Shown here piece after piece: positions 1-64,000 of a stretch of 64,000 nucleotides of DNA. The DNA is from Owenia fusiformis. Lineage: Eukaryota; Annelida; Polychaeta; Sabellida; Oweniidae. The notes beneath the pieces were generated by a model. That model had not been told where the DNA came from. It worked only from the letters and a program-made list of their open reading frames with translations, and searched no databases. A program made the position numbers and the translations under genes. Within the stretch, counting starts at the first letter, position 1; each line of letters starts with the position of its first letter. The stretch lies in the NCBI GenBank assembly GCA_903813345.2, contig CAIIXF020000008.1:10941278-11005277 (forward strand), written 5' to 3'.

Positions 1-1193
1 AGTCCATTAAGCAGTTTAAGAAAGATAGGATAGAAGGAAATATGCCAGAAATTGCTGTCTATAATAATACAAATTCACAAGAATTACTTATCTTCAGGTA
101 TAAATCTAAAATTCTATGTTAATTGCTTTTACAAATAGATGTCAGGTCTGCATCACACCATTTTACATACACTTTTTATATTTACTTTTTATCACCATTA
201 CCTTGGACAATCATTTAAGTTAATTAAATCGAAGTTGTCCAATGATTTACATTTTACATTAGATAATGAGCTATCTGTATTAATTTCAATATATGGGAAA
301 AATGGTATATGTAAAAATGTTCAGAACATTATCGATATATGTACTCCCGTTTATCCTTATTAATAGTTTGAGTTTGCAGCTTTAAAAGAGAACTTCATCT
401 ACAACAGTAAGTTATTACTATTATTGTCTTATATAGTAGCAATCACTACTATTTGCCATTGGGCCTCTAGGTGGTTGTAAGGATAACTAGTGTTTGAAAT
501 GATAATGTGATTTACAGTTGTGTCTTAAACAAGATAAAATGATCAGTAAATCACACTGACCTCTTACTGAATGAATTTACACCTTGTAATATTGATAAGT
601 GCTATAGTTGTCAACTTATAAGATACACTACATGGCCATTTATTTCAATGTCCTATCCAATACATATATCAGGCATGACTGTGAATTGATGTTTTTAGAA
701 CAGCTCTGAGAATCATAAATCACAATCACAAAATAAAAGAGTGTTTTCAAAAAATTAATGGGTGCTAAAATTACATTTTATTGCTTTAAGTGCTAAGTGC
801 TTGTAGTACTATATGCTTGACCACAAACACTTTGATCAGCTACTGTGATGTGCTGCATGAGGTCACAATAGGCTATCTAAGAGTCACATATTGGTTTTAT
901 TAGGTTCAAGATTGGACCTATAAATCGTAATAGTCTCTCTAGTTTCTATAGGTTACAATACTCGGTATAGGATCAAAAATTTATACTTCAAAAAAATATC
1001 AGCAAATGATCAAATCTATGGCATACTCTTATATCTAACAGAATATCTATAAACCAATGAAACCGAAATAGATGAATACCACTGTTGCCGACTACAAGGT
1101 CTGATGTTATATTTTTAGATACTCTTACACCAACTTCAATACACTGTACAATGGAGAATGCCTCATTGTACATTCAACAAGCCACAAGTATAT

Positions 1194-1336
1194 ACAGTAA
1201 AACCTGTTAAATTGAACATTTTTTGCCAAGGAGAAATCATTCAGTGTTGGTAGGTGTTCACTACAGAGAGAGTAATTCAAACAGAAGTCAGTATGTGCGG
1301 AGGAAGGGTGTTCACGAGAGACAGGTTTTCATTAGA
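1194..1336. mobile_element. Pogo-like MITE copy (ACAGTRAAACCTGT ends)
   Basis: It begins with ACAGTAAAACCTGTTAAATT and ends near GACAGGTTTTC. The ends are inverted relatives, and the interior has GTTCACTA/GAGAGA words. The same organisation recurs at 8,038-8,219, 45,184-45,361 and 55,903-55,985. Termini of the type CAGTnnAACCTnnTTAnnGAACACC are typical of pogo/Tigger-class Tc1-mariner elements. That class assignment is inference. No transposase is present. Confidence 0.6.
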
Positions 1337-2785
1337 GAGAGATATTCTCTAAGACATTAAATTACTTTATGTTCATATCAGACATTTTGGTATATTAAAA
1401 CATGTAAAATATTTGCAAACATAAATAATGTTTAATAGAAAGGAGCAAACACTGTATATTTCTTGTCAACTTAATAAGCAGCTTTTATTGTCAGTTCTTA
1501 ACCTAAATCTGTAATACCTTTGAATGTCACAAAATATATCATGCAAGCATTTTTTAACTGAAGGCACATATAACCGACATGTGCATGTACCTTAAAGCTA
1601 AGTAGAACTAATAAGCTAGATATCTCTTAAGTATTGTTATCATCTATGATTAAAAATTTCCTCATAAAGACATCTTGAACCCTGACAGTCCTGATAATAG
1701 GCACCTTACCACCCTTACAATACATTCATTCTCTATGTTTTTTCATGTTTGCACTGAGGTGTTAACATATTTTCATGACATACTGATGATAAACTGAGTA
1801 CTGTACACAGGTGTACCTAATCTACTGTGCATACCTGTATCATTATATCAGGTATTGGTCATTTTTACAAGGTCACTTTTAAATTGATACATGTTGACCG
1901 ATACAAAGTCAATAATACTGGTTGGCTCATACTCAAGAGATAAGGAGATCAAATACTGACAAAATTATATACTAGCCTGATATTTCACTACTATACAGTT
2001 ATGCTATATGCAGTATATATTTTGGGATAGGTTCAACAGATAAGTTTGAAACTTAAAATAATCTAAGTTAAGTAGAACTGTCAGGAAATTTTTTTATAAG
2101 ACAATCCCAATTGATTAATGGAGGGACAGAAATATTTTGTATAACATCCTTGTCTTCTTAAAGAGGAGCCTGCCTGTCAGGTTTATCAACCCTTTGATCC
2201 TTTAGCTATGTTATTTAGTATTTGCATATCATTCAAACTATCTCACATCCCACCTATCTTTTATATAATACCTACTCATACATATACTACAGTAACTTTA
2301 TTGAAGTATCTCCTGTCCAAGTACATGTATATGATGTGGTCAAATATAGTATGGTCTATTAAATGCAATTACTTCAGCTATATTTGAAAAAGTTTATATT
2401 GAGAGGTTTGAGAGGTATTCAAAACAAGAAATTCTGATAGCATGGCATATATACAACTCTTTGTACCAAGAAGTGTTCATATTTCAAATTGCTGACTTAT
2501 GAGAAGTGTTCACAAATACAGGTTCCTATGTACATGTATATATATCCATGATAAAGAATGCAGATAAAGTACATGTAAACTTGTAAAGAATACTTCCATT
2601 AATTCACAATTACCGCTTCATGAATCAAGTCCAGATGTTTCCCTGAAGGAAGATTAGTACATGTGAAAATGTGGATGGGAAAACAACAATCACATCTGTG
2701 AACACGGGTTATCAACCAAACATATTCTACCCTGAATTTCAATCAACTAGCCAAACTACATTCTCTCTGACTATTACACACAGTA

Positions 2786-2948
2786 AAATCTTTAGAACAC
2801 CTGTGTTTGACATCTCTAAAAGTGTTTCACTCGGAAGGTGTTCCACTTGTAGAGGTTCATTTAATAATGAGTCAGTTAGTCTTGTGACTCTGAAAAGTGT
2901 GTGTTCCACTTGTACAGGTGTTCCACTTTACAGTAAACCTGTAATATA
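2786..2948. repeat. Degraded pogo-like repeat copies
   Basis: Several GTGTTCCACTTGTA / GTGTTTCACTC / ACAGGTGTTCCAC words and a terminal TTTACAGTAAACCTGT match the ends of the 1,194 and 8,038 repeats in scrambled or duplicated form. The open 123-codon plus frame across this interval (2,671-3,042) is probably fortuitous, because it is composed largely of this repeat. Confidence 0.45.
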
Positions 2949-3423
2949 TGTCAAATGTAGTTTCCATATTTTATTGAAAGGGAAACTAATGTTTGTCAAT
3001 AAAAGGCATGGAATAAAGTCCCATGATTGTCTGACTACATAATCTGCTTAGATATAGATTAGGCCAAAGAATCTTCTGCAAAGAGTGTAGATGGGAAGTT
3101 AAATTCTAGTACATGTAAAGGGTAAGCACATCCTGAATACATCATGCCCTATTGAGTTTTTATAAGTCTTTGCATTCATCAAACAAAAACTGATATTTGG
3201 TCATGAGAAATCAGGATGACAGCATCTATTTTCTAAGAACTTGAAAAATGTATTTGCACAAGTGTGCACCTCCATGCCTTTACCATATGAAATCAAAACC
3301 ACAAATTACGTTTATTCATATAGAACAGTTATCATGATCATGAAGTCATACTTCCTGTAGCAATATCAATGGTTTATATAAAAATGGCCCGAGTACATAT
3401 ACATGGTGAGCCTGTGTATTGTA

Positions 3424-3543
3424 ACAAGGCAATGGTGTGCAACATGCAAAATGTCACCACCTGCCATTTGTTATAGATGCTAAACACCATCCATAAAAAA
3501 GTTGGAGACTATAACAATATATCACCACTTGTAGTGGTGACAT
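3424..3543 (-). mobile_element. GTCACCAC-family MITE copy
   Basis: This is one of about 13 copies of a roughly 100-160 bp dispersed repeat. One end reads ACAAGGC..., then ATGCAAAATGTCACCACC and TGCCATTTGTTA. The other end reads GTTGGAGACTATAACAATAT followed by CACCACTTGTAGTGGTGACA. The end with CACCACTTGTRGTGGTGACA is an internal palindrome. No coding capacity. Confidence 0.7.
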
Positions 3544-4664
3544 AAAAACATGTTTAGAAAAACAGCCTATTTCTCCATAACAAGGCAAAAGTAATATACA
3601 TAAAAGTAAAATGAGCCAAAAAAACCATTACCACTCAAACATAAGTTCAGACAATAGGTAGATTTCATTTGTCTAAAAAATCGATGATGAATGGATAGAC
3701 GGACAGACTGACAAGAGGCCAATATCATCATGAGCCAAAAAGTAACCAATGAGAAAATTAGACCTGAGAGGCTGGTTTCAGGTTATTTTTAAATCATTAC
3801 AGAATTGTCTCTTACAAAAACAGATCTTGGGTTATATCAATTGAAAATCATATTGGTAAGAGAGTGTAAAAAATGTCCCAATAAAACATCTCATCTTATT
3901 TTTTTCAGTCAAATGAATCAGAAAGATGTGAAGAGTATAGGAATAGACATAACATGCATCATAGGCTGTCGACTGATGCTTTGCTAGAAAATGTACTGAT
4001 CTATAGTACTCTGCATTATAATACACATGAACGCATTTGAACATTCTAACAAACTAAAATGATATAATAAAAGGCAAATGTATAGAGAGAGTAGTTACTT
4101 TACATGACCTTATATTAGAAATACTCTACATTTTACAAATATCAGTTTCTCCAAAAGTAGAATTTCAAAGTAGTGAATCAGATAGAAATTGTTGATAAAT
4201 CTTGTTTATAAATAAGCTCAAGGGGGAAGAACGATTGGTAAACAGAGCAAAAACAACATTTTCTGATATAAACTGTATGGTCTGCGAGAAATTTACAGTA
4301 GAACCAATCTTAGTGAGCAATGATACTTGAATACATCTTGTGAATAATTTTCTTCAAGCCCCCCCCAAGGATATATAAGTGAACCTCCATTTTGTATTCA
4401 TATACTCATCACAAAAGTTTCTTTGTTTCACTAGCAATGTAAACCCTAGGACTGAAAAGCACTGTAACTTTAACTATAACCTAATCATCTCCATAAACCT
4501 AGAGCAGTTTTCTTCAAACCAAATTGTGTTCATAAATGCAGGTTTTAGTATAATGTAATCTAAGGTTCCCATAAGACTGAATATAACACAGGTACTCCTA
4601 CACAAATCCCAGAGGCATGCTATAGATCTAAATAGACCTATGCTAAAACAGACCCATTCAGATC

Positions 4665-4888
4665 AAGGGCGGATCTGGGAACCAACAAGGGGGGCCCAAA
4701 TTTCAGGTCTGAGAAAAAAAATGTTGGGCCCCTAAAACCAAAAAGTGGGCCCAAATTTTGAGGCCCATTTTCCTCAAAGTTTGGCCCAAAATTAAAAAAT
4801 AAGGCCTTAAAAGGCCTAGTAATGACCAAAAAGGCCCAACTTTTGGGAGCCCTAAGGCCTTTTTGGCCAGGCCCCCCACAGATCCGCC
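4665..4888. mobile_element. MITE with GGCGGATCTG termini
   Basis: The ends GGGCGGATCTGGGAACC and CACAGATCCGCC are inverted. The interior is built of GGGCCC, AAGGCC and GGCCTT words and short G/C runs, unlike the AT-rich flanks. A related element with CACGGATCCAGG...CTGAATCCGCC ends lies at 30,606-30,857. Minus-strand open frames across it (4,638-4,958) consist of repeat sequence and are not called as genes. Confidence 0.65.
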
Positions 4889-4894
4889 AGTGCA

Positions 4895-5010
4895 GATACT
4901 CATAGCATCTTTCTGTTTCACCAGAACATTTCAAGGCTGAGAAGAAATGAAATGTCATGGTTTAGCATGATGTAATAGACCAACAGCTACAAGTAAAATA
5001 TCACTAATGT
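4895..5010 (-). repeat. Dispersed repeat shared with CPSF2 intron 3
   Basis: Read on the minus strand, this segment (CATGACATTTCATTTCTTCTC, then GTGAAACAGAAAGATGCTATGAG) closely matches plus-strand 25,085-25,158 just upstream of CPSF2 exon 4. The two copies are inverted relative to each other and about 20 kb apart. Origin unknown. Confidence 0.6.
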
Positions 5011-6865
5011 ACGATAAATCAAAGCACTCCCTAATCATGCTAATGTAATATAAGGACAAATGAATTTCATAATTTGATTATGGTCTGAAGTCAATTTCCT
5101 GAATTGGATCACAAAAGTGACCTTTCAAATTAATGATATAAACATACAAACACTTGTCATTAACCAAATGAAGCATATTTCTGGCTTATTGTCCCAACAA
5201 AATGTTTCATTTATGGTTCAGGGGCTTCAGAACTTGGCAAAAAACATGTAAACTAGTCTCTATACCAGCCCACTAACAATAATGTCTGTAACATAGGCTT
5301 GGAGTTAGCAAGCTCTTGCCGGTACTTTTCCGAAAAATCTTACATTTTCTAAAGAATCAAAAATACAAATAGTACGATAGATCTGATTTTTCATATTCAA
5401 ATGAGGGCTACTTTCTCAAAAATAATTTAGCATTGATGATTTTTTTTCATAATTGTTTCTTCAAATTTTCTCACAAATGCAACTGATTTCTAAAGGTAAG
5501 TACTATCAACTATCTGTAATGCAGTAAGCCAAATATATTTATACCACCAATATCTTCTATTTTTACTCCACCATGGAATGCATGTACATCATCTTGCTAA
5601 GTTAACCAGTACACATTAATAGACAATTCTGCACTAAAAACAGATAGAATTTGTGAAGATTCACGATGAGGTAGCAGCTTATGTCAGATACCTGACTATT
5701 CATTCATTGTGTTAAGTAGGTACTGTAGAAAGGTAGGATAACCTAGCTATGTATTGTCAGGGAATTGTAAGTAAAAAGTCAACTACTGGATTGTGATTCT
5801 AGAATTTGAACTGCCTCTCACAAGATAACTGTAGGTACAATGTCATAGATAAATGGATTTCAAAAAATCATATTCCAGTAATTTTGAGAAATCAGAAATC
5901 CTGAAACGGCTATACGCCACCTGGTAAGTCTAGCAATAGGGAGATGTTCTAACTGTAAGGGATGGTGGTGGTAAGCCAACCAAGGTAATGAAGGCAGTCA
6001 GGTGAAACAATGATCTCATCCCTCAAGCCCACTTACCTATGCATACTGAATAGTCATTGCATTAACCAATGTTTTTTGTATTTGTAGACATACACATACT
6101 GTTGAACTAGTGTATTCCTTTAGTTATTATATGTATGTCAAGGTACCTTGATAGATCAAGATGAGACATACCTGAAATCTTTAAGTAATATAATCACTTT
6201 CATGGTGGTAAGTCATACCACTTCTCCTTCTCTTACACTTACCAGAGACATACCATTAACAGGGAGGGGTATGGGAGATTAGAATGTACTCAATGTTATC
6301 AACCTTACTCAACCTGTACTCAATGTAATCAACCTGACCACTTCTTCCTTTCAACATATAATACCCCTCCCATCTCTATTTTCCATCACAAGTTTGGCAG
6401 TTCGGAAAGCTGCCAGTAGACATGTACATGAACATATGAATATCAACCCAACCAGTTAAGCTAGCCATCTCAGAAGTCCCTTGGTAGAAGATAAAGAGGT
6501 GAACAATGAAATTACCCAAAACTTCTTCACCCATAGTTCAATCTCCAGTAGAGGCAATAGATATCACAATGGGCTTGAACTGGTTATATGATAATCAAAG
6601 TTGCTGGTCAAAGCCCATCTTGGATTTCTCAGGTATGAGGTTAAGGTGTAGCTCTCTTTTAAATAAACAATTTCAAACAACCATACTATACAGTGAGAAT
6701 GGACAAAAGCCAACATATATGTTTCTCCTTTAACTACATTTGATATCATACCTTGAATCAAAGCCAGATACAGCAAATCCGGTTTCAATGGAATACTGCG
6801 ATGACCAGCTAAGATATTCAAATTATGGCGAAATGGTTTGTATTAGAGGGTCTGATAACATGGGT

Positions 6866-7024
6866 CAAGAAGACATTGTCATGCAAAATGTCACCGCCTG
6901 GCATAGGGTATTTCATTTTTCAAGAATGTTCCCAGATAACAATGGCCCTTAAACACATTTGTTACAGATGCCGAACACCAACCACCACCCACAAAAATTT
7001 GAGACTGTAACAATATGTCAAGAC
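6866..7024 (-). mobile_element. GTCACCAC-family MITE copy (diverged)
   Basis: It shows ATGCAAAATGTCACCGCC, then TTTGTTACAGATGCCGAACACC, then TTTGAGACTGTAACAATATGTCA. Its middle carries an extra roughly 45 bp relative to the 3,424 copy. The palindromic end is eroded. Confidence 0.55.
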
Positions 7025-7479
7025 ATAATAAGTCATCCAAGACTGGAGTGAAAAGGTGCTCACATTTTAAGGTGTTCATTTTTTAAATGTTCATATATAG
7101 ATATTATAGCTTTATATTTTGTATCCCAGAAACATATAATACATGATACATGATAGATGTTATATATTGTATGGTGTTTACCCTCTACTAATTGATAACC
7201 TTCTAATTACCCATTCAGGTTTACATAACATATATCACTACCAGCTATATACATCAACTCTAATATCATGATAGCTGGCCTTTATTAGAAAGCCTATATT
7301 CTTTACTTCTGTACATAACAGACCCTAATGATGCCCTGATATTTTAGTGAGTCGAATGTCAATGTTGTTTGAAACATGTTACAAGTGTTCAAAGTTCCAA
7401 GGCCAACCAGATATTTCTCTCTTCCTAGCATTCAGGATTTCAAATGCCACTGTCAGCTATTTGTCCCTACCCTCATACA

Positions 7480-7665
7480 CCCCCAAAATGCAATCTGGTT
7501 TTCGACGCTGTTTCGGTGCCAAATTTCGGTGCAGTTTCGGCACCAAATGGACTGACTTGTCCGGTGGCAAATTTTGGTGTCGAAAGGTTTCAGTGCTGGA
7601 ATGGTGACGGAACAGCGCCGAATTATACTGGCTGTGTATAGCCTCCGCTATCTCCGGAAGAGAGC
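7480..7665. repeat. CpG-rich short-repeat patch
   Basis: A local GC/CpG-rich island in AT-rich intron, with repeated TTTCGGTGC / GGCACCAAAT / GGTGCCAAATTTCGG words that form partial inverted repeats. Plus frames are open across it (7,347-7,641), but the predicted peptides show no domain I recognise. It is likely a fragment of a younger repeat rather than an exon. Confidence 0.35.
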
Positions 7666-8037
7666 AAATTCACCCTACAAGCATGAGATTAAGAGACCCT
7701 GTTAATTCAGAATGTGGTGAATCTAATAAAGTGTGAAGAAAAAGCAGATATGAACCTTTGAGATCTATAAAAACTTCAACATCAAGGAGCCTATATCTAA
7801 CACATGCTACAAAAATGTAATCACTATGTTTGTGATATAGATCAAGGCCCTTTACATTACAAAGCCATTTGTCACACCATCTAATGAATACAGGCCTGTC
7901 TCTACATAAAAACAAACATTTTAGAAAACAATCCGTCATTTTAGTAATCTAACATTATTACCACAGTAATGGTAACAACAATCATGTCAGTACTATATAA
8001 CATAAATGCATAATCATTAACCAGGTAAAAATATATT

Positions 8038-8219
8038 ACAGTGAAACCTGTATATCTGAACACCTCACTAACCCAATCACCCCTCAAAGTGAACAATTCT
8101 CTAGGTCCAAAATTTGTTATATCGCACTGATGAACATTAAAAACCATTGGAATGTGAACACCTGTTAATCCGAACACTTGGTTGGTCCCACTGGTGCTTG
8201 GAATAGACAGGTTTCATTA
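8038..8219. mobile_element. Pogo-like MITE copy
   Basis: It starts ACAGTGAAACCTGTATATCT followed by GAACACC, and ends GAATAGACAGGTTTCATTAT. The interior has GTGAACACCTGTTAATCCG. It is the same family as 1,194 and 45,184. No coding capacity. Confidence 0.65.
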
Positions 8220-10079
8220 TGTAGATCAATACTATATGATGCCAAAAACAGATATGAGTGAAAATCATGACAAACCATTGCGCATCTTTTCTTTTCAAGA
8301 CAGAAAGATCCTCACACTAGAAATATTCAGTTTCATTTTCAAATTAATAATGTACAGACCACCATCATGCTAACAACTAACATCATTCTTCATACTTCCT
8401 AGCATAAACTTTGGATATAAAAAGTGTAAAAACTTTGGATGCGAGAGTTAATGTTTAATCTGCTACCAAAATTAAAGAAAATTAAAGAGTAACACTCTAT
8501 AGAAGTGTTTAAAAAAGTAAATACATCTTAAGTATGATTGTACTGTATGTTTGCATATATTTGACAGACCATGTTTGTTTAACTTCAATATAAAAAAAAA
8601 CTGGGATTTTTGTAGTTCAACATGACACAGTCAATTACTGGCTAATCATTGACATGAAAATTCTTCAAGTCCACATTAAACCATATTGACATTTTTGTAA
8701 TAATAAAGACTTGTTTCAGGTTATTTCATACCGACAAAAGGCAGAGAGCCCAGTATGACTCTACCTATACTGTGTGAGACCCAATCGAATTACACCATAT
8801 TGGTTAGGTTCGATCTAACCTTTTCATTTGGAATTCAAAGGGTTTTAAGAATTCTAAAGTATGAATTCAAATGGTGCAGTCTTAACACACAGCCCAAGAA
8901 ATCCCTCAATTTGACAAAATCTGTCTATTGATCAATATCGGCCTTATCAGTCAATGGCAGTTATTGGTTTGAGACAGAAATCATATTTGGTACATAAGTT
9001 TATATCTTAGGTCCACATGACACACAATTTCTCTCGTATAAAAGGCTCACTATTTTACTTCTAAACCATTTAAAACGCCACAATAGAAGGATTTTTCAAT
9101 ATACTTTTTGTACATTTTTTGCTCTCCAATTTCAAATCGGAATCTGAACATGATCACACATAAATGGTGAATCCATTGACACTGGGAGGTCTTTTGAACT
9201 AAAGAACTACACAGTTTATGAAGAATCACAAAACAGGAAAATGAACATAGTATGGTTGCCAAATATTTAGTAAACAAAAAACAGCAATCAATTTCATAAC
9301 TATACTCCCAGAAGATAGAGTTACAAGACTTAATATTTTACCCTAAACACATTGTGACATGTAGTATCTCAAATTACTTTTAGAATGTTTTCTCTAGGTT
9401 AAACAATAGAAACTTGAAATGATAGAACAGATTTTCTAATAAATTATGGCCAAATGGCTTCAATGAAATGACCTGAGGTATTTTTACATTGCACAAAATA
9501 GATACATGTACTCAGGTCAATATATATAGCTAAGAATTGAAGAATCAGCTTTAGGGGGTAAGGGAGGGAATTATGAAAAATACTGTTCTTTTAGATTTAT
9601 GCTTTCAAAATTGTCTTTACATCATTCATAGGGCGGGGCTTCTAACTCCACACAGAAAATACATTTTCATATGTTCAAATATTTTCTTGTTAACTCAATT
9701 AATGAAATATACTTTTTGAAATTATTCTAAAGTCACACTATTACTAATTAGAATAAATACCTTGATTAATTCTGAAACTTGATCTTTTTAAGGCCAAGGA
9801 TCTCTTTGAGGTCACATGCTATTTTGGGAAACTGATTTTTAATCATTTGTATTTTAAGGTGATTCTAGGATCTAGGAGGTATTGTATTTATTTCATTACA
9901 ATAAAAAAAGAACTCTTGCAATTGCAGTTTCCACAGATAATACTCAGCCAAGTTATAACTTATATACCCCTGTTCCCCATCCCTTACAAATCTACCAAAA
10001 AAAACATAAAGGAGGAAACTAGATAGGGAGGGGTAGACCTCATGCAAAGTGCACAACTGAGAAAAACTTGAGGGTAGAT

Positions 10080-10455
10080 ATGCCAGAATAGACTGAGGGA
10101 GATATGTCTGAGAAGAGGTTAATATATTAGAGTTGAGGGAGATTTGGCATAACTGATGGAAATATGCTATAACTGAGGGAGATATACCACAACTAAGGGA
10201 GATAAATGATAACTGAAGGAGATATGCTACAAATAAAGAAAGTATGCCATAACTGAAGGAGATATACCAGAATTGACAGAATTATACCATAACTGAAGGA
10301 GATATGCTATAACTGGTGGAGATTTGCCATAACTGAGAGAGATATAGAGCCTATAACTGAGAGAAATATACCATAACTGAAAGAGATATGCCACAACCAA
10401 GGGAGTAAAATGATAACTAAAGGACATATACCACAACTGAAGGAGATATACAAGA
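10080..10455. repeat. Minisatellite, about 20-bp unit
   Basis: Roughly 18 tandem degenerate copies of a unit like ATAACTGAAGGAGATATGCC, with occasional length changes. Minus-strand open frames here (10,227-10,528) merely translate the repeat into LSYG/ISLSY-type peptides and are not genes. There are no conserved repeats with unique spacers, so it is not a CRISPR array. Confidence 0.9.
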
Positions 10456-11167
10456 ACACGAAAGAGGAAAATATTCTAAACATTATCTTTATTGGAAAGG
10501 TCGAAGCTTGAGCATATGGTATCATCATTTTACAGGTTTGGAGAGTTAACGGTTAAGTATATGTTGTAAAGATAAAGCAGGTATGCTAACATAAGTGAGT
10601 AAGTGACTTAACCCTATATAAAAGTACATGTATATCATGCAACTTAACAACTGATGTTCTCCATTCAGGGACTATGGGACATATCAAAGCAGACAATAAA
10701 ATATGATCTTAAAAGGCACTATTGCCAACTTATTCCCTAAAATCCATCAACGAACAACTTATTTCATTGTTTCAAGTTTCAATACAGTATGACGATACCA
10801 TTAAGTTTATCAAACCATTCTAAAACATTTTCACCTGCCATTGTAGTCTTAATACAGGAATGGGACAAAGTAGAAACTAGAAAACAAGTCTGCACTGATA
10901 TACATGACAACTGCGATGTTCAAAAATACAAACACATATACATGTATATGAGATATGTCTGAACTTCAGGTAATATAAATGTCAGGGGGTAACATGCAAT
11001 TAGTATAATCCACAAGAGTTCAAATGAAGAGATATAATAAAAAAAATTATTTTACAGAAGTTTATTGCTACCTGAATTTCTAGTCTTTCTTGCCTTTATC
11101 ATCAAATAAATAATTAAATATCTCATATTCTCTCACATCATCTGACTTAAAATCTACCATAGGTATG

Positions 11168-11330
11168 AACAAGGCAGTAACATACAAAATGTCACTATCT
11201 GCCATTTGTTACAGATGATGAACACCAACCACTGGATGCCGAACACCAAACACCAACCACTGAACACCATCCACAAAACAGTCGGAGAATGACTATAACA
11301 ATATGTCACTACTTGTGGAGTTGACAACAA
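11168..11330 (-). mobile_element. GTCACCAC-family MITE copy
   Basis: It has ACAAGGCAGTAACATACAAA, TGTCACTATCTGCCATTTGT, a GAACACCAACCACTG segment duplicated internally, AGTCGGAGAATGACTATAAC and CACTACTTGTGGAGTTGACA. It is longer than other copies because of the internal duplication of the AACACC motif. Confidence 0.7.
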
Positions 11331-13246
11331 ACCACATATACACTGTACCAACAATGCACAATTTAACACTTCATTAACAGAATCATGTACGCTGGAATAT
11401 CAAACAAGTTAATTCTTGTATTTTACTCAATAATTAATGCAACTCTTTCCCAAACAAAACATATGAACTTTTTGCATGTTAGATCTGTATATTTTGCAAA
11501 ACACACCTCACATGCAATATAACAAACCTGTTCAAAATGCAATGTCTATGTCTCAATTTGCTCTACTTATTGAACCCCACATGTATAAATGGTATTTTAT
11601 TTTTAAAAAATGGTAGTTTATTCATTTATTCATATTAAACATAATTTAGTCTAATTAGTTTAACATCAACAGTTTTATGGTTTTTTCTTTTAAAATTGCA
11701 AGGGCAATCGGAGAAAATATCAATATTAAGGTCTAGAATGTTAAGCTTATTATAGGTCCCAAAATATTAATGTACACAACGCTTTAACCTACTTAAAATA
11801 TAGCATACAAAACACAAAGGTATTGTGCAGGTTATGGCCCATATTGACTTTATGGATTTGTAACAGTAACTTTGTGGGCTTTAAAATGTTTATACATTTA
11901 CCAAACTTGAAAATATGAAACAAACACACTCTTTCAACGTGTATGTCTGTGGTACATGCAAATCATTGATTCCCCAAATGCCCCTCCTACAAATACACAC
12001 AAAATATGATACATGTGCCAAACATATTTAAATATGAACCTGAACATCACATGACGTTTTTTCTCAAAAAGTCATTCAGACCTTATATGGCATTATACCA
12101 ATAGTAAGCAGGAAATTCTTTGAACTATTTTTATACTTTACAAATCTACAGAAATTCCTGTGGGGGAAATAAGGGCAACTGTACACTAATAAGGTACTTC
12201 AATGGCTTTGACTCATGCTTTAAGTGTGCACTAATCAATAAATCAGTACGCTAAAAACTACTTTAATTTTTTGTTATTAACTACAAATTAAAAGAATACC
12301 ATGAGTAAATTATAGCCATTTACATCCATACAAGAATCCATGATAAAAATGTGTATCATATAATCTTTGTTGTTTGAAAATATGGTATCAAAAACACCTA
12401 AATAAAAGCATGTTTCTAGACATTTCTTAATACATGTATACTACTGAAATTTTCCCTTTGCAAGAAAAGCTGGCAGAACTGAGAATTAACAGAACATTGC
12501 TTTATAGCTAGTAGTATTTTGATGGATTTAGCTTTATTGCCAGCTTGGGGGTACTTAAATACGATATGTCATGAATTATTCTAGATTCAATGTATTACTA
12601 AATATAATATCACAACTTTATCCTGCAATCTAATCTAAAACATTATAAATGACTAAATCACAACGAAACAAAACATACTAAAGTACAGTACAACTTGTAC
12701 ATGTGAACACCTCTAAAATATCCAACTGAAACCCATGGAATAAAACCTCTACAGGACCCCCAAAGTCAGGGTATAAGGGAAGTCTTGTACCAATCCCTTA
12801 TTTTTCGCCTATTCCTTCTCTAACAAAGGGTAGGAAAGAAAATAAATGGGGGACAGGGTGGGAGAGGGTAGTCAGAAAATTGATGCAGGAATCACCAACA
12901 GAGTGAAAGAAGGAATCTGGTATATGACTTAAAGTGCCCGATAAACTATAAAATGCGCATGCGTCCAGGTGTTGATAAACTATAAATAGCGAAAACCCAG
13001 GGTTTGTCACCACAAGGTAAGCCAGGACGTGTTGAGAGAACAGCTAGTGTTGATATTGAATTTACATGTAGCCAGATAAGTTTCCTTATTGAAATTACAT
13101 ATGGTTATTAGCAATACTTTGTAGGTGCTAAATAATAAAATATTTAGAGTATATATGAGAGAAATTGGTCATTTCGAACCTGTTGAAAAGTTTGTGGCTC
13201 TCGGCTACACCGGGGAATTTACTTCCATGAGTACACACATAAATGT

Positions 13247-13631
13247 GGGGTTCCCCAAGAGGTACGCGACAAGGTGACCTGGCATTAAATGTGCGACTAA
13301 ATGCTACTATCGAGAAGATAAAATAACGAATACGACAATGTCAATAAGTTATTGCATGTGACAATTCCGAGCCTTCATCTCACTGAAGTATTTTGAAGTA
13401 AAAATAGGATTTCTGTTTTGATACATGGATTCAGATGAACGTAACTTTATTCTGACAACTAATCAAAACTGAACAAAATTGATTGTACGTAACAGACAAT
13501 TTATTGTTTTACAATGTTTTGATTGGCTAAACGAATGAAACCAACAAATTATGACATGTAAAATGACAATTTTGAAATGTAAAATTTAAAAGTGACAAAC
13601 ACAACCTCCCTATCCACTCTTTGGGAGCCCT
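13247..13631. mobile_element. MITE with GGGGYTCCC termini, copy A
   Basis: It begins GGGGTTCCCCAAGAGGTACG and ends CTCTTTGGGAGCCCT, so the termini are inverted repeats. The interior shares ordered words (GACAAGGTGACCTGGC, GTGACAATT, TTTTAAATGTGACAAA-like segments) with the copy at 23,045-23,432, and the lengths agree within a few bases. No clear target-site duplication is seen at this copy. Confidence 0.75.
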
Positions 13632-14234
13632 AGTAAATTAGTAATATGTACATGCAGCAGTGGTAGTGTACAGCTTATTATCACACTACGCTTTGTATTC
13701 TAAAGCCTGTTGTTTGTAATAACACTGTTCACTCAACGTATGTTTTGTGTGTGGGCAGTCAACGATAATCATTGTTTTATCCCGGTTATATGACCTCGGC
13801 AATTATAACAGAACCGTACTAAACGAAAAAAACGCAAATAAGAGAAAGCTTTCACACACATAAAAAAATGAACTAGTCTAATCCGCCAGTATAAACTCTG
13901 TGCTATACGTAGCCGGGTCAGGCGCACACTTTAAGATCAGCACCTATAGCTGGTGAGGCTGATAGTATGCGCCAAATTGCTTTCAAAGTGGATTAGATAG
14001 GCTAAACTGATGTTGGGGTAGGTTACTATGAAGTGACCCATTGTCATTATAGACTGATTCATTGTCTAATTATTTTTACTTGTCTGCACTCAAAATAATG
14101 ACACGAAAGGGCTAAACATGGTTAATAGATTTCTTTGATAATCACACATCGATGTGATGTTTTATTCCACTTCCAAATATTTTTAGCATATTTACATGTA
14201 CCTTAAAAATTAGGTGTTTCTAGGTGGCATTGAG

Positions 14235-14353
14235 ACAAATGGAATTTGGACGATTTGGATTCGGACAAATGGGATTCAGACAATGGGAATTTGGAAGATG
14301 GGAATTCAATTCGGACCATTGGGATTCAGACCAATGGGATTCGGACCAATGTG
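14235..14353. repeat. GGGATTCGGACCAAT minisatellite
   Basis: About seven degenerate tandem copies of a 15-17 bp unit of the type GGGATTCGGACCAAT. It lies inside the composite inverted-repeat element. Confidence 0.8.
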
Positions 14354-14442
14354 GCGACCATTATTGAACCAATAGGTTCAACACAGGTTTAGCTAAACCA
14401 AGGAACATAAATGAGCACATATTTCACACTAATGCTCTAATT

Positions 14443-15540
14443 TATATATATTAAAAATATCCCAAAACTGTGCTTAAGTGAAATAACCAAATGTGACCAA
14501 TGAACATAATATTTATTTACTTTCAAGTCAAAAAAGCAACAACTAACAAATAAAGTTGTGTTCAAATTAGTATTTTTTCAAAACATCCCTAAATATTAAA
14601 ACGTTATAAATAAAGTTGCTCCTTGTGTGAGCCCTATAATTATTTACTTTGCCAAACACTTATATAATGGTAATTTGAATAATAAGAACCCATTGAATTG
14701 TAAAACAGGAATGTAATCATTAACAACTGTGACTTATGAGTTAAAAATATCCCAAAACTGTGTTTGGGTGAAATAACCAAATGTGACCAATGAACATAAC
14801 ATTTATTTACTTTCAAGTCAAAAAAGTAAGATTAAAAATGCAAGGTAGAAGGCACATTAGTTATTGATATGTTAAAATAGTTCATGAGGACATGGTTATT
14901 TAATTCAAAAAACGTATGGTAAAAATTTTACTTATAAATGATTTTTTCCCGAATAACCATTTTATCAGTTTTTACAAAGTAAACAAGTGTAAGGCTCACA
15001 CAAGGATCAATTTACTTAAGACATTTTTGTACTGATTTATACCCCGTTGCTCCAAGAGCAAGAGCAATGAATGGCGATTTTTCAGTCAAAACAATGGAAC
15101 AAACATATTATAATTATTTTGTTTAGCATTTAACAAATAAAGTTGTGTTCAAATTAGTATTTTTTCAAAACATCCCTAATTATAAATTTTTTTTTAATAA
15201 AGTTGCTCCCTGTGTGACCCCTATAATTATTTACTTTGCCAAACACTTATATGATGGTAATTGGGATATTTAGAACTCACTGAATTGTAAAATAGGAATG
15301 TTATCATTAACAACTGTGACTTATGAATTAAAAATATCCCAAAACTGTGTTTGGGTGAAATAACCAAGTGTGACCAATGAACATAATATTTATTTACTTT
15401 CAAGTCAAAAAAAAAGAAGAATAAAAATGCAAGATAGAAGGCACATTAGTTATTGATATGTAAAAATAGTTCATGAGGGTATGGTTATTTAATTAAAAAA
15501 AATTATTTTAAAAATTTTACTTATAAATGATTTTTTATTT
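14443..15540. repeat. About 587-bp tandem duplication with a 290-bp sub-repeat
   Basis: AAAATATCCCAAAACTGTG occurs at about 14,455, 14,745 and 15,332. The block AACAAATAAAGTTGTGTTC followed by AAATTAGTATTTTTTC occurs at about 14,545 and 15,132, an offset of 587 bp. The first CCCAAAACTG block sits 290 bp from the second, so the array has a nested duplication. The copies differ at scattered positions. No coding potential. Confidence 0.8.
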
Positions 15541-18500
15541 CCCAAAATTGGTCACTTCATAGTAATCTAATACAACATCAGTTTTGGGGATTTTCTGGAG
15601 TTTTAGCGCACACTAATACTGTAAGCACCTATAAATGAACCAGAAAGATGACAGTTGGAGTTGGTTGATTTGACAGATCCCTAACTTGTCAAAGTTTGCA
15701 ATATACATGTATAAACTACCATGTATGCATATAGTTTATAAATAAAAATATAAGTACATAAGGTAGGCAGATCTTTTCATATACATGTACATGAGTTTTA
15801 CATCAAGTCCCCCGTCCCATCTCCATCCTCCATTCCCAACCACCTATGCCCTCAATGACTTGGATCAATATCATATGATGTATCTATGAGAATCGGGGAA
15901 TTGAGATATGAGGGAGAGAGGAAAGCAGCTGAATACCATGAATCTTCAAAAATAAATCTATGACATTTTTATATCATGATTCAGCTTAATTTTAGAAGAT
16001 TATCTCCTGACTTATTTCCTCTATGTTAAACTTGATTAGAAATATTCTAATATTCAACATAAATTTACTTAAACATGCTGAGCAATTATTATTGGTTTTA
16101 AATATACGTAAATTATCAATAATGATATTCATAAATAAGGTTATTTTTATATATTTATTTAGATGGATCATTATGCAGTCTATCTGACACAATGTATATG
16201 CTGCTCTTGCAGACTATAATGCTCAAATGTGAAAACTGTATCAGCCAAATAAAATATCGAACATATTTTATATTTCAAGGCTGGAGGGTTAATTCAGTTA
16301 TCACTATACATATGAAATAGTCTAAAATTCAAAAGATAAAAACATCAATACCAGACATCATAAAAAGTCTACTTCATAGTCTGTATCTTTTCATACATGA
16401 TATATTCCTCAATGGCCAAAAAATAAGGCTATCCTTTCAACCTTATTATTCTGAATGTTTACATTTTAAAGCATATCTCATGTGTGAAGTAAAGTTTTAT
16501 TTAGTAAATAAAATATAATATTACAACTTGAACGAGCTATGCTTTGCATGCGAATAAATTATTTCATATATTAGCTTCTAAATTTCATGTTTTTCATGAA
16601 AGAAATGAAGATTTTCTTGCAAGAATGCCTCTGAATTCGTATATGGAGTTGCCATGTTTGGTAATAGGTGTAATACTATACATATGTATATTTGGGTACC
16701 CATCTGCTTAGCTGGCAAACACCTCTAAGCAGTAAAACATCCATCTGTGAAAACTAATTGGTTTTTCCCATACAGCTACTTATAGATGTTAACAGTATAA
16801 TACAGGTATGGTACACTTTAGTGATGCTGGAGATGGAGAAAATGAACCAGTTTATCTATGCAAAAAATGTATTTAAAAGGTCACAAATGTAAATTTATTT
16901 GATAAAAGCTCAAGATGATTGCAAAATTGATATAATTGTTAAATCACAGGCCTACAGTAGTCTGTCCAGGTTAGAAATGAGATATAATATCACGAGACCC
17001 ATTTCATCTACCCAATATGATCACCAAAAATCAATAATAGCTAGGGCAGAACATTTTGATATTATACAACATGGACCTTGGTAAAATATTTTCATATTTT
17101 CACAAATTAGAATGATAAAGACAGTAATATTCAAATATATATTTATTTCATATACAGAAACTTCAGAAACAGTTCACTATTAAAATCACAGCAGAAATTG
17201 CAATTTTTGAGACACACCCCCTGGTATTTTTAAAGCACGCTCCCTACAGTAAATAAATTGAAACTGAAAAGTGATTGATTTTTCATGGTATTTTCAAGAC
17301 ATATTCTCCTGGTATTTTGTGAGACACACCCCCCTGGTGTAACCAAACAACAAAATTATAGTTTCTCAGTATGACTTCTGTTCTTGATTTCCTGTAAGGA
17401 AGTACAGCATGTACATGAAGAATTCTTGATCTCTGAGTTACGGGTCAATGTAAGAAATGTAACATTATCATATGAAATATGTATTTTAGGAAATTACATT
17501 TTAAACTCCTTAGCACTAAGTGCATAATAAAAACATATATTGTTAGTCTTACATCAAGTCTATGGTCACACCCAACCCCTTAGACATTTCGCTACCCAAA
17601 AAGATGATTGAGAATAGGGGGAGGCGGGGGTAACATAAGGGCTTGATGGCAGACTAATAGTATTGTTTAAGGTAGGCCAAGTAGAACACATTTGGATTTG
17701 TTAGTAAGAACACAGAATGTAATTCTGAGAGATTATTCATAAGACCCAGTTCACCTTAATATACATATAACTGGATGAGGAGAGGTCACAGAGGTTAAGA
17801 GATTTTTAGGGAATTATTTATTCTATAGTTGAGAGATGTAATGACAAATGCAATTTTTATCATACCCACTAAGATACACTTTTGTGATTTTCTTGTTTAT
17901 TTATCTTAAAGCAAGTTCTACTTCACATTTCTGTGCAGATTCATTACTTAGACTAACTCCAGTAATGGAAATATAAGGTGAACTCTACATGCAGGTACAA
18001 CATAGAACATGTACCAATCCTATGTCTAAAATAGCTTACAACGTGTCTAGCCTCCTGGTATATATTCCTAACGTGAAATCAATGCAATATGCTAGGAAAT
18101 CTTGCAAGAATTTGAAGCAGAATTTTTAAATAATAATCATTGATATTTCTTATGTGAAAATCATCACAATATAAGTTGACAAGATTTCAACTCTGAAAAT
18201 AGGTATCAATAGATTTTTGGGAGTTCCATATCTGAACCAGCAAAAATGGAAAGAGCAACTGTTACAGACCGATTAAAAGTGCACCTCAGTATTGTATATT
18301 TGTAGCATATTGGACTATTGGTTAAGGTGTCTGTTGAGAGACTCCTTGAATTAATTTGGAATGATCCATAATGCTCAGTAGCAATCTACAATATCTATAC
18401 ATCTAAACATTTATTACTGATTTGTTCCAGGACATTATGATTTCAACACATAAATAAATCATACTTCTTAGGGGTTTGCCATACATCCTTAAAGATCAGT

Positions 18501-19629
18501 CCTTCATTGCTTTCATGCAGCTCATATAATGCATTGAACTACTCTTGGGCCAAGGATGTTTCCATACTCTTTATTACTTTCTGATCCTGGGTTTCTAATG
18601 TATCAACAAAAGTATGGCTTGGCATTGCAAGCTGAGACTTCCCTCTCCCCCCCCCCCCTCTCCTCACTCCTAGCACATCTAAGCATGTTAAAAACTAAAT
18701 AGCTCTGCAAGACGAGGTTCTACTAATTTATAATACAAATGAAAAAATGAGTGTTCCAAATTGGTGAATGAGTAATCAGACAATTTAGTCTGTTAATGGA
18801 TCTATGACGGGATTGATTTTTTAATAACTCTGACATAATGACGTGAATATTGTAATTATAAACTCCAATAGAAATTACAAAACATAAGCAGCCTATTTTG
18901 ATTGTAAGTAGATGTCAACTAAACATGCCAGTTTACCCCTAAGCCTATAATAACGTTATAGCCTCTAAACCATAACAGCTAAAAATACCATAGTACGAGT
19001 AGTCCAGCTAGCATGGTATGGTGTTACGATAACATGGCCATCAAACTATAGCTAATAAATTACATGATGGCTAATATAAACTGTGGTATACCTGATACAG
19101 CATGGATGTACTCCATGGGGGGACATAATCCACCAACAGAATCTACGGGAGGGGGGGGGGCATAATTCCAATGGAACAAGGATGAACATTCCTGTCACAT
19201 GTACAAGTTAATTTTTGAAACACATCCATCGAAACATTCTTCATCATATAAAATGAAAATCAAATTTATTTGAAAATCTAACCTTTGAATAGACCTAATA
19301 ACAAATCTCCCAAGATCGGAAAATCTAAGTCAAGATATAGAGTACAAGTAGACAGAGTCTATATAGAGATCAAATATCGAATTCAGCAGAATCTTTATCT
19401 AAACTTTTAAATCTGGTCCTTCATTTTTTCAAAACAGGAAGTTGTTTTTGAACTTTTTACCGGTGACATTTCAGTAGATTTTGTGGATATAGACAGCAAT
19501 TTCACGTCAGTTTTAAACATCTAAAGGATATTGGCAATTTAACAATCTAAAGTAACATTTATACGGATAGGTGTGGGTAATAAGGGATAATTTATGTGGA
19601 TGAGTCAAAAATATGTGGACAATTCTGAC

Positions 19630-19731
19630 CTTTCTCTGCTGTTTTTCCCAAGCGGGATCGAGAAGTCCTTCCCTCTCCCACTCTTCCTCCTGCTCCATGT
19701 ATGCCCCATCATTCTGCTCTCCGTAATACAT
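19630..19731 (-). CDS. ACTN: Alpha-actinin, first coding exon (N-terminus only)
   Basis: Alpha-actinin is a spectrin-family actin cross-linker of Z-discs, stress fibres and adhesion sites. This exon encodes exactly 34 codons, beginning [14 protein letters not shown] and ending in the diagnostic [16 protein letters not shown] that precedes the first calponin-homology domain. This closely resembles fly and vertebrate alpha-actinins, where the same segment is followed by TFTAWCN. The exon ends in phase 0 at a GT donor (minus-strand GTCAGA). The ATG has a good context (GCAAGATG). The remaining roughly 860 residues (CH domains, four spectrin repeats, EF hands) must lie beyond position 1. It is divergently oriented from CPSF2, 3.8 kb away. 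Identification is secure; whether this is a muscle or non-muscle isoform cannot be told. Confidence 0.92.
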
Positions 19732-19915
19732 CTTGCTGGTTTCCTATCCGTGTGGCCTGGAGGCCTAATAAAAAGTAAATCCGCTAATTTTTAAGGGGAG
19801 ATAGGCAAAATATGACCGAAACTTTTCAACAGGAACACCACCCCGCCGATAGAGGTCATTGAAGAAGTCACGTGACGTCCTCGGAAATAACCGTCCGTTT
19901 CCGTAACATTCCGTT
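19732..19915 (-). promoter_or_regulatory. Candidate alpha-actinin 5'UTR/promoter
   Basis: The interval immediately upstream of the alpha-actinin ATG is richer in CpG than its surroundings. It contains a TCACGTGA E-box palindrome (19,868-19,875) overlapping a TGACGTC half-CRE (19,873-19,879), followed by CCGTCCG and CCGT words. It is inferred to be promoter-proximal from position and motif content only. No TATA box or transcription start can be assigned from sequence. Confidence 0.35.
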
Positions 19916-20519
19916 TTTTAGAAATGATTAGCAGTCGATGTTTATTCTATCGCATTTCAACCCAGATGCTCAGAGCTTTCCTCTTTTATGTCTTTCGATG
20001 CTTAGACTATACTACAAGTTCTCTCCAGGAACACCGTCATTGAAAATTAAAAACGTTCGTCGTTTTATCATATGTCAAAAATTACGAACAAATTTCGTCC
20101 TAATATTTTGGCCGATCATAAAATCGATGCAGAAGCATGTTTGGCGTAATCCGGCCGATTGTTTAAAAACTTAAAATTTTCAAAATTTCTCGTTGCTTGA
20201 ATTTGCTGTCAATGGAACAGTGCTTCGATAAATTGAAATTGGATTGTAATAGCTGAACTGAATGTTTGTATTTATATGGTAGAAATGGTATCATAGGTCG
20301 ACACAATCACTTATAAAGGTAACACAGGTACATATATTTTTTCCCCCAAAAAGTTGAAAATTTCAAAATTATTCAAAAAATTCATTCAAATACCCTTTGC
20401 ATTCGTTCGACTTCAGTTCTTAGAGAGCTAAGTCTTCACTCTTTCAATTTACATGAAATCTTACCGAACTTATCGAGGTCCAAAACTTGACTTACAGTCG
20501 TGAGATCATTGGATCAAGC

Positions 20520-20546
20520 ATGGGCTTTCATCTATTGAAAGCCCAT
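20520..20546. other. Perfect hairpin (11-bp stem, 5-base loop)
   Basis: ATGGGCTTTCA and TGAAAGCCCAT are exact reverse complements separated by TCTAT. The hairpin sits inside the unique core of transposon copy 1. There is no evidence of a function; it may be a residual terminal inverted repeat. Confidence 0.6.
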
Positions 20547-20619
20547 ATGTTGCTATATTGTTACCAGTTTTATCCCCGTTCTGTACACCTAAATTACACA
20601 CCTCAATAAATTCTAGAAG

Positions 20620-20924
20620 TCTAAATGATGCTTTTCAGTTGATCAAACCCATTATCGTCTTGGTTGCATTGGTAGAACGAGGTCATTTAGTTTTTTCATG
20701 GATAGATATTCCATCACTTTTCAAAATGGCCGTTAAATTTAGCAGGGGATTCTCCTTATGGCTGGTGCATGCCAGGACTGGATGTTCCACTAAATTGAGG
20801 AATTTGACGGTTAAAATAAGTTAAATATTACAAGCAATATTGCTATCAAAAACGAAGATTTCATTGTTCTGCCGATAAACCAAAACGATTATGGGGTTTG
20901 ATCAACTGAAAAGCATCATTTAGA
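20620..20924. mobile_element. Nested 305-bp MITE with long inverted ends
   Basis: The left end TCTAAATGATGCTTTTCAGT followed by TGATCAAACCC is mirrored on the right by GGGTTTGATCAACTGAAAAG followed by CATCATTTAGA. This is a near-perfect inverted repeat of about 40 bp. It lies within the larger TACCC/GGGTA element. A plus-strand open frame (20,558-20,824) crosses its boundary and is not a gene. Confidence 0.8.
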
Positions 20925-21390
20925 TTTCAAGATTGCTGATTGGTTGAGAAAAGGTCAGCGTGGTAGGTTTAAAATGATTTATGACCCAGCCTGTCCAGGC
21001 ACTTGTGGTCGGGGCGGAGCTGCTTAACAGTATTATAGTCTATACTAAGCAGAGGGTAGTTTATAACTAGACTCTGCATGCAGGGTATCATTCAAAGAAA
21101 ATAAAATCAAAATTTAGTCTTGATTAAAATATCTGTTGAAAATCTTGATTCTTTGAATCCCGCTTTTTATGTCCCCAACACATGTCACATAGTGTCGACA
21201 ACTTTCAGCTCATCTTTATTTAAATGAACCAGAAGTGAATTTTCGAGTAAATGGTTGTGATGTTCTTTTTATGAAGCTGAGAAGTCAAAACATTACAAAT
21301 AGAAATTAAAGTAAGCATTTGAAGATCATTTAGAAGCATTTAAAATCGAATCCACAGCAAAATTTGAAATAACTGAAATATATCCACACC

Positions 21391-21474
21391 GACGTCACAC
21401 TTCCGGTTTTATAATCGATGATTTGATCGATCATAAAATATTTTTATGAATTGTCCAATATCTCCTTCAATATG
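21391..21474 (+). promoter_or_regulatory. Candidate CPSF2 promoter and non-coding first exon
   Basis: GACGTCAC (CRE-like) at 21,391-21,398 is followed immediately by CTTCCGGT (ETS-type) at 21,400-21,407. These are common elements of housekeeping promoters. A good splice donor, ATG|GTATGT, lies at 21,475. The CPSF2 ATG exon appears to have an acceptor just upstream (TTCCAG ending at 23,507), so a non-coding upstream exon is expected, and this patch is one candidate. Positional inference only. Confidence 0.25.
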
Positions 21475-21663
21475 GTATGTATACCTGTGTTGATTGTTAA
21501 ATGAAAAAATAGGTAGGGAATGTCAAAGTCAATTGATCTCGTCCAAGAAGCAATATTTTTTATTTCTATCGCTCAGAATTCCTTTAAATTATTTTGGAGC
21601 GTTATAGATAATTTTAGGTGTCCTGTATTGATAACAGAAGTTGTATATGACAATTTTGAAAAA

Positions 21664-22590
21664 AATCCGTCCGTCCGTTGGTCCGTCCATCAACATTGGC
21701 TGCACAAATTAAAACTGCTATTCGGATTGAGTCATATCCACATTCATTTTATGCATATCAATAATGCCTATTTGACCTATCATCACCATTTCCCAAGTTC
21801 GCCCCGTTTCCGAGAAATTGCTGATTTTGACGTCAAAAAGTCAAATTTTCTGTAAATACTAGACACTTTGTTGAAGTAGAATTTTCAAATAACTTGTAGT
21901 AGTTGCTGTATATGCCACTTATATCCTCTGAAGATTTCAAAGCTCTTGGAATTACAGTTTTTGGTGTTTACTCTATAAAATTTGACAAAAAGTAGGACTC
22001 ATTTTCAGGAAACTTTCTCATATATAAAGTCAATGGCAGGTTTTGTGATTGACAAGTTTCTCAAAGTTTGCCTTATACTTGATCATTTCTTGCAATGAAT
22101 TACATCATAACTAGATTTAAGCATTCCATACATATTGCTCAACATATGTCAGCATCAAATTTTTACCGTTTTTGAGATATTTGACGTCAAAGAACAGTAA
22201 AAATAAGTTATTTTTCAACTTGCTTCAATTTGACCAAATTTTTGGGAAAATCATCTACAGGTTGCCAGGAGTTCAAATCTGACATTAGTTTTAGGATTTG
22301 CCCTTTACTTGACCTTCAGTGACCTTCGAAAGGTCAAAAAAGTTGATTTTTCAAATTGATTTTTGGATGTAAATTTTGGTCAGCTTAATCACAAAAGACC
22401 TTACTGAGCTCTGAATAAGTAAAATTTTCAAGGTCAAAGGTCATCAAACTAGGTCACACAACTGTGCTATCTAAGTTTCTCAAAGTTCGAGACTACAAAT
22501 CCAAATCAATATTTTTGTTTGAAAGTCAGGATATACATTCCTCTGAAGGTTCCAAACTGTGTGAGCACAGGACCATGGGTCCTTTATTTA
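21664..22590 (+). repeat. Dispersed ~0.93-kb repeat (CCGTCC ... GGGTCCTTTATTT), longest copy
   Basis: It starts with a CCGTCCGTTGGTCCGTCC microsatellite. Next comes a block with CTGCTATTCGGATTGAGTCA, then repeated TTTGACGTCAAA and AAGGTCAAAGGTCA words. It ends GTGAGCACAGGACCATGGGT followed by CCTTTATTT. Partial copies in the same orientation lie in CPSF2 intron 4 at 25,684-26,306 and 33,930-34,412. No domain is recognisable in any frame. Confidence 0.75.
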
Positions 22591-23044
22591 TTGTCAGCCA
22601 TTCTTGTATTTTCCTTCGTAAAATCTTATCTGGAAAGTATTCTCATGGTTTGAGGGATCAATTTAAAATTTTCAGGGATGATTCTTTGTATGCAAATCTC
22701 TGACTGCATCTTAGGGAAATTTTAAGCCAGCCATTTTGAATTTCAGTCCTAAAATCCTTTCTGTAAAGGCTTGCTTAGATGTTTTTAGAAGAACTGTTTC
22801 CCATATCAATGTCACATTTCACATATACGTACATATCAATTTCAAATTTTCAGGGATAATACTTCATTTGCAAATCTGTAACTTTTTAGTTTTTGGGCAT
22901 TCTGGGTAAATGTTAAGGTTGCCATTTTGGATTCCTCTCTGTTTAGTCTTGTCTACATGTTTCCTAGCAAACTGGTTGACGGATCGATTTCAATTTCCAG
23001 TTATCAAACTTATCAACAGAATTTTCAATGCAACTGTACTGTAT

Positions 23045-23432
23045 GGGGCTCCCTAAGGGGTATGTGATAAGGCGACTTGGCTTCTCAAAATGTGACTAAA
23101 TGGGACTTTGAGGTACTTAAAATGAACAAATGTGACAAATCAATCCTTGCAAGTGACAATTTTCACATTTATCGGACTGACAAGTGTTTTGAGAGTGACA
23201 AAAATAGATAATTCGTTCTGAATGTAAATTAATGCTAGTTAAGATGACTTATTCTAACCAGCAATCAAACAATGGAACATAACAGACTATTTAGTACATT
23301 AAATACTTTGACTGACTAAAAAGGAACGAACCTGACAAAATATGACAAGTAAATTTTAAATGTGACAAAGTGAGAATTTTGAAATCTTAAAAGTGACAAA
23401 AGCGACCCCACTACCTCCTCTTGGGGAGCCCT
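23045..23432. mobile_element. MITE with GGGGCTCCC termini, copy B, 6-bp TSD
   Basis: The termini GGGGCTCCCTAAGGGG and CTCTTGGGGAGCCCT are inverted. The flanking direct repeat CTGTAT is at 23,039-23,044 and 23,433-23,438. The interior is full of GTGACAA / GTGAC words and aligns with 13,247-13,631. It sits 90 bp upstream of the CPSF2 start codon and ends about 75 bp before the apparent splice acceptor of the ATG exon, so it probably lies in the 5'UTR intron. Confidence 0.8.
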
Positions 23433-23507
23433 CTGTATATCAAAGGAAGCATCATTTGAATTGAAAATAGCTTATTTATTTCAAGACTTATCATTTTTAT
23501 GATTCCA

Positions 23508-23671
23508 GAATACAAATACAAGATGACATCTATCATTAAATTGCATGCCCTCTCAGGAGTCCAAGATGAAGGCCCCTTAGCCTATATGCTGCAAGTGGAT
23601 GAGTTCAAGTTTTTACTAGATTGTGGATGGGATGAAGGCTTCTCTATATCACACATTGAAACACTGAAAAA
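23508..23671 (+). CDS. CPSF2: CPSF2 exon with start codon (coding from 23,523)
   Basis: It encodes residues 1-49 plus two bases: [17 protein letters not shown]..., then [16 protein letters not shown]. The ATG at 23,523 (context ACAAGATGA) was chosen because homologues start MTSIIKL. An in-frame upstream ATG at 23,499 lies before a pyrimidine-rich TTCCAG acceptor (ending 23,507) and would be intronic. The donor is AA|GTATGT at 23,672. Confidence 0.93.
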
Positions 23672-26600
23672 GTATGTTTTAATATAAATTAACTTAAAGC
23701 TATATGTTCACCAATTATTGGACTCATAATTGTAATGAAATGGGGTGAAGTTTAACAAGACTATAATGTTTCATTGAAAAAATATCCATGAATATTGGGA
23801 TTACTATAGGTAAAAAATTAGTCAGTTAAGACTTAGTTGAATTATGTTGGGCAAAGTCATCGAGGCCTTAATGGCCTGATTGATGCTTGTTTTGCTTTTT
23901 TATTCAAATTATACATATGTATCTATCTCTTAATTGATTAAATGCTGCAAAAAATGTTGACCATTTTAGTTTAATCAGATTCTACAATCTCAATAAAGTT
24001 TGTATGTTACAGACATATCCACCAAATAGATGCCGTTTTGTTATCATATCCTGACCACTACCACCTTGGGGCACTACCATACCTTGTTGGAAAATGTGGC
24101 TTATCATGCCCTGTATATGCCACTGTCCCTGTTTATAAAATGGGGCAAATGTTCATGTATGACATATACCAGGTAAAATATCCATTAAAAATTATCCAGA
24201 GAAAATTTAGTTCTGTTGATTCATAGAGTACAAATGAAGTTACTTTTTAATATATGAGAGAAATTTCTTTAAATGAGAAAATGTTTAAATATGAAGGTAT
24301 CATTCTAGATGTGCCTATGAAGTTAACATGAAAAAATAATGTAAATAAACTACTAGAGAAATACCTCGACCATTTATTTTCAGTCTCACCACAACTCTGA
24401 AGATTTCACTCTCTTCACTTTGGATGATGTTGATCAAGCCTTCGAGAAAATCATTCAACTGAAATACTCGCAAACAATTAGTCTAAAAGGTAACATTTTT
24501 GTTTCTTAATGCAAGGCCAATTTTGAATATACTTGAGAATTGACAAAATAAAAGACAGCTGTGAGAATTTAAGCAGAACCATAAATAAGCTTAAAAAACA
24601 TTCTGCACCACCTAATGAACCTGCTGGATCATTCTGCCAAATTTAGCCAGTTGTGTTTTGGACAGAGGGTATTTCCAGATCATTTAAACAATTGTGTACA
24701 TTTAGGCTCATGCACAATCTCTAAGTAAACTAAATACAATGATAACTAAGTTAATGGGACTCCCTGTGATCATGAGGTCCAAGTCAACCCATCAAAATAC
24801 ATTTTACATGACTAGGACTTTATTTTCATCATAAAGGCATCGAGCAAAAAGACAAACCTTTTTTAATGGTCTGAATATACAGACAATCCAAGATATAATT
24901 GTCTGAAATTGACTGCAGTATGCAGTCAATTTCATGGAAACATGATTGAGGTAAACTCAAATGAAGTTGATACATTATTTGACATACCAGGCCAGTGTAG
25001 AGCGAAGTATACAGCGAAGTATAATCTTTTTTACAATGTGGAACAATACTTACCCTTTGAATTTGTTTGATATATTATATCATTAACATGATAAATCATG
25101 ACATCTCATTTCTTCTCAGCCCTTTCAGGTGAAACAGAAAGATGCTATGAGTATTAAAATGTGAAATCATATATTTTTTATGATTTCAGGGAAAGGTCAT
25201 GGTCTTCAAATCACTCCTATAGCTGCTGGTCACATGATAGGTGGCACTATATGGAAGATTGGCAAAGAAGGAGAGGAAGATATTGTTTATGCTGTTGATT
25301 ATAATCACAAGAAAGAGAGGTAGTATGATGTACAGGGTGATTCCAAAATGTTATTTAATTTGGGTCAAACAAACAGTCAAACTCTTTGTTGATAAGATTA
25401 CCACCTGCTAAAACTGCTTACCTATGCAACTTGAAATTTTTACAGCTGCAAGAGCAGACAAGTGCCAACATCTGATTCTGTTTAGGGCATTCTGGGTAAA
25501 TTGCTTGGTGACCACTTTGAATTTTTCCATAAATCTTGTCATCAAAATTCAAGAAAACCACTTATCAGTTCAACTTCAAATTTTTATCAACCATATGGCA
25601 AGATCTGATTAGGTATTGTGTATGCTGGCTAACTTACATGGTTGTCATTTTGAGATCTTTTTTTGAATCAAATATTTGTGATCGACCAGGCATCCGTCCA
25701 TCCGTTGGTCTGTCCGTTGGTCCAACCGTCTGCACAAATTAAAACTGCTATTCGGATTGAGTCATATCCACATTCATTTTATGCATATCCATAATGCCTA
25801 TTTGACCTATCATCGCCATTTCCCAAGTTTGCCCAGTTTGAGAAAAGTCAAATTCTCTGTAAATACTAGACACTTTGTTGAAGTAGAACTTTCAAATAAC
25901 TTGTAGTAGTTGCTGTATATGCAACTTATGCCTGTTTGACATATCATCACCATTTCTTAAGTTCTTTCTGATTTCCGAGAAATTGCGGATTTTGACATCA
26001 AAAAGTCAAATTAATTGACTAACTGAACAATTGACTAACTGAAACTGATAGGCAAATCTGACTTGAGAAACTGAGTACTGAGTAACTAAATAATCAATTT
26101 GAAAAATCAACTTTTTTTTGGATGTAAATTTTGGTCAACTTAATCATAAAAGACCTTTTAAGCTCTGAATAAGTAAAATGTTCAAGGTCAAAGGTCCTAA
26201 AACTAGACTACAAATCAAATTCAATAATTTTGTATGAAAATCACGATATACATTTTCTCTGAAGGTTCTACACTGTGTGAGCACAGGGCCGTGGGTCCTT
26301 TATTTAGTTCAGATATGTTTTGTAAAAGTTCATTTGGGTATATAGGATTTAGAAATATAGTTGAACAAATTGTTTTAATTTTGTTTAAGTGATTTATATA
26401 AGACATTTTAGATTTGTTTATTTTGTTCACTAACGTTTTTCCAACATTTTTAAAGTAGTTATTAAATCCATCAGCTATTGCTTGCTTATTTTCTGTAATT
26501 GACCCATCAATCATCATTTTAAAATTGTCAATTTTATTGAATTTCTTCCTACCAAGTACTTCATTTATGATAGTCCAAGTTTTCTTGATATTTCCATTTA

Positions 26601-29600
26601 AGAGATCTACATTATGAAGATATGACTTACAGTCATTCTTGGTTTCGCCGTCATGAGATACACAGTACTGTCATGACTCATAAAACGAAAAAACAATTAT
26701 TGATTTTCCTAATCTTGGAAAATTGAGGTAAAAATAAAATGCACTTTAAAAATACCATTTACCACCATATAGAGAAACAATCAACTAAACTAAAATAATC
26801 TGTTGAGGTGTACAATTTACCCAGTATACCCATATCAAGGTCAGTGGTTGAGAATGTAACATACTTTAACAAAGACGAGATTAAAATTTCCAAATTGATT
26901 CTTAATTAAGATGAATGAACAAAAAGATTCAGTGATTGTTTTTGTTTAATTTATTTGGAAATCGGCACATTGATAGAACATAGGTGGCGCTGCAGTGTTG
27001 TGTCACATAGACCACTTGTATTGTATGGAATGGATTTGGACTGAAAGTAAAATATACATGTAACAAACAATCATCCTTCACTCATTAGACATGGATACAA
27101 TCATGCACTTAAATTAAATTTTTGAATTAAATTTGTATATTTTTAATTAATAAGTTAATAAGAAGAAATTAGTGAATACAATAAATAATGTCTATGTAAT
27201 ATAAGTATTGTTGCAATTTCTCTTAGAGGCCTTCCCCCTATACTCTTGTATAGCTTATTGGGGGGAGGGGGTGAGATTCATTACTGATTTATACAAGATA
27301 ATTACAAGAGTTTTATAAATAGAGAAAATACTTTGAATGAATTGCCTTCTGTGGAAGAATCTTAGTACCAGAGACTTGTCACATTAAAATATGTATCTTG
27401 ATTTCTTAGTGGATTGTATGTTGTACAGGACAGTTAAAGACAGGTTTCATTGTAGGATGGACATTTTCTGATTGATATAATCTAAATTCTAGAGATCATA
27501 TTTTACAAAAAATATTAATTCAGGCATTTTTTCCAATAGAAACTGAGAAAATGATGGCTAGTGATGGTATTATATTGGTTATAACATGTGGTATGAATAT
27601 AGAGATACCCTTGATTGATGCAATTTGCAATTTTTTAATTTGATTGCATGGTTCCAATTGATATTTTCAATAATACTCATATGCAGGAGTCTTAATATCT
27701 ACAGTGCAGTACACTTTTTACATAAAATATGCTTTAACATTATTCGTAATCTTACATATAGGTGCTATGTATAATAGTAAAAAACAATTAAATATATGAC
27801 ATTGAAGTAACACTTTTAGAACCTCAAAATATTGTTCTACTTGGGAGATGTTCATTTTAATTGAAGTCGGAATTGCACTCAGTTTTGAACAAATAACTGA
27901 ATCAACCAGGCGCCAGATTGAAAATTGGAGTAAATATGACCCAGGCCTTTTGGAGGTGTTCAACCTACAGAAGTTCATTCACATTAAAACTATGTGTATC
28001 TGGATCTTGGGATATGTATACTTATGGAGTTTTCCACCAGGTTCTGCTGTATTACAATTTACAATATCCGTTCCATTTCTTTAATGTACTGGTGAATGTA
28101 CTAAGAGTCTTGTGATTCTTCTTCATATTGCAATCGTTTATCCCTTTCAATTTTCATAAGACAAAAGTTCAAAACAATTGCAAAAAAACATAAAATAGAT
28201 GTCAGAACAAAAAACCACTGCGTACATAATTCTCCATAACAAGTTTGTGATCCAGGTGGACTATAGGTTTCATAATTCAAAGCAAAAAGCTTTTGAAATA
28301 AAACCATTCCAACTGCATGGCCAACCGTCATTAAACCAGTATTTTGTGCAAAATATTTCATACCAAATAGGTCAACAGTGATAGTATATACTTGTACATA
28401 AAAGAAGGCAAAGGCCATGACTGCCATTGCAGAGGCACTCATCAAACCAGCAAAGCATTGGTTAAAAAATACCAAGACTATTTGACTTATACATGTGAGT
28501 GTTACAGGGAATAAAAGAGTTGATGATTTGGGAATGTCTGGCCATTTTTGCGAAATGTAATCTTGTACCGCTCCGCCAATTAATCGACCAATTGATGCAA
28601 GGATTGGAATTGTCACTGTGAAGGCTATTGCATTGATGTGAACCTGTGCAGATTTCACAAGAGTTGTAATATTATTTGTAAGAGTTCCACCAGTGCCCCC
28701 AGTGATTATGCAGATAAATAGTATGCTATAAAACTGAGGTGTTTTACTGATTTGCCACCACTTCATTTCTTCAACTATTGGTTGATTTGATATCTTTTTT
28801 CCAGCAATTGGAGTTGTTTCATTCATTTCATCACTTCTATTGTAAAGCGTAACATTCTGGAGTGTATTTCTTTCTGCTATTTTATTTTCATTTGTATCAA
28901 TCAATTCTAGTTGGCCAATATCATATGCAGCTGTTACTTCAGGAAGTGTCTCTAGCATTACAACACCAAATGTATTTATACAAACTGATAATACAGCTAG
29001 CATAAGCAAGAACTCTGCAAGCTTTTGGTTCTCTGCATCTTCAATGTGTCCTTGAACAAACAATCCTCCATAGAGGGCGCTAAATATTGCAGGGCTTATT
29101 CCAAATACAGCTTGGAGGAGGCCAAGTATCTTGCCAGTATGCTTTCTGTCAAAGTTCTTGCAATTCACCACTCCTGATGCTGTATATATAAATTGAGTTC
29201 CAACTGATGCCATAAAATAAAAAGCACAAAAAAGCCAACTTTTTGAAGTGAAGAATATCCTAAAGTTTGTTGCTGTCGACATGAGTCCAAATCCTAAGGC
29301 TGTGAGAACAAGTGAGATTATACATGATACTCTTGGACCAAAAAGGTCAAAGACAATTCCTGCTGGAAAGGAGAAACAAAATCCCAAATCGCCACTAGAT
29401 GCAATATATTCCAGTTCAGTTTGAGTATAGTTGAATGCATGTTTCAGGGCAATTGCATATGCATTAAAAGTAAACACAATTCCTAACATGAAATATGCCA
29501 GAATCCCAATACTCAGTGACACATACTTCTGTAGTTTTCGGTTTTTTAAATCCATGATGGGAAAACATACTGTCACATTACTAGTCCATGCTGTAATCCA

Positions 29601-32600
29601 TATTCAGGTCAATGAGAAAAATAATTGATTCACAAATAATTTACATACCTATACATAAATACATACATTGTACATCAGTTAAGACTGATATACAGCATAC
29701 ACAAATGTGAATGGTATATTTTGTTCAGTGAAGCTGATAGTGTGCACAGGGTGTAACAGTATGCATGTTTTATTATTGACAAGTCTCCTCCCATCTCCAT
29801 GTTAGTCCAGTTGTGTTTTATTACAGATTCTTATCATAATCTGTTATTGTTACAGATGATAATCACATTGCAGGGGCGTTGGATCATATTTTTTTAAAAG
29901 GGGGGGGTGCGTTTTCCTGAAAATATATATTGAATATATTTGATATTAATAAGCAGTTGAAATGCATTTTCATGTACAAATGGATTAATAAACTCCATAA
30001 TTATCATAAAATTTTTCCAAACCTCTTCAGTACCATCCAAGAGAGACATGTTTACAACACCCGAAATAGGGTAAACTATGACAAACCCAAAATTCGAACA
30101 AATTATGGTAAAGCCTTGATATCTTTTACTGCACCATCAATTTGGAATTCATTACCTATTGAAATAACATCATCTGGAAGTATTTTTATTATGAAAAAAG
30201 AATTGAAAAACTATTTTATCAATCAATAATATCAATTTCAGATAACCATAGTGGGCATTATATGACACATTCTTAGTCACACATAGATAGTAGCATTCAT
30301 CACACAAGCAGATCCCCAATCTGTACATTTCATGATTATAACCACGGGAATATACATGAGAAGTGTCACCCGTTTACTGTACATTTGATGTTGAAATATA
30401 TATGAATAAATAAATAAAATAAATAAAAATATAGGTGGCGCAAGAACTACTTGCGTGGCCGAAGGAGGTTGCAGGCATGCTCCCCCAGAAAAGTTTTTTT
30501 GAAGACATTATTTGGCGCAATCTGAGCGTTTTCAAGGACTATAAAAATTTCTTTCTGATAAACTAAATCGGTCAAGTATACGATTTATTAGATGAATATT
30601 GATACAAGCCACGGATCCAGGATTTTGTGTTCGGGGTGGGGGCGCTTGATAATGGCTGTTAGGGAGGCGAACCATGACAAGTGAGCGCAGCTAATGAGGG
30701 CCAGATTCTCCCTACAAAAAGTTTCAAAATTGAACATCATTCGGTGCATTCTGAGCAATTTCAGAACACAATATCCTGCACATAAAATCATTACATTGGA
30801 ACATCTTTTCAAGACATTGGTTAAGGGGGGGGGGTAATCTCCCCCTGAATCCGCCATTTGGTACCCTATGGAATAATATCCTTGGTATCACTTATGATAG
30901 ATCTACCACTAACGTGTTCTTTTGCGAAAATACATTACAATTTAAAAAGTAGGCGTATATGTTGATTTCTTCGATGAAAAATGGATGGATGACTGTCAGT
31001 TTATTTTTATTGAATGCCCTGTGATCAGAAACTGAACGGAGGGGCTAGCCGAATTCTGCTAGAAAATTCAACAAAACTGCAATATTTATTTTTTTCACGA
31101 GAAAGTTGAAATAAATCACTAAATGTATAGGCATGGCACCAACGTGAAATGTTTTTGCATTGATATCTAAAACCCAGCACCTACATAGAGACTATAGAGA
31201 ACAAAAGTCCGCACCATATTTGAAAAAGGGGTTGCGTTTTCCAGAAAATATAGATGGATAGGCAAATGATTGCTTGGAAAAAGGCCACGCATCTGGGGGT
31301 CTGGAGCATGCTCCCTCATGGAAAATGTTTGTCATTGAAGACGTTATTTGGTCAATCTGAGCGTTTTTAAGGACCATAAATAGTTGTTTTCTCATATAAA
31401 GTAGCATTTTTGAAGTTTCACTGAGGAACCTTATCAAAAAAAGTTTTTTGGGCAGTTTCATAGGGTTCAAAAGGGTTACAGAATCTAATCTGTAATGCTT
31501 TGGGCGCCTAAACTAAAATTAGGCCCAAAGGATGGGTATCGATATGGCAAATTTTTTGAACACACTTTTTGTTAACAAAGTTGATTGTCAAATTGCATTG
31601 CAATGTGATAAGGAATAAAACCTCTTTCAGAAACTATTTAGTGTAAGATTTGATTGTTTTGGATTAATATTCTAATTGGTTGTATCTCAGGTATTATCTT
31701 GTTAATTAATTAACAAGATACCATTGCCACCTATCGTTTTTCGATTGAAAATAAAACTCATGATAAGTTAATTATAAACATAATCCTAGATATAAACTTA
31801 CAAACTTTCTTGTCATGAGTTAATACCCATTGATTGGAATGTGTGAATGGAGGAATCAAGTCCCAGGGGAAATAATAATTTCAACATTTTACCTTAAATT
31901 ATGACTATGACGTTTTCTTAACACATTACTTTATCTTTTACCTGAACACAACTGTGACTGTTTTATGATTTATGATGGTGTTTTTAAACAACAAACGCTG
32001 TTATTAACTAACTTCATATACAGGGTGTCCCAGAAGTAATGATAATTATGCTCTAAAATTTTTATTTGATATGGAAACAATATGAAATTCACACAAATTA
32101 AAGATCAAGATGTTAGCTTCATTTTACTATATTACATTTATTACTTTACACAAATATATTCAATGTATAGTTGCCATAGCAACATGTACGCGCATTCTGC
32201 GGAGCAGCTGTGTTTTTCATACATTTTTGAAAAACATTTCATGTTCATATGTTTCCCTGCTGTTCACATCACTACTGTAATGCTGCTACTTCATTCCTGA
32301 TATTCCTGAAGAGCATTGTACATTGTTGATTCACTTATCCACATACTGTCCTTTGCTGGAGACAATTTGTCTGTGCCTTTCCAGCCAGGATTGGAAGACA
32401 TGATCAAAACCACTGTTGGACATATCCTGCAGAGCCAACTGAACCGAGCAGCGCAATTGTCACCAAACCATTTATGCCACCTATACACAGTGGGGTTGGA
32501 CAGTCTTCTCTCGCCATATGCTTGTTTAAACTCCTTTATAATGTCACTGGGTTTACCCCCTGTCTGTCTGAAGGAATTTTATGACTGCTCTCTGCTCTAA

Positions 32601-35600
32601 TTTTTTTTCATCTTTGCTCAACGTTGGTGGAATAATGTATACCTCCCTGGAAATTCCTAGGTTATGTTCCTAAGAGTTTTCCTTTTGTGAAACCCTATAT
32701 GACATCATCATATGATGTCATAATATCAGATTAAAGTGATAATCCTGTCACAATGAGATAAATTACATAATATTAATTTATTAAACCACTATGACATCAT
32801 GCAACTGTATACAATTACCATAACAATGATTTAAAAGCTTGAAACATTATCACAGAATGACTGCTTTTCTAAACTAAGTTTGAACATTTATAATATACGG
32901 AAACTGCTCCGCAGAACGCGCATACATGTTGCTATGGCAACTATACATGAAAAATTTTTGTATAAATTCATAAATGTAATATAGCAAAATGAAGCTTATA
33001 TCTTAAACTTTAATTTGTATGAATTTCATATTGTTTCCTTGTCAAATAAAAATTTAAGAGCATAATTATGATTACTTCTGGGATACCCTGTAGTACAGTT
33101 GTTTTATTGTTTAAAACATAGCATGCAGTATTGGAATAGTCAAATATGTATATATCAACATGATTTTTAAGTTTGTTTTCACTTTTGTTTTATAATTGCA
33201 TAAAACAATTGAATAAGAGGAAAAACACATCTAGAAATATTGTTTATTAGTATATTTTATTCTTCATTCGCATTACCCAGGACAAAATGTGAAAAAATAA
33301 AAAAAAAAATAATAAAAAAAATGTGACTCCAATATTTAATTCGCGGGGTCCTGAATTCGCGATTTTATACTCATGTGGATATACGCGTACCCTTTGCATT
33401 CGTTCGACTTCACTTCTTAAAAGAGAGCTCCGTCTTCACTCTTTCAAACTAAAATAAACCTGTGAACTCACCGCGCCAATCAGTGTTCGTCGGCCAAATT
33501 TGACCGACGTTCTATATATGGTCATTCCTTCTGACGTCATCGTTGAGCCCGGAATTAACCAATGACATGCGCATATTTAATTAGAACGCATTTGGCGTAT
33601 GTTTCTTCAAGCTCGCTGATTGGTGGAAGAAAGGTCAGCGCGTAGGTCAAATGTGATTTATTACCCAAACTGTCACCGGTACCCGTCGCGGGGGCGGGAC
33701 TACTAAACTGTAATATGGTCTCTACTAGGCAGAGTGTAGTTTAACTAGACTCTGCACGCAGGATAATATACGCGAATTCAAGATGCTCGCAAATTTAACA
33801 TGTTTTACAATATATATATATATATATTTCAAATTATATTGTTACCATTCAAAAGATGATGGTCACCATTAAATTGACAATGTGTAAAATTTTTAGAATT
33901 TTTTGATGACTGGTTTAAGAGAAACGTGTGTTCAAAATGTTCCCCATATCGATACCCATCCTTTGACAAAAATCAGGACTTAAGGAAGCCATTTTCAGGG
34001 AACTTTCTCATGTACTGGTATATTGTCAATGGCAGGTTTTGTGATTGACAAGTTTCTCAAAGTTTGTCCCTTTACTTGTTCATTACTTGCAATGAATTAC
34101 ATTAATACTAGATTGAAGCATTCATTCCATATTGCTCAATATATGACAGCATCAAATATTTACTGTTTTTGAGATATTTGACGTCAAAAACCAGTAAAAA
34201 ATAATTTATTTTTCAATTTGACCAAATTTTTTGAGGAAAAACGTCTAGAAGTTGCCAGGAGTTCAAAATCTGACCTGTCACAAACTGTGCTATCTAAGTT
34301 TCTCAAAGTTTGAGATTACAAATCAAAATCAAAAATTTTGTTTGAAAATCAGGAGATGCATTCCTCTGAAGGTTCTACATTGTGTGAGCACAGGTCTGGG
34401 TCCTTTATTTTCATAAATCTTACCATCACAGTTCTGTTTAATTTGAAATTTTTACAGCTGCCAGAGAATACTAGTGCCAAGATCTGATTAGGTTTTGAAC
34501 ATGCTAGATAAATTACATGGTGCCCATTCTGTTCTTCAAAGTGTGATATTTATCTCTGTATGTCTTGTAATTACTTTTTCACCATTTTTACTTTCAATAT
34601 AAAAAACAGTACATGTTTCTGTGTCTGTCAAAGATTCAAAATATTCTGTTATACTTTGCTGTGTTTATTCCAGACATCTGAATGGATGCCAGCTCGATGC
34701 GATAGCACGTCCCCACCTCCTTATAACAGATGCTTACAATGCCACCTATAATCAGGCCAGACGTAGACAGAGAGACGAACAGTTAATGAGTATGGAAACT
34801 GTTAAATGTTGTAAAATAAAATGTAGCGTAGTCCTGCATAAAGTGGCAGTTGCGCAAATAAAGATTAGGGAGGAGGGACTAATGACTCGACTAAAATTAA
34901 ATGTAGCTTAATCCTGCATAAGTCCCTGGGATAAACCACCTCCATCGTCATGGAAAAAGTAAATTAATGTAAATTGTTGAAAATGCACAGCTTACTGAAT
35001 GTCAATGAAAATAGTTAACTCTTTACAATGAATTTGGAATAATGAGTTGCCTGTTGGCCAATAGATTGATTGCCATTTTTTAAATTGGGCAATCATGTGT
35101 TCAACCGTTGTTGAGATCCCTTGGATAAAGATGTAATAGCTTGTAAGACTTGTACAATGTATTCCCTGATGATTATGTGTCATGAGAAACATGTTTTATC
35201 TTGGGAACATCGATTTGAAATTCTTAAACATCTGATTTTACTTCTGCTCATCCTCCATTCACAGTAGTATTTTAACTCTCTCTTCGTGGTAGAAGAATGA
35301 ATAATAGACTAAATACCAGGGAAAAATAATCTTGACTTCATGGTTGAAAGTGAAAATTGATTCAGCCAAAGTGATATCATTTTTGAAATCCACTTGCTAA
35401 ATTACATCTGAAATTGTAATTTTAGATTTGTTAAAGACTCAAGGTATACAAATACATAAAAATTTACATATAGTTTTATTGTATAGACATTTGAAATTAT
35501 ATAATCCATAATCAAAAAGGTTACATGGAATTAAATTATCTGACTAAATCTGGTTTTATTTAAGAACATTTTGTATTTGACCCAAGTTACCAATCTGATG

Positions 35601-36647
35601 GTGATTGAAAATGTTAACTAACTCCTGGGTCTACTTTTACTGGTAATTCTGAAGCCCTGTTCAGTGGATGGGACTTAAATTGAGACATTTTTGAAATAAA
35701 TTGATGATTTTTCTTTTTCCTTCAGCAAACATTCTGCAGACAATGAGAAATGATGGGAATGTTCTGGTTGCCGTGGATACAGCTGGTCGTGTGCTGGAGT
35801 TGGCGCAACTTCTCGTAATATATAAAATATAACACTTCAGAGTTAAAAATATGTCATTTTATCTGATATAATTTGTCTTGTATAAAGTTGTCTCGTTGTC
35901 TCCTTTATGTAATTGTCTGAGTTTTTAACAAAAGTTCATGATTGCACCTTACATAGTATATTAGAATGACCATGTTTGTATTGGCCAATCCTGCATAGTT
36001 GTCTAAAATTCTTGGTGTCATAACTGTAATTATTTTGGATTTATCATTAAAATCATGGAGAAAAGCACAAATTCTAGGTTAAATAGGAGAATTCTTTTAC
36101 ATATTTATTGAACCACAAGGTTGGACCAAAATATTCTTAACACTTCTTTTTGCTTTTTAGGATCAGCTTTGGCGAACAAAGGAGTCTGGTCTGATGGCAT
36201 ATTCTCTTGCCCTACTCAACAATGTCTGCTACAATGTGGTTGAATTTGCCAAGTCACAAGTAAGATAATCAATATAGTTTTGTTATTTTGTGATAAATGT
36301 CGTGGGAATTCTGCCTACAATGTGTGGAATAAGGAAAAAAGAAAAATCAAACCTACGACGTTCCGACATTTTGTTACCGAAACTAACCGTTTCAGTAACC
36401 AGCGTAATCGAGTGGATCACCAGGGCTAGTGCACCTCTCTATGACTTTGAATATTAGGACATTAGAAAGATGTCGTATAATCCAATAATAATTGAGTCAC
36501 TAAGAATTTTGTTTCTTGTTATAGATGGAGTGGATGAGTGAAAAAATAATGCGAACATTTGAAGATCGTCGGAATAACCCATTCCAGTTTAAACACCTTC
36601 AGCTGTGCCATAGCCTTGCAGAGCTGGATAATGTGCCAAGCCCTAAG
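23523..36647 (+). CDS. CPSF2: CPSF2 (CPSF100), exons 1-8, residues 1-324, 3' end missing
   Basis: CPSF2 is a nuclear subunit of the cleavage and polyadenylation factor and histone-cleavage complex, and the non-catalytic partner of the CPSF3 endonuclease. Eight exons (23,523-23,671; 24,013-24,172; 24,384-24,489; 25,190-25,319; 34,674-34,789; 35,726-35,814; 36,161-36,259; 36,525-36,647) splice in frame (972 nt). They follow human CPSF2 from MTSIIKL through NVPSPK. The metallo-beta-lactamase fold spans about residues 1-220 and the beta-CASP domain begins after it. The zinc-binding HxHxDH motif is degenerate (SYPDHYHLG, residues 61-69), while GHMIGG (152-157) and AVDYNHK (173-179) remain, as expected for a pseudo-enzyme. 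About 460 residues are absent; the next exon (VVLAS...-like) was not recognised to 64,000. Intron 4 hosts an antisense gene. Confidence 0.97.
24013..24172 (+). CDS. CPSF2: CPSF2 coding exon 2
   Basis: 160 nt, starting after TTACAG and ending CAG|GTAAAA. It encodes [20 protein letters not shown]... through [14 protein letters not shown] and completes a split lysine codon from exon 1. It holds the degenerate zinc motif: relative to catalytic HxHxDH, only the last His (H67) remains, with Tyr62, Asp64 and Tyr66 replacing the others. Confidence 0.95.
24384..24489 (+). CDS. CPSF2: CPSF2 coding exon 3
   Basis: 106 nt between TTTTCAG and G|GTAACA. It encodes [20 protein letters not shown] and then [15 protein letters not shown], which aligns with the human [18 protein letters not shown] region. 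It ends after one base of a glycine codon. Confidence 0.95.
25085..25158 (+). repeat. Dispersed repeat in CPSF2 intron 3
   Basis: CATGACATCTCATTTCTTCT and GTGAAACAGAAAGATGCTAT match the reverse complement of 4,895-4,965. It lies about 30 bp upstream of the exon 4 acceptor. Confidence 0.55.
25190..25319 (+). CDS. CPSF2: CPSF2 coding exon 4
   Basis: 130 nt from TTTCAG|GG to AGAG|GTAGTA. It encodes [20 protein letters not shown] and then [23 protein letters not shown]. It contains the retained lactamase-fold His (H153) and Asp (D175) positions. It ends two bases into an arginine codon completed 9.35 kb downstream. Confidence 0.95.
25684..26306 (+). repeat. CCGTCC...GGGTCCTTTATTT repeat, partial copy in intron 4
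   Basis: It shares CTGCACAAATTAAAACTGCT, ATTCGGATTGAGTCATATCC, the AAGTAAAATGTTCAAGGTCA block and the terminal GTGGGTCCTTTATTTA with 21,664-22,590. The middle portion has deletions and scrambled GACTAACTGA words. It is followed immediately by a LINE fragment. Confidence 0.7.
26300..26665 (-). mobile_element. Non-LTR retrotransposon (LINE) fragment, linker before RT
   Basis: On the minus strand one continuous frame reads [20 protein letters not shown], then [20 protein letters not shown], then ...[12 protein letters not shown]. This is the characteristic segment between the endonuclease and reverse transcriptase of Jockey/CR1-class LINEs (W..IN..LG.., then A..FN.YF.NVG..L). Neither the catalytic endonuclease nor the RT motif is present. 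It is a short dead fragment in CPSF2 intron 4, antisense to CPSF2. Confidence 0.85.
28101..29555 (-). CDS. Major facilitator superfamily transporter, nodulin/NFD4-like, intronless
   Basis: 484 residues, starting [13 protein letters not shown]. The ATG at 29,555 has a strong context (ATCATGG). The upstream in-frame extension would need a GTG start and soon meets a stop, so I rejected it. About 12 hydrophobic segments are visible, near residues 13-36, 50-70, 77-97, 106-128, 142-165, 179-201, 276-296, 305-326, 346-365, 371-395, 405-426 and 445-467. A long polar loop (about 202-270) separates the two six-helix halves. The TM2-TM3 loop carries the MFS signature-like FDLFGPR (69-75). The best family guess is the nodulin-like/NFD4-like MFS group; the substrate is unknown. 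The frame is uninterrupted and lies antisense in CPSF2 intron 4. A monocarboxylate or amino-acid transporter relative (SLC16/SLC43-like) is the alternative. Confidence 0.9.
   Translation of the reverse strand: MDLKNRKLQKYVSLSIGILAYFMLGIVFTFNAYAIALKHAFNYTQTELEYIASSGDLGFCFSFPAGIVFDLFGPRVSCIISLVLTALGFGLMSTATNFRIFFTSKSWLFCAFYFMASVGTQFIYTASGVVNCKNFDRKHTGKILGLLQAVFGISPAIFSALYGGLFVQGHIEDAENQKLAEFLLMLAVLSVCINTFGVVMLETLPEVTAAYDIGQLELIDTNENKIAERNTLQNVTLYNRSDEMNETTPIAGKKISNQPIVEEMKWWQISKTPQFYSILFICIITGGTGGTLTNNITTLVKSAQVHINAIAFTVTIPILASIGRLIGGAVQDYISQKWPDIPKSSTLLFPVTLTCISQIVLVFFNQCFAGLMSASAMAVMAFAFFYVQVYTITVDLFGMKYFAQNTGLMTVGHAVGMVLFQKLFALNYETYSPPGSQTCYGELCTQWFFVLTSILCFFAIVLNFCLMKIERDKRLQYEEESQDS
29872..30580. 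repeat. Older dispersed repeat split by a LINE insertion
   Basis: The part before 29,928 (GGGGGGGTGCGTTTTCCTG) and the part after 30,425 (ACTTGCGTGGCCGAAGGAGG, then GCATGCTCCCCCAGAAAAG) line up with the uninterrupted copy at 31,195-31,400 (GGGGTTGCGTTTTCCAG, CATGCTCCCTCATGGAAAA, CAATCTGAGCGTTTTTAAGG). A LINE 3' fragment therefore landed inside it. Confidence 0.7.
29928..30425 (+). mobile_element. LINE 3'-end fragment with AT-rich tail and 8-bp TSD
   Basis: The plus frame reads [20 protein letters not shown], then [20 protein letters not shown], then ...[11 protein letters not shown]-stop. This is the C-terminal region after the reverse transcriptase in CR1/Jockey-type LINEs (YNTRN, RTNYGK, WNSLP). 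The short 3'UTR ends in an ATAAATAAATAAAATAAATA tail. The direct repeat AAAATATA flanks it at 29,920-29,927 and 30,426-30,433. It is a typical 5'-truncated insertion. Confidence 0.88.
30606..30857. mobile_element. MITE with GGATCCAGG/GAATCCGCC termini
   Basis: The left end CCACGGATCCAGGATTTTG and the right end CCCCCTGAATCCGCCATTTG are inverted relatives. The interior has G-runs and a GGCGAACC word. It resembles the element at 4,665-4,888. The minus-strand frame across it (30,588-30,857) is repeat-derived. Confidence 0.6.
31195..31460. repeat. Second copy of the GCGTTTTCC...CATGCTCCC repeat
   Basis: It aligns with the two halves flanking the LINE at 29,872-30,580 (shared GTTGCGTTTTCCAGAAAATA, GCATGCTCCCTC, GAAGACGTTATTTGG, CAATCTGAGCG). 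This uninterrupted copy shows the pre-insertion state of the LINE target. Confidence 0.7.
32021..33090 (-). mobile_element. Mariner-like element, internally deleted, with ~188-bp TIRs
   Basis: It is flanked by TA on both sides. The ends CAGGGTGTCCCAGAAGTAAT and, inverted, CAGGGTATCCCAGAAGTAAT continue into inverted repeats about 188 bp long (32,021-32,209 and 32,903-33,090). Between them the minus strand shows remnants of a mariner transposase N-terminus: [14 protein letters not shown], then after a frameshift [20 protein letters not shown], then [12 protein letters not shown], and later SESTMYNAL. The DD(D/E) catalytic region is absent. It cannot encode transposase. Confidence 0.88.
32291..32611 (-). 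pseudogene. Mariner transposase remnant (N-terminal helix-turn-helix)
   Basis: The reading frame is broken near 32,560 and in an A-run at the presumed start, and it ends after [14 protein letters not shown]. The recognisable part is the paired helix-turn-helix DNA-binding domain only, with no catalytic acidic residues. It lies antisense to CPSF2, inside intron 4. Confidence 0.75.
33388..33765 (+). mobile_element. TACCC/GGGTA transposon, copy 2 (378 bp), with 9-bp TSD
   Basis: The ends are TACCCTTTGCATTCGTTCGA and GACTCTGCACGCAGGATA. The perfect 9-bp direct repeat ATATACGCG lies at 33,379-33,387 and 33,766-33,774. It is almost identical to the reverse complement of 48,268-48,644. The core carries TGACGTCAT (33,532), CTATATATGG (33,512), CGCGCCAATCAG, a CGTCGGCCAAATTTGACC-type near-palindrome (33,488-33,509) and GGGGGCGGG (33,690). 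No open frame of note. Confidence 0.9.
33488..33700 (+). promoter_or_regulatory. Promoter-like motif cluster inside transposon copy 2
   Basis: A full CRE (TGACGTCA), a CArG/TATA-like CTATATATGG, CCAAT in both orientations (CGCCAATCAG, TTAACCAATGA, CTGATTGGTGG) and a GC box (GGGGGCGGG) occur within about 215 bp. The same motifs persist in copy 3 except for small changes. Motif presence is seen directly; promoter activity is inference. Confidence 0.35.
33930..34412 (+). repeat. CCGTCC...GGGTCCTTTATTT repeat, 3' partial copy
   Basis: It shares AGGGAACTTTCTCATGTA-like, ATGGCAGGTTTTGTGATTGA, TTTGAGATATTTGACGTCAA and the end TGTGTGAGCACAGG...GGGTCCTTTATTT with 21,960-22,590. The 5' CCGTCC part is missing. 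It is the same orientation as the other two copies. Confidence 0.75.
34674..34789 (+). CDS. CPSF2: CPSF2 coding exon 5
   Basis: 116 nt from TTCCAG to ATGA|GTATGG. It encodes [20 protein letters not shown] and then [18 protein letters not shown], matching human [20 protein letters not shown]. It ends one base into a threonine codon. Confidence 0.95.
35726..35814 (+). CDS. CPSF2: CPSF2 coding exon 6
   Basis: 89 nt from CCTTCAG to CTTCTC|GTAATA. It encodes [20 protein letters not shown] and then RVLELAQLL, the start of the beta-CASP region. It ends in phase 0. Confidence 0.96.
36161..36259 (+). CDS. CPSF2: CPSF2 coding exon 7
   Basis: 99 nt (33 codons) from TTTTTAG to CAA|GTAAGA. It encodes [20 protein letters not shown] and then [13 protein letters not shown]. 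Phase 0 at both ends. Confidence 0.96.
36525..36647 (+). CDS. CPSF2: CPSF2 coding exon 8 (last seen in window)
   Basis: 123 nt (41 codons) from GTTATAG to AAG|GTCAGT. It encodes [20 protein letters not shown] and then [20 protein letters not shown] plus K. Human CPSF2 continues VVLASQPDLECGFS; no exon with that sequence was found downstream. Confidence 0.95.
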
Positions 36648-36789
36648 GTCAGTCACATCTTTTCATAGACATTGGTTGTTCAGTTCTATTGCTGTGTTTT
36701 ATGTTGGTTTCAGTTATATATGTTACCATTAGTCCTGCATTTAATGGAGTGGTACAGGGTCTCATTGCGAGACTATGTTGTTTGAAGTG

Positions 36790-37215
36790 TTTATGTCACT
36801 CAGTGCTCTTTTGTGACATATCATGAGTTGTTTTATCTCACTTCATGAATATTTGTTGACATATAATGATGTGCTTTTTGTCACAATGTGTTATTTTGAT
36901 GACATATAATGCAATGATTGATGATATGACATATAATGAGATAGTTACCCTGTGTAATATGTGACATATTTTGAGATTTTTTATGTCTTCATACATTGTA
37001 GGTGACATATTATTGAGATACCGGTAGTTGTTTTATATCATGTGTTGTGTGTGTAAATCTGTGTTGAAGGTTTTTTTTTTATAGTATAGTCTTTATTGAG
37101 GTAAAGTCAATACATTTTCGGCCACCAATCGTGTTGAAGGTGACGTATCACATGATAGTTGTTTAGTCACCCTCTGTTGTAAGTGACATGTTATGTGATA
37201 GTTCTTTTTATTACC
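36790..37215. repeat. Degenerate GTGACATATAATGAGAT repeats
   Basis: About eight imperfect, irregularly spaced copies of TGACATATAATGAGAT / GTGACATATTTTGAGAT words. An ancient minisatellite is likely. No coding potential. Confidence 0.55.
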
Positions 37216-37459
37216 ATGTGTTGGTGACATGCAGGTGACACACAATGAGATGAGGTGATTAACATCAGCTTGCAATGATTTTACTTTGTGGGGCTCACAT
37301 AATATTTTACTGTATAGAATTAGATCTGATTTGCTGTATTGTTTCTGGTTCTTTGTAAAGATGTCAGCATAAACTACTTTATAAGGTATAACATAGTGCA
37401 TTGATTGGATTTGGAGAAATCACTGGCTTAGTATTCATTGAAAAGCTGTATAGTGCACT

Positions 37460-37506
37460 ACATTGTACTGCACTGTACTGTATTGTACTGCACTGTACTG
37501 TATTGT
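37460..37506. repeat. CACTGTACTGTATTGTACTG short tandem repeat
   Basis: Two and a half copies of a 20-bp unit made of CACTGTACTG/TATTGTACTG halves. Confidence 0.75.
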
Positions 37507-37984
37507 TGAATTGTACTTTACATTGGTTATATTCCTCTCTCTCAAAAAAAGTTATTTCATCATGTTTAGGGTCATTCTGACTATGTACATTGTGGTCCTC
37601 GTCATGTAAATGATATGTGAAACTATAGTTAAACTGACCGGAGGTCAAAACGGAACTCTGTTATCTTGGTTCAAAATATATTCAAAATCCAGCATAACTT
37701 TCTGTTTTGTCATTTCCTAAATGTCATGAGACCTAAATGTGGTTTTTGCTAATTTTCTCAACTTTAGAGTTATCTGCCACTAAAATTCACACAGGATATG
37801 CCAGTTGAAACAACTACATCTAAATTACTTTTTGCACACAGGGGAATTTAATACACACTTTAAAAGTGTTAATGAATCATTTTCCACTTATTTAAAGATT
37901 GATATAACACTCGTCTTGTCACAACCAATAAGTGATGACAAATCATTAGAGCCATTAGAACAACCATTTTTGTGATCAGTTCTT

Positions 37985-38100
37985 CAGGTTCAGCATTGGC
38001 ATTTGCCATTCAGCATGTGACGTGTGCTGCAAATCGTTATCTTTTGTAACCATTTTTCCAAGTTGTGATATTTTGTCATGTGAATGCCTTGTTTTGTAAT
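37985..38100 (+). mobile_element. GTCACCAC-family MITE copy (degraded)
   Basis: It retains TTCAGCATTGGCATTTG, GTGATATTTTGTCATGTGAA and TGCCTTGTTTTG in the family order. The palindromic end is lost. Confidence 0.4.
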
Positions 38101-39732
38101 ATTTGATGTACACAAAATGTTTTTTATCAACTTATAATCTTGGATAATATCAGGGTTATCGTCACAGGTGACACTGATATTAATATCACAGTGGCATGCA
38201 GTCATGTCAGTAGATTAATATCATAGTGGCAGTCTAGTCAAGGTGAGTTTTGACTAATGATGGTTGGTGGGTTTGAGTATACATAAGGATTAGTGGCAAT
38301 TTGTAATGATTTAATTAATGACCTTTGTGTATATTTGCACACTTCTCATGAATCATAATTTCATTTGAGACGGCTAGTAGATTAATCCTTCTCATCTAGA
38401 TATTAATAATCTTAATTTCCTGTATGTACATGATTGATGGGCATTTTGGGTTTCATTTTTGGGATGTTTTGTGTAGGTTGATATTGCTTGTGAAGTCGTA
38501 TTTTTCCTTTGTTAAAGTTGATGAACTAATTAAATCCTAAATGATGAAATTTGACATTCTTTTGATGATTTTGTTATTTTGAAGTTGTTTTCACAATGTT
38601 TCTATTGTAATATAGGATTCATCCATGGAATCACTTTTCAAAGTTCCTTATCATGTTCGATTTTGATACTTAGATCATTTCTGATACGTCAATGACCAGA
38701 ACTTTCCTTTGATAAGATTATCCATCAATATCAACATCTGACCATTGACGTCTTCACCCCTTAATTTCTCAATTAAAGTCCCTTTAATTGCTTCAATCAT
38801 TGCTAAACTAATGGAATTAAAGTCCTCAAAGAGTCATCAATATGATAATACAAAGTCTCACGAATACCAGCTTTGGCTAGTTAGCTAGTTAAATGAGCAA
38901 TTATTTAATTTAGTAGCATTCTGAGGGTAACATCTGACTTTGATGTTCATATGAATCCTTATGCTTTCGCATGTTGATTGCTATCAGGTGTAAAAAACGA
39001 GACCCCATAGAGAAAGGTTTATGGGCTAACGTCACCCATGTTGGAATGTTATCTCGGAACAATTGAATTATAGAACATTAAAGCAATAATACAAACGATT
39101 TTTATCACATAATAAAGTGAGATGTTGGTGTGATGCACTCTTTATTGCTAATCTGTGTATTTATGGCTCTCTTATGTAACATATGTATAAACTCGTTTAT
39201 TTGTTATCCACCATAGATCCCACATCTTTGTTTCTATGGTAATAAAACAACGCAACTAGTGAGCAACAAAAACACAGTGATATATTTTTATTGCATTTTA
39301 GTCAAAAAGACAAACTAACAATACATCAAATGATATAACAAACAATACGTACATTTTCGTGAAAGTTTCATATTACATGTACTGAGCTATTACTTGCTTT
39401 GATCAGCAGTAATCTATTAATAGTAGTTTTGCAATGGAATAAAATAAGCGAGAAAACATTTAATTTAAATTAAAATGTGACTATAGCCTAGAGTTGAAGA
39501 AACAAATCTTCAAGTTTTTCATCAAAATTTCCCCTCAAAGAAGTAATCTTATTTATAAACAACCCATGATGTGAATACAAAAATGTTGATAAACTAAAAT
39601 AAATCTCTCAAATCCTATATTTATCCTCTAACCTGTTAGCTTTTTATTATCCTGTTTTTGTCCAAGTTTATGAGGCATTAATGTTATATCTTCAGCCATC
39701 TTTGAATTTATTATACAAAATAAACATAAGAT

Positions 39733-40296
39733 AGATCTGCCGTCCAACTCTTCGACAGGTATATTACATTGGCCGTGGGATAATCTCAATATCCTGAACC
39801 TCATATAGGATAATCTCTATATATTTCTTATATTCGAAGAATCCTATTTTACATTTAAGTACCCTAACATATTAGATCTGCCGTCCAACTCTTGGGCAGG
39901 TATATTACATTGGCCGTGGGATAATCTCAATATCCTGAACCTCATATAGGATAATCTCTATATATTTCTTATATTCGAAGAATCCTATTTTACATTTAAG
40001 TACCCTAACATATTAGATCTGCCGTCCAACTCTTGGGCAGGTATATTCCATTGGCAGTGGGATAATCTCAATATCCTGAACCTCATATAGGATAATCTCT
40101 ATATATTTCTTATATTCGAAGAATCCTATTTTACATTTAAGTACCCTAACATATTAGATCTGCCGTCCAACTCTTGGGCAGGTATATTACATTGGCCGTG
40201 GGATAATATCAATATCTTGAACCTCATATAGGATAATCTCTATATATTTCTTATATTCGAAGAATCCTATTTTATATTTAAGTACCCTAACATATT
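39733..40296. repeat. Tandem array, four exact 141-bp units
   Basis: Units begin AGATCTGCCGTCCAACTCTT at 39,733, 39,874, 40,015 and 40,156. Spacing is exactly 141 bp and the array ends at 40,296. Units differ at only a few positions, such as TTCGACAGG versus TTGGGCAGG in the first. Each unit contains GGATAATCTC twice and a TTCGAA palindrome. Although 141 is divisible by three, all plus frames are stopped within the unit, so it is not a coding repeat. Confidence 0.95.
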
Positions 40297-40731
40297 TATT
40301 AATTTTCATAAAACATATGGAAAAGGTTAGGGTAATGAACTGGCACTCATTGCTTTCAAGGTCGTTGATTTCAATTTATATCAATCTCAATCTGGAGCTT
40401 TTAAGAGATGATGAATACGAGATTACGCACTCATGACAGGTAAGATAGATGGCCTCAATTTGTGTTGAAACCTCCTAGAGGTTATATCGTGAGATATTAA
40501 TGACACCTGTTAAGTTAGATGATTGAATTCGGGAATTACAATATCTTGTGACATAAGACATATTGCAAATGACTGTAATGGTTTCCTAACATTGTTTTTT
40601 TCTTTGTAGTTTAAAGGTTGTTCACAGTTTTTCACAACATTTTTTTATTATTTGTTTTTTATTCATTTTATAGAGATTGATGGCATACATACAATTTTAA
40701 AGGTACGTTCAGTAAAATCAGACAAATACAT

Positions 40732-40829
40732 CATCTGAACACATGGCTCCAGAAGTCAACGACTATGGTCCTTCCTTCTACTTCTCCGGAAGAGCGATGT
40801 ACGAGTTCTGAAGGCCTGTGTTCAGAGGA
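40732..40829. other. Foldback segment with ~26-bp imperfect inverted ends
   Basis: CATCTGAACACATGGCTCCA and AGAAGTC on the left pair with the reverse complement of GAGTTCTGAAGGCCTGTGTT and CAGAGG on the right. A CTCCGGAAG palindrome lies in the loop. A 22-codon open frame (MAPEVNDYGPSFYFSGRAMY plus EF, then stop) runs from 40,743. There is no homology I recognise. It could be a tiny MITE. Confidence 0.4.
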
Positions 40830-41096
40830 TGGAAAAATTGAAATGTTTTACAATCATCCTATACAATTATCTTATTCAATTATCTTATACTTGCAAAATA
40901 TCTCACACTAAAATTCTAGGTGAAATATTCTCATAATGTTCAAATGTCCAAAATTATGGGTTATTGCAGTTACTCTGAATTAATTAGTTGTTCTTCTCTT
41001 TTCACCAAATTGAAGACGATTGTTACTATGGAGATGGCACATTCAGCAACATAAGAAGTCATTTTGACTCTCATGTTTATATTTACTTCTGTTTTT

Positions 41097-41238
41097 ATGT
41101 CACCACCACAAGTGGTGACACATTGTTATTCTGTAGTCTCCATCTTTTTGTAGACAGTATTCGGCTGTTGATATTTGGCATCCAGCATTCAATGGTTGGT
41201 GTCTGTAACAAATGGCAGGTGGTAACATGCTTGTTTTA
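41097..41238 (+). mobile_element. GTCACCAC-family MITE copy (near complete)
   Basis: It begins TGTCACCACCACAAGTGGTG followed by ACA, continues TATTCTGTAGTCTCCATC, TTTGGCATCCAGCATTC and TGTCTGTAACAAATGGCAGG, and ends TGGTAACATGCTTG. The 104-codon frame across it (40,988-41,302) is repeat-derived. Confidence 0.75.
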
Positions 41239-43552
41239 TTTTTTGTATGCATTTACCATTGTATCACCACACTGGAATAGACTAATCCCCATGTGCCAGT
41301 GATCTGAAAAACATAAACAAAAATAATGATAGCACCTTTAATATTCTGTTGAAATGTCGTCTTAAACATTTTGTCGAGGGTGAACGATCTGTATAATTAC
41401 TGCTCTCTTGCATAACATACAATGTACTAAAGTACAATGTATATCTGTTCATTAAAGTTATGATAAATGCATAATAGATATCATGTATTTTCTATATTTG
41501 TAAAGTACAAAAGATTAGAAACAAAATTATGATATATTTTTTATTGAATTTGTATTAGCCATAAAGGTTTTTTATATTTATTTTTTTATTTAGTTCTTGA
41601 AGCCATAATGGTTAGGTTGACATTTCTGTTGTACATATTAATAGAATATTGGCTATTGCACATATTTAATCAAAGTTTTTAAGTTCGGCATAACCCAGCT
41701 AACTGTAGAACAGATTAGAATATTATCACAAACATTCTAGACGAAGCAAAATATTGCTTATAACGGCAATGCATGAAGTTTTGTGTGGAGTAAACCCCTC
41801 CATTTGTCTTTCTGTCTCCTTGTCTGTCTGTCTGTATGTCCATCCATCACAATAATTTGAAGATCTCTGCAAAGTACATGCATGGCTTTGTGATACTGAA
41901 ATTGAAGATATTTGAAAGAAGATCACATATATTGTATTTTTCTGATTTCAAAATGGCCACTCGAGCCTTGAATTTGTAGAAAATCTGAGGTAATTTCACC
42001 AATGCTTTTGATGTGCAACTCTAGGGTTTCAACAGAAGATTATAAATATTACAATGTGACATATTTCAGGTTCATGAAGAATTAGCTTGTTAAGATGTGC
42101 TACACTTTGAAGTTGCAGTTTTCGTATTACACAATGTACATTTTGATGAACTATATCATCAACTGTATAAATGTTTATTTGCCATGATGTCCAGAATTCA
42201 CTCATTTTCACCATTTATGCTTGCTAAATGAGAAAAGTTGTTGTACCAATCACGGTGACACACTCATTCCTGCCCATTCAGCTGTAATTTTACCAATACA
42301 ATTAATACCTTAAGCAGCTCTTATGGTATACTGTTTGTAAGATAAGTTTGATATCTCATTTTGCAAAATCTGTTATTGTTTACTCGACTTGTTGTTTTTA
42401 TATTATATCTAGACTTAGATGAATTGCATTTTGATACAAAAAAGCTGTTGCAATTCCTACTTTAGAAAATTGTTGTTTCCATGTTGGATTTTCAATTTGA
42501 CACCCCTGGAAGTTGAGGCATTGGTCTGAGGTAATGCGAGAATGTTCAATTAGCCTGTCACACTGTTCCTGAGATAAGTCGGAGTGATAGAAGTTAAAAG
42601 TGTTATTTCGGATGTTTTTATGAAATTCAGGAAGTTGAAGAATCTTAAATTGATTGAAGTCAACAGAATATCTGGCATTGACTAATTGGTCATTACATCA
42701 TTAGGATCTTTGTAAATATTTAATCTCTACGTGGTTATTTTTCATTTTAAAAATACAGGGTGGCTTGAAATGTTCAGTCGTCTAATTTTGGAATTGATTT
42801 CTTAATAGTGGTATAATTTTCGAAATTTTGTATATAAAGTGCTCGGTTGATAAAACTGTGGTGTACTTTAACAGATCTACAAAAGAAAAGAAATCATGTT
42901 TTCTATTCAGGTATGCTCTTTTTCATAAATTGTTATGATGTGAAATCCCCATTTTGGTCACTTTATAAGTCTTAGTTTAAATGTGATGGGTCTGTGGATT
43001 TCAATAAATATTTTTAATTCTTCAATGTATAATACTCCTTTTAGATTTACAGTCATAGATAGTGTACAAGTATATACATGTAAATATATATGCCTTATTG
43101 AAATCAATGTTTCTCATAAACTTAATGTCTGTTGGAACAGGACGATCTAAGCTTCTCAAAATACATTCACCACCTTCATCTAAGGGAAAACTTCTAAAAG
43201 GAAACTTTATAAATCAAGATGCGTCACCTTGAAGTTTCTAATATATGGCCACGCAACATGCTACTGCCATGACTAAATGTGATTTAGTCTGCTAAATTGT
43301 TTCCTAATTCTAACTTAGTAAATTGAATTGTTTCCTGAATTTAGACTCGATGTATTGATAAATCTGTGCAATTACCGAAATGTTTCCTCTTTACTTTGAT
43401 TTGTTGATTACTCTTGGCAATCATTGATTTTATCAAGAAGATATAAGATGCCTTAGCATGATTACAAATGGGTCAATTATTGTCAAATGGTCAGATAACA
43501 TTTTGTAAGTTTAAAACTAATTATTGCAATTTTTTTACCAATAGTTTTTTTA

Positions 43553-43650
43553 GTCCCCCAACTTTTTTGTGGACTTTGTTCGTCATTTGGTGTTTGGTGT
43601 CTGTAACAAATGGCAGCTGTTGACATTTTGTATGTTAATGCCTTGCTTGT
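43553..43650 (+). mobile_element. GTCACCAC-family MITE copy (truncated)
   Basis: It has CCCCCAACTTTTTTGTGGAC, GGTGTCTGTAACAAATGGCA and GACATTTTGTATGTTAATGC followed by CTTG. It lacks the palindromic GTCACCAC end. Confidence 0.65.
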
Positions 43651-45183
43651 ATTTTAATCTGATTTTTTCATGATATTCTAATAAATTTGAAAATATTAAA
43701 ATTCTGAATGATTGGATTTTTCAGAATTTTTTGTTGTACTGTGGTACTGCAGTCCATTATTTTTGAAAGTAATTTCCATTTAATGATGACTGAAATAGAA
43801 ATGAAGCTTCGTTATTGAATATTTTTACGGTTAGGTAATCTGCCCCCCCCCTAACCCGTATGATCTTGGAAACAGACAATCACATGAGGGTGTATTAGGC
43901 ATCATTGGAAAGGTTATTCAATTATTCAGCTATTCAATTCCCTATGTTGACTTATTATTAATGAAGAAAATATTCTAAGAACACAGAGGTATTTGAACAG
44001 CTTTAACTTTCCTCCTAGGGGAGTTAGTCAAAAAAATTTTGCAAAACATGTCTAATTCATTTTTAAGAAAACCTAGAATGTTTCAAGTCAAAAGATGAAA
44101 CTACGAAAAAAGTTACCAAAAATATTCCTTAGGGGGTAGATCTGCCCCCGCCTCCCTAACCTTGAAGGGTTAATCCTCTTTTAAAATGCATGTAGGATAG
44201 CGATAAAATATAAAACAAAATACTAAATGAATCTCATTCAGATTTTAGTCAAAACAAATCTTAATTTCAATCTAAAAGAAGTATGAAAATGTTCACTTTA
44301 GAACAATGTAAGTCATCTTCGTTTCATTTCATCTTAGAAAATTGACCCACCCTTTGATCGATTTCTAATTTATTTCAACAAAACCTGTTCAGAATTTATT
44401 TTGTACTTTGTACTGGAATGAGATGTTGAAAGACCTGTTCATTTCAAAAGAAAATATGCTGTTGATGAAAGAATAAAACATATTTGTATTAGTATTACCA
44501 CTTAGACTAATGAATTTGTCTTTAAAAGTATGTAATTTTGTAATAAAGGATGCCTATCATCTCATATACTCTGTGGTTTGATGTATTTTCCTACCCTGAA
44601 GCTTTAGAGAATGTAAAGTCATAGTCTGGTTGATCATAATGTTTGGTTTTCAAAAGGACCATTTTAAAGTTGAAACTTTTAAAACATGAGTCCTTGTTTC
44701 TGTACTGTTAAGCAAAATGCAGCAGGGTGATAATATTCATAAGTGACTAGGAACCTGAACTATTGGATTTAATACATAGGCAGATGGAACAAACAGGGAT
44801 AACCTATCGGATCTTTTATGATACAAATATATTTTATGACTTTTTCATGTCTAAGTACCCCCATCAAACCTATTCAGCAAATGACATGCTCACCATATTT
44901 ATCATTATTTCATTTGTGAGATTAGCAAAAGTGGTTTGTTTTCTCAGATTCCATTTTCATTTTGTGTGTCATCACGCATGTTGGTCTCCTTTACTGTGTT
45001 ATCATATGTGTTAACTGCACCCTTTGCTCCAATCATTCCTTTGCATTCTTATTGGGATGTGACATTATGGTCAATGTGATTCCTACCTTAGGGAGCTTTC
45101 CTTGTCCTCGAAATTAAATCACTCGAATAAATACATTATTTGGAAATAGAGATCCAATAGGGAATTCACGAGATTATTGAAAT

Positions 45184-45361
45184 ACAGTGAAACCTGTGTT
45201 TATTGAACATTGTATTGAACAGATTTCTCGGCATGTGTTGGTAGGTGATCACTATAGAGAGGGCAATTTATACATAAGTCAGTAGAGTATGTGTGGAGGA
45301 AGGGTGTCTGCTAGAGACACTTGTTCACTAGAGACATGCTCACTAAGACTGGTTTTACTGT
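45184..45361. mobile_element. Pogo-like MITE copy, near complete
   Basis: The ends are ACAGTGAAACCTGTGTTTAT and AGACTGGTTTTACTGT (inverted). The interior shares GTGTTGGTAGGTG, AGAGAG and GTGTGGAGGAAGGGTGT with 1,194-1,336. Nearby 45,461-45,545 holds a tandem run of GAACACCTC words from the same family. Confidence 0.75.
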
Positions 45362-45460
45362 ATGTCTAAAGTACTCCAATACATATTTGTTATTTAATCA
45401 TATTTTGAAAATTCATATTTGGATGATTTCAAGTTATTACATCTGTATTTTAGTAAAACT

Positions 45461-45545
45461 TGTCTTGTGAAAACACCTCTCTATTGAACACCTCAAAACA
45501 TGAACACCTCATTACATAAACACCTCACAACATGAACACCATGAT
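45461..45545. repeat. GAACACCTC tandem run
   Basis: Four near-copies of a 15-16 bp unit containing ATGAACACCTCA follow AAACTTGTCTTGTG. It is a fragment of the pogo-like repeat family with local expansion. Confidence 0.6.
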
Positions 45546-45696
45546 GTGTTTTACATTGTCTAGGCAGTTCTCATTTTAGCCCTAGCTATGTGGGTGTAAT
45601 TAGAATCCGTATTAGAAAGATGGATGACCTTTTGATGGTGTAATCTGTAGATATCAGGTCGCCGTAAATAAAGAGCTTTGGTCCGCAATCAAAATA

Positions 45697-45826
45697 ATGC
45701 AAAATGTCAACACCTGCCATTTGTTACAGACGCCAATGGCTAAATCCTAAATGTCAAATGCCGAACACTGTCCATAGAACAGTTGGAGACTAAAACAATA
45801 TGTCACCACTTCTTGTTGTGACAAAA
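45697..45826 (-). mobile_element. GTCACCAC-family MITE copy
   Basis: It has ATGCAAAATGTCAACACCTG, CCATTTGTTACAGACGCC, AACAGTTGGAGACTAAAACA and ATATGTCACCACTTC. The orientation is opposite to the 41,097 copy. Confidence 0.7.
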
Positions 45827-46715
45827 TAAATTATTTAATTTGGTCATTGACTTTTTATTGCTGTAGTTGTTCAGCACGTTGCAAAAAGCAGATTGGTCTT
45901 TACTGGAGACAAACTGACAATAATACTGGCTATTGTGAGAATTACGATCTGGTTACATCTATTGCTTGGTGGCATAGAGGGCATTGAATTGATTTATTTT
46001 CCACTAAACATATTAGTAATTCAAAGCAGAGACTTTATTCAATGATTACCCTGGTACTTGCTGCCCACTTGGGGACAGTCAATTTGGCATTAATCAAATT
46101 ATTGGAATCTTAATTAACTTTAAAAAATGATTCCTTGAATTCAATGGGATTTTCTCACATTCAGTACTTTAGGGACACTGTCCAGTTGTAAACAGGTGTA
46201 CAAAACAAAGTTAATTTCATTTGTCGGTAAACATGGTCCAAAGTCTAATTATAGAAAATTCTTTTATTTCACATAATCTTAATCCTTTTTAACACAATAT
46301 ATACCCTGCTAAACTTAAACTTAAAAATGTTGATTTCAAGTGAACGGCTAATTAATTTTTTTAAATTATATAATACAGGGAAAGGCTGAAGGGGGGTTTA
46401 ACCTAAACATTAGTAACTTAACATTTTGACATTATCCTTATGACTCAATTAACATGTTTGTTTGCTATTCCAGATAAAGTGATTTCTAAATATCTGCCAA
46501 GGGGGTCAATAATGCTTTTAGCCTAGGCCCTCCACACTTATTATACTGTATTAATGTACATATTATGCAAATAAAAACATTAACCTAATTACAAAATATA
46601 TATCTCCCATCTCATGGTCAGTAAGAGGAATTCTAGAGAAATATGTCTCCAAGTTTATCAAATCCGACTATTTAACCTCAAAAACATTGCAGCTCTTGCA
46701 GTATTGCAGTAACTT

Positions 46716-46852
46716 TTATGTCACCACCACAAGCAGTGACATTTTATTAGTCTCCAACTCTTGTGGACAGTTTTGGTGGTTAGTGTTGGGTGGTCGGCGG
46801 CATCTGTAAAAAATGGCAGGTGGTGAGATTTTGCATGTTGATCCCTTGTTTA
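46716..46852 (+). mobile_element. GTCACCAC-family MITE copy
   Basis: It begins ATGTCACCACCACAAGCAGT and passes through TTAGTCTCCAACTCTTGTGG, AAATGGCAGGTGGTGAGATT and TTGCATGTTGATCCCTTGTT. Confidence 0.75.
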
Positions 46853-47196
46853 TATAAATGTTTATACCTTCATGTACGGAGAAACTGTTATCTTCTGATA
46901 ATGCTTATTAATCAGTATGACAATTCATTTACAATTCCTTGTCAATTCATTTTTGGCTTTGTTGTGATGTCCGTAATGATGAAAACCATGAAATCTATCT
47001 GTAGTTAAAGATTGGTTTACTACAGACTATGTGTACAAACAACTCAGAAACTCTGAAAATATCAGTTCCCCAATTGATACTTTGCATAATGGTTACCCTT
47101 CCTTCTCCCACTTTTGCCCTTTGAAATTTAAATTAAACTTCACTAATTGAAAACATATCTTGGATCTTTTGGGAGCTATTATGTTTGAGTTACACT

Positions 47197-47553
47197 GATA
47201 GGTCAACTGTACACATTACTTGCTTGCTATTTTGTCACTCCCTATGGATCTGATTCTGCCTTTAACTAGAATGAAGAGATGATTGGGCAATTGATTTATA
47301 TGACAAACATTAGGCAGAGATTTTAATATATAAATAATGTCCAAAATTTGGAGAATCATGAAAAATTCATTGTGATAGGTCAACTGTACCCATTACTTGA
47401 AATTTTGTCACTCCCTATAGATCTGATTCTGCCTTTAATGAGAATGAAGAGATGATGGGGCAATTGATTTATGTGACAAACATTAGGTAGAGATTTTAAT
47501 ATATAAATAGATAATGTCCAAAATTTGGAGAATCATGAAAAATTCTTTGTGAG
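47197..47553. repeat. 177-bp tandem duplication
   Basis: GATAGGTCAACTGTAC occurs at 47,197 and 47,374, and each is followed by CACTCCCTATRGATCTGATT, GAATGAAGAGATGAT and CAAAATTTGGAGAATCATG. A diverged single copy (with its upstream flank GGATCTTTTGGGAG) recurs at 63,375-63,510, so the duplicated segment belongs to a dispersed repeat. Confidence 0.85.
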
Positions 47554-47635
47554 AGGCCACAGGCTTTTCAGAATAGCAAACAAAAGAAAAAACAGAAGAA
47601 TGCAACAAATTTGAATCTTGATCAATTTTCCTTTT

Positions 47636-47772
47636 ATGTCAACAGCAGAATAACATATTGTCATAGTCTCCAACTTTTTTGAATTGTCTTCAGCGCTCTG
47701 CATTCTTCATCTGTAACAATTTCCAATAACTTACAATGTGGTGACATTTTGTCATGTTATTAATGCCTTGTT
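47636..47772 (+). mobile_element. GTCACCAC-family MITE copy (diverged)
   Basis: It has ATGTCAACAGCAGAATAACA, CATAGTCTCCAACTTTTTTG, GTGGTGACATTTTGTCATG and TAATGCCTTGTTA in family order. Confidence 0.6.
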
Positions 47773-48267
47773 ACATTTGCAATTACAAATACTTTATTAG
47801 TCATAGGTTAGTACATGTAATAGGTTCAAGTAACAATTATAGACAGATATTTCGTTTCCTGAAAAAGGAGACATCCCTTAAAGTTTTATATTTGATATTG
47901 TACTGTTACCATATACCTCGTAGATATATTTCAACGAATTTATATATTAGTACTAAAAACTGTATAAACTTTATTTGCTTAGCTTCAAATACACAAGGCA
48001 TCCTACTTATGACATCATAGCGTTCCCTTACAGAGACAGTATCACCACAGATATCTCTTTTTAGAAAATAAAATTTGATTATAGAGGAACCATTCGAATT
48101 ATTTTCTCTTACATTTTGCATCTTTTACTTCCTTATTAAGGAGACCAAAGGAGATGGGATACCTGGGGTAGAGTTTGACAGGGATGTTTGGTTTGAAATT
48201 TTAAATCCTTCTCCACTGATTGGAATGGAGTAAAACCTGTCCAAGTGGAACACCTTTGGTACATCTA

Positions 48268-48644
48268 TACCCTGCATGCAGAGTCTAGTTAAACTACACT
48301 CTGCCTAGTAGAGACCTTATTACAGTTAAGTAGCCCCGCCCCCACGACGGGTACCGGTGACAGTTTGGGTAATAAATCACTTCTGACCTATGCGCTGACC
48401 TTTCTTCCACCATTCAGCGAGCTGAAGAAACATACGCCAAATGCATTCTAATTAAATATGCGCATGTTATTGGTCAATTCTGGGCTCAACGATGACGTCA
48501 GAAAGAATGACCATATATAGAACGTCGGTCAAATTTGGCCGACGAACACTGATTGGCGCGGTGAGTTCACAGGTTTATTTTAGTTTGAAAGAGTGAAGAC
48601 GAAGCTCTCTTTTTAGAAGTGAAGTCAAACGAATGCAAAGGGTA
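48268..48644 (-). mobile_element. TACCC/GGGTA transposon, copy 3 (377 bp), with 9-bp TSD
   Basis: It is the reverse complement of copy 2 with few differences. The plus strand begins TACCCTGCATGCAGAGTC and ends CGAATGCAAAGGGTA. The perfect 9-bp direct repeat GTACATCTA flanks it at 48,259-48,267 and 48,645-48,653. It retains the CRE, CCAAT, CTATATATGG (as CCATATATAG) and GC-rich CCCCGCCCCC motifs. It landed beside a pogo-like fragment (AAAACCTGTCCAAGTGGAAC). Confidence 0.9.
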
Positions 48645-50839
48645 GTACATCTAGAAAGTTAGACCAGCTTTGTATGATGAGGAATTATTCCATTTTCTGA
48701 AATGGTGCCATCTTGAAACTGCCATTTTGATGAGTATAAAATTGTCATAGAAGATGATGATTTCATTGTCATGACATGACATGTCATGACATCATAGTAA
48801 TTATATAAACATATATTACCATAACATCAACTAATTGACAACCATATCAAAACTTTTGAAAAAATAGTTCACTCAGTTGATGATGTTCTTGCACCTTATG
48901 TAAGAGCAAACCTATTTTGTAATTTCAGTGATTAGATTTTTAGCACAAGTGCTCCAGGTACCTGCCTTTTGGTTGCTATGGTGGCTATATTATTAACCAA
49001 TCAAATGTTAGAACTAATATCTTAACATATATCAATGCAGAAATGTCCAAGGTATATACTTAGCATTTCATGATGTTTGGACCAATACTAACGAAATACC
49101 AGACCCAGTCACCTTATTTACTGAACACCCTTTATATGCTGGTAATTCATCCATTCTGATCAGAACATAAATCTGTAAATCACAACACATGTGAATATGA
49201 CATATGGATGACACTGTCAATGACATATATTTGTCAATAATTGTGCAAATCTCATTTCAATATCATGTCAACAAGAACTGTGTCTGATGCATGGGTAGTA
49301 ATATTTCATTCGACCTTTGAGTACTGAGATAAATTAATAACCCGGTATACTCAGATGTGTGTTTACTTTGTCGAGGGCCTCATAAATGGTACATTGATTT
49401 CGTTTCAAAGCATATTTTGATTACCAAATAAGTAATTATATGGGATTATTGGTTGTTATCGTTGGTTGGCCTTTGTTTTTCTTCTTTGTTGTTGAGGTTT
49501 GAATGTATTGTGGAGGAGGTGTGCGCACGTTCAGAAATAGATAAAACACTAATTAACTGTAAAATAGATTAATCTTATGATCTCTGAATTATTTAGTTCG
49601 ACTTCAGATTCAGGAGTTATTTTTTACCCAGTGATTATTTGTGTGTTTTTAAATGAAAAAAAATGTATACCATGGCTCAATTGATATATGCAATATCTGA
49701 TAAAATATTGTCTGTCTGAATCAGTTTTTGTTTCTGATAGAGCTCTTCAATCAGGAAGGATGTACATGTTTTCTTATAAGCTGAATGGTTTACCCACAAT
49801 GCATCTTGCATGGATATATGTTTTCTATTGTACCTAAAAATGGTATGATATTGGTTGTCCGCTTGTCATTTCCTTTTTTCTACTTCAAGTTTCACCTGAG
49901 AATTTTCAGACCCATTTTTGGACTAATTATTTTGAGGGTAGCAAAAATAGCAGAAACAAATCTTTTGAGCTGCTTTCCTTTGATATGTATACATTCAGAG
50001 CATGATGCAAATGCTGATTGGAAATGCTCTTCCACTTTAGAAATAGAGCTCATGTGGATGTGGCAATTTCAGTTAACTGATCGCCATAGTATAAAATATT
50101 TTGTTACGATGAGTTGAACAATAAAAAGTTAGTTTCTAGCAATTTTAAGCAACATTATGAGTATGACTTGCTCTTTCAAGGTAAAGAAAGGCGGGAGAAA
50201 TATATTTTTGTTGATTGAAGAATCACAAGAACATGTTATCCTGAAAAAGGATGTTAGATATTTTGTGCTCAAGAGATTTCTGCTGTAGAGCTCTGAAATC
50301 TGGGTAGTGAATGTGTGTTAAATAACTCTTGATGGCCTATCAAAAGGGAAAGCTTTTAATTTGAACAGCTCTACCCCTTGAGAGAATTGAGTAAACTTTG
50401 CCTCAATGATACACATATATACATGCTGGAGGAATTGTTAACAAATCCCCCGATATCAAGTTCTTATCTATTGTCTCTCTATTTCGGTATGTTTCAGAGC
50501 ATACTGTGTAATATTTACATTGGTTCTTTCCTGTTGATTTGGATCTACAATAAAACGATCAGTGACTGCAACTCGGGTAATAAACTAAATCATTTTTCCT
50601 CGGGAGTATGCATTGCCCTCATAAATAGGATATATGGAAATAGTTAAAATGTTACTTGTTATGACTGCGATTTGAAAATCTATTTAGATTAAGTGAAGGG
50701 ATATGTGGGGTCAGCCAATTGATTTTCAATATGCCCTGCAAAAATCCTAACCCACCAGCTGAATTCTTACCCATCAGATGTTTGAAGATGCTTAGAATTC
50801 TATATGTAAATACTTCGTAGCTAAATACACTCTCCGGCC

Positions 50840-51055
50840 ATTTTCACATGTGTTGTTTTATGTTTTATGATATAACTGGAAAAGTGGTGGAGCAATCTGT
50901 TCAAAATATGATAGGTGGCCATTTTGAAAAATGGTACATGTCATCATTTTTATGTGGGTTATTTTATAGTTTTTACTATAACTGAAAAAGAAGTAGAGTT
51001 ATTTTGTTGACATTTTTATATATATACTTTGAAGCATGGCACATTTTCTGAACAA
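50840..51055. repeat. GGCCATTTTGAAAAATGG-type repeat
   Basis: It has GGTGGCCATTTTGAAAAATG, TATTTTATAGTTTTTACTAT and AACTGAAAAAGAAGTAGAG, related to the 135-bp array at 60,155-60,765. It is a diverged dispersed copy of about 1.5 units. Confidence 0.6.
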
Positions 51056-53354
51056 CTTGATTAAAAGGCAACTATTTGAAAAATAATGATAATCGCATTA
51101 ATTGATAAATCCATGATGCATGTAGATAGGCTATTGACATACAAAATAAATCTCATAAATCCTTATGCAGTATTTATTTTTATTTGACGTCACTCAGATG
51201 TATTTACCTGTCCCTAACCCCTGGGCTCTTAATCTTGTTTTGAGCAACATGATTCTAGTTTACGAGAGGCTTCTATGCCATATCTATAGTCATCTCTGAT
51301 TTATTATACATAGTGGATAGTGCCTTACACAAGTCTTCTTGCATACTTTGATATACTGCAAAAAAATATCCAAGATGATTTGCTTTTGAAATTTTGTATA
51401 CTTTCACTTTGCGTCATTTATGACATTTTTTTATTCAGAGATTTGTGTTTGTAACAGATGTTATCCGTATGGTATCTTTAGCGTGGAACATTCAGGCACT
51501 GTGGAATTAAATCCGGGCATAGATTTTCCTCCGTCTAACATGCATCTTAGTATCCATTGCGTGATAGGTTCATGACTGAATGGGAAAAGAACTTGTGTGG
51601 GGCACTTAAGTAAAGCCTTATTGATAAAATAAACATGACACTCCTGTATGTTATTTAATGTGAATTTTATTTTTTTTTTTTATTTAGACATAAAAAACAG
51701 CAGCATCTTAAAACATTTATAAAGTTACGTGGGTCTACATATAAAATCACATAATGTCAAACATTTGAATGGAAAGTACTAAAATCATAAACTTCTTGGT
51801 TTTTAAAAAAACTTTGACTTAAAACTGCTTGACGATTTTGTCAAGACTAGAATTAATGTCATGCCCCCATAACACATTATCACCAATCATGGTCGTTATC
51901 TTTTGATCATTTCTTGATGCAAGTAGTAGATCACTCAAGATCACTTAAGATCTTTCCTTGGTAAAAAGGGATATAATGATAATCTGTGATGCTTTGTGTC
52001 TTTCACTTCAAGTGTGTAAACTTCGAAAGTAATATCACTCGCTGGTGACATGAAAGGTATATTCATTTAATCTGTATTGAAGCCTCTAAGAGGTTGTGAA
52101 TTTTGAGAATAAAGTCTTGGATTAAGATACTTAAATCCGGAACTCGATGTCTTCAATGTGAATCCTTTTCAACAGTGAATGCTTTGAAGGTTAATCTCAC
52201 TCTTAATGAAATGAATTGCCAGATTTATTTTATAAAAGCTTTTTGACATGATCCAGACATTGATGAACTTACTTTGTCAGATTTGTCTTTAACAGTTCTT
52301 TGTTTCATTGTTATCTATCCCTTTACTTCATTTGTCTTTGTTAAATGATGGACACTTTTTTATGCGGATTATGTTGAGCTTCGCTTTGAATATCTTTTGT
52401 GTGCCAATAGCGCAATATTCTCACTTCATCCACAGGATTCAGCCACAATATCGAGGCAGACACTGCAAATGTACAGGCAATTAAACTGAAATGACTTGTA
52501 GATTTTATAGACCTCTTTGCACACTTTGTACATGATATTCTACAGTTTGAAAGCCCTTTTGTAATGAGAATCAAGGTAATAATCCAGTTTAATCATTCTC
52601 CTAGGCCTCTCCTAAAGGAACTGTTTGAGTGAGGATGGTTATTGTGAATATTGCATTGTCAGTTTGTCTATTCAATGCAAATAAATGGCAAGTTGTAAAG
52701 TGATGCATTCCAGGAAAACAGAATTTTCGTTTACCATATTTCGATCGCAGTAAAGAATGGAAATTGTGAATCAACTGGGTACACCATGGAATTGACCATG
52801 CTGCTCTTTGTACATATTATGTTACTAGCTGCCTCAGTCATTGTATATTTCATGTTAGGAACTTTCATATAAACTGCAATTACAGTGTCTTCAATGGAGG
52901 AAGATGTTGCCATTTCAATATTCTTTAATAAATCTTCTTGACACTTGGTATATAATGTATGTTTCCCAAACATTATTGATACTACTTAAGAATTATTATA
53001 TCTGAGTAATTTTGGTATACAGATGAGTAATGAAGTATGACATTTTGCCAAGAGATACCAAGGATTTCACTCTCAAGACAAAATAATACATCTTGTACAA
53101 TTTGCCAAATCAATAACTTTTTTGAAGGAACTATTGAAAGTACTCCAGCAGTTTTACCAAAATTAGATATCCCAAACTTTTTTTCCTCCTTGATACCGTA
53201 TATCAGTTGTATATTGAATTGAAAATGATTAGAAATTTCTGCATATCCAAATGAGCAAATTGATTTTATTATAAAATAGATTCATACATACATGTATATA
53301 TATCTTCTTTAACCAATTAACCAATCAAAAGAGATCTGATTACCAAGAAGTCAC

Positions 53355-53457
53355 AACGCAAAGTTTAGCCCCCGTTTTTGTACCAAGTGTTCAGTGGTTG
53401 AGTTTTGTGTCTATAGCAGGTGACGCCATTATGTTATGTTTGTTAATGCCTTGTTGA
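53355..53457 (+). mobile_element. GTCACCAC-family MITE copy (partial)
   Basis: It has CCAAGTGTTCAGTGGTTGAG, TCTATAGCAGGTGACGCCAT and TGTTAATGCCTTGTTG. It lacks the palindromic end. Confidence 0.5.
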
Positions 53458-55389
53458 GTATTGTATTTCAATACTGAAATTAATTGTGTAAAATGACAGT
53501 GTAAGGTTCAGCCATGAATAGTTAATTGTGTTACTTGTCAACATGTAGAAATATGAGATGGTGGTACCCACACAACACATAACACCTGAGTCGGTTTCAC
53601 ATTTTCTGTTAATCATACAAGGGTCGTCCAAAAAGTCTTGGATTTTCTAATCCAATGAGTTTTCATTATCGATTCTTGTTGAAATTTAATCATGTTAAGT
53701 TGAGTTATCTTTCATTTACAAAAATATTGTTACTGCATAATATGTTTTGGTTGCTAATGTATAATGGAGTTATGTTATGATGTCTTAATGTTTCTGACAC
53801 AGTTGAAAGTACAGTTGACACATTTGAATCAGAGACACAGCTTCAGAAATACGTTGGAATGGTGGCCATTTTGGCAATAGATCGTTACTTGCAAATAGCT
53901 GGTCTGATATACTGGGGAAATGGATTTAAATGAACAGGACCTATAGGTAGTATAGTATAAAGCATCTGACCAAGAACTCTTAACCACACCAAACTAGAGC
54001 TTCACAGATTTTGATTAACTCAGTCCTGAGACATCTCAGAGTTTATAAAACACACAAAAATAAAGCTACTTTGTGACATGAACAATATAAACAACAAAGA
54101 ACAAAAATATGGAAATCATTCAGGTTAAATATGGTGATAAAAAATAGAATTGGATGAACTGAGTAACAATTTCATGACTTTTTGGGCATCCCTTGAGGAA
54201 TAACCACACATTCCAGTATTATACTAATAAGTCACCTGACACTAGTTTATGAAAAAAAAGGTGAATATCAGCTTGCAAAAGAGACGATTGTACCTGTAAT
54301 GTCCTCTTGATGACTTTTGGCTCTTATGAACCTTGAGATGCCAGCTTTGTGAACACACTTATGAATTTTTAGATTGTATCCACACCAATGGTTGATGCTA
54401 GAATACTGATTTTCAATTCGATTATTTTTTTTATATAATTGTATTGTTAACAATAGGTTTTAATATGAATGAAATTGGGAGGGGACATTTACTGTTTCTT
54501 TGTATGTCTATTTTTATCTAAATCAAGGGTTAGTAGAGACTTTGGATCCAAAACTTATGTTAACCCATTATTTGGGATGTTCGTGAGCTATACTCTTAAA
54601 TTTCTCTTTTTTCAGGCTGAATGGCCTAAATGGGTTATTTATGCAATCCTATGTGAAACCGTTGCATATTTATTGTGCTAGAGAATCATAAAGACAAAAA
54701 CTAATTACAAGAACAAGTCTTGGAAAGTTTTTAAATCTTTCTGTCTCTTAAATAACGGCAAGGTTGAATTGACACTTGTATGAACAATTTGTACGACTAA
54801 ACACTTCTTGCAGAGGAATCGATCTTGAATTAACTCTCCTCTTCCTTTTTTATTTATTTATTTTTATTTATTAAAATCGATGTAAGCTATTTACAGGTTA
54901 AAGTGGCTATGACTCCTAAGATCAAGAGGGAGTATTAGGTGCAGCATAATGGTATTTACAATGATTTATGATATATTAGAAATCTACATTGAATGTTTAA
55001 AGCATGATATCATAGATAATGGTGAAAATTGAATATTTTAATGGTTTAAAGAGGGGACAGCATCTTTTCCATTCAATCGAGGTTTGGCATTCAATCGAGG
55101 TTGGGCCATGCAGCCGAAGGTAAGCCAAACATCCGAATTTTGCCGATTCAATCTAATGGAGAATGCAGAGCCTCTCTTTTTGACCAATTAGAGACATCCT
55201 CTTCACATTCGTGGTACCCTCGGCCAACTTCGTTTGCAAAGAAAATCTTGGGTTGCAAGCCAAAAGTAGACACCTGTAAGGCTTGGAAGACAATTTTTTG
55301 GTACCAGGCAATTGGCAATTGGCAATTAAATGTATGCAATAGGATTTAGCTACAGTCCTCTTTAGCTAAGGTGTAGTATTGTTTATTTT

Positions 55390-55512
55390 GTCACCATCAC
55401 AAGTGGATGGTGTTTGGCGATTGATGTTTGGCATTCAGCAGTTGGTTCCTGGCAGTCCGGGTCTGTAGCAAATGGCAGGTGGTGACATTTTGCAAGTTAA
55501 TGGCTTGTTCTT
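55390..55512 (+). mobile_element. GTCACCAC-family MITE copy
   Basis: It begins TGTCACCATCACAAGTGG, continues TTTGGCATTCAGCAGTTGG and TAGCAAATGGCAGGTGGTGA, and ends CATTTTGCAAGTTAATGGCT followed by TGTTC. An internal deletion removes the TTGGAGAC part. Confidence 0.7.
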
Positions 55513-55902
55513 GTTCTTGTAGAATTATGCATCTTGATCCATCAAGCTATTACTAAAGGAATATATGGGTATATTAGAGTACAGTATGAGAATTGTGAAG
55601 AAGAAAAATTCACTAAAAGCATCAACTGACGTAACTGAATACATAACTTCCAGTTCACTTCAAATTTATAGAACAGTTAAATGGTAGATAAGAGTCTCAT
55701 GTGTCATGTAAACTACAGACCTATGAGGCTCAAGCAAAGCCATATTTCCTGTGATCATCTTGATTCACATGGTTTATTTGTGTTATATCCACCTTGGAAT
55801 TCGAAGATGAGAGAAGATAGCATGTTTAGAATGGCACATTGAGTCTACATCGTGCTTCTAAAGCCATTTAGTATTTAAGACCATTGGGGTTTAAGTGGGC
55901 AT

Positions 55903-55985
55903 ACAGTGAACCCTGTGAAATTGAACACCTCCCAAGTGAGACACTTTTTAAAGGTAAGGTGGTTCACTAAGACAGGTTTCACTGT
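55903..55985. mobile_element. Minimal pogo-like MITE (83 bp)
   Basis: ACAGTGAACCCTGTGAAATT followed by GAACACC at the left is mirrored by GGTTCACTAAGACAGGTTTC followed by ACTGT at the right, leaving about 30 bp between. It is the shortest and clearest copy of the family and fixes its termini. Confidence 0.8.
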
Positions 55986-56499
55986 ATTTTTTATTTATGA
56001 TTATTTCCCTTCAACAAAAGTAAAAATGTTCATTCAATACTAGTACCTTTTTGTAAATACTCATCGATCTTGGCCAGGTAAATAAATGGTCCAAAAATCC
56101 CTGTCCAATCTGGAAGAGAACATTTTAAAGAGTGTAACCAGATTCTAGTGTATAAACACCACCTATGAGGAATAACCACCCTATCCCTAACATTCAAGAC
56201 ATATTATCAAAAGCAAAAATAAAATATCGTCTTTATTTACCCATAAGAAAGTATTTGGAAATATAGCTCTTCAGTAAATCAATGATGCAGACTTAGAAGA
56301 AATCAAGTAGACTCTAAAAGCATAATAAATAGAATCAGTGTTGGTGTGAATAATTAATGCACTGATGGACTTTTGATTAAGCTTGGTTGTTAGTATGTTA
56401 TGGTGTCTAGTGTTATTTCATTTTCATCGCTTTTTTATATAATTTACTATGGATGAACATGGATTTATTTTTATTTTTTGTATTTATGATGCTCCATAT

Positions 56500-56790
56500 G
56501 GTTATTTGCAATGGATGGTCATGGATGGAGACTATTTTGAATCTTGGTTGTCCCGCATATTATGTCTGTTCTGCATATTAGTTACGTGTCTTGGGGATTA
56601 TGTGCATTTATTATCACTTTGAATAAGAGAAAATGCTTTTGCATATTACAGAAGGATGGTCATTGATAGAGACTTTTGAATCTTTTTGTGTTCCTGAGTT
56701 CTGCATATTAGTTAGGTATCTTGGTTTTTAAAAGGAGTTATGTACATCTGTACTTAGTTTGAATAAGAGAAAATGCTTTTGCATATTCAC
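56500..56790. repeat. ~140-bp tandem duplication
   Basis: GAATAAGAGAAAATGCTTTT followed by GCATATT occurs at 56,621 and 56,761. It is preceded in both copies by GGATGGTCATNGAT, TTTTGAATCTT and CTGCATATTAGTTA. The two units are moderately diverged. Confidence 0.8.
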
Positions 56791-59027
56791 AATTGATGAC
56801 ATCACTTCCTGTCAGGTATCAAAATGGCAGCCTGCTTGAAATGAATAGTTCACTTTTAAATGATTAAATTTGCAATACCAAAACCTTATAGTATATTATT
56901 ATTTCTTACCACAGAGTCTATTAATTGTTACGACTAATGCAACTGTTTCAAGATGTTATTTTGTTAACATGGAATAGCCCTTTAAGTGTGATAGATGGAG
57001 GAGTACCTAATGTTTAGATTCCTTTAAAATTGGGCATTTATTGTTTCTCTTGAGAAACCTATTTATTTTAATTTCATTAGCAGAACATGGAGGTGTTATT
57101 TATTTTCCTGATTAATGCATGTTTTCCTGAACAAATTAAGAAGTACAAGGTGTATTAATTATATTTGCATAGAATTTCTATAAAGCACAAATCTATGAGA
57201 TTCTCGCAAGTAGAGTTATAAAGTTAATTGTCCTCATAGACAATTTTAGATTTGTTTTGCTAAACTGAATTGACTTGATAATAAGATCAGCTTGACTGTA
57301 GATTCAATACTTGAGTTATTTGGAAAAGGTGGAGTTTATGACAGTTTTTGGTGTATATTCTATGATATTGACATAAATGATGTCTGCAGATAAGTACCAT
57401 CTTAATTGAATGATACTTTGTAAGAATGAAATTTTTCTTTCTATATTGCTGCCCTGTCAACCCTCAGACATTAGGCATGATCGTCACGAATTTGCTGGAA
57501 AAATTGAAATCATGCATCAATTTTGCATATACGATAAAATGTCACGCAAATCAGGCATTATGTTGATGTTTAAAAAATTAGACTTTATAAATCGCCGATA
57601 CAGTAAAAAACGAACGCATTGTGATCTGACTTTTCAAGCAAATTCCGAATATGTTGCGCATTCGGTTCAAAATATTTGTAAATGTCACGCATTTCTTTTG
57701 AAAATTTTTGTACCTATTGTGACACTTTTCACCATTGATCTTTTCTGTTCTTTTCTACTTTACTATTTAGTTCTCATTCTACACAGCAACATGAAATTTC
57801 TCAACACCTTCTTCATTAACACTACCACAATTACCTAATTAGCCATACTTCCCTGTGCTATTGTGCTAAACCACTCATTCATAGAACCAATCAATCAATT
57901 TTTTTTCATCTCTGGGGAATCAGGTATCGGCACAGATACTTATGTGTATAATAAATGTGTAAACAGAAGCGTTATGTTGCAAAATGGTTAGCAAGAATCC
58001 TCTGAGTGATTTATATAGAGTAATACCATTACCTTATTTGCCTTCTATGAAACTAAGGAATTATAATGCAATAACTCATGATTTACACAGTCCTTGGATT
58101 AACTTTAAAAGTCGAAATACTAATTGAAATTTATCACGATATTTAGAAATCTGAATGGCATCATTTAGTTTTTGTTTTGAGATTGATATTTTGATGGACT
58201 GTGTAACAGCATTGTTCACTCGGACAATTGGAATGAGAAGGTTCCATGTGTAGGTGAGGTGTGTGCCCATAATTATGATTGTGCCCATAATTATCATGAT
58301 TATGGTCATTTCAGTCCACCTGATAATACTACCCATAATCTTAGCATTTTCAGGAAATTAAAGGGAATGAGTACTATACTTAGTACTCTGATTAGCTGTT
58401 TTGTCCAGATTATTTAAATTCAGTTTTTTACAGTATATTCTGTTTTCATCTAATTTTAATTTGCACCCAATGAAAATATTGATGTGTAATAAATAAGTAA
58501 AATAGAATAAGTAGGCAGACACACCCAAATGATCAGTTGTTCATATTCAATGTTTCTTTCCATAACATTGCAGATGAATTCCTGACAATAACTCAAACAC
58601 CAGTTGACGGATTTCATTTAGATTTTAATTGATGGTGCTTCATAAGTCCAGGACTTCTATTAGAGAAGGAATTATCAATATGGCCACTCAATTCAACATG
58701 GCTTCCATGCTTATTACTTAGGATTTGCTACTCTGGAGAGTCTCTGTTTGTCCAGTTGACTTTAAATCATAAAGTTTATTGACAGATTGGCACCAGAATA
58801 TTCCCTAATGTTTTGGTTAATTTGATACATAATCAAAGACAATGTTAAATTGTCATTTTGTTATTGAATATTCTCCCAAGGAAGTGTGACAGGACAAGGC
58901 GAACATGTCCCACGTGGGGAATAAATATGTATTTTTGAAAGAATCCCTATTTATACTTCTAATAGGCATTTCCAATATATTCTGAACACTTTCAGTGAAC
59001 CAATGGAACTTGTTCCAAGAAATGGTA

Positions 59028-59152
59028 ACATATTGTTATTAACCACCTGTTTGTGATTTGCATTCAGCATTTATACAGCATTTGATATCTGTAGTAAATG
59101 TTTACAATTTTGTAATAGATGCAATCCAACCAGATTAATGCCTTGTTTTTTG
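59028..59152 (+). mobile_element. GTCACCAC-family MITE copy (diverged)
   Basis: It has CATATTGTTATTAACCACCT, GCATTCAGCATT, TATCTGTAGTAAATG and AGATTAATGCCTTGTTTT. It is immediately followed by a second, better copy in the same orientation. Confidence 0.5.
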
Positions 59153-59171
59153 TGTCATGTTCATTTTTCAC

Positions 59172-59290
59172 ATGTGGTGGTGACATATTGTTATCATCTC
59201 CAACTTTTTTTGTGGTTGGTGTTCGGTGGTTGATGTTTGACATTCAGCATTCGGCGTCTGTAAGAAATGACAGGTGGTATTTGCTTCTTG
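59172..59290 (+). mobile_element. GTCACCAC-family MITE copy
   Basis: It has ATGTGGTGGTGACATATTGT, TATCATCTCCAACTTTTTTT, TTGACATTCAGCATTCGGCG and TGTAAGAAATGACAGGTGG. Confidence 0.7.
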
Positions 59291-59610
59291 TTAATTACAA
59301 CTTGGTCGTTTGTTTGTAAGCAAACTATTTCCGGTCTCTTAAAGTACAAAGATATCAGGTTTGCTTGAAGTTAATCAGTGCGGAAATCTCATAATCCTAT
59401 ATAAAGATAGAAATCTTGATTGATCTAAAGTTTACGATGTTCTGATATAGATTGAGATGACATTGTATAAGTGTTAGTTTTTATTAAAACAAAATGAGCA
59501 ATTTATCTTCAACTCTCTACCTTATAACAACAACAGTTGACAACAATTTTTTATGTAATATCTCTTTGCTTATTACAAACTTGCATATTGAGCATGTTCT
59601 ATTTTATGAT

Positions 59611-59686
59611 TTATATCCAGAATCATTGTCTCATGTAGATATATTCATTTATATCCAGAATCATTGTCTCATGTAGATATATTCAT
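59611..59686. repeat. 38-bp perfect tandem duplication
   Basis: TTATATCCAGAATCATTGTC followed by TCATGTAGATATATTCAT occurs twice back to back (59,611 and 59,649). Confidence 0.9.
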
Positions 59687-60029
59687 TTAAATAAGTACAA
59701 AGTGTTTCAGATGCCTATTTCCAATCAAAGAAAGGAGTATTACTTGTTGAAAATTTTCTTAAAATATATTTATTTTACATATTGATTCCAAATTGGTACG
59801 AATGTATTATATTTAATTTTTTTGATGCCTATCTATGCATTGCTTGTAACTTTATTTTTGTGTATTCCATTTTCATTTGTTGTTCATGCATCTATTTGTT
59901 ATCCCATCGAATGAAGTTTGGAGGGATATAGGGAACGCCTCTGTCCGTTCGTCCATCATTTGACTAAATTTATCTTTGTGGAAAGATTGTATGCTTCAGT
60001 TGCTCTTTAACAAAACATGTGGGACAGTT

Positions 60030-60067
60030 CCGTCCGTCCGTCCGTCCGTCCGTCCATCCGTCCATCC
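60030..60067. repeat. (CCGT)n microsatellite
   Basis: Uninterrupted CCGT repeats degrade into CCAT at the 3' side. Similar CCGTCC tracts head the repeats at 21,664 and 25,684, and TGTCTGTC/GTCCATCC tracts occur at 41,810 and 59,940, so this is a recurrent head structure of dispersed repeats in this genome. Confidence 0.9.
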
Positions 60068-60154
60068 TGGCAATAATTCAAATACTGTTGACCCGATTTT
60101 TTTCATATTTTGTACACATATACCATATGGGGGTAGTTCTGCTCGGAAGCTGAT

Positions 60155-60765
60155 TTTCAAAATGGCCACTCATTTAAAAATGACAGCCATTTTAGTGCTG
60201 ATTTTACTGTAATTTAGGTACAATATATAAAACTGCAATAGCAATATGTTTTAAATGTAAAAAAATGATAAAGGACATTAATAAAGCTAGAAATGTAGAT
60301 ATTAAAGAAGCACATGGCAGCCATCTTGAAAAATGGCGGCCTTTACTTGCTATTTTACGATTTTTGCTGTAACTCAAAAAGCCATGGAGCGATTTCGTTC
60401 ATATATTTGGTATGTGAATACTATAAGCATGGCACACTGTCTAATCACACATTTGGTAGAAGGTGGTCATTTTTCAAAATGGCCGCCATTTTAATGTATT
60501 TTATTATAACTTGAAAAGTAGTGGGGCGATTTTGTTCATATTTGGTATGTGAATACTATAAGAATGGCACACTGTCTAATGACACTTTTGGTAGAAGGTG
60601 GCCATTTTGAAAAATGTTACTCATTTTAACATATTTTACTATAACTCGAAAAGTAGTGGGGCGATTTTGTTCATATTTGGTATGTGAATACTATAAGAAT
60701 GGCACACTGTCTAATGACACTTTTGGTAGAAGGTGGCCATTTTGAAAAATGGCTGCCATTTTTGC
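60155..60765. repeat. 135-bp tandem array (GGCCATTTTGAAAAATGG)
   Basis: CTATAAGNATGGCACACTGT starts units at 60,421, 60,556 and 60,691, exactly 135 bp apart. More diverged units lie upstream to about 60,155. Each unit carries the near-palindrome GGCCATTTTGAAAAATGGC and a TATAACTCGAAAAGTAGTGG segment. Copies 2 and 3 are nearly identical. Confidence 0.9.
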
Positions 60766-60959
60766 TATGTACTTTGTTTGTAAAAATGCCAGCCATGGCT
60801 GTTCGATGGCATTTGCTACGATTTGACGTTGCTGTTGTCAAGTTGTTATTGATGTGTAAGGCAAACATTACAGGCTCTGTAAAGCTCAAAGGCAGTAAGC
60901 TTGTTTGAAGTCTATAGATATAAGGTGTACGTCTCACAATCTTTTAGAAACAAGAAGCC

Positions 60960-61319
60960 ACACCTGATCTAAAGTTTATAACATCCTGATATGTATCACA
61001 CTGGAACACACTGACAACGGTAAAGTCAGATACTGTTGTCACAAATGGCGGACATAACCGTCGCTTCAACTCTTCAATCATTTGGTCCTCATTTCATGGG
61101 ATTTTATCGTCACTAATTCTGTGCATGTATTAAGCTTTTACACCTGATCTAAAGTTTATAACATCCTGATATGTATCACACTGGAACACACTGACAACGG
61201 TAAAGTCAGATACTGTTGTCACAAATGGCGGACATAACCGTCGCTTCAACTCTTCAATCATTTGGTCCTCATTTCATGGGATTTTATCGTCACTAATTCT
61301 GTGCATGTATTAAGCTTTT
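60960..61319. repeat. Perfect 180-bp tandem duplication
   Basis: 60,960-61,139 and 61,140-61,319 are identical over all 180 bases. Each unit begins ACACCTGATCTAAAGTTTAT, ends GCATGTATTAAGCTTTT, and contains a CACACTGGAACACACTGACA terminal repeat. Zero divergence implies a very recent duplication or an assembly artefact. Confidence 0.95.
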
Positions 61320-62002
61320 GTGATGATGTATCATATGAAATCCTAATATCGATCAAATCGGTCGTGAATCACCACAATGTACCATATTCCATATCATCAA
61401 TGACAACGGAATTTGAAATAATTAACAGAGAAAACTGCACATTACAGGGTAAGATGTGACAACGGACTTTGGTGGTAGATTGTATTGCATTGGAACATAG
61501 AGAAATGACAATGTAGACGAGACACTTTACCATTGTCTTTATAAATCGAAATACGACCACCATTTGTAACAATGGTATCTGACTTTACCATTGTCAGTAG
61601 AGGTGTTCCAGATCAGATATCTTTTAGGTCGGGCTGGGTCAGAAAAAAAGTGTGCGGGTTAGGTCAGATGAAAACAGAAAAATGCTGTTTAAGCCTGCAT
61701 TATTGCATATTATGCTTTCATAAAGGGAAAATGAAAGATACATAGCATTAAATCATTCGGGAAGAGTTGTTAACTATTCCCCATTCGTAATTTTACCAAT
61801 TTATACGTATCCAAGAAATAGGCAAGCCAAAAGTTTGAAATTTTACAATAATTTATGATAATTCTGAGTGTCCAGACCCGACCCAAAATTGGTAAGAAGT
61901 TGTTCGTGACCCGACCCGAGTCTTCTGACCCGAGATTCGGGTCGACTTCGGGTCGACTTCTGGTTGGTGTGACAACTCTAGTTTTCAGGGTGTTCCAGTG
62001 TG
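61177..62002. mobile_element. Inverted-repeat element (CACACTGGAACAC ends) interrupted by a second element
   Basis: The left end CACACTGGAACACACTGACA, then ACGGTAAAGTCAGATACTGT and TGTCACAAATGGCGG, is mirrored by CCACCATTTGTAACAATGGT, then ATCTGACTTTACCATTGTCA and G at 61,558-61,597. It completes with GGTGTTCCAGTGTG at 61,989-62,002 beyond the nested insert. The left end is present twice because of the 180-bp duplication. No transposase is recognised. Confidence 0.7.
61598..61980. mobile_element. hAT-like non-autonomous element nested in the host element
   Basis: The imperfect inverted termini are TAGAGGTGTTCC and (reverse) TAGAGTTGTCAC. The interior has GGTCGGG, GACCCGACCC and GGGTCGACTTC words. 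The flanks ATTGTCAG (61,590-61,597) and GTTTTCAG (61,981-61,988) match at 6 of 8 positions, consistent with an aged 8-bp hAT target duplication. Removing it rejoins the host terminal repeat. Confidence 0.6.
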
Positions 62003-62311
62003 TTAATGCTCATTTCATAGATTCTTGGTTATTATAAAGGCCTTATAAAATCACGAGCAAAACAGGATTTATTCTTCTAACCAATAGCTAATTGATCTTT
62101 GATGACATTTCTAATGAGATATCAATTAGCTTATAAACCTCTATTAAGCACATTGATCTAATATATTATTTATTCTGATAAATCTGATTATGTTATGTTA
62201 TTAGATGGTTTACAAAATCACTTTAATTAAGTTCCTTCCTAATTCGAAATTATTAGTTTGCTTAGTGGATGCAGGTAGAGATGTATAAGGTTGTCCTTTA
62301 AGTTGAGTTTA

Positions 62312-62425
62312 AGCTTAAGTGGAACATCTCCATCAGTGGAACCTCTCACAAGTGGAACAGTCGCTTTGGAAGTCCATAAGATAGAATGGGGTTCTAACAG
62401 TGTCCTCTCACAGGTTTTACTGTAC
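62312..62425. mobile_element. Pogo-like repeat fragment
   Basis: GTGGAACATCTCC, GTGGAACCTCTCACAAGTGG and the end CTCTCACAGGTTTTACTGTA match the right part of the pogo-like family. Confidence 0.55.
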
Positions 62426-62954
62426 ATAGATATTGTTCATTTATGCCTTGGTCACACTTGCTGCGATTTTCACCACGGCGCCTGGGTGATTGAGAATTTT
62501 GTTCAAAATTGAATACAATATTGAATAAAGCACTCAATCGGGCAGGCGCCGGCCGATGGATCGGAGCAAATGTGACCCAGGCATTACAGTTCCTTTTTAA
62601 ATATTTCTCATTAACAACATTTGACTTTTTCTTAGGAAATTAATATTTCTCATTAACAACAGAATTAGTTAGTTTTGCAATATTTATATTGTTGTAGTCT
62701 ATGATGTCATAATTTAAACAACTACTTTTTATATAAAAGATTTCTCATTAACAACTCTGGATCTGGGATTTTGTTATGGAGAAATTTGATTAAATATTTT
62801 GTTATGTTGTTAACATAACCAGAATTACATAGCAACATAAATGCACTATTAATATTCAGAATGACTGTTTTGATATACTGTACAATAATCATTATTTTAT
62901 TTCTAGAAACAAAGCATATTTGTAATTGTGAGCGACACATGCATGCAATGCAAT

Positions 62955-63115
62955 TAAATGACTACCAAATGGTGCCATTCTGGAACTACGTGTACATCAT
63001 TTGATGATAATCTGCATGTATTAACCAGAACTTGTAGAAATTCAAAATAGAATTTTGCTGCATAATTACCAAATGGTGCTTTTCTTGAACTACATCATTT
63101 GACAATTTATATGCA
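62955..63115. repeat. ~105-bp tandem duplication
   Basis: ACCAAATGGTGCCATTCTGG and ACCAAATGGTGCTTTTCTTG occur about 105 bp apart. Both are followed by GAACTAC...CATCATTTGA...TGCATTAA/TGCATGTATTAA. It is a moderately diverged duplication. Confidence 0.7.
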
Positions 63116-63374
63116 TTAAAGAGAGAATCAGATATAGCGAGCAGGCTAAACAAAAAATTGTTCCAATTTTAGAATATTTTGGCTCATGTCATTCTTTGTC
63201 ATGTCTATTTTCTAAAAATCACAAAAGTGGATACTTTATTCCAGGAAAACTAAAGATTTTTACAATAATGTATTATTTTTCTATAAGAATGGTTACCATT
63301 CTTATTATTTGGGAGAATTTAAACATTTTTCTTCCATTTTTGCACTTTGAATCATTAATAACTTCACCAATTTA

Positions 63375-63510
63375 CAACATATTGTGAATCTTTTGGGAGA
63401 TTTTGTATTTGATATTGTAAGGAATAGATTTGTAGGTCAATTATACATGTTGCTTGTAATTTTGTCACCCCCTATAGATCAGATTCTGCCTTTAATAGGT
63501 GCCTGTGGAA
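63375..63510. repeat. Second locus of the 47.2-kb dispersed repeat
   Basis: GAATCTTTTGGGAG, GTAGGTCAATTATACATGTT, TTTTGTCACCCCCTATAGAT and CAGATTCTGCCTTTAAT align with 47,160-47,265, including the upstream flank. A single unit here, against two at 47.2 kb. Confidence 0.65.
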
Positions 63511-64000
63511 ATGTGTGACTTTTTAATACTTCTAGGAAAGTACATCATTGATACTAAAATATTTTTTGCTCATAGAAATGCAGATGAAGAGAATATCAAC
63601 TCATATTTTTTCTTGTTTGACATTTAATACCAAAATGATTTTATAAATGGCAACTCTCAAAGATTTATCAGAGCAATTAAATCCAACGTTTATGTAACCA
63701 TTTCCTCGATTTATGATTCGGATCAAAGTGAATTTAACGAATATAAAGTCAGTGGCTTTTAACATCTGATAAGTTTCTCTATATTTCTTCCAAAAACATC
63801 TTAGATCTGTCAGCCTTAAATTGTTATTTTACTGGATTTTACTGGGAATTACCATTAAGATATCAACCTTCAAAAATGATTGGTGTTTTTTTAACCGACA
63901 TTAACGAAATACTTATATCAGGTGTGCACAGATCGTTAATTCCCCATGTACTTCATTGCATGTAAAAGAGATTAAAGGGTAAACCTTTTCAAGGAAAACT

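Follow-up and report, generated by a model that had tools for sequence, protein, structure and literature searches.

Three copies (A, B and C) of one repeat family lie within the window, the 64,000-nucleotide stretch of Owenia fusiformis DNA analysed here (Table 1). All of them begin with TACCC at the left tip, while the right tips read GGGTA in A and C and GGATA in B. Each copy is flanked by a perfect direct repeat of 9 bp, and the diverged copy A carries a nested inverted-repeat block.

Table 1. Coordinates of the three copies and of their features in the window
Feature	Position	Strand	Remarks
Copy A	20391..21087	+	697 bp; diverged; carries nested insert
Copy B	33388..33765	+	378 bp; ends TACCC...GGATA
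Copy C	48268..48644	-	377 bp; opposite orientation to B; 95% identical to B over the whole length
Left 9-bp target-site duplication, copy A	20382..20390	.	TCATTCAAA
Right 9-bp target-site duplication, copy A	21088..21096	.	TCATTCAAA
Left 9-bp target-site duplication, copy B	33379..33387	.	ATATACGCG
Right 9-bp target-site duplication, copy B	33766..33774	.	ATATACGCG
9-bp target-site duplication, copy C, low-coordinate side	48259..48267	.	GTACATCTA
9-bp target-site duplication, copy C, high-coordinate side	48645..48653	.	GTACATCTA
Left end of A common to B and C	20391..20447	+	90% to B, 87% to C (60 columns)
Interior of copy A	20448..20611	+	relation to B interior not detectable (z -0.2)
Nested inverted-repeat block in A (MITE-like)	20612..20932	.	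about 320 bp; arms 20612-20695 and 20848-20932
Right end of A common to B and C	20926..21087	+	78% to B (163 columns), 79% to C (154 columns)
29-bp imperfect palindrome, copy A	21049..21077	+	10 bp inside right tip
22-bp central palindrome, copy B	33488..33509	+	counterpart in copy C at 48523-48544
27-bp palindrome, copy B	33729..33755	+	10 bp inside right tip
27-bp palindrome, copy C	48278..48304	-	10 bp inside right (low-coordinate) tip

Flanking duplications and element ends

The target-site duplications (TSDs) TCATTCAAA, ATATACGCG and GTACATCTA match at 9 of 9 positions, differ from one another, and extend to a tenth position in none of the three cases. The + strand of the window holds 358 TACCC...GGRTA pairs at spacings of 50-5000 bp; among them, identical flanking 9-mers occurred at exactly copies A, B and C, with 0.0036 such cases expected from base composition. 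Random placements at the same spacings gave a 9/9 flank match in 50 of 2,000,000 trials. The sample behind the duplication length is small, consisting of three copies. The extended repeat arms of B and C end at the element ends, and their 30-bp flanks do not align. A mariner-like reading, with CCC...GGG tips and a duplicated TA, was rejected because a TA duplication cannot account for the 9-mer duplicated on either side of the TA in all three copies.

The window yielded no fourth copy when searched with a left-end 15-mer and a right-end 18-mer, each with up to three mismatches, or with blastn. The right-end 18-mer occurred only in A, B and C (0.03 sites expected), and the left-end 15-mer at eight sites against 1.41 expected; the five sites beyond the three copies carry two or three mismatches and have no longer blastn match. 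A candidate left end at 25051 (2/15 mismatches; 20-bp blastn match) showed no further homology and was dropped, as was a TACCC...GGRTA pair at 26818-28014 with a 7/9 flank match and no blastn homology to the family.

Over the family, the ungapped inverted match between the two ends amounts to 5-6 bp. In A and C it is TACCCT (6 bp), and allowing a gap of 2 bases extends it to TACCC(TT)TGCAT, about 10 bp; beyond this, left and right ends are unlike each other. The palindromes near the right tips fold as DNA hairpins, with a z value of -4.68 in B, -4.62 in C and -2.95 in A, where 3 of 200 shuffles folded equally well. Of the left ends, those of A and B were put through the folding test and gave no fold. 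The subterminal palindrome may serve as a transposase binding site.

A preliminary description of the sequence had given the same starts and ends for the three copies, together with perfect and mutually different 9-bp repeats, and agrees with these results. Its TACCC...GGGTA termini apply to A and C and fail at the right end of B, whose GGATA it did not mention. Exact boundaries and movement by DNA transposition, both proposed there, are well supported. Homology stops at the 9-bp duplications, and the ends of 60 bp (left) and 150 bp (right) that it singled out correspond to the segments common to A and B.

Interiors and coding content

With the insert set aside, copy A resembles B only in about 60 bp at the left (90%) and about 160 bp at the right (78%), with similarity z values of 15.0 and 19.9, respectively. 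Over the roughly 160 bp between these ends, a relationship was undetectable (z = -0.2 from 300 shuffles; segments 58-225 of A and 61-217 of B). Copy A is an element of about 370 bp with an inverted-repeat insert of about 320 bp, and not simply a longer version of the others. The arms of the nested block are 83% alike over 86 gapped columns; on its right side, the block runs 7 bp into the right end common to the three copies. This insert was absent from the preliminary description.

Copies B and C contain no open reading frames (ORFs) of at least 85 aa. In copy A, one ORF of 106 aa was found (20504-20824), without a Pfam match at E 0.1. No transposase family, be it MULE or the DDE_Tnp_IS1595 type of Merlin, was matched in Pfam among the 13 of 36 window ORFs of at least 85 aa that were scanned, a search that short exons would escape. 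Exact patterns of the left or right end, three of them in viral contigs and two in genome contigs, had zero matches in these viral and prokaryotic collections, which has no bearing on animal genomes. Among the literature matches listed, none was a published account of these ends as judged by title or abstract start, and the listed papers containing an 11-base word of the ends were on unrelated subjects by title.

Affiliation of the family

The boundaries of the copies are exact, the three 9-bp duplications are independent, and conserved ends surround two unrelated interiors. As in non-autonomous DNA transposons in general, the ends are defined, the TSD length is constant and a transposase gene is missing; with 370-378 bp, the element leaves no room for one. 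Since at least two interiors occur between the same ends and a transposase could not be accommodated, the copies form a non-autonomous DNA transposon family. We consider them to be short, non-coding elements of an animal genome, moved in trans by a transposase that is probably Mutator-like (MULE), and assign this reading a probability of about 0.6. A DDE transposase encoded elsewhere in the genome, most likely a MULE, would act on the family by recognising two unlike ends, a left one of about 60 bp and a right one of about 160 bp that contains the subterminal palindrome. It would join these ends to target DNA via 9-bp staggered cuts, and repair of the gaps would leave the 9-bp duplication.

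The Mutator-like lead of the preliminary description fits the TSD length and the same ends around different interiors; it does not fit the long terminal inverted repeats (TIRs) of typical MULEs, and no transposase was found in its support among the ORFs scanned. MULE duplications are 8-11 bp (PMC6446971), and 9 bp was found in 3/3 copies, with two interior types among them. MULE TIRs, where present, are given as 14-500 bp, with 48 and 296 bp in the mollusc MULE-Cg (PMC6446971), and typically exceed 100 bp, as in 12 of 14 mosquito families (PMC5225508). A survey of arthropod MULEs that had selected for TIRs reports lengths of 13-1193 bp and, for most tips, conserved G/C within the first three bases, unlike the TA with which the tips begin here. 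The derivatives of Muta1 from Aedes aegypti are similar in their 8-9 bp duplications and in keeping terminal and subterminal regions around variable interiors. Muta1 itself has both 8- and 9-bp TSDs with little or no sequence preference and, unlike the present family, 145-bp inverted repeats at both ends and subterminal tandem repeats (PMC5225508).

The near-absence of TIRs is unusual, though it is known for some MULEs. Groups without TIRs include Curupira, with 9-bp TSDs, and MULE-Mollusca, for which no TSD length is given; for the plant VANDAL elements, TIRs are called absent or short and degenerate in the text and listed at 46-174 bp in Table 1 of that source (PMC6446971). The family resembles these groups in its lack of recognisable TIRs, and Curupira also in its 9-bp TSD. 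The groups themselves are defined by their transposases, and none was found for the family here. Owing to such exceptions, the missing TIRs lower the MULE claim without excluding it. MULEs were reported from all mollusc genomes analysed in a bivalve transposon study (PMC10294476), a result to which we give no weight here.

Other readings

A non-autonomous DNA transposon of another or undescribed DDE superfamily that cuts 9-bp staggers is possible though rather unlikely, with Merlin as the best named candidate. The inverted repeats of the family are too short for superfamily identification, and its left end, TACCCTTTGC, is one that we take to be reminiscent of piggyBac ends. The 4-bp duplication of piggyBac is TTAA, which is found at the junction in none of the 9-bp duplications. 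Merlin (IS1016-like) shares a TSD of 8 or 9 bp, but its TIRs are 24-462 bp long with a terminal 5'-GG (PMC8101967), unlike the tips TACCC and GGGTA or GGATA. CC..GG termini are common to piggyBac/IS1380, and A and C have CCC...GGG immediately inside their tips, but the piggyBac TSD is 4 bp (PMC10045372) against 9 bp here in 3/3 copies. A length of 9 bp is absent from those given for the other superfamilies named in the available parts of PMC10045372 and a second paper, namely hAT (5-8 bp), PHIS (none to 4; NuwaII 3 or 5), CMC (2-4), Ginger (4-5), Polinton (6), Zator (3), Tc1/mariner (2) and IS481EU (about 4, 15 or 25).

That the ends belong to an undescribed lineage of animal DNA transposons, with a transposase that uses structurally different ends (a plain left one and a right one with the palindrome) with almost no TIR and makes strict 9-bp duplications, is quite improbable; the family is genuine, but transposons of its kind are fairly commonplace. 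With an ungapped inverted repeat of no more than 5-6 bp, it could escape TIR-based detectors, and exact, TSD-verified ends are now supplied for it. Given the host genome, these ends are a direct probe for an autonomous partner and would show whether a TIR-poor animal transposon belongs within MULEs or outside the known superfamilies.

The short length and the promoter-like interior of B and C could suggest a solo LTR or a SINE, a highly improbable reading. The CpG observed/expected ratio is 1.24 in B and 0.99 in C against 0.40 in the window, and CCAAT, TGACGTCA, TATATAT and GC-box-like words were seen by eye, which we take to be promoter-like motifs; copy A does not share this interior. LTR elements normally end TG..CA, and the TSD length of SINEs varies. 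A poly-A or simple-repeat tail is absent from A, B and C, and neither a tRNA gene (ARAGORN, bacterial code) nor an Rfam match at the gathering threshold was found in the window, which gives no support to a SINE derived from a tRNA or from another known RNA. The TSD of LTR elements is 3-6 bp (PMC10045372) against 9 bp here.

The hairpin 10 bp from the right tip in 3/3 copies, folding with the z values above, resembles together with its 10-bp tail the 3' hairpin of Helitrons. Helitrons leave their target unduplicated and have TC...CTRR termini, so the 9-bp duplications in 3/3 copies contradict a Helitron-like element, as do the TA...TA ends, leaving it a very slight probability. Chance or segmental duplication in place of transposition, favoured by nothing other than the small copy number, is practically negligible given three 9-bp coincidences against 0.0036 expected and homology that ends at the duplications.

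Target-site duplications and copy boundaries

Direct reading confirmed the claim of the preliminary description that three copies of one short non-coding transposon family (A, B, and C) carry different perfect 9-bp target-site duplications (TSDs). A perfect 9-bp direct repeat bounds each copy, the 9-mer differs per copy, and none reaches 10 bp. The window has 358 TACCC...GGRTA pairs at spacings of 50-5000 bp; A, B, and C alone had identical flanking 9-mers, against 0.0036 pairs expected from base composition, and random placements with the same spacings gave an exact 9-mer match in 50 of 2,000,000 cases. As the three flanking 9-mers are distinct, the copies represent three independent insertions. 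The TACCC...GGGTA tips described for all copies hold for A and C, while the tip of B is GGATA.

Coordinates of the transposon copies and associated features
Feature	Position	Strand	Size	Basis or remark
Copy A	20391-21087	+	697 bp	sequence read directly
Copy B	33388-33765	+	378 bp	sequence read directly
Copy C	48268-48644	-	377 bp	sequence read directly
Nested inverted-repeat (MITE-like) block	20612-20932		~320 bp	inside copy A
Arms of nested block	20612-20695 and 20848-20932		84-85 bp	inverted
CPSF2-like gene	23523-36650	+		eight tblastn segments, 47-79% identical
MFS transporter ORF, intron-free	28101-29603	-	500 aa	Pfam
CACCTGCCATTTGTTACAGA-core repeat copies	3444, 11182, 41202, 43600, 45697, 46803, 55462

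Conserved ends and internal structure

Copies B and C differ by 18 substitutions (13 transitions and 5 transversions) and one single-base gap, an identity of 95%. Copy A owes its greater length to the nested block, without which it measures about 370 bp; no clear target duplication flanks the block itself, and one of TA is possible. Identity between A and B is 90% over the left 57-60 bp and 78% over the right 160-163 bp. Against 300 mononucleotide shuffles, their similarity reached z of 15.0 on the left and 19.9 on the right and -0.2 in the middle, which is no more similar than shuffled sequence. The family thus consists of conserved ends surrounding at least two unrelated interiors, as would be expected if the ends were the functional part that a transposase requires.

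The asymmetric ends, poor in terminal inverted repeats (TIRs), are the sole unusual feature of the family. Left and right ends are dissimilar. In A and C the tips match, inverted and ungapped, over 6 bp (TACCCT), and a 2-base gap lengthens this match to TACCC(TT)TGCAT; in B the match is interrupted at the third base. All three copies have a palindrome ten bases inside the right tip (27 bp, but 29 bp in A). Right-end hairpin folding gave z of -4.68, -4.62, and -2.95 for B, C, and A, respectively, the last equalled by 3 of 200 shuffles; the two left ends folded, A and B, formed no hairpin. B and C also have a 22-bp central palindrome in common, and none of 100 shuffles folded as well as full-length C (z -3.48). 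CpG observed/expected was 1.24 in B, 0.99 in C, and 0.62 in A compared to 0.40 in the window, which fits either younger insertions or a promoter-like interior.

Mobilization and superfamily

Constant-length duplications, exact ends, and the lack of a tail argue for a transposase with 9-bp staggered cuts, which would generate such duplications. No ORF of at least 85 aa occurs within B or C, and elements too short for a gene must rely on an enzyme supplied from elsewhere. Pfam was scanned with 13 of the 36 stop-to-stop ORFs of at least 85 aa in the window (E 0.001 for four and E 0.1 for ten, one ORF being in both sets). The MFS transporter was among them, and none of the 13 matched a transposase family apart from a weak helix-turn-helix match belonging to a separate mariner-like element.

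A non-autonomous transposon of the Mutator-like (MULE) type is the favoured reading, at a probability of roughly 0.6. MULE duplications of 8-11 bp include the length found here, and TIRs are absent from some MULE groups, among them one of platyhelminths, whose duplications are 9 bp long, and one of molluscs, for which no duplication length is stated (PMC6446971). Mosquito MULE derivatives have terminal and subterminal sequence in common around varied interiors, as seen in A and B, and 8-9 bp duplications that show little preference for a target sequence (PMC5225508). The Mutator-like lead of the preliminary description is favoured by duplication length and by the pattern of shared ends, but typical MULE TIRs are long (both sources), and in another mollusc group they measure 48 and 296 bp (PMC6446971), whereas this family is TIR-poor. 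Most arthropod MULE tips have a conserved G/C within the first three bases, which also counts against a MULE.

Mobilization by a transposase of another superfamily is rather unlikely. Merlin has the same duplication length, but its TIRs of at least 24 bp with terminal GG are unlike the tips found here (PMC8101967). With both readings taken together, a non-autonomous DNA transposon of some kind is very probable. The 9-bp duplication does not fit piggyBac, Helitrons, or LTR elements, and the family lacks the tail, tRNA relation, and variable-length duplication of a SINE.

As exact patterns, the ends had zero matches in viral and prokaryotic contigs, as expected for an element whose host is probably an animal, and no description of the family was found among the matches listed in open-licence literature. 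We could not match it to a described family; the kind itself is well known.

Gene setting and other repeats

The CPSF2-like gene was located by tblastn with a human CPSF2 sequence, counting segments at E < 0.5; one exon matches CPSF2 in PDB (E 8.4e-19). At this threshold, the 27 kb of the window that follow contain no segment for residues past ~325. The first detected segment lies about 2.4 kb downstream of copy A, and B is within an intron, being flanked by one segment at 25183-25317 and another at about 34675. The MFS transporter ORF is likewise nested in an intron, on the opposite strand. ORF 26221-26670 (-), 149 aa, resembles by eye part of a LINE ORF2; its only Pfam matches, M16C_assoc (E 0.0015) and GED (E 0.064), were below cut-off.

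A degenerate element at 32020-33093, presumably Tc1/mariner-like, has ~190-bp inverted arms (89% complementary) with tips CAGGGTGTCCCAGAAGTAAT and holds the ORF with the helix-turn-helix match (32291-32578, -; E 0.014, below cut-off). Dispersed short repeats with the core CACCTGCCATTTGTTACAGA or variants occur in both orientations, three of them no more than about 110 bp from another short repeat (3507, 11291, 45788). A tandem array at 39732-40296 comprises four copies of a 141-bp unit with 97% matches. At 60960-61319, 180 bp are perfectly duplicated in tandem (100% identical), with a 47-bp inverted partial match (85%) at 61552-61598.
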